From assembly GCF_003473485.1 (NCBI RefSeq), contig NC_053042.1, positions 1,624,501-1,688,500 of the forward strand: 64,000 nt of DNA. The letters are read 5' to 3'. Source of the stretch: Medicago truncatula (taxonomy: Eukaryota; Streptophyta; Magnoliopsida; Fabales; Fabaceae). Both the position numbers and the translations under genes were made by a program. Positions 1 through 64,000 of this stretch are shown here, in pieces (position 1 is the stretch's first letter; every line of letters starts with the position of its first letter). Under the pieces are notes generated by a model, which was not told the origin of the DNA, made no database searches, and was given only the letters and a program-made list of their open reading frames with translations.

Positions 1-306
1 TGGAATGATGAAAAAGTAAGTATAAATATACTCATCTAGTTTGTCACACTTTTTAAATAATAAAGATAAAAAAAACAAAAAAATATATATTATATCGTGT
101 TTGTTACATTTGTTTTAATATTTAAATTTATTTTTATCAAGAAAACAGATAAGTATTACTCCATTTATTTTTGTTTATTTTAGCCCAAAAAAAAAAAAAA
201 AGTAAACAGAAATTAGACGTGAGAGGGAGAGAGCCATATTTCATTTCATTTCCGAAACAAAAAGATAAATAAAACCGTGAAAAGTTCAAAGTTGAAACCC
301 TAAGCG

Positions 307-338
307 GCGGGAAAAATCGAAGCATTTCTAGCGGGAAG
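307..338. promoter_or_regulatory. Two E2F-type sites upstream of RPA2
   Basis: GCGGGAAA at 307-314 is the reverse complement of TTTCCCGC, the canonical E2F/DP site. GCGGGAAG at 331-338 is a near match. Both lie 120-150 bp before the RPA2 start codon, where S-phase genes commonly carry E2F sites. The sites are read directly; their regulatory role is inferred from known E2F control of plant replication genes. Confidence 0.6.
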
Positions 339-398
339 CAATAATTAGAGCAACAAAATAACACTATTTCTAATTCCCTCACTTCATTGTTTCACAAA

Positions 399-399
<1 letters not shown>

Positions 400-447
<48 letters not shown>
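400..447 (+). repeat. (CT)n microsatellite in the RPA2 5' leader
   Basis: About 48 bp of almost uninterrupted CT dinucleotide ends 11 bp before the RPA2 ATG. Pyrimidine-rich leaders are common in plant genes. The length should be polymorphic. Confidence 0.9.
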
Positions 448-448
<1 letters not shown>

Positions 449-458
449 GGGTTTCACG

Positions 459-3400
459 ATGTTCTCCAATTCCCAATTCGATTCCTCCAACGCCTTCTCC
501 GGCGGCGGATTCATGTCCTCGCAACCCAACGATTCTTCTCCGGCACCGACTAAAGTAAGCGCTATCTTTCTCATATTGCTTAAACGAAAATTTCCCTTTA
601 AAGATTATCGATTATCTAATATTTTTTTTTGTTCTTTGTTCAAGAGTCGCGATTCTCAGGGTTTGATTCCGGTTACGGTGAAGCAGATAAGTGAAGCTTC
701 TCATTCTGGAGATGAAAAATCCAATTTCTCAATTAACGGTGTAGATCTGACTAATGTATGATTCTTTCCTTTTTTTTTTGAATTAAAATTGTTTTAGTAT
801 TATAATACTTGCTTAATTTGCTACAAGATTAGTGAATTATGTTATTTCTATCTTCTGTATGATTTTCGTCCATCGTTGCAGTACTATCATGCTGTTTGAT
901 TTAAATCAATATTGTTTGCATATAACAATCTAGTAATTTTTTTTATGTAAATTTGAGAATAAACCATCAATTTAGTCCATAAACTGTTATAAACAGTCCT
1001 TAAAATATATGAAATCAGTCAATTTAGTTTACAAAGTACTCTAACATGTGTCACTGTCACGTGCCATTGCATTAGATTATGTGATTTTCTCATATTATTA
1101 TCTGTGTTGATTTGTCAGTGTGTTGTGTTTCGTGTGCTTCATAGCTAAGGTATATCATAACCTGTCAATTTAGTCCCAACATCTTGATGGCAGGGACTAA
1201 ATTAACAGATTTTATAAACTTGAAACACTAATTATATTTGTATAGTTTATGGACTGAATTGAAGAGAGTGAGATTTTAGAGACTATATGAATGATTTATT
1301 CTAAATTTGAAGCTAGCTTTTGTGGTAACAATTATAATTATTTTTTTTAAAATTAAAACATCACCCATTCATACACCAGTCATTATTGTAGCATGGTTAT
1401 TTTTGGACAAATTACTAGCAGTTGATTATTTATCTTGCAAAGTTGATTTTTTTACAAAATGAGTGAATTTCAAATAAATGATTTTTTACAATTTTTTTTG
1501 TTATGATGCTTTGTTATTCCTCTTATTTAACTCGCTGTATATTTTTGGTTCAGGTTACATTGGTTGGAATGGTGTATGAGAAAACAGAGAGGAACACGGA
1601 TGTTAATTTTGTTTTGGATGATGGAACTGGACGGATCAAATGCCGAAGATGGTACTTTTTGCAGGCTCAATGCTATGTTGATTATTTAAGACTTATTTTT
1701 GGAGAAATTTCTTAACATGTGTTGTGGAAAGTAGACTTAATTTCATTATTGGTTGTTTAATCAGGGTAAATGATACTTTTGACTCAAAGGAAATGGAAGA
1801 AGTACTGTAAGTACTTTAACTATGGTTACACATGATATAGATTTACGAGTCTGGGGTTGTAATATTTCTCACCTTCTCTAATTATTCATTGACAGGAATG
1901 GCATGTATGTTCGTGTTTATGGGTCCTTGAAAAGCTTTCAAGGTGTAAGGCAACTTGTAGCCTTCTCTGTCAGGCATGTTTGCCATACCCATTTTGTTTA
2001 TATTTTATCAAATATTCCATGGTTGTTTATCTGCGTTCAGTTTGTTGCCTGCATGATTTGATTTTCTCTTCTGAATCTTTGATAGCATATGTTAGCCTTT
2101 TGTCACTAGTTCAAGGAAATTACACACGAGGTGTCTGCCTCTTTAGTATCATCACATAAACTATATAATTATAATTTGGATTGATAAGTTCTAGAATGTG
2201 TTTGTCGATATCCAACCTCTCTTCTGATTTGTTGCTTTCTCAGGAAGGGGCTGGGTTGTCAAAGGGTAACTAGTGTGTAACTGAATGCTTAATAGGAGCA
2301 AGTTGGAATGGTGCTGGGGGCGGTGAGATTTAAATTTAAATGGTTCCAGAGCCTGAAGATTGTAAAATCATCAGTCCCCTGAAGATTGGGAATTGAAAAG
2401 TAACTGAATCAACTTTGACATGCGATGTCAAAATTTACACCTTAGACCTTACAGAACATGGGGATGATGTTTGCCTTATTTAGCCTGCTTTCAGACTATG
2501 TTTTTGCAAAATTGTTAGTTTAGTTTGCGAGCACACCCAAGTTTAGAGTCAACTAGGCTAATTTATTTTAACTCAGTATTTAATTCCGTCAATGAACATC
2601 AACTGGTACATGATTGTTTTTGCCTAATGTTACTCCGGTTTGTGATTATATTTTCCACATAGCTCAAACTTAAATCTTTTGTCTAATGGCTGGTATCTAA
2701 TTAGTTTCAACTCAAATTGAACTATTAGTAAAGACATTCTTATACCTGGTTATGGGTGTCCTTGTTACATTTGTGGAGAAACTGCATATTCAAAAAAATA
2801 ATTCCCAATAAAATGATTTTTTGGTTTGTAGTTTGAGTGTTTTACCTGTTTGATGAATTACAAAGCATGATATTTAGTAGTGGAAAAGTGACTTGCTAAG
2901 TTGCCTTACATATACTAGCGTGCTCAAGTTTCACTATGAGAAATGTCTTTTATTTGTCAAATTGGCTGTTTTAATCATATGGTTATTTCATATTTGTGAT
3001 GTTTCACAGGCCCGTGACAAATTTTGATGAGATCCCGTTTCACTTTATTGACTGCATACATAACCACCTCCGCAGCAAACTAAAGGTACACATAGTTTTT
3101 GTATTTTATCATACTATTTTTTGTTATATTATTGCATGATAATTGATGGCAGTGGATACTGCATAAACTTTCTGGAATTTAAGCAATAAGAATTGTTTGT
3201 AACCCATTTATAAGATCATTGGAAGTTTTGACTATTCTATTGTGTCTTTCTTAAGTTGTCAAACATGATAATTTAACATAATGCCTTACTTTTGTTTTTT
3301 GGATTATAGATAGAAGGAATCACTTCTGCACTTCCTTCATCAAACTCGTCTATGAATACTCCTGTCAGAAATGTCTCAAATGGATCTCAGGCACCATCAT

Positions 3401-4224
3401 CAAATCCGGTATGATATTTGATGTAAGTAGCTGTTTCTTTAGTTTTTGATTGGATTGCTGATATAATTTTTCAATCTTCAGGGATATGTACAATATAGCA
3501 CTGATGGACTCAAGGATATTGATAAATTGGTCCTTAACTATCTGGAGAAGCATTCACACATGTGAGTTACTATAATTCAGAAAAAAATTAAGTTGTATTT
3601 ATTACCTTTCATTAATGGTTTCAAGTAGGATTACTAAGGACCCGTGTACTTAGTGAAAACATTTTCTATATTCACTTTCTTAAATTTGTGTTAGTTTTAC
3701 ATGTTACAAGGAGATAACAGACTCTTGAAGTGATTAATTGTATGCATTTTTGGAAACAATGAAAATGTCATAAAACTGTTGTCAATATTTCTGGAAATCC
3801 ATCATCTTTAACCAACATTTCATCTTTTCCGTTACAATCATTCACTTCAAGATTCTCTCAACCAAAGCAAATTGAACATGGGTTTTAGAAAATGAAACAC
3901 AATGATTTAGCAGACCCTAAATTTTTCATCAACAATATTTGCTAATTTCAGTTTATATGATACTGAAAGATGTTGAAATTGATTTTACATTGCAGAGAGA
4001 CGGGAGTACATGTTGATGAGTTATCAAGAGAGCTCAAGCTTCCATTGGACAAGATCATGTCAGTTCTCTTATTTTTTTTATTTATGTCTCATTATGGGTT
4101 TGCAAAATATTTGCTTTTGATTTAACTCAAAGCTTCTCATAATGCCAGGTTGTTGCTGAAGACTCCTTTAGAGGAAGGTGTGATTTACTCCACCATAGAT
4201 GATTCCCACTACAAACTTGCTTGA
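459..4224 (+). CDS. RPA2: Replication protein A 32-kDa subunit (RPA2/RPA32)
   Basis: This is the middle subunit of the nuclear single-strand DNA-binding heterotrimer used in replication, repair and checkpoint signalling. I assembled ten exons: 459-554, 645-755, 1554-1651, 1765-1806, 1896-1973, 3010-3085, 3310-3408, 3482-3561, 3996-4058 and 4149-4224. They total 819 nt, or 272 aa, against roughly 270-280 aa for plant homologues. Residues 1-40 are rich in Ser, Gly and Asn, like the phosphorylated N-terminus of the family. The OB-fold covers about residues 48-165, with a typical DDGTGRIKCRRW strand-loop at 91-102 and VRPVTNFDEI at 141-150. A Ser/Asn linker (about 168-200) leads to a C-terminal winged helix (about 205-272). 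Frame is kept across every junction. All introns are GT-AG except intron 5, which starts with GC (1974-1975). The ATG at 459 is the first after the pyrimidine-rich leader. Exon edges are by eye; the family call is firm. Confidence 0.93.
948..1313. mobile_element. MITE-like inverted-repeat element in RPA2 intron 2
   Basis: The left edge (AAATTTGAGAATAAACCAT near 950) is matched in inverted orientation by the right edge (ATGATTTATTCTAAATTT near 1291-1308). TTTAGTCC / GGACTAAA motifs repeat inside. It makes up nearly half of an 798-bp intron. The TIRs are imperfect and I found no clear target duplication. Confidence 0.4.
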
Positions 4225-7140
4225 TATTTTGTCATCTAAAGCATATAGCCGAGGCTCGGGCTAGACTGGGACAAGAACCACCGCTGATATTGATGTTGGT
4301 CTGTTTTGGTTCATAGGTTGATGTAGATATTTTCTGGATCAATTAATCTTTTACCATGTTGTTTTTTTTGACGATCTATTACTACATATGCTTAGAAACC
4401 GTATTATGTTTTTTGACTAAATTACCGAACACTTTAAATGATCTCACGTCTGAATTTAACATCTATCTTCTATTTTTATTTCTTCAACATTGTGTGATTC
4501 TTTTTGTTTATAAATAACCTATTTAAGGGTCGGCAATACTCATAATACTCATTTAAATTAAGGGAAAAAAATTGCAAAATTAGAGCCTGTTTGAAATAGT
4601 TTATGTTTTTAGTTTTTGAAATATACAAGTCTTCTTCTTACAATAGTTATCCTTTTACATGTTTTGGAAAGTGTTTTAAAGAAGCTTTTAATATTTGTAT
4701 TGAAAGTCTAAAAGACCGAACTAAACTTGTTTCCTGTCCGAACACCCACTTGCAAAACAGTTAAAAGTGTAAAGAGTTTTTTTCTTTTCTTTTAAGTATT
4801 GCACCAAATATTTTTATTTTTTAGGAATGCAACAAATGTTTATTATTAATGTAACATTCAAGTGGATTTGTTCAAAAACCAACAAACTTGAACTATCTAT
4901 CGACTAATTGGGCTGCACATATGCTTGTTCAACGTGGACACACCGCTGCTTTATATACTACTGTGGTTGCTTGTGTTTCTTTTATCATTTTAAAAATAAT
5001 GTTTTAGTTTAAAATTGTTTGCAGTTGAGATGGATGAAGTATATGTGATGCTAGCGGTATTCCTCCCCGAGTTACTGAATCAACCTGTTTTATAAAAGAA
5101 AATATGTTTTGACTAAAAAACGTGGTTCTAAATAAATACATTTTCAAAGTGTAGTGAAATATAGACAAATTTCATCTTTATATGGACACACAGACAGAAC
5201 AACAGGATAAAATAAAAAACTTAGTTATTGTTTTATTTTATTTCTTTCAAATCAAAGGAACAATCTTTCACGAAATTATTGATGGGGCCAAAGCCAAAAA
5301 GAAAATCCAATTCTGTGAGGCTAATGGCTGAGGTTTTCGTTTTCACAAAGTTTAGATTCTACAAGAAGCACATGGCAACCAAGGCTAAACTAGTGTGGTC
5401 AGTGACCACTACCTTTCACAATCAACCTCACGTGAACTCCATCTCCTCTCTTCCAGTTTTGTAATCCTTAACATCGTACATTCATTTCTAATTGCCAATC
5501 CAAAACTTTTTCAAATAAATATCCTTATCCAAAACAAGATTGTATCATGTGTGGATTTACAATCAATCTCGCGTTGCTATCATTATTTCTTCTTCTCTAT
5601 ATATGGTTGACTTAAAAATTACAACTTTTAAATTTTTAAAAAAAGTTGAATTTGTTACTTTTCAATATTTTCCAACAAAATATTTCTATTTTGCTTCATC
5701 AACCAATATCCTAAGAACATTCTTTAACATTTCCTACAATATTACAGATTTATCTCAGGATATATATTTTTTTAAGGTGGCATACAAAAAAAGTTAACAT
5801 CGATCATTTATAAACAAAGAATGCTAACGAGTGTTCGATTACATTGGTTAAGTATCTAAACTAAGTTTTCATAAAAGTAGTGTAATCATTAATTGATTAA
5901 AAATAATATCTTCTAATATTTTATAAACAAAATTTGTATTTGTCGATTTCTTAACTAATGTCTCGGGGCACCAATTAGGAAGAACATTTTCCTAACCCAC
6001 TTGAGTTGGCCTGTTGATATTGACTTGAGACTTAAGAGTGTACTATTCCTCAAAATTTTAATTTAAATTCTCTTCAATGTCAATTTAAGCGAGCTAATTT
6101 AACTTCTTAAAAAAATATTTTCCTTCATATCATGATTTTTGTTAGAGGATATAAATGGGAGGAGCAAAGAAAGATTTCTTAATATGGTATGGAAGAGTAG
6201 ACAAATGTGAACAGCATAATGATACAAAAAAGGTAAACGACTGTTGGCATATATCACTGGCTGTGAGATTCTTCTAATTCAGTCAACATTCTCATTCACT
6301 GATATAATTGGATGTGTTGTCTGTCTTTTTGTCCCTTTCAAAACCATTCTGATTGGGTGACATTTTTTATTCTGGCTGAGGTTATCTACTGTAGTCGTGC
6401 CACTCCCCATGTTTTCGGCATAGTAGTTCACACTCAGATTCTATTAGCCCTATGAGGCACCCAAAATTATCTCACACAACTTGCAAACTTTTGAAGACAT
6501 AAAGTAGCATTTATTTAAGGAATTTTTTTTATCATGGACAAGAGGAATAAATTGTCCATGGTTTGATGTTGAAAGTGAAAATTTGCATCATCTCTAATGA
6601 TGTATTTTTTTTATGATGACCTACGCCAATATTAGTAGTATTATGTTAGGAGTACTAAGGTTCTTACCCTGCTTGATCTAATTTTACCATTTAATCAATT
6701 CAAAACTCATTTCTTTCTCATCATCCTCCATCTTCTCCTCATATTCTCTTCTCTTTACTATGTAATTGCGATATTCATCAATGCTATGTCTTTTTTCAGT
6801 TTTAAAATGTTTGTTGCATACAAATTTGGTCACAACTTGCAGAGAATGAAAAAAGAGGGAGCAAATACAGAAGAAATTGAAACCACAACAACAATTGGGG
6901 TTTTAGTAGAGAAATTGAATGATAAGACCATTTTTAACGAAAGTGGCGAAGAACACGACCGAAGGTTCAACAACGAGTCAATAATTCAATGAAGTTTTTT
7001 TAGTCAAGAGTAGGCGATGTTTGAGAAAAATATATTTTGTATGAATAGTGTATCATTCGATCTAACGAACCTTCAACATCTATCGTAAGTTATCCATTGT
7101 TCATGATGGACCATTTATCTCACTTGTCCGTGGAAGCATT
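4225..7140. other. Intergenic, RPA2 3' region and AT-rich spacer
   Basis: The first roughly 200 bp should contain the RPA2 3' UTR. The rest is AT-rich. The longest open stretches (under 90 codons) show no recognisable domain and no codon bias. I see no gene here. Confidence 0.6.
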
Positions 7141-7435
7141 CAAGGTTGGCGAAAATATCTATTTGGTTTTCTTTAAACTTGATCATAGAATCATACTATA
7201 ATTGCAAAGAGGAAGAAATGTTTTTTTTTTCCTTCTTATATCAAGGTTGGCGAAAATATCTATTTGGTTTTCTCTAAACTTGATCACATAGAATCATACT
7301 ATAATTCCAAAAAGGAAGAAATGTTTTTTTTCCTTCTTATATCATGGTTGGCGGAAATATCTATTTGGTTTTCTTTAAACTTAATTATATAGAATCTTAC
7401 TATAAGTGCAAAGAGGAAGAATATGGCAAGATAGA
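7141..7435. repeat. Three tandem copies of a ~101-bp unit
   Basis: Units begin at 7141, 7242 and 7343. Each starts CAWGGTTGGCGRAAATATC, continues through TTTGGTTTTCTNTAAACTT, and ends in a GAGGAAGAA-T-run segment. Copies 1 and 2 are close; copy 3 has diverged more and its end is truncated. No coding potential spans the units. Confidence 0.85.
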
Positions 7436-8810
7436 AATCTTTTTTATAGAGGAAATTCGGAAGAATATTGTTAGTATTTTTTTTAGTTATTATATTATAG
7501 ACAAAAAATTTCCATCTTTATTTAACGATGACTATAATCTACGTTAGAGAATCTCTTGAATATACAAAGTGAATTTTCTCTTGCAATCAAATTTTTTTCC
7601 ATATAAAGAGTCATATATCTAACCTCTTACCACTTCTTAAAGGGCCGAAATCACTTACCCCTTAAAATCAATTTATTGTTTAGTAGAATAATTGCTACTT
7701 TTCTTACTACTTTAGAACCTTTTCTTTTATTAATTTCATTTTTAAATATTATGAGGGTAATGGGATTTAAAGTAACTTTAAGTATTTTGTTCTCCCTCAT
7801 AAAAGCTATTTTTAGTTTTGCTTTTCATTTTACAAATATTCACCAAATTAAATTATAACACATGCACATGAGTTACAAAATATCAATCCGTGTGTATTTT
7901 ATTTATCAAAAAATTTCTCTAATTTTGTTTACTAGCTTTGTAATGAGATGTAATTTTGTCATTAGGATTGCTCTTTCTATAATACATGACTGTCTTATTT
8001 TTTATTTTCTTAACAACAAATATACTGAAAACGGTTCCCCACACAAGATGAATGGGAAAACCAATAAAAGCGAAAACATGTCTGCATTATTACATTCCTT
8101 CAAAAAAAAATGTCTGTATTATTACATAGCTACTATTTCACAAGTGAGAAAGTTATGTGACACGACCATACCACTCCTTCGGATTTTTTTTATAAGAAAC
8201 ATATGAGTAAACAAAAGTTAATGTATTTAATCTATATTATGAACTAAATATATTAACTTTAGTTGATCAATTTGTCTTTTGTAAAAAACATTGAGGGAGT
8301 ATTATATAGAAAAGAGATGTAATGTATTTGCCACTTCATTTTAGAAAAATTGATTAAATATTTCAAATTAACTCTATAATTGCTTATTTATAGTAAAATA
8401 AACTCTAAATTGCATATACATTTTGAGAAAAGATAACATGTGACCAATTAATTCTCTTACCTTCTGAGAACGTGAACAGGTGGCCCCCGTGCTCATCAAA
8501 ACTCATAGTAATACTACTTACGTTTCATGGAACCAATCATATCATGTACTGTATTTTCTTTTTTGTGCTGAATTTTCTTCTGTTCAGTTTGTGCTGAAAT
8601 GGCTTTTCCAAATCAGGAAACAAATATACTCTCATATATTGACACTTGGATTTTTTTTTGAAAAACATTGGACTTTTCTCTCTCATCTCAATTTCTCCCC
8701 AGATATAAACTATTAGTAATAGCTAAATTAAGCCATCAAGATATTAAAATTTCTTCTTCATTCTCTATTATTTTTTGTTGATAAAATCCATTCTCCCTTT
8801 CTCTTTATTA
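7436..8810. other. AT-rich spacer without recognised gene
   Basis: Only short, low-complexity open frames are present. Around 8220-8300 there is a half-element resembling the palindromic MITEs seen further right (GTAT...GAGGGAGTA), too decayed to delimit. Confidence 0.5.
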
Positions 8811-8921
8811 GAATTCTGATTTCCTATAATGCGATTAGAGGTTGGCCATCAAATTCATTCAATGATCTAGTCCATTGATGCAATGACCAACTTCTAATCG
8901 CAGGATTATCAAAATTCGTAT
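8811..8921. repeat. Short foldback (hairpin) sequence
   Basis: GCGATTAGAGGTTGGCCAT at about 8831-8849 pairs with ATGACCAACTTCTAATCGC at 8883-8901, with two mismatches that would be G-U in RNA. Weaker pairing extends outward. The 33-nt loop and ~110-bp total fit a tiny MITE, or less likely a small-RNA hairpin. Confidence 0.5.
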
Positions 8922-9326
8922 TAAATTAGGAAAATTGTCTCCGGTCAAAGATATATAGATGAGATTTTTTTTAAGCCTTTATGAGAAATCAAAAAAGAAG
9001 GGAAATTATTGAAATGCAAGAAATAAAGATATTATTAGAAACCAATACTCAATATGTTACAAAGAGCACTCCAAGCAAATATACACTAGTCAAGTCAAAC
9101 ACATCAACACCATCAATCATCTATATTTTACTTATTCCCCTCTCTATGAACATAAACCAAAAAGAAATCAACAAGCTTTATCACTAGAGTTTCCACAAAA
9201 CTCTAGATATATATATGTATAGAAAAACACACCAGCGTCATAAAAAAAACCTAAACCCCTAAAAAAAAGATAAATGAAGGAGCTAGCTACTTAGCTAGTA
9301 GTAGCATCCAAAATTAGCATCCAAAA

Positions 9327-9656
9327 TTACCACTTATCCCTAACATGGAAAACATTAGGGTTTTTTATGACAATATCATACATATGTATGGAATTGAACT
9401 TGGAGAAATCTTTAGGTAGAGAAATTAGGTCAATAGAACAGTGTTTATGAAATTGGTATAAATCAACATCTCCATCATAGTACCTCTCCCAACCTAAACC
9501 AATCAATATTCTCTCAAGAAAAGCATAAGAAGTTACCACTTCCCCTGTGGGCAAGTGAACCAACATCTTCCTCTTCCCATGCCTTACTTCCGATTCTGCT
9601 TGAGGATTCTCGACCAATCGAAACACGCCATTCTTGAACACCCAAACCCCAGACAT
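9327..9656 (-). CDS. FPF1: Flowering-promoting factor 1-like protein (FPF1 family)
   Basis: A single-exon gene encodes 109 aa, matching the ~110-aa size of the family. FPF1 proteins are small plant-specific proteins without catalytic motifs. In Arabidopsis they promote flowering and growth, partly through gibberellin responses. Diagnostic segments are [18 protein letters not shown] at the N-terminus, [14 protein letters not shown] at 40-53, [17 protein letters not shown] at about 59-75, and [20 protein letters not shown] at about 80-99, ending VRDKW-stop (TAA at 9327-9329). The ATG at 9656 is chosen because family homology starts there; upstream codons in the same frame lack an ATG. The gene stands alone, and a TATA box lies 146 bp upstream. 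Which FPF1 paralogue it is cannot be told from here. Confidence 0.93.
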
Positions 9657-9801
9657 ATTTTTTTTGTTTTGTTTTTGTAAAGACAAAGATTAAGCAAGAG
9701 ATATATAGCACAAGAGAAGAAGAGAGAAGTGAGATTGAAAATGAATGAATTTTTTTTTTCTTCTGGTTTTGGATGAGGAATTATGAGAGGGTATGAAGGG
9801 G

Positions 9802-9810
9802 TATATATAT
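9802..9810 (-). promoter_or_regulatory. TATA box of the FPF1-like gene
   Basis: ATATATATA on the minus strand, within CATATATATACCCC, lies about 145-155 bp before the ATG. The expected transcription start would give a leader of roughly 115 nt. Position and sequence are good; the start site itself is inferred. Confidence 0.6.
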
Positions 9811-9811
9811 G

Positions 9812-11245
9812 TGTCAAAAGTGGATACGAGGCTAAAATAAAACAAGAGGAAAATACTCTTTGTTTTGAAGTGGAAGAATTGAAAGTGATGTATATGCTGC
9901 ATGTTTCACTTTGGCATATAGAATCTATAGTTTTGTGGGGGCATAGCGTTTTTTATAATGTGATTACATTACATATGATATGGGGTGACCCTAGGGCTTG
10001 CACCATGGGTTTATTTTGATAGAGAGAGTATCTTTTTGTGGTTTAATTTTGATGCAGGCCTTGCTTTTGGATTGTGTATGTTGTGTGCTAGAGAGAGCCT
10101 AGGGAATCTAATATTATTTATTTAACAAAAAAATATTAGAGGAGGAAAAAAATGGTATCTATCTAGCTTAGCTACAATAATTTGTGAATCAATCACACGA
10201 GATGTCCACGTGAAGATTGTGGGGCTCCCTTTGTAGCTGTTCCCGTTTGCGTTAGGTACTCATCATTGGGAATAATTGACACCCTTAAAAGGCATTTTTT
10301 AGTACTTTTCTATTTAGTCAAATTTTATATGCAAATGATATAAGGTTATGTATTTATTTTCAACACGACAAAAATTATTTGTAATCAATAAATTTATTTA
10401 TCCATATAGCTAGGTTTCCCCCTAATATATAGACACGTTTTTTTTTTTTTTTTGTTGAATATAATGTTAACCGTATATATTTTTTTCCTCGAAAGAAACC
10501 GTATATAATGTCATATATTGTTTTTATGGACCATAAGATGACTCCTAATCTTTTAGTGGATCTGAAATTAAGATCAAACATATATTTATTAGAAATAATA
10601 GTGGTTTCAAGGGTCCATATCCATCTCTAGACTAGGAGGCCATAATATCTAATGTCAAACATTTACATGTTTCATTTTTTCTCACACCGTAAATCATTTT
10701 AAAGGTGGAAAAGCGATAAAATACATCAAGAACAAAGATCAGATAAACAACACAATAAAATCTATTCAAATAGTCCTTAAAAAAAAAAAAACTATTCAAA
10801 TAGAAATTATCATATCATAATACAAAGGGTTTCCCTTGACATTCCTTATAAATATGCCCTCCCCCACCGTAGACAAGTGTTACATCATTAGTAGTAGTCG
10901 GTATGATGACATTTAATCATAGCATATATTTCAGTAAAATCTATAATTTATAGGAAAACAATTTTACTTACTATTTTATTACTTGTAAGATTTGGTACAC
11001 TTGTCGAATTATCCATGAATGTATCGAAGATGTTGGCTTAGGTGCTTCAACTTTAGGGACGTCACAGATGTTAAAATCTTCAACATGAGTTAATCAGAGT
11101 ACTAAGCAGCCAAAGTTGATTCTTCTTTCATTTCATAAATTATTGCTTCCTTTTTAGTCGCACTCATTCTTTCAGTTAACCACCAGTAACTATTAAGTAT
11201 TAACTACTATAATTCCCAAAAGGTTAAAACTTAAAATAATCTTGG
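9812..11245. other. FPF1 upstream region and spacer
   Basis: No gene is recognised. A CCACGTG-type G-box core (TCCACGTGA near 10206-10214) lies about 550 bp upstream of the FPF1 ATG and could be regulatory, but this is speculative. The rest is AT-rich with homopolymer runs. Confidence 0.45.
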
Positions 11246-11600
11246 TACGTAGGGCTTTGTTTAACAAGGCTCCACTTGATGAATCATCTAACATTAACCT
11301 TATTGAAGATACCGGGTCATCATAGAAAGTCTCCATTTAAATTTACAATGGTATCCGTTTATGAGGAAATTTCTTGAGTAATTTCTTGAATCTTTCCCAT
11401 GCCTCAAGTAAGTTTTTTCATTAGTTTGCTTAAAAAATGTGATGTAATTCGTCTTTCTTGCACACAGAACAAGAGTAAGGGAAAAACCTTTGAGGGTATC
11501 TTCCTCGACACCATGAATCTTGAAATTGCTAGCAAACTCGGTGCAATAGTTAGTAACATTTGGAACATCATTGGCACCAATTTGATTTAGTGCAAAGTCA
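11246..11600 (-). pseudogene. Ty3/gypsy (Athila/Tat-like) gag fragment
   Basis: Translated on minus in shifting frames, the segment reads FKIHGVEEDTLK near 11500, EAWERFKKLLKKFPHKRIP at about 11347-11404, and TFYDDPVSSIRLMLDDSSSG nearer 11260-11320. These are three consecutive blocks of the plant retrotransposon gag domain in the right order, separated by frameshifts. The central block 'EAWERFK.LL..CP' is highly characteristic of Athila-type gag. It is a dead fragment with no flanking pol in place. Confidence 0.75.
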
Positions 11601-12189
11601 GTCTTGAATCTTTTGAACGCTCTTCAATTACTTCTAAATGTTCTCATTATTTTAGGATCAAATTAAAAAACTTGTGATGATTTTGACCTATAAATTTAAG
11701 TCACACCTTCCAAGCAATCACCTAAATATTAGTAACAAAAGCAAAAAAGTAATCTATCTAGACCAAAAAAAAAAAGAAAAGAAAAAACAAACAAGTAATT
11801 TTCTAGAAAAATATTTAAATTTTTTAACACCATTCAAGTCTCGACAATATCAGTACAAACATCTTGTTTGAAAAGTGAAAGAACGCGTTGGGTAAAGGAA
11901 GTTATCTATACAAGGGAATTATCTTGTGATCAGGTCGGGATTTCACTTGTTTAGAGGGGAAAATCAAGGTTACGGTTAGAGCAAGTAAACCAGCAAGAGT
12001 TATTTTTCTCTATCTAATTCCACGTCGAATAAGGGTGTCTAACATCTAGTTTTCTGATTTTACGGCGCAACGATGATACTATTCATGTTCAGTCGTTTCC
12101 GTTTACCTCAAATCATATCATCACTCAGAGTTAATCAATAACACAACACATGAGGGATTGATTTGCAACTAAAAATAATTATCCTTTTT

Positions 12190-12699
12190 GCTGAAATCAA
12201 CATATAGACAATTTAAAGACAGCCGACCAAGTACTATTTCAAGTGGAGTTTTGATATTCGAACAAGTGAATTTAGACAAAAATTGCAAAGGCAGCGAAAT
12301 AGTCTTTGCAATCATTGAGACATATGATGTTTTAAACTTTAAAGCTTATTCTAGGAATCAAATCAACGAAATAGGTTTGATCGCTAGAAGAACACTCTCA
12401 TTAGGACCGAAAGGAAAAGTGAGAGGCTAAAGAGAAACCGGTCTTTAGAAATTAGGTTTAACATAAAGTTTTAGGTTTAAGGTTTTGGTTTGTGAAGGAT
12501 TTGTCGTTATGATGAACCAATAATCCCAAGACTCTTTTTATTATTATATTTTCTTTCAACCAATTGAAAACCCCAACTTTGCAACTTAATCTCTTCTAAT
12601 CATCAACTAAGGTTAATTGAATTGAACAACTCCTTGTCGAAACGATACTCTATTTTTACTACTTCGGTAGAACCGTACACTTGCGGTTTTATCCCATCA
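12190..12699 (+). mobile_element. Truncated gypsy LTR (3' part)
   Basis: The end reads ACTACTTCGGTAGAACCGTA, then CACTTGCGG and CCCATCA, the usual 3' end of Athila/Tat-like LTRs. Over about 500 bp it aligns with the LTR at 44112-45420: shared CGAACAAGTGAATTTAGACA-type, GACCGAAAGGA, and AACCAATAATCCCAA blocks. The 5' portion of the LTR is missing or too decayed. Orientation is opposite to the gag fragment at 11.3 kb, so the two are probably separate insertions. Confidence 0.7.
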
Positions 12700-15600
12700 G
12701 ATACTCGATCCATGTTCCATATTTATAGCACCACTAACCACAAGGAAGGATGGCCAAGGATGCACATTTCAAGAAAGGTTGTGCACATTGGGTTTTCTCA
12801 ACAATCTATGACTATGATGACAAGAAATCATATAGGGTTTTTAGTGTCTTTTTAGATTTATTTTAGAGTAAAAATAACAATTTTATTTGTATTTTAGTAG
12901 AGCTTTGTAAAAGATTTGTTCGAAAATTATGAAAGAGTAAAAGTGGAAGAATGGCCTTGAAACCATAAAAAATCACCCACACTAGACAACTTTGTTACTT
13001 GTACTATGCTTGCTCGAAGTTTTAGCATGTTAATTCTTGGGGTATAGTCGTTATAGACTTTTTTTGGTGAGAAGCAATGGGATACATAATGAAGAAAATA
13101 GAAGGGTCAGCTACTGCCTAACTCATGTGCTACTAGCCACGCACCGCGACATCGAAGGAATTTCATAAGTGTTTTGCTACCACTCACACCGTGGACCATA
13201 AGTTTTGTGTCATTATATGTAGAACTCGAAGTGGTTCTTCATTGTTTAAGTCATATCGGGGACAATAAGATTTTGTCGCAAGAGCTAGAAAAATTCAGAA
13301 GAGCCACAAGTCGATTAAAGTCACTTACTGAAGAGGTCGAGTGTAGATTGGAATAATATTTGGGTTATTGGATTTATCTGGAGGACCCAAATAGAACATT
13401 TTTATGTTTAGAAATTAAGGAAGAATATACCTATAAATACAAGAGGCAAGAAACACAAGAAATAATCGATCAGAAAAGAATAAAAGAAACTCACAAATCA
13501 GGGTTTTGGAGAAGTCTTAAGACGAGGCAACCACGACAAAGAGAGGAGAAATTAGAATCAAGGATCAACACCATCCATGTTATGTTATTTATTCTTCTTT
13601 CACTGTCTAGCTAATTTCTCTTTGATTAGGTTAAGTATAATATCTTATTTGTAGTTGTTCGATCATATAACTTTAAATTATCCTATAAGTTGAAACTTGA
13701 TGATTTTGCTATTTTATTTGGTTAATATTGTTCTTAATATTATTTATGCATTTACGAATTTCCATAAATTGCTATAGGCCACAATGATTACTTACCCTAA
13801 GTTTGATGGCTTGACTTATTTTAACCGTTCAGTTATTGATTACCTTTATACATAAACAAATGATAATTGGGTATTTAATTTAACGTTCTTAAACCTTCAA
13901 GGGTTATGGGCTCACATAAGATATCAAGGAGCAACAAGTGTTGAAGAGAGTTAGTTACCAATATATTGACCTAACTATATTGTTCAAGTGTCTTAAAATC
14001 GAATAATCATTTCAAACGGTGTTCATAGTTTGTAGCTACCAAACAATTGAGAGAAATGAATCGAAACAACCTAATGATTCTTCTTACCTTAATCTTATTC
14101 TTTTATTTCTTTTCTACAAACAAACATGTGTCTAGTGCAACACCCCTCCTCCCAATTTACACATCCTATATTAACAATCGATACTGGTGAGTAGAAATTT
14201 CACCATTCACGTGGAGACAAAATTTATAAATTTTACTACTTGTCGGCACACTAGTTCACTTGTTAGAATTTTGTCATCAGATCACACCACAAAGTGAAAA
14301 GCTGTTAGATGAACATGAGACGTCACACACTACCCGCATAAATAGTCAAGCAAGACTGAACGTTGTAGGCCATGTTGTTTCGCCAATATGGATAACTTTT
14401 TTCTATTAATACTCATCTTGTACAATGCATTACATACATAATCAATCAAACTCAACCAATTTACACATTTTTTTTTGCATATATGTCTTTATCTTTATTT
14501 TACATGCATCCCTTAGTTCAGTAGCTAAAAACCCAAAAATACCATTCTTAGCGCTATATCGAACTAGTTAAGGAACACATCGCTAAGGGACGTAGTTCCT
14601 TCCTTAGGGTAATCGCTTGAATAACGAAATCACAATTGAGAACTATAAGCAAATATCTTAGCTAAATCTCTAGTTTCAGAACAAGAAGACTTACATGAAT
14701 GCTATAAACACTCTTTTATTAGATGAAACTCATTTAAGTCTCATATTTGTGGTATTAAATGTTCTAGTGAATACTGATTAATAAGTAATGTTTCAGAAGC
14801 CTTGTCTTTCCCATGATATGCGGTGAGGGCTAAACCCAATATGCCATCCGGCCCTAATTATAAGCTCCTTTCGAAGAAAAAAAAATTGTCCATAAATATA
14901 AGCCCTTATACAAATTACGATGTGCATTTTTTCCCTAAACATAACATTAATTAATACTACCAACTTGTTTTGGAATGTGAAAAGTTAAATTCAATAACAT
15001 ACATGCAAACAAAAGACAACTTAGTAAAATTCCCACAAAAATAAGACACATTAACTATATTACAAACTTTTTTTAATACATATGAAATTAGTCAAAGAGG
15101 CTCATAATAACAGACAAAGAAAGTAGTATAGTGATCTTCTCGTGGTATAATTTTTCGGGAAAACTAGCATTTCCCTTAGCTTAATATGCTATTTAACTAT
15201 TTTCTCGGTTAGTTAATTATAAGTTGCACAAGTCAAATAATGTTGTACCATGCCCACAATTTAATCTATAAATTCCACCATATTTTATACTTAAGCACAT
15301 TAGAAGTATATCCATATATCAATATTTTTTTTTTTTTTTGACGATATCAATACAAATATTTAATAGTAGAACACCTAATTAGAAGTATATCCCTGTAATG
15401 TTTTCTCACTCGTGATACCTTTTATTCTTGTGTGGTCCTACATTGGTTACTAAATGACATACACGTACACAACTACTAGATAACCTTAGTTATCCATGAA
15501 ATTTATATATCACTTCTAAGTTCTAACTAATCACATCCTTAATAGTCATTATTTTTGTATCAAGTCACTTCAAAAATGATTGGGTACGTAAAGTGCTCCT

Positions 15601-15910
15601 CAATTTAAAAAGGACCACACAAGAGTCTCATAAATCCTATAATGTTACTAGAATTCTAGAAGCAACATAATTCTTCTTTTTGTAGCTTGAAATTCTGAGT
15701 TGCCCATATGGCATCACATGGGCATTGTAGGTTTCATGGTCCTCCACTCCAAAATATCCATAACCAGCCGCCTTGTCAAATCTGTCGTCAATACAATACA
15801 AGTCTCCCTCCAAAAGCTAGGATTTTAGTTTGCACAAAAAATATTCTACATTCTTTTCTTATAATAAATACTAATGGATAAATTTTTGGATAAGGAAATA
15901 ATAGATAATA
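12700..15910. other. Decayed retrotransposon-derived spacer
   Basis: At about 13360-13650, a run reading CTATAAATAC, then CATGTTATG...TTTCACTG and CTCTTTGATTAGG resembles another internal gypsy LTR portion. Elsewhere the sequence is AT-rich with no domain I can name. No host gene is supported. Confidence 0.45.
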
Positions 15911-16057
15911 CACCCTCAAAGTCATTATTATAAACGAAAATATACATTTTAAATTTATTCAATTAATGATGTATATGATCTTTATTATCGACCATATATA
16001 TCATTTAATGAATAAATTTAAAATATTAATTTTTACTTATAATAATGATCGAGAATG
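15911..16057. mobile_element. Palindromic Stowaway-like MITE
   Basis: A 147-bp near-palindrome: CACCCTCAAAGTCATTATTA on the left pairs with TAATAATGATCGAGAATG on the right, and TTAAATTTATTCA pairs internally with TGAATAAATTTAA. It is flanked by TA on both sides, the Tc1/mariner-type target. Confidence 0.7.
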
Positions 16058-16067
16058 TATGCTCTTA

Positions 16068-16416
16068 GGGTGTGTTTGTTTCAAGTTATAATTGTTGATT
16101 TCCGGGAATAAAATGATAGGAATGTATATGCCTATGTTTGTTACAAGTTTACTAAATTTTATTCCCGGATATAAAATGTTCCTGGGAATAGAAAAATTTT
16201 TCCAAGAAAAAGGGTGGGAATAAAGTTCCCATGAAGATGGGAATAAATTCATAAATAGTTTACCTATTATAATCCATATTTTTATGGTTCCTAAGAATAT
16301 TATAAAGTTAACCAAACATATTTTTCCTAAATTCCTTGGAATAAAATTCCCATCTTTATATTTCAAGGAATGTTATTCCTAAAAATAAATTTGGTAAACT
16401 TGAAACAAACACACCT
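16068..16416. mobile_element. ~350-bp TIR MITE with GTGTGTTTGTTTCAAG ends
   Basis: Left terminus GGGTGTGTTTGTTTCAAGTT and right terminus AACTTGAAACAAACACACC are near-perfect inverse complements. Internal subterminal repeats (ATTCCCGG, GGGAATAAA, GGAATAAAATTCCC) are typical of PIF/Harbinger-like MITEs. TTA lies at both edges, a plausible 3-bp target duplication. It starts 10 bp after the preceding MITE ends. Confidence 0.75.
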
Positions 16417-17109
16417 TTAAAAAAGCACATATTAATATTTTAAAATCGAAATTATGTTTTGGAAATTATGCTAATTTGTGGACCATAATAACTTAGTTAA
16501 ACTTCACTATCAATCCTTTTTTCTCACTATGTGTACGTACGTGTGTTTATATATATATATATATGTGGAGCCGTCCATGGACTTATGGTAAGGCTAGCGA
16601 CAACATATGACTTGGAAATGCACTCTTAGTTTGAGGTCATTTTGCAGGGTACTAATTAGGCTAAATATCTTAAGAGGTCTTTTAAGTTTAACGTTTATAT
16701 CTTTAGGAGTCTTTAAGTTTTAAATTGGTCCTTTAAGTTATATAAAGTTTGCAACGTTACCCTTTTTCATCCAAATATGTTAAATGAGGCTTATGTGAAT
16801 GTTAAATGATGATGTGACAAGGCCAAATGATTAAAAAAAAATATTTATCTGGTTTTTTTTTTAGGAAATTTATCTAAGTTTTTATTATCTTCATCTTCTT
16901 CCTCTTCAACTGTCACTACTTAAAATTATCATAAATTATCCTCTAAAAAGGGAATTTATCACAAATTCTAACGATGATACTCTTCAAAAAGTAAAAACTC
17001 ACAAACTCTAATTTTTACGGGTAAAACAATTATAAGATTGATGTTAGTTCAATATATATATTGTTTTAATTGAATGGATACCAATTAAATTAATATCTCA
17101 ATTTAAATA

Positions 17110-17235
17110 CCCCATCCGATCCTATTTATAAGAGAAATATGGTCAACAAAAATTGATGTATATGTTAAAAATTCAGTCCAAATACATCAATTTTTATTGA
17201 TTCAACTTTTTCTTATAAAATAGGATCTGATGAAG
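17110..17235. mobile_element. Stowaway-like MITE (126 bp)
   Basis: CCCCATCCGATCCTATTTAT on the left pairs with ATAAAATAGGATCTGATGAAG on the right. TA dinucleotides flank both sides (17108-17109 and 17236-17237). Confidence 0.7.
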
Positions 17236-17954
17236 TATTTTCTAAATATTAATTCATTGCTGACCATTTATGGGAGGCCCTATATCATAATTTGTGATAT
17301 ATTGGTTCTAAACTAGAAAGTGATGAAGAAGAATAGTAAAAAGCAAAATTTGTGTGTGCCTTTAGGCATCCATGGGTGAGTGCACGTAGCTGTATGCCCC
17401 TCTTTATGCAAACAACAAAGTCATTTTGATAAAGACATGTAAGAGACGCCCATGGAACTATTAGTTTTTTTATTTTATTTTAGGGAAAAGCCTATGTTTT
17501 TTATTTTATTTTGAGACACACCTATATAGAGATTATAGCAATCACAAGACACACCTATATCAATATATGCTCATGTAGTCACGTGCGTAGCATCCACCAT
17601 AAGATGATGGTGGTCCTAATTGCCTCAATATAGCATGTGAAAGTTTCCATAATGAGCAATTTCTTTTCCCGGGGAAGGATCAAATTGAAAGAGAATTTGA
17701 GATAACAATTGCATGATAAAAAAGAGAAAGTATATTCCCCATCTTCTAAATTAGTCTATCAGATTATTATTATAAACAAATATTTATTTTTTAGATTCAT
17801 TAAATGATTAATGTATCTGATATATATTATAGACTAAATACATTAGTTATTTAAAAAATCTAAAAAGTGAAGTGTTGTTTGTTATTGTATCTGATATATA
17901 TATTTTTTAGACAACTTTTCCCCCTCATTTTATGCTATGTATTTTATGATGTCA

Positions 17955-18380
17955 ATGGAAATTTTATTTTTTTTGAAGAAATCAAAATGGAATATATTAA
18001 ACCACAAAGTTATCCCACAAGCATAAGGTGTGCCAGCGAAATAGACAATAATTACATCAATGTTCTACAAACAATAAGATAGACAACAAGACCGCTAACC
18101 ATTACCCAAACAATGAAAAGGGTTCTTGCTCCAATCATGAAATTTATAACAAAAAGAAACAGAATTAACTTTAAACCACGAGAAGGAAAGAAGCTTCTAA
18201 CAACTGATGCAAGGTGCTTTCCTTCCAAATTACCCAAATGATTGTAAACCAAAATAAATGCATAAAAGAGCATCTAGATATAGCAAAACCTAACTGAAGA
18301 TAATAGTCTGAAATTGTTGAAAGGAGTACCAAAGAAACAACTAACCAATGACGGACAAGAATATCAATTACAAACAATAG
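17955..18380 (-). mobile_element. LINE 3'-terminal fragment (non-LTR retrotransposon)
   Basis: Minus-strand frames read FTIIWVIWKE and then FHDWSKNPFHCLGNG, the tail downstream of the zf-RVT region in plant L1-type ORF2. They are followed by a 3' UTR with GGGATAACTTTGTGG and ending in an A-rich tail (T-run at about 17958-17971 on plus). The element is 5'-truncated and broken by frameshifts. Confidence 0.6.
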
Positions 18381-18426
18381 TCAATTGATATAATCTGTCA
18401 AAAAAAAAAAAAGTCAATTGATATAA
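18379..18426. mobile_element. Minimal poly(A) retro-insertion between 15-bp direct repeats
   Basis: AGTCAATTGATATAA occurs at 18379-18393 and again at 18412-18426. Between them is only TCTGTC followed by about 12 A. This has the form of an extremely 5'-truncated retroposon with a perfect target-site duplication. Confidence 0.7.
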
Positions 18427-18954
18427 ATATTGGTTCATCCTGCCGGGTAAGAATATCGAAACAATTTTTTGAAGGGTAAATGCTATTTAATTACAAAAAG
18501 CAATGTGTTTTTTTTTTTAGTTATTTTGTGTTAAACTGATGTCAAATTATTTCTCATTCTATTTTAGTTAATGTTACAGAAGAGGAATAGGTTATATATA
18601 CATATAAAACCATATCTCTAATAAACAAAAAACGAGTAATTAATAATTACTAACTATATCTCCTAAAATATCTCCTACAGTCTTGTAAAGGACAGTTCTC
18701 ACCAACATTTTGGTCTTTAAATGTGTTTTAGTTGATTAGTTTAGTTATTAAATGTGTTTCTATTTATCAATTTGATCATAATATTACAAATGAAAGAAAC
18801 ACATGAGGTTTATTTGATATTTTGATATATTTAATGTGCGAAGCTGGCAAAAAATTTATGTAGGGACCAACTATAAAGAGGAATTTTTTTATTAAAACAA
18901 ACATATTAAATTTAAGGATAAAATATATATTTAGTCCCATAAATTATAATTTTT

Positions 18955-19093
18955 TAGGTTTAGTCCTTTTTTTTTTTTGAAGAAGCTAAGTTAGTCCATC
19001 CAAATTGACACCAGAGAGAATCGAACCTGAAACTTTAAGGAGGAGCACACTCCCAAATCTCAGGCCAATCCAAGTGGGTTAGGTTTAGTCCTT
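18955..19093 (-). mobile_element. tRNA-derived SINE with 14-bp target duplication
   Basis: TAGGTTTAGTCCTT flanks the element at 18955-18968 and 19080-19093. Read on minus, the ~111-bp insert begins AACCCACTTGGATTGGCCTG (box A-like), has GGTTCGATTC (box B), and ends in an A-tail. It is a pol III-type SINE, a different family from those at 22-24 kb. It sits inside an older TTTAGTCC-rich repeat. Confidence 0.8.
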
Positions 19094-19773
19094 AAAAAAA
19101 TTATTCAATTTTTGTCTCAGTTTTTTAAAATTTTACAAAAAAAAAAGTATTTTTAGTCTTGAATTTAATCTCTAACAAAAAATTAAGGACTAAAATTAAC
19201 AAATCTTATGAACTTAACATAAAAATCGCTATTTAGAAATGTTGGGTAAAATACGTTTCAGGAACCCAATTTCATCAATAATTGTTTATTTAATAATAGA
19301 TTAATGATGATTTCTTTTCAAATGTAAATAAATAGGTTATTTGCAAGAAACTCATTGTCCATTTAATTTGTCTATGACTATTGTCTTGATAATTTTTATT
19401 GTTGAAAAGGGTTTCTCTATTGTTGTTATTGAGACCGAAAGCATCAAACCAATGCAAATAAATCTATCAATCTTGTAGTAATTTTTTTACTTTATTATTT
19501 ATGCTAATTTTTGCAACTAAACTTATTTGGGGTAGCCAAATATAAATACATACCAACCACTTCAAGAATAATATTTTTTTTTGGTAGCCAAGGCCACCCC
19601 TCCCATATGAAGGGCTACGCCCTGGATCATCATCATATATATAAAGGTCTTGTTGACGGATTTCCGGAGCACGCTATAAGCATTCTAAATTACAAAATTA
19701 TTCTTTAAAAATGTTAAATAGTTCAATTTCAAATGCATTAAATACATAAAATTTATAAAAAATTAAGACCCTT

Positions 19774-20117
19774 AGGTGTGTTTGGTCTGCAAAACAGTAA
19801 GTACTGGACAAAACAGTACAAGAAAGAACAACACAACACAACACAAGGCAGAACAACACAAGACAAATTTTTTATGGCAATGAGTAATTTTTTGTTTTGT
19901 ACGATTTTTGGTGGACAAAATGCTATTTTGGTATTTTAGACAACTTGTATGTGGGACAAAAAGTTGTGTTGTGGTTTGGTGAGGGACAAAAATGAGTTTT
20001 TGTTCTATCCCTTGCCTCCAGTTTGTCCTGTACCTGAAACCGTTTTACAAATCAAACACTGAACAACTAAAGTTGTTCTGTCATGTTCTTCATTTTTAGC
20101 AAATCAAACGCACTCAG
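19774..20117. mobile_element. ~345-bp MITE with GTGTTTGRT-type ends
   Basis: Left end AGGTGTGTTTGGTCTGCAAAA and right end TTTTAGCAAATCAAACGCACT are imperfect inverse complements. Between them are repeated ACAAAACAGTAC and GGACAAAAA motifs in opposite orientations. This is typical of PIF/Harbinger- or hAT-like MITEs; no clear target duplication is seen. Confidence 0.55.
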
Positions 20118-21539
20118 ACTAAAGAGTACTCAAGGAGCACTCATTAACATTTTCCTATATATAATAATAACTACATCTAACACGTTTAGAGCGCAAAATG
20201 ACAACTTAGCCCTTTTTAAAACAATCTTTAGCATCGATGCAATTCTCTACATTTATAACTATTTTTCCAAGTACATCGCTTAATTCTACCAACTCATTAA
20301 AAAAAGGAAAAAGCTATTTAAAGCGAAAACTTTCTTCACGATTGTATAGCGACATGTATTGTAGTCTTTTCTAATTTGTATTAACCCACTCATTTATTGT
20401 TACAACCACTGATGTATTGTGCCATATAAACATCCAACGGTGAAAGTGCATTCCCTAGAATTTCGTGAAATTGCTTTCGTTGCGTATAGCAAAGCTCTTG
20501 AAAAAAGAATAAACACAAATACTCCAATTTGATACTTGATAATAAAACTCACAACACAAAACAACCCCAACAAGAACCTATTTTAGAAATCTTAAAAATT
20601 TGTTGTTGGAAAGTTGGCCCTAGTTTCTTAGTAAAAGAAACTCTAATTTTTTTAAGTTCTTTTTCTCCTTTGCTAATATGGGATAGGATGAGTTGTTTTA
20701 AGTTATTTTTTGGACATACAATCATTCATTTACATATTTTCTTCTTTCTTTCGATCTAAATAAGTGGTTTCTATATATATCAAGTTTATCTTTCGTGTCT
20801 TTTCATGATTTCGTCGTCTTCTGCGACGTTGTTTGATTTTGCATCTTGTTGCGGCGTTCGTTTGATTTCTATTGAAAGATCGACTTAGTCAATTACAATT
20901 TCAATCAATGATTTAGGCATCAATGTTGCATATCCGGAAGCACGTGTATTCCAGTCACTTAAATTTATCATATTATTCATAGACATTTTACATGTTGTAT
21001 TCTATTCGCTTGGATTTTGTAAATTTGTTCGCATATTGACCATTTACGTTTTTAGTGATATTGAATATGTAGTTATATACAATATATTTTTTTAATTTGA
21101 ATGAATAAATATCATTTTGTTTTGCAAAACAAATAAAAAAAGTCATTCCCATAATTCTTTTTGGCTATATTTCTCTAAATAGAGTCATCCTCCCATCTCT
21201 CAAAAGAAATGGAGAAAAAATTATACCATTATAAATAAGGACAGGAAGAGAGAGTACTTATGTTAAAGGTGAATTAGGATTCTCTCAATTTACTTTCTCC
21301 ATCTTGACTCATATGATATAAAGTAGTGCCGACAATTCATTGAAAAAGAGTGCTGATAACACTAATTTTTCAACACTCGTTAATATTCATTCTCTTATTA
21401 AATTAAATTCACGTGACTTTACTACTTTGTGTGAGACTTATTTCTACCGAGCGGGTCATTCACAAATTTAACTCAATAAAAAGTAAGCGTTAAAGAAAAT
21501 ATTGAAAAGAGATGTTGATAACACCCCTCTTACAATATA
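20118..21539. other. AT-rich spacer, no gene recognised
   Basis: Several short open frames lack domain signals. Nothing structural stands out. Confidence 0.5.
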
Positions 21540-21686
21540 CACCTTCCGGTCACTATTATAAGCAAAAAAATCATATTTTAGGTTCAGTCATTAAATGTTG
21601 TATGTAACCTAAATATAGACCACATACAACATTTAATGAATGAACCTAAAAAATGAATTTTTGCTTATAATAGTGACTGGAGGGTG
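21540..21686. mobile_element. Stowaway-like MITE (147 bp)
   Basis: CACCTTCCGGTCACTATTAT on the left pairs with ATAATAGTGACTGGAGGGTG on the right. Most of the interior also pairs (TTTAGGTTCA / TGAACCTAAA). TA flanks both ends. Confidence 0.8.
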
Positions 21687-22373
21687 TAGTTTTTAATGAC
21701 AGCAAATTCTACGCCACTTAATTTTTTTTAGATAAGTGATATTTGTACAATTATTTTTTAACAACTTTCTCTCTCATACTCACATTGTGTTTTTACTTTA
21801 TCATTCTATTACTTTAGTTTTCATGTGATACATACTTTTCTTTGTATATATTTAGTTGTCCCATAAACTGTATTTTTCAAATACCATACTTCATTTTCTT
21901 ATGTCCGAATAGGACAGCCATGAGCAAATCCAACTCAGTTAAGATTTGATTTCCAATTTCTTTTATAGCGAAAGAAACTAACATTAATTCTATTTGAAGG
22001 AAGAAAAAAACTTTTTTTAAAAAAAGAAGGAAAAAAAAAAACTTGGTGTGGGGGATAATCACTGAATTGCTTGAGGCACACATGTTTCATATATATTTTT
22101 ATTAACCCTTTAGTTAATAGGAGAGAAGACTCTAGTAAGTTAAAATTCGTCTAAGTAAGTAAAGTTTGTTAAAAATTTATTTTATCTAGGAAATAAGCTT
22201 AGATTCTCTCAAATCATTTGTTTTTTAAGTTGAACTCATTAACCATTTAAACTCATTACTTGATTGATAATCACTCATTTAACATCAAGCTAAAAAAACT
22301 CACTGGTTGTATTAAAATAAATAAAATTTATTGAAATATAATTATATAAAATAAAATATGAAGGTGTTAGATT

Positions 22374-22505
22374 AGAGGAATTGAATGTTAGTCCTCGTGA
22401 GCGCTTAACTCAGTTGATATAGACAATATATAAAATATGTAAGGTCCGGAGTTCAAACCCCAGTTACTATAAAAAAAAAAAAAAAAAAAAGAGGAATTGG
22501 ATGTT
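22374..22505 (+). mobile_element. tRNA-derived SINE with ~16-bp target duplication
   Basis: AGAGGAATTGAATGTT (22374-22389) recurs with one mismatch at 22490-22505. The insert has a box A-like TTAACTCAGTTGATA, a box B GAGTTCAAACCCC and a 20-nt A tail. Box placement resembles a tRNA, but the cloverleaf is not intact, so this is a SINE rather than a tRNA gene. Confidence 0.82.
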
Positions 22506-22892
22506 TGTTAGGTTTAACATTAAAAAGTTATAAAATGGATGACATTTAGATACAAGACTCGCTTTAATGCCAAAATGGGACCGCTTTATTGTGGATTTTT
22601 TTTAGAGGATGAGTGTTATAAACTAGTAGTTAGGACTGTACTATATACACATTTGGCTTCTGGAAATTCCAATGGAATCTCTCTTCAATCAATATACCCT
22701 CCAGCTGGATGATGCATGTAAATCCTTGATTGAATTTGAAGTCATTAAATTACGTATAATTCTAGTGATATTTTGTTTTTTTTTTGGTCAGGAATTCTAG
22801 TGATATTTTACTAGTAGAAATATGGATAGAGATTATAATATACTCTAAATATAATTTAACTATATAATTAAGATTGTCTTAAAAAATGATAA

Positions 22893-23022
22893 GATTGTCA
22901 ACTAACCTAGTGGTTAGAGCTCACACATTTTAAATGTGGAGAATTGTGGTGTCAAGGGTTCGAACCCCGACCCCTACATATAATATGCAATATCCCTACA
23001 ACTGAGTTAATTTCACGGAAAT
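22893..23022 (-). mobile_element. tRNA-derived SINE, same family, reverse orientation
   Basis: On minus it begins CCGTGAAATTAACTCAGTTG, matching the start of the elements at 22.39 and 24.12 kb, with a box B GGGTTCGAACCC at about 22948-22959. The minus 3' part (GTGAGCTCTAACCACTAGG) extends beyond the tRNA-like region. Confidence 0.6.
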
Positions 23023-24106
23023 AGATTGAGTGAAAACTTATCAGTAACATAATTGTAAATGAAAACGATAAAGATAAATATCTTATTAGTGAATTATATT
23101 ATGTGTAGTTCATTTGATTTAGCTGAGGGATATTTATAAAATAAAAAATAAAAAAAATAAGCTAAGGGATACAATGATTTAAAGAGTAAATGTCAAAGTT
23201 TGAATCTTAATAAAGGAGAAAATACTAATACAACAGTTAATATTAACAATCGTCATTAAAAAATGTCGTTTATATTATATAAAGTAATTAAACATGTTAG
23301 AATAATTTAAAGGATATATAAATATGCTTATTTATCCTAAATTTTTTCTATAATTCTCCTTAGTCCCCATTTGAAAAGTGACATGTTATCATCTTAAAAC
23401 TTTAAGAATGTTATTTGTATGCTCTTTGAAATTTGAATTTGGTCCCCATTTGTTGATGTTTCCTACAAGGAATTGACATATTTCTAAAGTTGGAGATGAA
23501 AAACATATATATATCCTTCATTTCACCTAACAATTTTTTTTACTCTATTTAGAAAGTTTACATGTATGTTTCAATTATGTAAATAAAATTTCTCATTAAT
23601 TGTTTAAAGCAAGATATATCATAAATAAATTAAATTAATAGAAAAATTAGTTTGCATAATTTTGATTATATAAGTTAATATAAAAAATCAAACAAATTTA
23701 AACTTATACTAGAATTGGCACTAGCATTTGGGATAGACTATGACATGGACTCTCCCTCAAGTTATATTTGAGATGGATTAAAGTCATTGTCGTATGGTTT
23801 GTGAATTGACTTCTTATACTCTTTCCTCCATGAATTCATATCCTTGTTTCAGCAGTCTGCTAGGAAATTTTGGTTATTCATGTCTATCGTGAGACAAATT
23901 GGTTTGATAATTTTAGGGACTTTTATTAGAAGAAAAAAAAAGTAAAAAATTTAGGGACTTTTCGATGCCTATTTTGATTAATTAATATTACTTCCTTTTT
24001 CCATAAAACAAAAGCTTTTATTTTTAGATTTTCCTCTTAAAAAAAGAAGTTTGTTTTATATTTATTGCTCAATTAAAGCGATATATAGATATATGAAATT
24101 AATCTT
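23023..24106. other. AT-rich spacer, no gene recognised
   Basis: Low-complexity AT-rich DNA. No open frame of interest and no delimitable repeat. Confidence 0.5.
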
Positions 24107-24209
24107 AAAAAAAAAATCTTCGTGAGCTTAGCTTAGTTAGTATGGACAATGCATAAAATATGCAAGGTCCGGGGTTCAAACCAACCCCGGCCACCACCAA
24201 AAAAATCTT
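24107..24209 (+). mobile_element. tRNA-derived SINE, same family
   Basis: CGTGAGCTTAGCTTAGTTAG (box A region) and GGGGTTCAAACC (box B) are followed by CCCCGGCCACCACC and an A-rich tail. AAAAAAATCTT at both ends is a possible target duplication. A 4-bp CAAC insertion interrupts the box B arm compared with its relatives. Confidence 0.7.
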
Positions 24210-26046
24210 AAAAAAAATAAATATGAAATTAAATATATTTTGGGCAATCTAAAAGTTTTAGATAAAGTGTGCTTAATCAGATTCTTTATTTTCGACAAAA
24301 GCTTAAGATTCTTATTCTGTTAGGTTTTATGGAAATTTACTATGTTTTTTATTTCACCCCCAAATTATATAAGGAAATGAACTTTTTCCTTCACTTTGGG
24401 GTATGTGATTCGTACTTTCTTTGGGGATATGTACCCCATAAACAAGCCACACTTTGTTAAATTAAGTAAATATCTCTCTTATTTCTATTTCCTATATATA
24501 AAGCAAAAGATAAGATCGAAAGTCAGAACTAATTACCTAATTATGTGTTCGATAATAGAATAGCATTTGGAGAGAATATCTAGAAAAAGGAATAATATTG
24601 TAAAATTAGGTGAATAATTAGGTCACCTTATCATTAGTAATTTAGTAGGATCGATCAGACCATATTTTAGTTCTTATATACCATATTCCTTTTATAAAGA
24701 GCTCACAATATATTAGAGAATGAAAGTGGAGAAGAAAGCATCTAATACCTCAAAATAATTTCTTCAAAAACAAAAAATGAGGACATATTCCACTAGTTTT
24801 ATAATTAATTATCTAATTGCAAATGATTATAGTTTTATGGGTACCGTACATGTTTTCTAGGAATGTTATTTTTTAGTAAATAATGATTTCTTTTTTTTTT
24901 TTTTTTTTTGGTACAAGAATAATGATTTCTTTTTAACAAGCTAAGAATGTTTAATTAGTAGTATATGCGTACGTAACTTATTTGATGACCTCTACCAAAA
25001 AAAAAATGCGATTCGAAATTTGGTATGAAAGCTTTTTGGTTGTTAATTTATGGAGCATATAAAAGTTGACATCAATGGTGACAACATTATGAAAAAGAAA
25101 CCCATTTGAAACAAGAATCTATATATCCTCCAAATTAGTAAAGCTTCCCATTTATAGGATACATGGAACGGTACGTAATAAGTAAGATATCATATACAAT
25201 TTTGTTACGTAACATGTACTATCAAATACGTACACGATTCTCTGTAAAAAAATTTAACAGAAATGATAAACAAACACATAAATTTGGACACAAATACAAC
25301 ACTGTGGATAGTTTCGACATTTCAACGATAAAATAAGGCTAATTTTGTCAAAACACAACCTCCTCTTCTTTCTATTCTCTGCACGTGCTCTCTATCAGCA
25401 TACCATCCACCTCTTCTCTCTCCCTTCAGTGTCGTTTTCACTCCTCCTTCCTTTTCAGATCCGATTTTTTTTCGTCCATACCGTATCCTCCTCCTCCTTC
25501 CGTTTCTCTCTTGCCTCTTACCACCTATTATCTCTTCCCTCACCGTCCCTTCCAGATTCCCCACCCCCATTCCTTCCTTCGCCGCCCCATTATTCGGCCG
25601 TACTTTTTCCTCTCCTCGTCGGCGTTTGTCATCACCTTCGTCGGTCATCTTGTCTCCTTCTTCCATCACCAACGCCGTCAACAAAGCCTTTGTTTTCGGT
25701 CATCTCTTTGACAGAGACGACGACGGCGGTGATTAGAACGGATCTCAGAAGGAGAGGGATAGTGATTGTGTTATGGACGAAGAAGAAGGCTAACGGCATA
25801 ATGATGACGGTTGTGGTGACCAAAAAGGATTGCAGAGAGAGCGGTGGTGAGAGATGAGAGAAAAAGGATGCACCAGATGGGGAGGGAGAGAAGAGAGAGA
25901 AAGAGGAGAGGAAAAAAAACATAAAATAAAGAAAATAAAAAAAAAAAGGAAAAATACGTATCTAATACAGTGGTGTCTGTATTGTATTTATTTTTTTGTG
26001 TTCACTTATCATACCTCAAAAATTAAAGGGTTAAATATATTTTGGA
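24210..26046. other. Spacer with a CT-rich low-complexity block
   Basis: 25345-25860 is strongly pyrimidine-rich, then purine-rich. It leaves long frames open on both strands (170 aa on +, 120 aa on -) that are runs of Ser, Leu, Phe and Pro or Arg, Glu and Gly with no domain. I regard this as compositional bias or a decayed insertion, not a gene. Confidence 0.5.
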
Positions 26047-26197
26047 TTTTGTTAACTTGTGCCCTTAGGGCACAATATAAGAAACTAAATGTAGAAATTT
26101 AACTTTGAAAATTGTGCATTCAATACAATATTTATTATTTAATTCTATTTTAAATCCTTCATCTTGTGCCCTAAGGGCAATAGTAAACATTTCCCAT
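26047..26197. mobile_element. Small MITE with palindromic GTGCCCTWAGGGCAC ends
   Basis: TTGTGCCCTTAGGGCACAA near 26057-26075 and CTTGTGCCCTAAGGGCAATA near 26163-26182 are inverted relative to each other, and each is itself nearly palindromic. It is one of a family with members at 26.9-28.3, 28.4 and 57.8 kb. Confidence 0.55.
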
Positions 26198-26905
26198 ATA
26201 GTTTTGGTCCATATAAATATATCAACTTTTCGTTTTAGTCCCTTTAAAAATTTTCCTTCAATTTTTGTTCCTATAAAATTTTCAATCACTACTTTTGATC
26301 CTTATTTTTAAGTTAATTTTTGTATTTTTTAATGAAATGTGTAGAATATTGCAAAAATTACTCCGAAATAAAATAAATATTTTTTTTGGTCAAGTAGCCT
26401 AGTGAATATTAATTTTTTTTAACCAAACATAAATTAATTATGAATTTTTTACCTCCAAAAATATAAAAATTCATATTTAATTCATGTTTTGTTAAAAAAA
26501 TTCTAATTTTGATCCTTATAATATTATAAATTTTTTTGCAAAATTTTATTCAAAAAATGAATTCTACATATGAGTTTACTTTGAACGAGAGACCAAAAGT
26601 GAAGATGAAAACATTTTGGAGGACTAAAAGTTGAAGAAATTTTTTAGAGAGATTAAAATGAAAAGTTGACATATTTATAGTGACCAAAAACATATTTAAT
26701 CCAAAATTAAAATTAAAAAAAAAAATACGTACAAGCTATTTTATCTTAATCTGAATTTTTTCGTTAAACAAAATCAGGGATGGTCCACAAATACTTAACA
26801 AGAGTCCTTAAAACCATTTTTCTCTCTCTCATCCGTTTATACATTTTTCTGAATATGTGTGAATGATTCAGTTAATTTGGAACGGAAGGAGTAATAATAA
26901 AGGAA

Positions 26906-28333
26906 ATGCTAACTTGTATCCCTAGGACACATGTTAAGAAACCTAAAGTGGAAACTTTGTTTGGGAAATTGTACCAATTTATTCTTCAAGAGATTGAAAA
27001 TTAATGTTTTGTTTAGTTTACCCACTGCCGTAAAACACCAACAACCACCCTTCTTCTTCTCCCCTAACATCCAAAAGATCTCCAAAACAATGTAGCCGCT
27101 GGTGTGGGTGGTGTGCTTGCGTCACCGTCACACCACCTCCACTCGTCCATAAGCTATGAAGCCTCGATACATGACACGATACCGATACGGCGATACGGGA
27201 AAATTTTCAAAATTCCCGATACAATGCGGCCTCGATACGTTATTAAAAAATTAAATTTAAAATTAATAGTATAAGTGCAAAATGTATAAACATAACTAAA
27301 AATTAATAGTATTCCGGTGGCCTTTCACCGCCGCAGGCGGCTCTGTTTCAACTCCTCAGATTCGCCCTTCTTCCAATCTTCCGGATCTAAGAGAACATGG
27401 ATTTTTTGAAACCCGTCAAGGGTTGATCCTCCGCCGTATACTGGATTATGCAGCCGCCGCCATCTATGAGGTGGTGGGTGGTTGTATTGCTTAAAACATT
27501 GGTTGTGATGGTTGATGTCATGTTAATTCTTTCATCACCGACGTCTGGTTTGAAGACTGTTTCACGTGTTTAGTTCTGTGTTACACACGTTGTTCCAAAA
27601 TCGGTTGCTTTTGTGGTGGTTGCTGCGAGGTGCTCTGCCGTTCACATCTCCAGCGATGACTCCTTAGTGTGTTGATGCTGGCTATGTTTTGTAATAGATT
27701 TCTTTGGCTAAAAATGGCCATTTAGTGTTTTACTGCGCGAGTAGTGGGTTCAGGAAATTGTCACCGTGTTGGCGGTCAATTTCAGTTACCGTTCCTCAAA
27801 GACAAAGAGATGAGTTCAATCTTGTCTCTGACTTCCACTCCTGTACCAGTATGAGGGCCAGAAATGGTTGTTAATTTGCTGTCGTTCTTCGTAGTAAACA
27901 GTTGGTGATCGTGGATTCGTTAGTTACCATGTTGGCGGTCGGATCCACTCCCTGCTCTGATTCAAATTATGTGATGCCTCCGTGGCTATCTATCCCAATC
28001 ATCCTGTTGATTGACATGGGACTGTATGAACTCGAAAGAGTCGTCAATGCTTGCTGCCGTTGTAGGGAGTTGATGGCACGTGATCCGATTTCTTGTTGAC
28101 GATCGATTCATTCGCCAAACTTTAGACTCACGCTTAATTGTTAGAATTGTTTATATATATATATATATATATGAGCAACTGACAACATATTAGAGTAGGG
28201 TTCCAACTTAATTGGACACTATTCTTTTTGATGTCATTATGCACTTGGCTTATCAATTTTTTTTAGTGTTTTGTAATAAATATTTACTATTTATGGAATC
28301 CTTAACATATGCTCCAAAGGCACAAGTTAGCAT
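26906..28333. mobile_element. 1.4-kb non-autonomous TIR element with GC-rich interior
   Basis: The left end ATGCTAACTTGTATCCCTAG ... CACATGTTAAG (26906-26938) is mirrored at the right end (CTTAACATATGCTCC ... GGCACAAGTTAGCAT, to 28333). The interior (about 27020-28120) is conspicuously richer in G+C than the surroundings, with CACCGCCGCAGGCGG and CAGCCGCCGCC stretches. It lacks a transposase-like frame, as if host sequence had been captured. Short frames inside have no recognisable domain. Confidence 0.5.
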
Positions 28334-28408
28334 GATTCTTTTTTTTCTTCAAGATTTTATGTGTCTTTACCTCTCTAAATGAAAGAAATGGGAAAAGACA
28401 TAAATGAA

Positions 28409-28592
28409 GAGGATCTTAACTCCTTGCCCTAGGCACTTGTTAAGAAGATTAAAGAACAACTTTTGTCTTGAAAATGATGCATTCAATGTATTGAAACTTA
28501 AAATGTAATTTTTTCTACTTAAAATTTATCAATTATTTTTATCTTTGTATCTTTAACAAGTGCCATTAATGACACTTGTTAGCAAGACCCAA
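28409..28592. mobile_element. ~180-bp MITE of the same palindromic-end family
   Basis: Left CTTAACTCCTTGCCCTAGGC with CACTTGTTAAG; right CTTTAACAAGTGCCATTAAT with GACACTTGTTAGCAAG. The ends are inverse complements with small differences. Confidence 0.55.
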
Positions 28593-28660
28593 GAGTTTAT
28601 TAAGTGAGACACTCCCTAATGTACAAGACAACTTTGTAAAGATGAATTAGATTCAATATG

Positions 28661-30250
28661 TAACACCCTCAAACCCAAAAGTAATACTCTATCCGATCAC
28701 ATTTATAAGCAAAAAACAACTTTTTAGATACATTGAATAATTAATGTATCTGACCTATACATTAATTATTCAATGTATCGAAAAAGTTGTTTTTACTTAT
28801 AAATGTGACCGGATGGAGTATTTAATAATAATACAAGGTTCAAGGTGTTACACCTTCAATAATCCAAAACATGCATAATTCATTTACATAATTCATACAA
28901 CAGTCGCAACAGATTTATAAAATAAAACAACATAACACCAACTTCTCATCATCTCAAGGTATATCGTCATGCACATCATGATTTCTCAAATATAATCCAA
29001 CAAATCAAAATAAACAAAATCCTGACACAAAGACCTAACCGGAGCCCACACTGGACTCCAAAGCAAGCAATAAAAACTAGGAAGCCACAAGCTATCATCG
29101 AGTACTCACGCCGTCTCAAACCTCCTCAACCTGCACGTTTACACCATAAATGTGAGGCGACCAAAAAGCCACTGGAGAGTAAGATTACATTCAACATAAA
29201 GAAATTACGAACTCAAGCATAATATATTAGGATTTTACATCGAATATATTATCATCTTCCTAACAATAGTATATTCACATGTAATGTCATTCAATGTATC
29301 AAGTAAATGCAATAATTCACAAATCATCAACAATAAGATATATAGTCTCATGAATATAACAAGTATTAAAGTCATCACTTCAACAACAATTAGACTCATA
29401 GTATTCACATTTCATCATGAATAAGTATCAAATAATATTCCACATACACCTATATCTTCATGTTATAAAGTTTACAAGTTTCCGCTAACGTTTCATAAGC
29501 ATATATTCATTTCAACGGCAATTAACAACTTCAAGTTGATGTATAATCAAAATAAGCATCATTCCCAACTTAACATAACAAAACTCATCAATAATTATCA
29601 CAATTTCAATTAAACATATTGATACATAATTCATCGTTACGCTTCACTTTGTCAAATAACATATCATCACTTTTCACATCTTCAATTACACATGTTCATC
29701 ACAAACCTACAATATTCACATATATTCTCATCTAATTATTTCAAATAAACATAATCATCATCTCAATAGTATAGATAAGAAAATCATCATCATCAAAGAT
29801 ATCACCAAATTGAATGCACCTCATTCAAACATATTCACCATTTAAGAGTTCACCAAGATCACACAACATTCACACCATATTCACACATCACCAATTACTT
29901 AGATTCACATAGGCTTGCATAGTCAAGTACATATTGTTCACATTTCATCACCATCACTAAAATAACAATCACCATAAGAATACACATAGTTCACATAATT
30001 CACATCATTCACATAATACACATAGTCAAATATGAGATATTTCACACAAAATCAATGCATGCAATGTTCTAAACACAACTCTACATGTATGTGGTACTGT
30101 TCTGGATGTCGAAGGTCTGTTATCGATTGGTCCCTGCGTCGCTGGATTCCGAAGTATCCTAAATCTCGTTACTGGATACCGAAATATCCTAAATCTCATA
30201 ACTGGATATACTCAAGTATCCTAGCACCAAGACTGATGAATGCATAAACA
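28661..30250. mobile_element. Probable LTR-retrotransposon-derived segment
   Basis: A TGTAACACCC start at 28661, interrupted by a MITE, is followed by an A/C/T-rich low-complexity run of TTCACATAATTCA-like words. It ends in a block with repeated GGATWCCGAARTATCCTAAATCTC near 30147-30205. This layout is like a plant LTR or untranslated leader, but I cannot name the family or place its borders. No coding frame is recognised. Confidence 0.35.
28687..28818. mobile_element. Stowaway-like MITE (132 bp)
   Basis: CTCTATCCGATCACATTTAT at the left pairs with ATAAATGTGACCGGATGGAG at the right; the interior also folds back almost completely. TA flanks both ends (28685-28686 and 28819-28820). It is nested in the retroelement-like segment. 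Confidence 0.88.
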
Positions 30251-30571
30251 TATGACTCAGGCACACTCACAAAATATAAATTCCACATCTTATTCTTTTA
30301 ATTATTTCAAAAGTAATAATAAAGTTAATTTTATGTTTTGCTTTTATGTGAGTGTGTCTAAACTTGTGTCCATAATCTTGTGACTATGAAAGACTTGCTC
30401 TACTCCATACATTAACTTCCTTCTATACTAGGATGTCACATGAATTTGCAAAGATAGTCCCACGTAATACTAGATCCTATCTCTATATTGATGTATCATC
30501 TTGTAACGAATTAAGTTGAGTTGTTTCCTTCACACAAAAAAAAATAAGAACATCGTATAGTATATCAAATG

Positions 30572-30610
<39 letters not shown>

Positions 30611-30987
30611 CAACTCATATGGTTTATGACTATTAAATTTATTTGTAAAAAAATATTAAATTTGATAGTCAATGTTCGTCAAAAAATAATAATAATTTGA
30701 TTGTCAATATATATATAATATAATATAATATAATGAACACAAGTTGAATAAGAATTTAATTTGGACAAAAAAAGCACTTAATTAGGTTAATGTGTCACAA
30801 ATTAAAGCCAAAGGCAAGGAAAAGGAAAATGGATGAAATAGTATATTAAGTGGTAATCTATTTTCTAAAGTCTACAGTAGAAAGATCCACATTCATTTTC
30901 ATGTTTCAAAAAACCTTCCTCTTCATGTATTATAATTAAAATGTATACACTCTTAAACATTATGTTTTCTGCATGTATAACTCTACA

Positions 30988-31851
30988 TTACATGACGACC
31001 AAGAGCGAAGCTAAGCACATCACTGCTCCAACAAAACCTATAACAATCCTTGAAGAGCTGCTAGTAGGTGCAGCATCGGCAGCAGCCTCATCGCCACCTG
31101 GACCGGGAGCCAAAGATGGGCTTTTTGCAGGGGCTTCAACGGGAGATTCGCTGGGCTCATCGGAAGGTGAAGGAGAATCTGAAACTTCTGTGATGGGCTC
31201 TTCAGCAGCCGAAGGAGCGTTTGCATTCTTTGCCTTTGTCGGCGGTGCTTTAAAAACCGAAGAAACATCTACATTCGTTTCGGCTGCTGGAGCGCTTGCA
31301 TTCGATGGTGCACCCAAGGTTTGTGTTTCAAGTCCAGGGAACAAGATAGGTTTCGCGACTTGGATTATGGTGATGTTGTAGGGCTGGGCGAAAACAACTT
31401 TCACTAGCTTAACGTCGATTGGAGCACCACTCACAGCAGATCCAATGGCCAAATCACCGTCACTAGTGCGATTAACCTTAAGGTACCCTTGTTGGTCGAC
31501 GGCGATGCCTGAGGATTGGTAAAGGGTGGTCAAGGGTTCGCGCTTATGCATAGCTCCAATGAGCTTCGTTGGATCGTAATAGTCGAGGAGCACGTGGGTG
31601 GCCATGATAGCCCTAATAGCTTCTGGCATTTTGTCGGATACGGAAGACATGGCGCCGTTATCAAGGGCGAAGACGGTGATGGTATTACGACGGTTGATTT
31701 GGCCAACAAGCTTGGTTTCGTTGAGGTATTTGTTGAAGGTGGAAAACTCAGGGGTTCTATCTAGCAATTTTTGGATGTCAAATGCATGAATGGAAGAAGA
31801 AACTGTAAGGAAGAGAGCCAAGCAAAGAAAAGACAAGCTTTTGAAACCCAT
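30988..31851 (-). CDS. Fasciclin-like arabinogalactan protein, array copy 1
   Basis: A single-exon gene encodes 287 aa. FLAs are secreted cell-surface glycoproteins combining FAS1 adhesion-like domains with Hyp-O-glycosylated AGP modules. Here a signal peptide (1-23, ending SIHA) precedes one FAS1 domain (about 24-172), with an H1-like NTITVFALDNGAM at 56-68, a THVLLDYYD segment at 85-93, and an H2-like YNITIIQVAKPI at 158-169. N-glycosylation sequons are at N44, N127, N159 and N184. Residues 180-262 are rich in Ala-Pro, Ser-Pro and Thr-Ser, the AGP module. An SSSS stretch and hydrophobic tail (about 268-287) form a GPI-anchor signal. The single FAS1 domain plus GPI signal resembles Arabidopsis FLA3/5/14, several of them pollen-expressed; that orthology is inferred. 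It is the leftmost of five direct tandem copies. Confidence 0.93.
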   Translation of the reverse strand: MGFKSLSFLCLALFLTVSSSIHAFDIQKLLDRTPEFSTFNKYLNETKLVGQINRRNTITVFALDNGAMSSVSDKMPEAIRAIMATHVLLDYYDPTKLIGAMHKREPLTTLYQSSGIAVDQQGYLKVNRTSDGDLAIGSAVSGAPIDVKLVKVVFAQPYNITIIQVAKPILFPGLETQTLGAPSNASAPAAETNVDVSSVFKAPPTKAKNANAPSAAEEPITEVSDSPSPSDEPSESPVEAPAKSPSLAPGPGGDEAAADAAPTSSSSRIVIGFVGAVMCLASLLVVM

Positions 31852-31916
31852 CTTTTCTTTAGGATATTATGCCCGAAAACCAAGACTGCCTTGAGAATTG
31901 ATAAAATTATGAGGGT

Positions 31917-31927
31917 GTTTATATATG
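31917..31927 (-). promoter_or_regulatory. TATA box of FLA copy 1
   Basis: CATATATAAAC on minus lies about 66-76 bp before the ATG, giving an expected leader of 35-45 nt. The same box at the same distance precedes copies 2-4 (about 40078-40089, 47073-47084, 54141-54153) and lies about 105 bp before the ATG of copy 5 (62251-62262). Confidence 0.75.
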
Positions 31928-31988
31928 TTCCCTACTATGTGTAATTAAGGATTAGTTATTTTGATGTTTGTCTTTCAAATCCATTTTT

Positions 31989-32228
31989 GTCATCGTGAGA
32001 TGTGAACCTCTCTCTATGCAGCTATTTTACGACAAGTTTGAATGGTTTAGCATGGTTTTCACTTTTTTATTTTATTTTTCTTTTCCTCTTTTCCTGGTTT
32101 AGCATGGTTTTAGATTAAAAATATCAAAATCAATATTTGAAGAAATCCATTTATGTCATGGTGACATGTGAACCTCTCTCTATGCAACTACTTTATGACA
32201 AATTTAAATGGTTTAGCTTGGTTTTTAG
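31989..32228 (-). promoter_or_regulatory. Duplicated upstream module of FLA copy 1
   Basis: A ~73-bp block containing GTGAACCTCTCTCTATGCA, then TTTTA-GACAA, then AATGGTTTAGCWTGG (plus-strand reading) occurs at about 31989-32060 and again at 32154-32228. The block recurs upstream of every FLA gene in the array, so it is the best candidate for a shared cis-regulatory element. Confidence 0.7.
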
Positions 32229-32313
32229 TGTTTTTTGTGATTTTTCTTTTCATGGTTTAACGTGGTTTTAGATTAAAGAAAAAACAAAATGGAAAACGAT
32301 GTGCATATTATTA

Positions 32314-32603
32314 AGGGTTAATAGTGTTTTTCATCCCTGTAATATATGTTATTTTTGGTTTTTGCCCTTATAAAATTTTCGGTTTGATTTGCACACTCGT
32401 AAAATTTTTATTTTTCGGAAAACACCCTTAATAGGCCATTCAAAAACCAAAATTTCTTGAAATTTTTTTTTATGAAAATGGCCTATTAAGGGTGTTTTCC
32501 GGAAAATAAAAATTTTACGAAGGTGCAAATTAAACCAAAAATTTTACAGGGGCAAAAACCAGAAATGACATATATTACAGGGGTGAAAAACACTATTAAC
32601 CCT
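32314..32603. mobile_element. hAT-like foldback MITE (290 bp)
   Basis: Long near-perfect inverted repeat: AGGGTTAATAGTGTTTTTCA at the left and TGAAAAACACTATTAACCCT at the right, pairing almost to the centre. TATTATTA flanks both sides (8 bp, shared border base). The paralogous stretch upstream of FLA copy 2 (about 40301-40320) reads ATATTATTAATTAGATAG with no insert. A second family member is at 56.7 kb. Confidence 0.9.
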
Positions 32604-33744
32604 ATTATTAATTAAATAGTACAATTAAAATAAATCAATTAAAGCAAAATTATAAAATTTAAATGACACTTTTTCGGAGACAATTCTTCACGCCGATGTG
32701 TTGATATTATGGTACAAAAATATTTTTAGTGTATCAAGAGATCAAATACATCAGTCCATGTATATTATTTTTTTTGTCTATTAGTCATTAAGACTATTAA
32801 ATTTTATTTCTAAAATAAGAATGTTAAATTTAGCAGTCAAAATTCATAATTAACAATAATAATTTGATAGTGTATATATATATGTATGAGATGGAATAAC
32901 ACTTGTTAGTTTTTTAAAAGTAAATCTGATCCCAAAAATTACAAACAGGATTACTGTAATGTGATATTATTGCACCATGATTGTCCAATGTCTTCTAAAC
33001 AATTGAAGATTTAACCACAATTCCACAAACTGATATCAATTGATTTCACATCATACAGCAATCTGAACCCATTAATGTCAATAAAGAGTCAAAGGATAAA
33101 AATAAACTACGCTACTTTGTTTCATGTGCTCTCATTACAAGTTTTTTTTGGAAACAATATGAGCCATTGGATCAATTAATTATAACGGTTGATCCAATGG
33201 TTAATTACACTTATATTTAAATACAACTTTTTTTAATACACCGATAAAATAAAAATTAAAAAAATATATATACTTTTTTTTTAAAGAAAAAAGTATAGCA
33301 ATATTTGTATTAATTATTTGTATTAATTATTTTAGTATATATATATATATATATATATACTTCAAAAGAATTTATTTAATATATAAGGGTGGATCGAAGC
33401 CCTGTTCTAAATAAATATTAGATATAATGTAAGAATATTCTTTTTTATCTTTTCACCAATAACTGATCGTCTCAATAAAACATCTTGACCAAAAAAAATT
33501 GTGTTAATAAAACATAAATGTTGATTGAGTATGAAAAAGGAAAATTAAATATTGTTAGAATGATCAAGTATGATGATGCACATGATTATTAATAAGACAT
33601 AAATGTAGTCCATTAGATTAAGATAAAACTAATGGTGGGGATGTGGAGTAACTCTTGGAGTCAAAATATCCCTCCCATATATATATATATTAAAGGTTAG
33701 TTTTGTAAATTTGTTTTTAAACATGTAAACAACGTTTTAATGAA

Positions 33745-33928
33745 GAGAAATGATATTTGTACAACCACTTTCTCACAACTTTTTAACAACTTTCTTTCTC
33801 ATACTCACATTATCCTCTTATTCTCCCTCTTCATTTTTCTCTCTCCATTTGTTTTTTACCTATGAAAAGAGAGAAAATATAAGTTGTCACAAAAGTTATC
33901 TCATATGGTTGTTCAAATAACACTACCC
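33745..33928. mobile_element. MULE-type MITE with 9-bp target duplication
   Basis: TTTAATGAA occurs at 33736-33744 and 33929-33937. The termini GAGAAATGATATTTGTACAACC and GGTTGTTCAAATAACACTACCC are imperfect inverse complements. Nine-bp duplications are the Mutator-superfamily hallmark. A relic with related interior lies near 21730-21790. Confidence 0.85.
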
Positions 33929-34694
33929 TTTAATGAAATTCCCCATCACTGTTTCTTCTTGGATCATTGTCGTAAAGCCAAGAAGATTTTTCTAGAAACT
34001 GGTACAACCCTGGAGCTTGTGTTCTTAATTTTAATTGTAATTATATGTCGAAAAAAGTCACAAAAGCATTCACATGGAAGAAAAAAAAGACATTACTCTA
34101 ATTCATTCCAATCAATTTTCAATTATAGCACGAATAAAATAGACATTGAAATTTGTACCCAAAAAATACACTAGTGATTAATTGAAAAGATTTTTAAGGG
34201 AAATCAAAATGATGAAACGAAGCAAGAACTGGTTGTTAAATGTGGTTACATGGTTTCCTCAAAAAAAAAAAAAAAAAAAAACGTGGTTACATGGTTTGAC
34301 GTAAATAAACTGCATAACCCAAAACTTAACGAGAAACGGTTACATGGTTTTTAATGCACCAATTGATATCAACTAATGACTCCCTACTTAAAAATAGGCG
34401 CAGACCATGTTGTTTTACACGGAAAGACACAAAAAGGCTTACTCATTTGTTGATTTACACGGTTACGTGGTTACAAATTACAATTGATATCAACAAGATG
34501 CTCTTGGTTTTAGAGGTTCTTCTATAAAAGATAATTTGGTTTGAAGAGTATTCGCTATCTTGTAAATGTTACAAGCTTATCCTGTTTTTAATTAGTGAAA
34601 ATTTTGATGGATTTTTCTTTGGGAACTAGACGTAGACCATGTTGTTTTAGGCCGAATCAGAATAAACCTTTTTGTGTCTTTCCTCTAATCCCTT

Positions 34695-35130
34695 TGTTGA
34701 ACCAAAATGAGTTTTGAACAATGCATCTGAAGTTTTGATAATAACAAAGTATAAAAGAACAATTAGATATGTTAATGTGTGTTCAAGTAAGCAGGATCAT
34801 AGTATTAAATTAAGTTTTGATTCTAAAAGAACAAGATTCTAAGAACACTTAAGAGCATTTGAATTTTGAGAGAAGCTGAAGTTTTGGATCAGACTCTGAA
34901 GGATACAAGCCTCTAAAGAACTGAGACATTGAAGACCTGGACTCTGAATAAGTGAAGCTTCTTAAAGACTCTGACTTCGAAAGCCACGTCAGTATTAGTA
35001 GACTATGATCAGTTCTGTCATCTTCTGAAGAGGTCACTATCAGACTCAGATAGCACAGTTTACCCTCTTCTGACCATGTGCACAAACAAACAAAGAATTT
35101 CAAGGACAATTGAAATGAAGCATATAATTT
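34695..35130 (+). mobile_element. Ty1/copia (SIRE-like) LTR fragment
   Basis: It starts TGTTGAACCAAAATGAG and contains GAAGTTTTGATAATAACAA, GTGTTCAAGTAAGCAGGA and repeated CTCTGAAG words. It aligns with the segment starting at 59310. A TTTTGATGATAAC ... TCAAGTGTGCAGGA order is typical of SIRE/Maximus LTRs. The 3' end is not found, so it is truncated or decayed. Confidence 0.6.
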
Positions 35131-37653
35131 CCTTTGAAACAAATCCATCAAACCTCAAATCATAAATTTCATAAACATCAAATCCATCAATAGCAGCAAC
35201 AACACATCAAAAAATCAAATTCAACCCTTTTGAATTCTTTTCATCATCATCATAAATTAAAAACATAAATTTTTCCAAATTCAACACATTAACAACACAT
35301 AAATTCACCCTCAAAAGCCCCTATTTCATTTCTCTCCAAACCTTCAATTATCCTTTCCAATGGTCAAACACATGAAGAAATTCAAAATCTCCGACAACTT
35401 CGTTTTGGTTCAACGTTGGAATTGAGAAGTTGGTGGGGTTGGAGAAGAAGAGGAGCTTAATCCATGTAGGTGTTGGCGATTTGAATTTGATGGAAACATT
35501 ATCATCAAGTTGGGAATTGAAAGGAAAGTGGAGATCACAACTATTTATATATCTATAAAATTTAACACAGTTCAAAATTTCCACTAGTTTTTTTTACAAA
35601 TTCAAAATTTCCATTAGTTGTGTCTATATTCTAAAGATGTTATATAATATTTTATTTTTAATACTATAAAAATATATCTCTATTTATATGATAAACAATC
35701 ATTCAACATTTCATCTTTCATACCATTATGCATTTAATTATTTACATATAAAATATTTAATATTTTTGTGGGGTAACCAATAATATTTAGTTGAATAATA
35801 ATAAGAAATGAGGTAGTGGGAGAAACTTCCCCCCATTTTCATATATTCCTTGCATGGGTAGATGATCAGGGCAAAGTAATCACACTTGCAAGTACAATTT
35901 TATTTTCCACTTTCCCCCATTTTCATATATGAACATATCGTATATTCGGGAAGGAAAATGTTGAAGTGCACGACAATTTTTTTTTGTTAAAATTGCACGA
36001 ATCATTCTTCTCTGCAATTGATCTTGTTAGATAGTAACTATACTTTCTACTCGTACGATGCACGGGTCCTATCGAATGTAATAAATATCAATAATTTATA
36101 TTATAAATATCCATTAGTTAATAAATATGGTGGAATGAGAACCAAATTAGAAGGTACTAGAGTAGCTATGGCGAATATCATCATAAATTTTACTAATAAG
36201 ATAGGAAGAGAGAAAAAGATAACAAATGTCATCATAAATAAATAAACATAAAGAGATAACATTAGTCCATAAAATCTGCAAAAATTAAATATCATCATAA
36301 ATAAACATAACAAATGTTAAATTAATCAAGAGAGAAAAAGATAAGAAAGGAAGACTTTTGGGAGGGTTAGTGGTGTGAGTAGCGGTGAGTTTGACAAAAT
36401 TCATCAACAGAGATTTGGATTTCAGATGAGGGGATTGAATAGCCTTTGTCTGAGAAAGAAGTAAAGAAAAATAAATGATTTAGTTGCTCTCATTGTAATA
36501 GTGGATGATCAGATAACATAAGATAAACATTTACAACCATTACCTCAACGATCGAAACCAAATCGTCGTCGAAATGCTATCCTGAGGTGCTGAGGAATTC
36601 AGAGGATATGAGATTACCTCATCCATTGGAGAAGAATAACCTTTGTGCCTCACTGTGACTGCCTCAACTCAGAGTTATGGTTCGGTCGCTGAGTTCATGA
36701 CCACCTGAATTGAAAAAGGAAGACACAAAAGAAGGGTGGGAGGATGACATCAACTTTCCAGAGGAGAAGGATGAATAAGAGGAAGACGCAGAGGATTAAG
36801 AGTGGTCGATTTCATTGAGAATATAGCGAGTTCCTCATTGCTCGTGAGGATGAGGCTTAGAGTGAGGGAAGAAAGAGAGGTTTTTTTTAAAAAAAAAAAA
36901 AAAGAAGAAGATGATTATCATGAATTTTTTTAAGGAGGTGGGTGCCAGCAAAACATGCATACTTTTTTGCTTCCAAAATAGTAGCAGAGAATGTTTGAGA
37001 TGAGATGTGATTGTATAATTCCAATTCTTGTCATATGTAAAACGCAGTATAATTTATTAAGACATTAAGTTGGGTAGTTGGTAAACCAAATGATACTTAG
37101 TAGAGCACAAGTACATTTGGGAAGGAAATTAGAATTTGAAAAGGCATTAAACGAGGTCTCTCTAGTTTGTATAATACTCCTTTAATCTTTGGAGGGAAAA
37201 GCCAAAAGCTATTAGGGTTTAGAAAAAGCTCGACCTAATAAGCTTTTATAGTAAGAATGATGTTTTGACATCAGGCACATAACCTTATAATGATTTATAT
37301 TCAACTCCTCTCTTTCACGGAATAAATTATGAATTTGTAGTATGTTAGGTATTGTGATAGTTTTTATCGATGCAACAGTGACAACGATAATGACGGGGCT
37401 ACCGACATCAACCGCAACTATAATTGTTGATTACAAGTCATTGTATAATTTATATTATTTTATTTTATAAAATCATAAGCCGCCAAAAAGCTCAATAAAA
37501 GAGTAAATTGTGTGCCCTGAACATTTTCGTGCAAGAGTCGTGCATGGAATCTCTCGTGTCATATAGCAACTCTCATTTGGGAAAATCGGTTTATAGAAAA
37601 ATGTGTGCTCATGATGATACACAAGGTGCAAAACTCCTATACATACATTTGAG
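35131..37653. other. Spacer between FLA copies 1 and 2
   Basis: 35540-35920 is paralogous to 41730-42120 (shared TGATAAACAATCATTCAAC-like and GAAATGAGGTAGTGGG blocks), marking duplicated spacer DNA. 36340-36900 is purine-rich with no domain I can name. No gene is supported. Confidence 0.55.
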
Positions 37654-38626
37654 GGTGGAGTTTAACATGGGAAAGGGTATTCCTTTCCCACCATGGGTCA
37701 ATTGGCTTTTTACCATTTGATCAAAAGAAGACCATGATATTATCATGTTCCCTCAACACTATATTTTTTCACAATTTCTTCTTTCCCAACCACTATCCCT
37801 CCTTCATGTTTTTAACACCTATCTCCCCACACCATAACAACCCACCATCAGTCCACCACCACCAACCCCACTCCTATATCACAGTAACATAGTCCATAAA
37901 ATCAATTGAAGATAGATAAACAACTCCATATTTAATTTCAATAAATAATTCATATTGAAATCTTAGTCTTAGCGTGATATTGAGCGAAAACTTCATGCCA
38001 TTACTTAACAACTCCATATTAATTTCAATAAATAACTCATTAATTAATTTATGTAAAAAAAATCATATATTAATTAATTTCAAATTAGAGTTCAAGCATC
38101 ATGATTTTTGGAAGGGAAAATCTTGGCATGATATTTGACCAAAAATTTTATGACGGGAATGGCAGTGATATCGCAAGAGATTGTTGATGAATAATTTAGT
38201 TTTATGAAATTTGCAAAATCGATTTTCTATCAACTTGTTTTTTTGTTTGTTGATGAACAACACCAGTATAAAAAAAATTGGATCTTTGGATGAAATGTAG
38301 CTATTATAAGTTTTATGACTTGGATATTTGAGTTTAATGATGATTAATTTTTTTGGTTTTCAATTAGAAGTCATTGATTGGTAAGTGACTAAGTGTTATT
38401 GTGATAGTGAGGTTGGTGGTGGTGGTGGATGAGTTGTGGTGGTGGATGAGTTGCTGCAAGTGGTGGGTGAGAGAAACCAGAGTGAGAATGGTTGGGGAAG
38501 ATGGTGTGGAAAAAAATATAATGCTGAGAGAGCACAGTAATATCATGGTCTTTTTTTGATCAAATGGTAAAAAGTCAATTGACCCATGGTGGGAAAGGAA
38601 TACCCTTTCCCATGTTAAACTCCACC
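37654..38626. mobile_element. Non-autonomous MULE (973 bp), long TIRs, perfect 9-bp TSD
   Basis: The left terminus GGTGGAGTTTAACATGGGAA is the exact complement of the right terminus. Matching continues for about 110 bp with few differences, then weakens. ACATTTGAG is duplicated at 37645-37653 and 38627-38635. The interior has poor coding potential. Long TIRs plus a 9-bp duplication diagnose the Mutator superfamily. Confidence 0.93.
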
Positions 38627-38821
38627 ACATTTGAGAACCAATAAAAATGCCCAAATCCATGTGGAAAATTAATGGTTGGAACATTTTGTGTCTACACTTT
38701 ATTACATTCCTATCAAATCGTAAAGCTAACATCAAAAAAGAAATTTATTCCGTGGCCAAACTTTATTTACATACCTTTAATTTGTAAGCACAAACACCAC
38801 AATTATAATATACAATATCAC

Positions 38822-38824
<3 letters not shown>

Positions 38825-38882
<58 letters not shown>
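38825..38882. repeat. (TA)n microsatellite, 58 bp
   Basis: Pure TA dinucleotide, about 270 bp beyond the 3' end of FLA copy 2. TA arrays occur in related spacer positions at 30574-30605, 43842-43861, 52018-52040, 52247-52284 and 52939-52961. Confidence 0.95.
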
Positions 38883-38886
<4 letters not shown>

Positions 38887-39149
38887 GAACACAAGTTGTA
38901 TAAGAATTTAACTTTGGGTAAATTTTTTTAAAAAGCCCTAAATGAGGCCGAACGTGTCATAAATTAAACCCAAAAGCAAGGAAAAGTAAAATGGATGAAA
39001 TAGTATATTAATTTGTAATCTATTTTCTAAAGTCTACGGTAGAAAGATCCACATTCCTTTTCATGTTTCAAAAAACCTTCATCTTCATGTATTATAATTA
39101 AAATGTATACACTCTTAAACATTATGTTTTCTGCACATATCACTCTACA

Positions 39150-40013
39150 TTACATAACGACCAAGAGAGAAGAGAAGCACATCACAGCTCCAACAAAACC
39201 TACAACAATCCTTGAAGAGCTGCTAGTAGGTGCAGCATCGGCAGCAGCCTCATCACCACCTGGACCAGGAGCCAAAGATGGGCTTTTTGCAGGGGCTTCA
39301 ACGGGAGATTCGCTGGGCTCATCAGAAGGTGAAGGAGAATCTGAAACTTCTGTGATGGGCTCTTCAGCAGCCGAAGGAGCGCTTGCATTCTTTGCCTTTG
39401 CCGGCGGTGCTTTAAAAACCGAAGAAACATCTACATTCGTTTCGGCTGCTGGAGCGCTTCCATTAGATGGTGCACCCAAGGTTTGTGTTTCAAGTCCAGG
39501 GAACATGATAGGTTTCGCGACTTGGATTATGGTGATGTTGTAGGGCTGGGCGAAAACAACTTTCACTAGCTTAACGTCGATTGGAGCACCACTCACAGCA
39601 GATCCAATGGCCAAATCACCGTCACTAGTGCGATTAACCTTAAGGTACCCTTGTTGGTCCACGGCGATGCCTGAGGATTGGTAAAGGGTGGTCAAGGGTT
39701 CGCGCTTATGCATAGCTCCAATGAGCTTTGTTGGATCGTAATAGTCGAGGAGCACGTGGGTGGCCATGATAGCCCTGATAGCTTCTGGCATTTTGTCGGA
39801 TACAGAAGACATGGCGCCGTTATCAAGGGCGAAGACGGTGATGGTATTACGACGGTTGATTTGGCCAACAAGCTTGGTTTCGTTGAGGTATTTGTTGAAG
39901 GTGGAAAACTCAGGGGTTCTATCTAGCAATTTTTGGATGTCAAATGCATGAATGGAAGAAGAAACTGTAAGGAAGAGAGCCAAGCAAAGAAAAGACAAGC
40001 TTTTGAAACCCAT
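39150..40013 (-). CDS. Fasciclin-like arabinogalactan protein, array copy 2
   Basis: Single exon, 287 aa, with the same layout as copy 1: signal peptide 1-23, one FAS1 domain to about 172, Pro/Ala/Ser AGP module, and C-terminal GPI-type hydrophobic tail. Residues 1-169 are identical to copy 1. All seven amino-acid differences lie beyond: L170M, A185G (the sequon becomes NGS), T205A, N211S, I271V, L280F and A281S. Its upstream region has a single copy of the shared module (40151-40224) where copies 1, 3 and 4 have two. The ATG at 40013 sits about 65 bp downstream of the TATA box. No disabling change is seen, so it should be functional. Confidence 0.93.
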   Translation of the reverse strand: MGFKSLSFLCLALFLTVSSSIHAFDIQKLLDRTPEFSTFNKYLNETKLVGQINRRNTITVFALDNGAMSSVSDKMPEAIRAIMATHVLLDYYDPTKLIGAMHKREPLTTLYQSSGIAVDQQGYLKVNRTSDGDLAIGSAVSGAPIDVKLVKVVFAQPYNITIIQVAKPIMFPGLETQTLGAPSNGSAPAAETNVDVSSVFKAPPAKAKNASAPSAAEEPITEVSDSPSPSDEPSESPVEAPAKSPSLAPGPGGDEAAADAAPTSSSSRIVVGFVGAVMCFSSLLVVM

Positions 40014-40150
40014 CTTTCCTATCTGATATTATGCTCCAAATCAAATCTGCCTTGAGAAATTGATAGGATTATGAGGGTGTTTATATATGTTCTCTGCTAT
40101 GTTTAATTAAGGTTTAGTTATTTTGAGGTTTGTGTTTCAAATTCATTTTT

Positions 40151-40224
40151 GTCATCGTGACATGTGAACCTCTCTCTATGCAGCTATTTTATGACAAATG
40201 TGAATGGTTTAGCTTGGTTTTTAG
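40151..40224 (-). promoter_or_regulatory. Single upstream module of FLA copy 2
   Basis: The proximal half resembles module 1 of the other genes (TCGTGA, ATGCAGCTATTTTA) and the distal half resembles module 2 (GTTTAGCTTGGTTTTTAG, then CATGGTTTAACGTGG). This chimaeric look suggests deletion between two modules by recombination rather than an original single copy. Confidence 0.55.
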
Positions 40225-40476
40225 ATTTTTATGTTATTTTTCTTTTCATGGTTTAACGTGGTTTTAGATTAAAAAAAACAAAAACAAAATGGAAAACGAT
40301 GTTTATATTATTAATTAGATAGTATAATTAAAATAAATCTTATAAAGGAAAATTGAAAAATGTAAATGACACTTTTTTCGGAGACAATTCTTCACGCGGA
40401 TGTGTTTATGGTACAAAAATAATTTTAGTGTATCAAGAGATCACATACATCAGTACATGTATACTATTTTTTTTGT

Positions 40477-41406
40477 GAGTTTTTCTAATTACACTCTGTT
40501 TAATCCTGGTTGCACCTCAAAATGACAAAATTACCTTTCCATAAAATTAATTTTCAAAAAGCATCTTCCTTTTTTCTTGGTTACACCCTAAAATCCCTCT
40601 TCAGTTTAAGTAGGTCATGTAAACTTAGTTTTAGTAGGTCATGTAAACTGAGTTTAAGTGTACATACTTAAACTCAGTTTAAGTAGGTCATGTAAACCGA
40701 GTTTAAGTGTACATTTAAAAGTTCAACCTTGTTCAATGATTCTACGTAATCTCAATTTAAGTACGTACATGTAAACTTATTTTAAGTAGGTCATGTAAAC
40801 TAAGTTTAAGTGTACATACTTAAACTCAGTTTAAGTAGATCATGTAAACTGAGTTTAAGTGTACATCTAAAAGTTCAACTTTGTTCAATGATTATACACG
40901 TAATATCAGTTTAAGTATGTACATGTAAACTTAGTTTAATTAGGTCATGTAAACTGAGTTTAAGTGTACATACTTAAACTCAGTTTAAGTAGGTTATGTA
41001 AACTAAGTTTACATGAACCTACTTAAACTGAATTTAAGTTAACCTCAACAATGTAAAACTGAAACTCTCGTACACTGCAGTTGAACAAGAAGAAGAAAAT
41101 TGAAACCATCGTTATTGAAAAAGAAGAAAAAATTCACTTATTTATATGCAATCGAGTATGAATGAAAGATGTTTTGATTCACTCTTTAATCTTCCATATA
41201 GATTAATTGAACATCAGGATTGTTTGATCGTTGGTGGGTGAAAGAGAGTGTAATTTTAGAGTGACAATGCATGAAATCAAGATTTTAAGAAAATTTATAT
41301 AAAAGGACAATTTTGATATTATCAAAAACTTTTTAAAAAAACTGAGTGTAACCAGAAATATATAGGGTGTGAATAGAAAAAGTTAACTTTTTAAAAAGAC
41401 TAATGA
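40477..41406. mobile_element. TIR element filled with palindromic tandem repeats
   Basis: Ends: GAGTTTTTCTAATTACACTC with CTGGTTGCAC on the left; GAGTGTAACCAG with GTGAATAGAAAAAGTT on the right, imperfect inverse complements. The core (about 40600-41045) repeats TTTAAGTAGGTCATGTAAAC and its complements many times, so either strand folds. TTTTGT and CTTTGT flank it. The equivalent site upstream of FLA copy 1 (about 32769-32789) is uninterrupted. Confidence 0.75.
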
Positions 41407-43185
41407 CTTTGTCTATTAGTCATTATGACTATTAAAATGTTAAATTTAGTGGTCCAATTTGATTGGTTTAGCATGGTTTTCACTTTTTTATTTTAGAGAG
41501 AGAGGAAAGAGGAGAGAGGAGAGAGAGAGAGAGAGCTGACCCCAGGGTCTAAATGGAAAAACATCGACAAACATCCACTCCCTTAAAAATAGGTATGCGA
41601 AGAATATGGATACAATGACGGATCTAGAAATTTCTACTAGTTGGGAGCTAGATAATATATATAAAAAAATTATACAAAAACGTAAAAATGCATAAGTCAT
41701 AAAATAGTCGCATTAATCATCGTTACAAAAGTGGAAATCACAACTATATCATTATACATCTATAAAATTAAACACACTTCAAAATTTCCTTTAGTTTTTT
41801 TGACAAATTCAAAATTACTATTAGTCGTGTCTCTATATTTAAAAAAATGTTATATAATTTTTTATTTTTAATATTATAAAAAATATCTCTCTTTGTATAT
41901 GATAAACGATCATTAAACATTTCATCTTTTATACCATTATGCATTTAATTCTTTACTTATAAAATATTTAATATTTTCGTGGGGCCAACACAAAATATTT
42001 AGTTGAATAAGAATAAGAAATGAGGTAGTGGGGGAAACTTCCCCCATTTTCATACATGTGTCCTTGCATGCGTAGATGAGGGCTTAGCAATCTTCTTTAC
42101 AAGTATAATTTTGCCCTCAACTCAATCTAAATGAGGATGGCTTATATCGAAATGTATATCTTATATGACAAGGCGATTTGAGGTTGTAACTCAATCTACA
42201 AGGTATTTACACACATTAATGATGACAGGTGATGGTCGATTTAGAAAGTCTACTTAATTGTCGTCAAACAACAATACTTAGATTAGTTCGTCTCCACGTG
42301 GATAGTGAAGTTTCTATTAAACAATATCAATCGTAATAAGGATGTGTAAATTTTGCATTTAAAGGTACTCAACAAATTATATGGTTCAAGAAGTTTATAG
42401 TGAAGATCCTTTAATTAACCTAATCAAAGAGAAATTTGCTGGACATAAAGAGAAAAATAAATAACATGGAAATTAAAATAACCATGATGATGTTGCTTCT
42501 CAATTCTTCTTCTTCTTCCTCTTTGTATATAAGCGTGTGCTGCTTGTTACCCACAAAAGTCTTAATTTTTTTGGGGTCAGCCAATAAAGCCAAATAACCC
42601 AAATAATTTCATGCGCAATCGATAATTTCAGAAAATGGATGTGCACGATCTAAATCTTCTTCTATGCATCCTGTATGAGGTAGTAGCTGAACACTTCCAA
42701 TTTCTTCACAGCTGCTTGACGTGCAACTCATAGCACGTATCGTGCAACAACTAGTAGCTGAACTTTCTACTTTTCGTCTTTCCTTGTCTCATTTTTCTCT
42801 ACCGAAATGTTCATGGTGACTATACCCCAAGAATTCAATTGATATATCTTGTAAGAAAGTATATCAAGACCACATAATTGTTTGTTTTGGGTGATTTGAC
42901 ATGTTTTAAGATCTTGTATGCTTAATAGCTCTTCCATGCTCATCAATTGATTTATTATGGGTCAACAATGTGGCAAGTAATGTTAGTGTCGGTGCTTAGT
43001 TATTCTAAGCCTATAAATACCCATTGTAAAGATATTCAACACACATCAAATCAAACAAATATTTACATATACTTTTATCATTCCTTTATCGCTTTCCTTT
43101 ACTTTATTTTTGTCTTTTTAGGTAATAGTTCATCCTTCCACACTAGACGTTCTTTGAAATACTCTAGGAACCTGGTGAACGAAAT
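41407..43185. other. Spacer between FLA copies 2 and 3, left part
   Basis: 41730-42120 repeats the block at 35540-35920. 42908-43180 repeats 50895-51310 (CTTAATAGCTCTTCCATGCT, TTCAACACACATCAAATCAA). No gene is recognised; short frames here have no domain. Confidence 0.55.
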
Positions 43186-43735
43186 TGGCAAGTGCACCAA
43201 ATCGTAACAAATATTAAAGTAGTAAATTTATCGTTCTCCATTGAAATTGTCGTTCAACTTAGTAATTCATAAAACTTATTTTAAAAGGCGAAAGTAATAA
43301 AAAGTGAATATACATGGAGGGTTGAATTTCCCTGCCCAATACAAGATTAGGTTTTTGTGATTCAGATGATTAACAGAGATTAGGGTTTTCTTGAATCCCC
43401 CTTCGTCTTTATTGGAATTATTTTTTAAGAAACCAAACAACTTATGTGGTGCATCATTGGTTTAATGAATCCCAACGGTAAAACTCGCACGAAGTTTCTT
43501 TAAATAACTTGTGTAGGACCAACCAGAGTCGTGTACTACATCTAATTTAAATCTTAGCACAATCAAAGTATAAACTGAATGAAAAATTTTATTAATAAAT
43601 TCCAACAAATAAGAAGGGGTTCATTGTGGAACCCTAATCAAGAGGTTTAGTTGCTCATGGCAACATATATCATAAGAAAATAATAGAAAATCATACCCTA
43701 GAGATAACAAACGAAGGATGAATCCTGCCTTGAAC
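43186..43735 (-). mobile_element. Gypsy LTR fragment, antisense
   Basis: TTGGCAAGTGCACCAAATCG followed by AAAGTAGTAAATTTATCGTT is the reverse complement of the LTR 3' end seen at 12.69 and 45.41 kb. The fragment interrupts spacer DNA that is otherwise paralogous to 51.3-51.9 kb. Confidence 0.6.
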
Positions 43736-44111
43736 TTTGATTACGTTCCTATCAAATTGAATAGTTAAAATAAAAAAAGAAATTTATTTCGTGCCCAAAC
43801 TTTATTTATATTCCTGTAATTTGTAAGGACATACACCGCAATATATATATATATATATATAAGGTGATGGTTAGACTGTGGAGAAGAAGAGGATGAAAAT
43901 GAGATGGGTTGCGTGTGTGAGGAAAAGGATGAAAGCATGAAAAGGAGGCAGGGTTGAGTGCGTGAGTAAGTTAGCATTCAAGGCTTGTGTGATGTGTGTT
44001 TTGATTGAGTGTGGTGTATGAAAACATCATTCTTTGGATTTTCGTGAATATTCATAATACAACATTGTCTTCCTTCTATAGTGCAATATCGCTTGCAAAT
44101 AGAATCTAAGA

Positions 44112-45420
44112 TGAGTCAATAATTAGTGTTTTTAAGTGGTTATTTAAGTTTATTTTATTTAAATTTTATGTGTTTTTATTTACTTTCTAGAACTATTTTA
44201 CTACAATTGCTTGTTAATTAATTTCAGGAAGAAATATATGAAAGATTGAGTCTTGGAGCAAAAGAAAGGGTTTTGAAGCATGATTTAAGGATAAAAGGAT
44301 CTTGAGCATGATTTGGAGCTGATTGAAGACAAAAATATGAAGATCCTGCACAAAAATATCAGACACAGCCCGTGCCTGTGGTGACACAGCCCATGCCTCC
44401 AAGTTATCAAATATATGCACAAGTCAGAGAGGGGCACACGGCCCGTGCCTCCAGCTACACGACCGTGTGCGACTGTGCCAACCCTTTTGCTGCTTTTGCT
44501 TCCTGATCTAGCTGCCTTTTAAGTGTAATTCTGACCTAAAAGCTCATGGTTTCTTGTGGAACATTCTATTGATGTATTTCTTAGGGCTTAAGTTAGTTTT
44601 AGGCTATAAATAGAGCAGCTAGCAAACATATATTTTCATCTTTTGTTCTTGGAAATTATAAGTGACAATTGTTTCTTAGAATAAAAGTTCTCTTTATTTT
44701 ATTGTTATTTACTTTTATGTTCTTATTCTTCTTCTTCTCTATGTTTACAATAAACATGAGTGAGTAGACTTCTTTGTCTTGGGATTGTTGGATGAGTCTA
44801 ATGACCTAATCCCTATCAAACCAAGCCTCGAACCCTAATTTTATGTAAATTTATTTTCTAATCTATTTCACCGTTTTTCTAATGAAATAACAAGTATTAA
44901 TCGAAGGACCGAAAGGTGAAGTTTAATAGTTGTTATTTCATCATCACAAATATCAAGTGAAGGATCGAAAGATGAAGTTTGATATTGGAACAAGTGAAAT
45001 TAGACAAGGATTGTGAAACATGAGAATAGTCTAGCAAACCTTGAGACAATAAAGTTTCGTTCTTAAAGGGTTTCAATAGCAATCAATCATGAGAATAAGC
45101 GTGGTTGCTATTGAAATACATTCATTGAGACCGAAAGGAGATATGAAAAGCCAAAGAGAAACTTGTCTTTAGAAAATAGGTCTAACGTAAGATTCTAGGT
45201 TTAGGGTTTGGGTTGTGAAAGATTTATCACCAAAATGAACCAATAATCCCAATGCGCTTTTTATTATTATTATTTTCAATCGATAAAAATCCCAACTTTT
45301 CAACCTTAATTCTTCGGCTAATTTTACTTAAAAAGAATATCAATTGAACAACTCCCTGTTAGAACGATATTTTATTTTTACTACTTCGATAAACCGTCCA
45401 CTTGCAGATTTACCCCATCA
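44112..45420 (+). mobile_element. Solo Ty3/gypsy (Athila/Tat-like) LTR, ~1.3 kb
   Basis: It begins TGAGTCAATAATTAGTG and ends ACTTGCAGATTTACCCCATCA. Internal CACGGCCCGTGCC and ACGACCGTGTG words and an AGGCTATAAATAGAGCAGC promoter-like box are typical of legume Tat/Athila LTRs. No second LTR or internal region is present. The paralogous spacer at about 52428-52450 reads straight through, GCAAATAGAATTTGCAAGCG, which is the empty site. Possible 5-bp duplication AATCT / AATTT. Confidence 0.85.
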
Positions 45421-46146
45421 ATTTGCAAGCAAGTGGCTTCAAGGGAATGAAATATATAATAGGGGAAAATTCAAATTTATTATTGTAGTAAGTTAATATA
45501 AGCAGGACATTGAAAAAATAATAATATATTGAAGCGACCACAATCAAAATAAACTAACATATCGTATATGTTTACGTGAACGTGATGATGATTATGGTAC
45601 AAGAAGATTATATAGTATAGTATATGCAAGCAGTTGTTTCACAACAATTTCAAAAAACTCATGTCGAATTTAGTCAAAAGTAAGATAATGGGGTGTCCCA
45701 TTAAATAGTAAAGGTAGCTTCATGTAATACTAAATCTTATCTCTATATTGATGTATTATCCTATATTTAGTCCATGATTGATAATGAAATGAATTATGTT
45801 GTAGATTATATATCAATAATTCAATGCATATGGTGTAAGACTATTAAATTTTATTTGTAAAAAAAATATTAAATTTGATAGTCACTATATATATAATGGA
45901 CACAAGTTGTATATGATTTTAATATGGGCAAAAAAAAACCTTAGGCTAACGTGCACAAATTAAAACCTTAGGCAATGAAAAAGGAAAATGGATGAAATAG
46001 TATATTAAGTGGTAATCTATTTTCTAAAGTCTACAGTAGAAAGATCCACCTTCCTTTTCATGTTTCAAAAAACCTTCCTCTTCATGTATTATAATTAAAA
46101 TGTATACATTCTTAAATATTATGTTTTCTGCATGTATAACTCTACA

Positions 46147-47010
46147 TTACATGACAACCAAGAGTGAAGCGAAGCACATCACTGCTCCAACAAAACCTAC
46201 AACAATCCTTGAAGAGCTGCTAATAGGTGCAGCATCGGCAGCAACCTCATCACCACCTGGACCAGGAGCCAAAGATGGGCTTTTTGCAGGGGCTTCAACG
46301 GGAGATTCGCTGGGCTCATCAGAAGGTGAAGGAGAATCTGAAACTTCTGTGATGGGCTCTTCAGCAGCCGAAGGAGCGCTTGCATTCTTTGCCTTTGCCG
46401 GCGGTGCTTTAAAAACCGAAGAAACATCTACGTTCGTTTCGGCTGCTGGAGCGCTTGCATTAGATGGTGCACCAGTGGTTTGTGTTTCAAGTCCAGGGAA
46501 CAAGATAGGTTTCGCGACTTGGATTATGGTGATGTTGTAGGGCTGGGCGAAAACAACTTTCACGAGCTTAACGTCGATGGGAGCACCACTCACAGCAGAT
46601 CCAATGGCCAAATCACCGTCACTAGTGCGATTAACCTTAAGGTACCCTTGTTGGTCCACGGCGATGCCTGAGGATTGGTAAAGGGTGATCAAGAGTTCGC
46701 GCTTACGCATAGCTCCAATGAGCTTCGTTGGATCGTAATAGTCGAGGAGCACGTGGGTGGCCATGATAGCCCTGATAGCTTCTGGCATTTTGTCAGATAC
46801 GGAAGACATGGCGCCGTTATCAAGGGTGAAGACGGTGAGGGTATTACGACGGTTGATTTGGCCAACAAGCTTGGTTTCGTTGAGGTATTTGTTGAAGGTG
46901 GAAAACTCAGGGGTTCTATCTAGCAATTTTTGGATGTCAAATGCTTGAATGGAAGTAGAAACCGTAAGGAAGAGAGCCAAGCAAAGAAAAGACGAGCTTT
47001 TGAAACCCAT
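46147..47010 (-). CDS. Fasciclin-like arabinogalactan protein, array copy 3
   Basis: Single exon, 287 aa, same domain order as the other copies. It is the most changed of the four young copies in the signal peptide and FAS1 domain: S19T, H22Q, I58L and A62T relative to copy 1, the last two within the H1-like motif. It shares H102R, P106L, T108I and A256V with copy 4, so 3 and 4 are sister copies. Private changes also include L179T and T263I. Start chosen at ATG 47010, matching the others; upstream in-frame codons contain no ATG. Sequons N44, N127, N159 and N184 are kept. Confidence 0.92.
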   Translation of the reverse strand: MGFKSSSFLCLALFLTVSTSIQAFDIQKLLDRTPEFSTFNKYLNETKLVGQINRRNTLTVFTLDNGAMSSVSDKMPEAIRAIMATHVLLDYYDPTKLIGAMRKRELLITLYQSSGIAVDQQGYLKVNRTSDGDLAIGSAVSGAPIDVKLVKVVFAQPYNITIIQVAKPILFPGLETQTTGAPSNASAPAAETNVDVSSVFKAPPAKAKNASAPSAAEEPITEVSDSPSPSDEPSESPVEAPAKSPSLAPGPGGDEVAADAAPISSSSRIVVGFVGAVMCFASLLVVM

Positions 47011-47145
47011 CTTTTCTTTCGGGTTTATTGTCGAAACCAAGACTGCCTTGAGAATTGATAAGATTATGAGGGTGTTTATATATGTTCTCTACTATGTTTA
47101 ATTAAGGATTAGTTATTTTGAGGTTTGTGTTTCAAATCCATTTTT

Positions 47146-47380
47146 GTCATCGTGAGATGTGAACCTCTCTCTATGCAGCTATTTTATGACAAGTTTGAAT
47201 GGTTTAGCATGGTTTTAACTTTTTTATTTTATTTTTCTTTTCCTCTTTTCCTGGTTTAGCATGGTTTTAGATTAAAAAAAAAATCAAAATTTGAAGAAAT
47301 CTCATTTATGTCATGGTGACATGTGAACCTCTCTCTATGCAACTATTTTATGTCACGTTTGAATGGTTTACCATGGTTTT
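47146..47380 (-). promoter_or_regulatory. Duplicated upstream module of FLA copy 3
   Basis: Module 1 at about 47146-47218 and module 2 at 47309-47380. Module 2 here has TGTCACG where the others have TGACAAA, and ACCATGG where they have AGCWTGG, so it is diverging faster than module 1. Confidence 0.65.
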
Positions 47381-47399
47381 GACTTTTTTATGTTATTTT

Positions 47400-48429
47400 T
47401 CTTTTCATGGTTTTAGATCCAAAAAAAATGGAATTTTTTTTCTCACCTTCTTGTGTTTTTCTCACCTTGACCTTTTATCTCCTTAAATTATTTTACCTCG
47501 CCATCTCTATTTTCCTGATTTGTTTTAACTTTTTTTATAAGCTCTTTATTTTATTTGGTTAAACATTTTTTCAAGTGCTTATTTTTAAAACGTCTTAAAG
47601 AACACAATTCACGTTCATCTTGTGTGTTGAAGTCATTTGTTCAACAATATGGCCTTTATGTTCACTCTTGTTTCAAAATGAGAAGTGTAGATTTTAACAT
47701 AACATGTGAGGTCTTCTAAAAAAATATAAGAGGAGAGTAGAACCCCAATTTTATTCCTAAGTAAGCGGATTTGTTACTAGACTTTATTTACCTTCCCGTC
47801 AAACCTTGAATTACCAGAGTCTCATTCCCATAAGAGCCAAAACGTTAACGATGGGGTTTATCAAAGTGACAACAATCTTGATCTTTTCAAAATACTTCTC
47901 CTTGATCACCTATGGAAGCTTGAAGCAAGTTGTTTGATTTCATAAACATATTTGAAAAAACATAAAACATATCTGGAATTTTCATAGCACTTTCGGCCAC
48001 CTAGAGAGCCACCACAGACCACCGTCGACTAGTTTTCCAGTCACCACTTCCAGCCACCTATAACATGCTTAAGAAAAGAATACATTAGATTTATGTTCTT
48101 CATTGTGAGATCTTTCTATTGTTCTAATTCTTCTTGCATTTCGGGGCACCTTCGCCAGAGAGCCACCGCACACCACCGCCGGATGGTTTCCGGTCGAAAT
48201 TAAAAAGCAAAAGTGAAAATAAAATGAGATAGTGGTATCCTTTTTAACTCTTTTGGAAAAAATTGAGACAATGGTATCCTTTTTAATTCTTCTAGAAGAC
48301 AAAAAAAAGGACAACAAGTTTGATGTTAGTGGTGGTGTGGCATGAAGGAGAAAGAATAGTGTTGGATCAGCAGCCGTTTGTGGGTGAGTGGTGGTGAGTG
48401 TTGGAATAATATTTGGCGTTAATTTTTTT
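47400..48429. other. FLA copy 3 distal upstream spacer
   Basis: 47685-47860 is paralogous to 56095-56133 joined to 57248-57400 (GTAGATTTTA, ATAAGAGG, CAATTTTATTCCTAA-type blocks), with the MULE-like element absent here. Near 48000-48200 a CACCGCCGG / GCCACC-rich stretch has no clear frame. Confidence 0.5.
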
Positions 48430-50200
48430 TATATATATAAGAAAGGAGAGTGGACACACATCAAGAGGCAACATCAATATCCCAACTAGGTTGGTACCCC
48501 GATAAATCTCCATCCTACACCGCCAAACTCTAAAAATTTATTTAAAAAATGGGAAAAAATACAAAGGAGGGGGAACTAGGCCAAAACCCTCCAAAATAAA
48601 ACAGAAAGCAAGAAAAGAAAGAAAAAACCTAAAAATAACCCAAAAACAAGCTATGAAAATCTGTAGTTGGGAAAACCACATATATCCCTAAAGAAATCAA
48701 CATTCAACTCATTAGGGGAGAGAAGACAACCAAACCATCCATGAATTGAATGACCCATGTTAGCTAATTTATCCACACAGCAGTTACCTTCTCGGTAAAT
48801 ATGAGATGAACCAAACTGTAATCCAAGACTCTAACATTCCAATAGAGGAAATTCATTGAGTCGTCAGATGGTTATCACCCCGAGCACAAGTTTAAGTGGG
48901 CTGCTTTGCGAAGACTTGTTGCAATTTAATTTTTTGTTTCTGCTCCCTTGTTAGTACCGGCATTAAGTCTTCCGCATCTGACCTTTTATCATATTCACGA
49001 ACTCGGACCCATAAATATAGGCCGTGTTGAATGTTCTTGCTAGGATGTACTTCTTGCTTTTGTAAAACGACAACCTCTTGCTCCTCTGGAATTGTCATGG
49101 GCATGCTAGCTGCAAGAGGGTGCTCTACCACAACCGGTGACAACAAGGAGGGGCGTGACCCAGAATGTACCTCATAATGGTCAACAAGAGTATCTGGCTT
49201 AACCTGGACCGATTCTACAGACACCTCATGCACCTCAATGTGCTCAATAGGGGATGAATGTGGTACACGCTCGTGGGAACCCTTGGGACTCTCGACCAGC
49301 TCCCGCGGGCTCGAACTATTGTGTTCCACATCATCATAAAGCGTAACAGTGACATCATCCACCGTGGGGTTCCCCAACACCTCCCGCGATGTCAGATGCA
49401 ACTGTTCTACTCTCTCAAAATGCGCGTCAACGTGCTCAATAGGGGAAACAATATCTAACATTGGCATAATACGTGGCAACTCCTCATGAGAAATTTTGTC
49501 AAACACATTGAATGAATTTGACGACAAAGGCGGAACGGACACGGGGACGTCCATCTGAGAAGTAGCCACTGCTGAAGTAGCAATAGAAACCGTCTCCATC
49601 TATGAAGTAGAAGCTGGGATGTCCAGAGTAATGGAAGCCAGTGATGTAGTAGATGCAATAACTGGTATTCTTTGAGTGGTGGTAACTGTTGAAGCAACCG
49701 GAATTGGAACCCATGTCCAAGTTATACCATTGGCTGAAGTAGAAGCACCCACGTCATTGTTCTGCCAAGCTGGTTTAGGGGGGGCTGCTTCGGCAATAAC
49801 AATTTGTTTCCCTCGATCATTCTTGTCCTTTGGTGGTTGTGGATGTAACCAACGACAAGTGGAGACATTGTGCCCAATAGCGAAACAGTGATGACAAAAC
49901 AACGGTCTCCGCTCATATTGAACCTCCACTTTGAAAGCGAAGCCATCTCTCTCAACAAGAATTTCATCATAAGCTCTCTTTGAAAGATCAATGTTAACTA
50001 AAATTCTTGCGTAATGGCCAAAGGTACGGTTTCGTGTCGGTCCATCAATGTCAATCGGGGTACCCACCACACTTGCTATTTCCTTCAAAATTCTCTCCTG
50101 CCAATATTCCTGCGGTAACTCTACGAATCGAATCCAGAGTGAAGCATGGGTCTGTTTCTGAGCAAGGTACGTATTTGAAGTCTTTGGTCCATTGTGATAA
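48430..50200 (-). pseudogene. L1-type LINE with most of ORF2 deleted
   Basis: Minus strand, 5' to 3'. An ORF1 protein with the plant DUF4283-like region (LWIRFVELPQEYW, TFGHYARILVNIDLS) and a CCHC knuckle, CHHCFAIGHNVSTC, sits at about 49908-49949. It is split by an in-frame TAG at 49600-49602 and runs on to 48892. ORF2 starts at ATG 48856 with the endonuclease opening MNFLYWNVRVL. After about 35 nt the sequence jumps to the RNase H-like tail (HIYREGNCCVDKLANMG, about 48742-48806) in another frame. A LINE 3' UTR follows, with GGGGTACCAACCTAGTTGGG, and an AT/A tail near 48430. Endonuclease, reverse transcriptase and zf-RVT are all missing. Confidence 0.85.
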
Positions 50201-50216
50201 CCTTAATAAATGGTGA

Positions 50217-50896
50217 AGTTACCTTCAAACACAATCTACAACCTTGCTTAAAAGCTTTGGTGTAGGACACGAGTTTACAACTCAATAAATAGTCCTTAAC
50301 ATGTATCAAGGAGATACAAGCAAGCCTCACAATAAAAAATAAAAAAACAGTACTAAACTTGCATCAACACGATACAAGAGTAGACACACAAAGACTCAAA
50401 ACCCTAAAACTAGACTTTTAGAAATGACGGCTTGAATAATCAATTAGGTCTTGAAGTTTTCCTTTTATACTGAAGCAATATGGGCTAAATAACCTTGTTG
50501 GGCTTCATAACAAAGTAGATCGTCCATCTGATCTACAAAACACGAATCAGAACAAACAAGGAAAGTCCTAAGAAGTAGGAACGTTTTTCGGAACTTCCAA
50601 ACATATCCAATTATTCCCTAAACTATTGTTGCTCTTTTGGGAATAAAAGCACAACTGATTTTGTATAGATATGCGCGTTGCTTGGTCAGCAAGATATGGG
50701 AAAGTGGTTTCCTTAAAAAAGATAAAGCGCGCGTACAAGTAGGCATGAAACCAGGCACACTGAACTGTTCCAGGATGTTGGAACATCATATCCAACATCT
50801 TACAGAAATGCATAAAACATGTTGGAATATTGTATCCAACAACATAAACAAGGATATTTGTTTTAGCAATAATGCAGCCAATACAAATACCTAACA
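50217..50896 (-). mobile_element. Probable LTR of a copia-type element
   Basis: On minus it begins TGTTAGGTATTTGTATTGGC at 50896, where paralogy with 42.9 kb also breaks. It contains repeated GTTGGATACAATATTCCAAC-like words and a GTCCTACACC stretch. The other end is not identified, so this is a tentative solo or truncated LTR. Confidence 0.4.
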
Positions 50897-52024
50897 TCTT
50901 GTACGCTTAATAGCTCTTCCATGCTCATCCATTGATTTACTAACAAATTCAACTAAAAGAAATGAAAACTTTCTATAAAGCCTTTAAACTTACTCCTAAA
51001 CACTGCTAAAAACACAATATGATTAATTGTCATCATTATCTCTAATCTTACATATGTGGCAACAATGTGGTAGATAGTGGTAGATAGTGGGTCAACAATG
51101 TGGCAAGCAATGTTAGCGGAGGTGCTTAGTTGTTCTAAGTCTATAAATATACCATTGTAAAGATATTCAACACACACATCAAATCAAACAAATCTTTACA
51201 TATACTTTTATCATTCCTTTATAGCTTTCCTTTACTTTATTTTTGTCTTTTTATGTAATAGTTCATGCTTCCACACTAGACGCTTTTTGGAGTAGTCTAG
51301 AAACCAACAACTAAGAAACGAAGTCTCTTTATCAACATATTCGCTTGATCTAAAAGTGGATAATTGTCTCAAGTGAAAGTTATCATAAATATCATCTTAT
51401 CAGTTGAAGAATCCATAAATCAACAATGTTGTCATGACATCAGCAGATCACACATCTAATTGGCTAAGAGAGAATTTTGAAAGATGAAAACAAATTGAAC
51501 AGTGAGTGGGACCATGAAGGTGAACTCACAAATCATATTTTTGTCTCCACAGCAACAATAACAATGTGTTGATGCATAAGATTTACCCCGTGTTCAACTG
51601 TACATTGTTCAGGCATAACTTTTATGACAAGTTCAGCCAAAATTTGTTTAGGCATGATATTTACCAATGATTCCACCGAATACGTTTGCCACTACTTGCC
51701 TTGGGGGTCAAATTATGGTGAATGAGATGGATGAAAAAGTATTAGAACAAATAAAAAAGATGTTGGTTATGCCAAATGTTCCGGCTTATGGTGTAACTTT
51801 ACAAGCCAGCGATGAAAATGCCCAAGTCCATATTGCAATTAATGGTTGGAACATTCAGTGTCCAGACTTTATTTACATACCTATCAAATCGAATAGTTAA
51901 AATCAAAAAAGAAATTTATTTCGTACCCAGACTTTATTCACATTCCTCTAATTTGTAAGGACATACACCACAATTATAATATACATAACCGTAATTATAC
52001 ATACATACATACATATATACATAC

Positions 52025-52062
<38 letters not shown>

Positions 52063-52242
52063 GTTTTTCTAGAAGTCACCCATGAAGGTGTCTTTTAGTA
52101 ACCCACACCTCAAGGTGTGATTTCCACTTTTTAGTTATAACTTTGCTAAAAGACACCTTCATAAAAGTTAGTTGTGTCTTTTAGCAAATGTTCATAGAAT
52201 AACTTGCTAAAAGACATCTTTATAAAAGGTGTCTTCTAGCAA

Positions 52243-52289
<47 letters not shown>

Positions 52290-53060
52290 GATGGTTAGAG
52301 TGTGGAGAAAAAGATGATGAAAATGAGATGGGGGTTGAGTGCGTGAGCAAGAAGATGAAAGGATGAAAAGGAGACGGGTTGAGTGTGTGAGTAACTTAGT
52401 ATTCAAGGCTTCTATAGTGCAACAGTGCTTGCAAATAGAATTTGCAAGCGTGTGGGTTCAACGGAATGAAATTGAGTTTACATTATGATATTTAAAAAAT
52501 TATATGGAACAATTTAGTTAAAAAATTTGCATGCAAAGAAAATATATAAAAAGGGAAAATTCAAATTTATTATTTGTAGTAAGTTAATATGAACATGACA
52601 ATGAAAAACAAAAATAGAAAAGGAAGTATATGCAAGAAGTTGTTTCACAACAATTTCAAAATTCTCATGTTGAATTTAGTCAAAAGAAAGTGACTGGGAT
52701 GTCCCATAAAATAGTAAAGGTAGCCTCATGTAATACTAAATCGTATCTCTATATTGATGTATTGTCGTATATTTTGTCCATGATTGATAATGAAATGAAT
52801 TGAGTTGTTTCCTTCACAAAAAAGAAGAAGGTCGTATAGTATATAAAAAGATTATATATTATCAATAATTCAATGCATATGGTGTAAGACCGTTAAATTT
52901 TATTTGTAAAAAAAATAATATTAAATTTGATAGTCATTATATATATATATATATATATAATGGACACAAGTTGTATAAGATTTTAATTTGGCCAAAAAAT
53001 ACCTTAATTAGGCTAACGTATCACAAATTAAAGCCATAGGCAATGAAAAATGAAAATGGA
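50897..53060. other. Spacer between FLA copies 3 and 4
   Basis: Left part repeats 42908-43180. 51830-52010 and 52285-52440 repeat 43740-44100. 52041-52245, between two TA arrays, is an extra segment built of repeated GCTAAAAGACACCTT / AAGGTGTCTTTTAG words absent from the sister spacer. 51667-51900 has a 77-codon frame that looks gene-like but is not recognised. Confidence 0.55.
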
Positions 53061-53214
53061 TGAAATAGCATATTAAGTGGTAATCTATTTTCTAAAGTCT
53101 ACAGTAGAAAGATTCAACTTCCTCTTCATGTTTCAAAAAACCTTCCTCTTCATGTATTATAATTAAAATGTATACACTCTTAAACATTATGTTTTCTGAA
53201 TGTATCACTCTACA

Positions 53215-54078
53215 TTACATGACGACCAAGAGTGAAGCGAAGCACATCACTGCTCCAACAAAACCTACAGCAATCCTTGAAGAGCTGCTAGTAGGTGCAG
53301 CATCGGCAGCAACCTCATCACCACCTGGACCGGGAGCCAAAGATGGGCTTTTTGCAGGGGCTTCAACGGGAGATTCGCTGGGCTCATCGGAAGGTGAAGG
53401 AGAATCTGAAACTTCTGTGATGGGCTCTTCAGCAGCCGAAGGAGCGCTTGCATTCTTTGCCTTTGCCGGCGGTGCTTTAAAAACCGAAGAAACATCTACA
53501 TTCGTTTCAGCTGCTGGAGCGCTTGCATTCGATGGTGCACCCAAGGTTTGTGTTTCAAGTCCAGGGTACAAGATAGGTTTCGCGACTTGGATTATGGTGA
53601 TGTTGTAGGGCTGGGCGAAAACAACTTTCACTAGCTTAACGTCGATTGGAGCACCACTCACAGCAGATCCAATGGCCAAATCACCGTCACTAGTGCGATT
53701 AACCTTAAGGTACCCTTGTTGGTCCACGGCGATGCCTGAGGATTGGTAAAGGGTGATCAAGAGTTCGCGCTTACGCATAGCTCCAATGAGCTTCGTTGGA
53801 TCGTAATAGTCAAGGAGCACGTGGGTGGCCATGATAGCCCTGATAGCTTCTGGCATTTTGTCGGATACGGAAGACATGGCGCCGTTATCAAGGGCGAAGA
53901 CGGTGATGGTATTACGACGGTTGATTTGGCCAACAAGCTTGGTTTCGTTGAGGTATTTGTTGAAGGTGGAAAACTCAGGGGTTCTATCTAGCAATTTTTG
54001 GATGTCAAATGCATGAATGGAAGAAGAAACTGTAAGGAAGAGAGCCAAGCAAAGAAAAGACGAGCTTTTGAAACCCAT
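53215..54078 (-). CDS. Fasciclin-like arabinogalactan protein, array copy 4
   Basis: Single exon, 287 aa. It carries the copy 3/4 signature (H102R, P106L, T108I, A256V) on an otherwise copy 1-like FAS1 domain, plus its own F171Y at the end of the H2-like motif and V270A in the GPI tail. The signal peptide is the ancestral form ending SSIHA. The sequons match copy 1. TATA box at 54141-54153, about 65 bp from the ATG. No disabling change is seen. Confidence 0.93.
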   Translation of the reverse strand: MGFKSSSFLCLALFLTVSSSIHAFDIQKLLDRTPEFSTFNKYLNETKLVGQINRRNTITVFALDNGAMSSVSDKMPEAIRAIMATHVLLDYYDPTKLIGAMRKRELLITLYQSSGIAVDQQGYLKVNRTSDGDLAIGSAVSGAPIDVKLVKVVFAQPYNITIIQVAKPILYPGLETQTLGAPSNASAPAAETNVDVSSVFKAPPAKAKNASAPSAAEEPITEVSDSPSPSDEPSESPVEAPAKSPSLAPGPGGDEVAADAAPTSSSSRIAVGFVGAVMCFASLLVVM

Positions 54079-54214
54079 CTTTTCTTTCGGATATTATGCC
54101 TGAAACCAAGACTGCCTTGAGAATTGATAAGATTGTGAGGGTGTTTATATATGTTCCCGACTATGTGTAATTAAGGATAAGTTATTTTGAGGTTTGTCTT
54201 TGAAATCCATTTTT

Positions 54215-54454
54215 GTCATCGTGAGATGTGAACCTCTCTCTATGCAGCTATTTTACGACAAGTTTGAATGGTTTAGCATGGTTTTCACTTTTTTATTTTA
54301 TTTTTCTTTTCCTCTTTTCCTGGTTTAGCATGGTTTTAGATTTAAAAAAAATCAAAATCAATATTTGAAGAAATCCATTTATGTCATGGTGACATGTGAA
54401 CCTCTCTCTATGCAACTACTTTATGACAAATTTAAATGGTTTAGCTTGGTTTTC
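54215..54454 (-). promoter_or_regulatory. Duplicated upstream module of FLA copy 4
   Basis: Modules at about 54215-54287 and 54382-54454, spaced as in copy 1 and nearly identical to it. Confidence 0.65.
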
Positions 54455-54738
54455 ATTTTTTTTTATGGTTATCGCGGTTTTAGATTAAAAAAATGGAAAA
54501 TGATGAGCATATTACTAATTAGATACTAAAATTAAAATAAATCATCCTTAAAAAAATTAAAATAAATCAATTAAAACAAAATTGAAAAATTAAAATGAAA
54601 TTTTTTCCGTAGACAATTCTTCACGCAGTTGTGATGATGTTATGGTACAAAAAGATTTATAGTGTATCAAGAGATGAAATACCTTAGTTATTCGATGTAT
54701 AATTTTTTTGTCTAGTTCAATGTAATATAGTCATTAAG

Positions 54739-54906
54739 ACTATTAAATGTTATTTTTGTTGGTTACTTTTAATTTTGTTTTAATTGATTTATTTTAATTT
54801 TACTATCTAATTAATAATATGCACATCATTTTCCATTTTGTTATTTTTAAATCTAAAACCACGTTAAACCTTGAAAAAGAAAAATAACAACTATTAAATG
54901 TTATTT
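54739..54906. repeat. Inverted fragment of FLA promoter between 17-bp direct repeats
   Basis: ACTATTAAATGTTATTT occurs at 54739-54755 and 54890-54906. The 134 bp between them, read in reverse complement, gives CAAGGTTTAACGTGGTTTTA, then AAAATGGAAAATGATGTGCA and ATTAATTAGATAGT. That is the region just distal to the upstream module, but closer to the version at FLA copies 1 and 2 than to the one 300 bp away in copy 4. Confidence 0.8.
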
Positions 54907-56124
54907 GTAGTAGTAATAATAATAATTTGATGGTGTGTGTATATGTATGTATGTATGTGTGTGTATCATCTTCAACAAGATGTAGACATTTGTCCTTGGT
55001 GTGTAGGATGGTGATCATGTGTTCATAATAATAACACCACCTCTTGCCCCAGTCGTCGACGCTACATGATTGAGTTTGGTTTGTCGTCGCAGATCGGTTC
55101 ATTTTATTCCATATTTCTCACTTCTACCTTTCTTTTCAAGCTTCAATTGGTTAGTTTGTTGATGACAACCTTTTTGGGTTGTTCTTTTGAGGCTCTCCAT
55201 CGTTTGTTTTTTTATTTGTTCTAGGTCAAAGTATGGATTTGGTTTCAAATGTTGTTCAATCGTCACTCCCAATGTTTATTTCAATGTTGTGCTCGTCGAT
55301 TGTTGTTGTTCGTCCTGTTGAGGTTTTTTTGTATTTTTGTTCGTTTTGTTGGGTTCACGTGAGTTTTTGGTTCTCTAAGGTCGTGTGTCATTGGATGTTC
55401 TCGGTCGTCAAGATGGTTGTTTTTATGGGTTGTCGAATGTTCGCTTTGTATTTCAGGTCATGTTGTTGGGTTGTAGCCTTGTAGTTTTGTTGAGTTGTTG
55501 CTTCTTTGATCTACCTTCACCTCTTCTTTGTTGTTGTCTTATTCTTGATCAATGAGTGGGAAGGCGCTCGTTTTGTGTTTTATAGTGGATGGATTTGGTC
55601 TCATCTTATATTTTCATGTACATTAAGATATGTTTTAATGGAGGTATTTGTCAAAGATATTGGAGTGGTATGGAGTTGTTTTGTTCAGGTTGTGTTTGAA
55701 CCACCACACCACCATTATGATTGCCTCCGATCTGGTTTTGTTTGTCACCAAATCACCACTGTTGATTGCCTTAGTGATTTGTTTCTGCCTTCTATCTGGT
55801 TTTGGGAGTCATATGCTAGATTCAATATTTATGGAATTGTTGACTATTTTTGTGATCTGTTTCTAGGTTTTGGTGGATCAATCGTTTTTGCTTTGAGATC
55901 GGGAGTGTCAGATTTAAAATTCAAGATTTTTGCCTTGTTATTGTGTCTTCTCCGCGTACTAGGGGTTGAGTGGTGGTTTAAAAGAGTGGTGGTTTAGGGT
56001 GTTAGAAGGAGTAGCTTGTTTCAAGATATGGGTTATTGGTTTGTTCTGTCTTATATTTTCGTTGCTAGACTATTAGAATTTTTTAAAATAAAATTAAGAT
56101 AAGAAATGTAGATTTTACATAAGA
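54907..56124. other. GT-rich low-complexity spacer
   Basis: Strongly T/G-rich on plus, leaving an 83- and a 163-codon frame open, composed mostly of Val, Phe, Leu, Cys and Trp with no domain. I do not call a gene. Confidence 0.5.
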
Positions 56125-57256
56125 TGGGAGGTCAAGTGAGAGGAGTATCTATTGTGAGAGATGAGATGACTCATTAATAACCATTAGATTAAATTATGTG
56201 ACTCAGATTAAAAGCTCCTTATTAAATTAACTACACATAATTTTTTTCCTTCTTTTTTCCTCGTCTCCTTCATCATCTTTACCGGTTCTCCCTTCCTCTT
56301 CTTCCTTCTCCATTGGAAACAGATGCAATTCAAAATTGCAAGTTCTCTTCTCTTCCATAAACCAACCCTACTTGTTTTTTTTCCTGCATGTTTTTTATTA
56401 TGTATACTAAACTCATCTCCAATTCATATCTCAGCCTTCCTATCCCTAATTTTATGTCTCTCAAAATTAATTTATAAGGTCATATAACAAAGCCCAAAAT
56501 TATGTTTTTTTATTCTAAAAACATCAGGTTTTTCTAATTTATTAATTGTATATCATTTTAAAATTAGTAGAAACAAAATCCTCACATTACCATTGATGCG
56601 TGGTTTGAGCACCATAATCACTACCATTGTTATACGGGAGAAAAATGAGCAATGGAGTTATACAAAATTCATTTTTCTTGAATTTGTTATATGGTATAAC
56701 AAATTTGTTATATGGTATAACAAATTAAATCTAGGGTTAATGGTGTTTTACCCGTGTAATATAGGTCATTTTTTATTTTCCTCCCTGTAAAATATTTTTT
56801 TTTATTTATCCCCCTGTAAAAAAACGAAAAGAATTCTGCAAAAAAAAAATAATAAAGTTTTTTTATGACCTATTAGGGGGTATTTCAAAAAAAAAAAAAT
56901 TACAGGAGGAAAACAAAAAATGACCTATATTACAGGGGGTTAAACACCATTAACCCTTAAATCTAATAGACCATTGAAAAGAATTCTTTTATTACATCGC
57001 TAGTAGAGTTAATTATTAGAGTGTATAGTAGTGCAACAAGTTGGTGAGCAATGGAGTTCGAGAAAGAGAATACAAGAGAAAATTGATAGAAAATGAGGAA
57101 GGGGAAGGGGTAACTTAGTAAAGATGAATCATGTGTATTAATTTAATATGAAGCTTTTAATTTGAGCCACATAATTTAATTTAATGGCCATTAATGAGTC
57201 CTCTTATCTCTCACAATAGATACTCACTCACTTAATACATGCTAAAATGGGAGGTC
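56125..57256. mobile_element. MULE-like non-autonomous element (~1.1 kb)
   Basis: TGGGAGGTC is repeated at 56125-56133 and 57248-57256 (9 bp). Inside, AAGTGAGAGGAGTATCTATT with TGTGAGAGATGAG on the left matches CTCTTATCTCTCACAATAGATACTCACTCACTT on the right in inverse, and the similarity continues past ACTCATTAATAACCATTAGA. The right border has about 14 extra bases before the repeat. A hAT-like MITE is nested inside. Confidence 0.65.
56733..56957. mobile_element. hAT-like foldback MITE, second family member
   Basis: AGGGTTAATGGTGTTTTACC on the left pairs with GTTAAACACCATTAACCCT on the right. TTAAATCT flanks it (8 bp, shared border base). Same family as 32314-32603 but about 65 bp shorter, with a divergent middle. 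Confidence 0.88.
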
Positions 57257-57754
57257 CTATAAAAAAAACATAAGAGGGGAGAAGAACCGGAATTTTATTC
57301 CTAACTATAACCATTTTTACCATACTTTACTTACATTCGAGCCGAACCTTGGATACTAGTCTCATTCCTCAAGGAACGAGAGTGTTAACATAAGGGAGAA
57401 AAATGTAATTCATATTTCTCTTATAAAAATATAATTTTATCTAATATGTTTTGCATAATTGAGAAGAAGAGTGTATATTTTGACCTTAAAAGGAGAAGAT
57501 AATACTCTCCTCCATTTAAGTTTGTTCATTTTTTTTCGTACAAAGGTTTGATGAATGTTGTTCCTCCATACGTCTCAAACTATTTGGCACTCCAACCAAA
57601 AATATATTTTATTTTGTATGTGTCTATTTTTTTTTCTTTGAGGAAAAAAAATGATAAGACTTTTTTATTAAAAAAAATAAATGATAGACTTTTCTTTTCA
57701 TTTTTGGTAATACCTATTTTTCTTAATATGAGAGAAAACCGCCCTTTGTTTTTC

Positions 57755-57975
57755 ATAACTAGTGCCCCGGAGGCACTAGTTAACATTTTCCGTCTTGTTA
57801 ACTAATGCCCCCGGAGCACTAGTTAAGGAAGTTAAATATAGAAAAAAAATTATTGGAAACACCAATTTTTTTACTTTTAAAAAGTTAAATACTCACGTTT
57901 TCACAATTCTCAATATAATATTTCTAATTTTGTGCTCTTAACTAGTACTTCGGAGGCACTAGTTAACATTTCTCA
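57755..57975. mobile_element. MITE with palindromic AACTAGTGCC...GGCACTAGTTAAC ends
   Basis: ACTAGTGCCCCGGAGGCACTAGTTAAC at the left is followed closely by a second such palindrome (57798-57827). ACTAGTACTTCGGAGGCACTAGTTAAC is at the right. Member or near relative of the family at 26-28.6 kb; the double left palindrome suggests two nested or overlapping copies. Confidence 0.5.
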
Positions 57976-58229
57976 ATAAAAATAATTGAATTTCGTAAAT
58001 TTTAGGAGTCAAATCCATAGTAAATGAGTTGTTGGATTATTATTTTTTATGGAAATAAGCTTACCACATTTCATTCATAATAAGAGTATAAATACATCAT
58101 GTATGCCAACAAAAAGTTGTAAACTAGCATACCATAAGGCTAACCTAGATAAGATATAAGCAACACCGTTGACTTGTGATAAGCCATTTAATTATATGCC
58201 TTATATTAGAATTTTAGGTATAGTTTCCA

Positions 58230-60290
58230 TATATTGGGCTATAATTTTTATTTAGGCCCATACCTTGAGGAGGCCCAGTTTCATTGAGTGATTTGCACAC
58301 CCCAAAGTCCGACCTAACTATGAACTACTGTTTTGGAGTCCATCACAAAATCCGTGTTCACCAAATGAATGTCCCTAGCACATTGAAAGGCTAATAAAAG
58401 ACCAAGACCTTCTCCCCTTTCTACGTCAAGTAATGGTGCAATCCTTTCCATTTTGGTGAGCTGAGCGCAAACCGCCCCTCCTCATCACGAATGCAGATTC
58501 GAATATCGACTTTATTAAGTGAATGGGAAAAGGAGGCATTCACATTGCATTTATAACGACTTACACTTGTTTTATTCCATTGCACTTGTTCCCCACAACC
58601 CGTTGGACTTGCCCTTGTGTTGCGAGTAACTTGAGCATTCTGCCAGTTGGTTAACAGATGTCTTGGTTATTTTCACATTATTCCACACTTTGTTATTTCA
58701 CTCCAAAAAGTGACACCTAATATTTTCTTTTGCTTGACATATACAATTTTAAGAATAGCAAACATATTTGCAACACATGAGGTAGCAGAATGTAGTACAT
58801 GCAGAATGGTGTTACATAAACCTATACCCTGCCTGCACCTAATGCTTTTGGTACAACCTAAAAACACATTGGTTCAATCTTCATCTTTCTCTGTACAGAC
58901 ATCACATACAGTGGGACATCGTAGTCCTCTGTTTTGTAGATGCAATCTAATCATTAAGCATTTGTGATAGACTGTCCATAAGAAGTTCTTAATGTTCGAT
59001 CGGCAGGAGTTTGATTTTCCAAATAATGCTCCAATAACCTGCCACTTTATGCTGAAGAGAGGCATTGTCATTGTTAATAATGTCTTGGTATGCGCTCTAC
59101 TGGGTGCTTACCATCTTTCTCAAACCTCTAAGTATCCAAATCTTGCCGAACCGAGGACAGCAGCGGCGTGTTGTAAATTTTCCTAGTCGTGTCTTTGTCG
59201 AACATGTAGTTGATGAATCTGTATTCCAATATTGCTTGGTGTTAGGCCACAACAAATGCGATATTGTTAGTTCGTTCCACATGGTATATAATGTCGTTGA
59301 CGGAGTAATATGTTGAATCAAAATGGGGTTTTGTACAATGTCTCCAGAGTTTTGATGATAATAAGGTATAAGTGAACAATTGGATAGGCTAATATGTGTT
59401 CAAGTGTGCAGGAGCATAGAATTAAATTCATATTATCAAATCAAGTTTTGATTATGAAAGAACAAGGTTCTGAACATATATAATAGCATCTGAAGCAAGT
59501 GAGAAGCTGAAGACTTGGAACAAAGTTAGAAGAAAAATCAACCATAAGTCAACTTTTGGATCAGAAGCATCTGAAGAAGCAGAGCCTCTGAAGTCCTCAA
59601 GCATCTAAAGCCCTACCAGCATCTGAAGCCTCTAACCAATTTGTCGTCTTCTAGAGAAAGATCGCTTTCAGCCTCTGAATAGAGTGTAGCTTGTCTCTTT
59701 TTGACCACACGCATAAACAAACAAGAAATTTGAAGGACGAAGAGGATCTCGACAAGAGGAATACACTGATCAAATATGAATGTATAGATTGAAGTAATGA
59801 TTTGATGAGAACCTATCTCCCTGCTTGTAAGTGGCAACGACTACTCCATTAATTAATCTTATCCTAATTCTATCTTTTACAACAATGAAGGTAGCCTTTT
59901 TACTTCTTCAAATCATAGATGGAAATCCCAAATACTCGCATGTCCAAGAACTTGTTAAACCCGCAATGTATTTGCAATTAACTCCCGAATGTTGCTTCAC
60001 ACGTGGCTAAAATATTCATTATTGCTACCGCCTTGCTTTCACATGCTCCAGAGAAGAGGAAGAAATCATTCGCAAATAATAAATGTGACATGACTGATAC
60101 ATTTTTCAAATAAGAGTGCCATGAATGTCGCCTCGACCTTATGCATCATGAATCAAGGCGGACAATCCCTTCGCACAAAGGATGAATATATAGGGTGAAA
60201 TCGGGTCACCCGGGTGAAGCCCTCTACCGGGAATGATAGGTTCCACTAGTGTTCCATTCACCATCTTTGTAAACAGTGATTATTTTCAAT
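58230..60290 (-). pseudogene. Degenerate LINE ORF2 (RT, zf-RVT, RNase H), interrupted by a copia LTR
   Basis: Minus strand, 5' to 3'. Reverse transcriptase core: VNGTLVEPIIPGRGLHPGDP and SPYIFILCAKGLSALIHDA at about 60160-60270, then SHLLFANDFFLFSGAC at about 60048-60095, where the catalytic FADD-type motif reads FAND. zf-RVT block: IKNFLWTVYHKCLMIRLHLQ, then CPTVCDVC, at about 58880-58990. RNase H-like block: RYKCNVNASFSHSLNKVDIR, then RDEEGRFALS, and FVMDSKTVV at 58310-58560. Stops and frameshifts separate the blocks. A dead, old insertion. Confidence 0.8.
59310..59800 (+). mobile_element. Ty1/copia (SIRE-like) LTR fragment inside the LINE relic
   Basis: It begins TGTTGAATCAAAATGGGG, then AGTTTTGATGATAATAAGG, TGTTCAAGTGTGCAGGAGCA and many CATCTGAAG / CTCTGAAG words. 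It aligns with 34695-35130. It separates the RT part of the LINE (right) from the zf-RVT and RNase H parts (left), so it inserted into the LINE. The 3' end is not clear. Confidence 0.65.
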
Positions 60291-61340
60291 ACATATTGAG
60301 TGCTAGTATACACTTTCACAATAAGTAAATAAAGAGCAAGTAGAGTGTCGATTCCGTTAAGATTGAAGTGGTTAAGTTCTGTGTATTTCCAAATGCTAAG
60401 TTTAGTTATTCAAAATCCAAAATGACAAATAACAAAGATAAGAATTTAAGGCTTTAAATAAACTAAAGTAAAACACAGAAGTAAATAATTATTTGCACAA
60501 TTAGCGTGCCACTTCAACGTTTTAAACCCGTCAAATGACATCATTAGGGTTCATTTCCAAAGAATTTTTATATTGCAGAGTTGGATTTCCAAAGTTTTTT
60601 TTACAATAGGTAAACCGAAATTCGCTCATATTGCAAGGCGATAAACAATAATTAACCCTAAAAAACTATATTGACATATAATGCAGTTCACATTTGTAAA
60701 AAACTGAAGAAGATATATAGGAAAGATGGCTAGACTGTGGAGAAGAGGATGAAAGGGAGATGTGCTGCTTAGTGCGTGAAGAACAAGATGAAAGGGGGAA
60801 TAACATGAAATTGAGAGTAAATTAAAATATATAATGAGTAACTTGGTATTCAAGGCTTGTGTGATATGTGTTTTGATTGAGTGTGTGGTGGAATTCGACG
60901 GATTGGTGGGATGAGGAGGTAGAAAATTTCTTATCGTTCAACTCTATTGTGAAAGGGAGCAAAATGAATAAGGTATCGCATTTATTTTTGTTATCAACAT
61001 ATTGGTATTTAGTTAAAAAACATTGCATGCAGAGAAAATGTAGAGAAGGGAAAAAATCAAATTTAATATCAAGAGAACAATGAAAAACAAAAATAGAAAA
61101 TGAAATAAGATTGAAAACCTCAATCCAAATATATGATCATATCATATATATTTTTTCCATTAAACCGTCACGAATACTAAAACAAACTAGACTTTGATGT
61201 AATTGACAAATAGTTTCAATAACAACAAGCCCTAGCTTGTGCTTTTTTTTATTTTTTTATTTAAAGGATCCACCTTCCTCTTCGTGTATTATTACAATTA
61301 AAATGCATAGACTATTAAACATTGTGTTTTCTGCATCACT
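60291..61340. other. Spacer between FLA copies 4 and 5
   Basis: 60690-60900 (GGCTAGACTGTGGAGAAGAG, TATTCAAGGCTTGTGTGATA) is paralogous to 43860-44020 and 52285-52420, placing copy 5 in the same repeat system. The 3' flank of copy 5 lacks a ~25-bp TTTCATGTTTCAAAAAACCT segment present in copies 1-4. Confidence 0.55.
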
Positions 61341-62147
61341 CTACATAACGACCAAGAGAGAAGCGAAGCACATCATTGCTCCAACCAAACCTACAACAGT
61401 CCTTGAAGAGCTACTAGGAGGTGGAGCATCGGCAGCAGCCCCACCTGGGCCTGCAGCTTCGGCTGTTGGGGCTTCAGCGGGAGCATTGGTGGCGGGCTCT
61501 TTAGAAGGTGAAGGAGCAGTCGCGGACTCTGAAGGAGTCTCAGCTGTGGGAGCATCAGCTTTAGCAGCCGAAGGAGAGCTTGCATTCTTTGCCGCAGTTG
61601 GAGCGCTTGCAGTAGATACTGAATCAACTCCAGGGAAGATGATAGGTTTGGCAACTTGGAGAATGGAAATGTTGTAAGGCTGTTTGACAACGGTTTTCAC
61701 AAGGGCAACGTCGATTGGAGCACCACTCACAGCAGATCCAAAGTCCATCTCACCCTCACCAATGAGTTTAACCTTAAGGAACCCTTGTTGGTTCTTGGCT
61801 TGGCCTGAGGCTTGGAAAAGGGTGGTCAAGAGTATGCCACTGCCCACAGCTTCACTGAGCTTCTTCTCATCGAAATAGTCGAGGACCACGTGGGTGCTCA
61901 TGATAGCCTTGATAGCTTGTGGAGATTTCCCGGATATGGCAGACATGGCGCCGTCACTGACGGCGAGGACGGTGATGGTATTGCGACTGTTGATTTGGTC
62001 AACAAGCTTGGTTTCGGTCAGTTGTTTGTTGAAGGCGGCAAAATCAGGATTCTGACCTAGCAATTTTGTGATGTCAAGTGCATGAATGGAAGAAGAAACT
62101 GCAAGGAAAAGAGCCAAGCAAAGAAGAGAAGAGCTTTTGAAACCCAT
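61341..62147 (-). CDS. Fasciclin-like arabinogalactan protein, array copy 5 (divergent)
   Basis: Single exon, 268 aa. Signal peptide 1-23 (SIHA), FAS1 domain about 24-173 with NTITVLAVSDGAM at 56-68, THVVLDYFD at 85-93 and YNISILQVAKPIIFPG at 158-173, then an AGP module about 178-244 and GPI-type tail about 249-268. Compared with copies 1-4 it is shorter in the AGP region and has many FAS1 substitutions. It lacks the sequons at N44 and N127, keeping N159 (NIS) and N188 (NAS). The TVLA form of H1 is closer to the FAS1 consensus than the TVFALDN of copies 1-4, suggesting this copy keeps the older state. ATG 62147; there is no ATG in the short upstream extension. Confidence 0.92.
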   Translation of the reverse strand: MGFKSSSLLCLALFLAVSSSIHALDITKLLGQNPDFAAFNKQLTETKLVDQINSRNTITVLAVSDGAMSAISGKSPQAIKAIMSTHVVLDYFDEKKLSEAVGSGILLTTLFQASGQAKNQQGFLKVKLIGEGEMDFGSAVSGAPIDVALVKTVVKQPYNISILQVAKPIIFPGVDSVSTASAPTAAKNASSPSAAKADAPTAETPSESATAPSPSKEPATNAPAEAPTAEAAGPGGAAADAPPPSSSSRTVVGLVGAMMCFASLLVVM

Positions 62148-62323
62148 CTTTTCACACAAGCTTAATTAAAGTTGTGTTTAGTTTCTTTTTCTTTCGGATG
62201 TTATGTCCGAAACCAAGCTTGATGAATGATGATTGAGAGGATTGTGAGGGTGTTTATATATGTGACCTGCTATGCTTAATTAAGGTTTAGTTATTTTGAG
62301 GTTTGTGTTTGAAATCCAAATTT

Positions 62324-62377
62324 GTCATGGTGACTTGTGAACCTCTCATTAGAACGAGTTTGAATGGTTTGCATAAT
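62324..62377 (-). promoter_or_regulatory. Degenerate upstream module of FLA copy 5
   Basis: TTTGTCATGGTGACTTGTGA with ACCTCTC and GAGTTTGAATGGTTT survive; the TCTATGCARCTATTTTA middle is replaced or lost. It lies about 180-230 bp upstream of the ATG, with the TATA box between. Confidence 0.55.
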
Positions 62378-64000
62378 GAAACAAGGGAAGGATAAGAAAA
62401 TTAATGTGTATTTTTAGGGTGATCATGATTGGTGTTAATTAACGCAACAAATGTATGGTTTTCCAAAATTATTATTAGAAGTTTTTTGCTATATTTGCAT
62501 TGAATCATGAAGGCCATACAATTCTCCAGTGGCTATTAATGGTAAAATTGTTTTGCGAATCTAATCTCTCCGGTGGCTATTAATCAGGTTTGGATGGAAG
62601 AGGTCCCAACCTCGATCCAGACCCAAGTGTATCTAATAAAATGGTTAAAGTATAAATTCTTCTAATAAAATGTTTTTTTTTTTTTTTTATGGAAGTAAGT
62701 TAGCAATCTTATATATATTGACAATTTGTAGCTCTCCGCAAGTATAAATCTTTGTTAAATAAGTTATTAAATCGATGTGTAAATGTGTGTGATGTGTGTG
62801 CCAGCACATTTATTTAAAAAAAAATGTAATTATCATCATTAAAAATTGAACATCAAATGGGTTTCGGCCCTCTTTATAATAAAAATAAATAAATAATCGA
62901 ATGCCAACCATTTATAATTGAAAATATTTTGAAAATATCATTTTTTGATTTTAACCCTTTGATAATAATCCGAAATTTAATCGAAAGATAAATAAACGAA
63001 AGTAGCAGGAATATTTTCAGGAACATTCATAGTAGAATCTCTTCTCTGGCCTTTATCAAGTAATGTGCAATGACTTGTGGTTGTCTTCCGTAATGATTAT
63101 AGAAAAATATGACGGCGGCGGCTTGGATGAAAATTTGGAGGATTAGGAATCTTAACGAATTGATGATACAATTGTAAAGTAAAATAACATTTTTAATGTT
63201 TTTAAAACTATATTGTTAATTTTACATGAAAAAACAAATTAATATATTTGAAGTATTAAATAAAGTTAAATGATCAATGTTGCACAGTATTGCCTTGTTT
63301 CTTTTGTGAGTTCAGTCTAACATTTTTTCATTTCGTTTACGCCTATTTTTATATATTTGGGAGGGAAGAGAAAACCCTTACAAATTACCGCTCTTTTGCA
63401 AGCAAGAATGGGTTCCGCATGTTCAATTTTGTTCGTATTGAATTTTGGATGTGAGAGAATGCTCGTTCAAAAATACAACTAGATGAATTAAAAGATATAG
63501 AGATTAAAAACACGAACCCTTCATGTTTTTCAATGTGAGAGAATCAATTGGATAATGAGATAGTTCGGAGGATTAACCACTTCAGATCAAAAGCAACTAT
63601 ACAAGTGTGACAGATCTATAAAGTGTTTGATCTTCATCTTTTTAAACAATGTATGATTTCTAACTCACACTTGTCACAACAATCTCTGTGGTCAAGTATG
63701 AGTCCATCAATTCATCATGTTCGCCTCTCAAACAAAAGTTCTTTCATCCGTACACCACTTGCTTGCACAGTTGTTGTAGTTTCTCTCAACAAGACATGCC
63801 GCCTGAACAACTTGCCAAGAAAACTTTCAATACAAGGAGCTTGATCAAACACTTTGTTGAACCACGTCATTGATATCACGGGTGGATGGTGAGAATAGTC
63901 TAGGGAATCAACCACATAAGTGATGATGACTCCGCACTATAACCCAAAATCTTAAAGTAGTAGGTTTATGGGTCTCTCGCTTATAATTTCTTATTTTTAA
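62378..64000. other. Right-hand spacer
   Basis: No gene is recognised. 63540-63960 has moderate base composition and a 66-codon minus frame (63715-63915) containing ISMTWFNKVFDQAPCIESFL that could be a decayed exon or retroelement piece; I cannot assign it. Confidence 0.4.

Follow-up and report, generated by a model that had tools for sequence, protein, structure and literature searches.

In a 64,000-base stretch of the Medicago truncatula genome (the window; C1:1624501-1688500 of a genome of 429,922,655 bases in 42 contigs), five genes for fasciclin-like arabinogalactan proteins (FLAs) follow one another on the minus strand. The locus raises the question of whether the copies are interchangeable, so that the array just raises expression, or whether the encoded protein changed before it was multiplied.

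Arrangement and identity of the five genes

The five open reading frames are intact and, in the open reading frame list of the window, lie to the base where a preliminary description had placed them (Table 1). The spacing, which it had put at about 7-8 kb, measures 8162, 6997, 7068 and 8069 bases between successive copies from F1 to F5 (7.0-8.2 kb). All five proteins begin with a hydrophobic stretch, followed by a single FAS1 domain, a proline-rich tail carrying Ala/Ser/Thr-Pro glycomotifs (11 in F1-F4, whose tail has 113 residues, and 9 in F5, whose tail has 95) and a hydrophobic C-terminus; the hydrophobic ends, visible by eye, are a putative signal peptide and a putative C-terminal GPI signal. 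By these sequence features F1-F5 are single-FAS1 FLAs, apparently free of introns, and their single-exon status is read from the uninterrupted frames. F3 scores slightly below the Pfam cut-off for FAS1 although it is 97% identical to F4.

Table 1. Positions of the genes and promoters within the window. Bit scores are against PF02469 (FAS1), whose curated cut-off is 22 bits; promoter motif positions are counted from the ATG.
Feature	Position	Strand	Description	Basis
RPA32 (replication protein A 32-kDa subunit) gene	450..4221	+	left end of window	exons picked by eye
F1 (FLA copy 1)	30988..31851	-	287 aa	ORF; PF02469 25.8 bits
F1 promoter	31852..32300	-	block of ~150 bp twice (motif at -161 and -327)	promoter comparison
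F2 (FLA copy 2)	39150..40013	-	287 aa	ORF; PF02469 25.7 bits
F2 promoter	40014..40290	-	block once (motif at -161)	promoter comparison
F3 (FLA copy 3)	46147..47010	-	287 aa	ORF; PF02469 20.9 bits
F3 promoter	47011..47420	-	block twice (-159, -323)	promoter comparison
F4 (FLA copy 4)	53215..54078	-	287 aa	ORF; PF02469 24.1 bits
F4 promoter	54079..54480	-	block twice (-160, -328)	promoter comparison
F5 (FLA copy 5), read as the conservative copy	61341..62147	-	268 aa	ORF; PF02469 22 bits
F5 core promoter	62148..62350	-	motif once (-200), conserved with F1-F4	promoter comparison

Searching the plant's own 430-Mb genome with the F4 protein gave 11 matches, namely the five array copies (100, 97, 97, 96 and 63% identical) and six paralogs (24-41%). 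No match outside the array thus exceeds 41% identity, and tblastn with F4 and F5 turned up no additional FLA fragment in the window; on these two results chance is excluded as the source of the arrangement. The copies are same-strand neighbours with low Ks, and no other close copy was returned from the genome, as in a recent tandem array. The nearest paralog outside the array is a 260-aa single-FAS1 FLA on C3 (C3:53711592; locus L014, 5001-5783), with a FAS1 domain that has no N-glycosylation sequon. F4 had no match among PDB sequences at E 0.01, and an AlphaFold model of F4, computed from the five window copies, had a mean pLDDT of 33.7 and was not used to map the FAS1 changes.

Near-identical coding copies at regular spacing can also come from mis-assembly, in which haplotypes or collapsed repeats are set side by side. 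However, what the spacers have in common is limited to scattered, diverged pieces, their insertions differ, every copy has private differences and the contigs are 45-59 Mb long, all of which argues against an assembly duplicate and makes an artefact very improbable. This is a real tandem array within a known family, and its extra feature is a burst of FAS1 change. Our search of the literature on the FLA family, mostly of papers available without subscription, found no paper describing it.

Several other elements were seen in the window. Two minus-strand segments between copies, 48892-50202 and 58874-59107, match DUF4283 above its cut-off, with zinc knuckle and zf-RVT matches below theirs, and are likely retrotransposon debris that we would class as LINE-type. 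A dispersed repeat (12250-12699 and 44978-45420, 74.5% identical) has one of its copies within the array. A minus-strand frame of 120 aa at 9327-9689 has no Pfam match; we take it to resemble flowering-promoting factor 1.

To which branch of the family the array belongs is suggested by its neighbour. The joined exon pieces of the gene at the left end of the window match RPA_C (6e-13) and PF01336 (OB fold, 2e-10), which identifies an RPA32 gene. In Arabidopsis, FLA3 is given as AT2G24450 (PMC10152678) and RPA2A as At2g24490 (PMC10363097). With an RPA32 gene beside the array and two Arabidopsis genes so close in number, a conserved neighbourhood is likely and the five genes are probably co-orthologs of FLA3, an orthology drawn from neighbour gene numbers. 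The preliminary description had proposed FLA3/5/14-type genes, possibly of pollen; its family guess, and hence the pollen role, gains strength from the RPA32 neighbour, by which such a role appears likely. The array might instead derive from another single-FAS1 branch (FLA14- or FLA5-like, for instance) and work outside pollen, for example in roots, and the C3 paralog is equally a candidate relative of these genes; but the RPA32 neighbour speaks against this origin, which we consider improbable.

Copies 1-4 as a young and mosaic group

Copies 1-4 had been described as only a few residues apart, and they differ pairwise at 7 to 15 of 287 positions. Their Ks values of 0.029-0.067, with frames intact, bear out the recent local amplification that had been proposed, and pairwise omega is 0.20-0.59, with branch-model values of 0.25 for FAS1 and 0.33 for the whole coding sequence. 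These four copies are thus young, intact and held by purifying selection. Between F5 and F1-F4, Ks is 0.23-0.25 and Ka 0.234-0.241. At substitution rates of 6.1e-9 to 1.08e-8, the Ks values date F1-F4 to roughly 1-6 million years and their separation from F5 to roughly 11-20 million years.

The shared promoter and 3' flank attributed to all five genes are real for copies 1-4, with copy 5 sharing the core promoter. This core of roughly 200 bp upstream of the ATG is common to all five copies and includes ACATATATAAACACCCTCA. The flanks of copies 1-4 are close over 150 bases on the 3' side and 300 bases on the 5' side (F2 less so), with diverged pieces beyond. The F4 promoter matched nine places in the genome, all of them inside the array, and with the C3 paralog there are only short matches of 10-24 bases, so that no promoter is clearly shared with it. 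Some 1.45 kb upstream of F2, a 38-bp piece (41458-41495) matches a stretch of the F4 promoter at 97% identity and could be the relic of a second promoter block; given this piece and its single block, F2 may represent either the state before block duplication or a later loss. There is also a minisatellite of nested 24-, 49- and 152-bp units at 40601-41045, ~0.6 kb upstream of F2.

The preliminary description had paired copy 1 with copy 2 and copy 3 with copy 4. Its named residues, 102, 106, 108 and 256 (coding bases 305, 317, 323 and 767), do separate the copies in this way, as do five of the eight two-against-two sites in the coding sequence, the other three supporting F1F4|F2F3. The promoters group differently, however: all five upstream sites are F1F4|F2F3, the two downstream sites are split between F1F2|F3F4 and F1F3|F2F4, and the proposed pairing accounts for 6 of the 15 sites over coding sequence and flanks. 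When the coding sequence is polarised by F5, three derived bases are common to F1 and F2 and two to F3 and F4, and trees of the copies are weak (support 49-81). The relationship is therefore mosaic and not tree-like. Sequence exchange between copies is a likely reason, for which the statistics are suggestive only (lowest permutation p in pairwise exchange tests 0.08, for the F1-F4 pair; runs test on the 15 sites, p 0.051).

Change in the FAS1 domain

F5 differs from F1-F4 at 57-59 of 150 FAS1 residues. Under a branch codon model of the whole coding sequence, in which the two-ratio fit was run from several starts, the branch joining F5 to F1-4 has an omega of 1.19 and the branches within the four have 0.33 (p 0.0006). 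The corresponding values are 1.52 and 0.25 for FAS1 (p 0.003) and 0.75 and 0.37 for signal peptide plus tail, the last difference not being significant (p 0.15). Neither for the whole coding sequence (p 0.41) nor for FAS1 (p 0.18) is the long-branch omega significantly different from 1, and the bootstrap FAS1 Ka/Ks of F4 against F5 has a median of 1.32 and a 95% range of 0.81-2.28. Replacement in FAS1 between F5 and F1-4 ran at a rate close to neutral or higher (Ka/Ks of about 1 or above), and adaptation is not proven.

These values bear directly on the view of the array as dosage amplification alone, with interchangeable copies, which goes back to the dosage or expression amplification suggested in the preliminary description. 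F1-F4 are nearly identical and intact, are under purifying selection and share a promoter core, all of which would agree with it, and the recent amplification itself stands. But the number of promoter blocks varies among copies, F5 differs from F1-F4 at the many FAS1 residues counted above, and dosage alone leaves a FAS1 burst of this rate unexplained; as a complete account we hold it to be unlikely.

Branch-site tests on all FAS1 codons gave 2dlnL of 14.95 with five taxa and 9.22 with seven, the latter with the F1-F4 stem and F5 as foreground. No null simulation reached these values, among 54 run for the first and 51 for the second. Among the 67 differing FAS1 codons, however, 7 differ at all three bases, 12 at two and 48 at one, the last comprising 9 synonymous and 39 nonsynonymous changes. 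Leaving out the three-base codons brings p to 0.083 and 0.139, and on single-base codons alone it is 0.42 and 0.41. The signal fades without multi-base codons, and multi-base mutations could therefore produce it; it is the codons changed at more than one base that carry the evidence for Ka/Ks above 1. Fits with the stem alone or F5 alone as foreground gave large omega values with saturated outgroup branches, and were not relied on.

The change is unevenly placed along the protein. Between F4 and F5, nonsynonymous change affects 75 of 346 sites in FAS1 and 37 of 135 in the AGP/linker tail. The signal peptide has changed at 2 of 52 sites and the GPI signal at 5 of 58, and FAS1 exceeds these two signals pooled (7/110) with Fisher p 1e-4. 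Within FAS1 the excess of nonsynonymous over synonymous change peaks at residues 95-142 in a 48-codon scan (p 0.026) and at 103-132 in a 30-codon scan (p 0.047). F1-F4 have N-glycosylation sequons at 44 and 127 that are absent from F5 and from the two nearest paralogs, and a sequon at 159 is common to all five copies.

It may be, then, that the ancestor of F1-F4 drifted under relaxed constraint after the first duplication, without adaptation, and was later fixed and constrained again. A long-branch omega not significantly different from 1 and the non-significant result from single-base codons would be consistent with this. Set against it are the conserved signal peptide and GPI signal with no frame broken, the all-codon branch-site statistics beyond every null simulation, and the clustering at residues 95-142. 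We regard relaxed constraint as a serious possibility, if a somewhat less than even one.

As to the side on which the change fell, five paralogs from the same genome polarise 58 differing FAS1 positions, placing 34 on the F1-4 side and 11 on F5, with 13 undecided. Relative-rate tests with single paralogs gave p 0.056, 0.059, 0.041, 0.51 and 0.41, one of the five being below 0.05. In a protein tree of 11 first-FAS1 domains the F1-F4 stem is 0.416 long and the F5 branch 0.146, and F5 is closer than F4 to all six of the paralogs. Given the longer stem and the nearness of F5 to every paralog, F5 is best read from these comparisons as the conservative copy, and F1-F4 as descendants of a faster-evolving ancestor. 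The statement that copy 5 is clearly older thus holds by Ks, but the protein difference arose more on the F1-4 side. In codon models with the two nearest paralogs, equal omega on the stem and F5 gives p 0.96, and the stem omega is distinguishable from that within the four (p 0.039 and 0.032); because these nearest outgroups are saturated, such models do not allow the excess to be apportioned between the stem and F5.

A proposed history and its relation to known FLAs

The best explanation, which we hold with moderate confidence, is a five-copy array of FLA3 co-orthologs in which a burst of FAS1 change came before a fourfold amplification. A single-FAS1 FLA gene near RPA32 would have duplicated locally; one daughter, F5, would have kept more of the ancestral FAS1 domain, and the other would have accumulated many FAS1 replacements without losing its signal peptide, GPI signal or core promoter. 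This changed gene would then have been amplified to F1-F4, now under purifying selection and probably with some sequence exchange. The genes may be expressed in microspores or pollen and their products, GPI-anchored and decorated with arabinogalactan, may sit at the surface of the developing pollen (intine, cellulose deposition), where four copies would raise the dose of the modified version beside the conserved one. According to a review, raised dose of FLA3 is also harmful: overexpression impairs Arabidopsis fertility, and RNAi gives aborted pollen with thin and uneven intine (PMC11802600). Extra dose is therefore not trivially harmless.

A further step, that the FAS1 change in the F1-F4 ancestor was adaptive (densest at 95-142 and with two new sequons) under a conserved pollen-type promoter before the fourfold amplification, seems to us doubtful. 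If true, the array would be a lineage-specific, positively selected pollen-surface FLA, perhaps arising from pollen competition or pistil contact, and would offer a natural experiment on recognition by plant FAS1 domains. Here the FAS1 change stands by itself, set between a conserved copy and an amplified changed form with the same promoter core and the same signal peptide and GPI signal, and comparing F5 with F1-F4 could reveal which FAS1 residues matter; FAS1 domains have been named as what differentiates FLA functions (PMC10152678). Should the change prove neutral, the array is a young tandem array of the ordinary kind.

Among known FLAs, Arabidopsis FLA3, a group C member that acts in pollen and its intine, is by description like the array in its single FAS1 domain, arabinogalactan motifs and C-terminal GPI signal (putative in the array), and in having an RPA32/RPA2A gene nearby; it differs in that five copies are present here, the comparison being by description and gene number. 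Pollen-specific FLA14 (AT3G12660) is likewise described as a group C FLA involved in pollen intine (PMC11802600), but no neighbour-gene link between it and the array locus was found in this comparison by description. In the main text of a soybean FLA paper (PMC12732659) the word 'tandem' is absent, as are 'Medicago' and 'legume' from that of a 13-species survey (PMC6514703). This survey, which covers tandem and segmental FLA duplicates, presents tandem duplication as an established route of FLA expansion, as seen in the array. With a single exception its duplicate pairs are reported to have Ka/Ks below 1, whereas the comparison of F5 with F1-4 reaches about 1 here.
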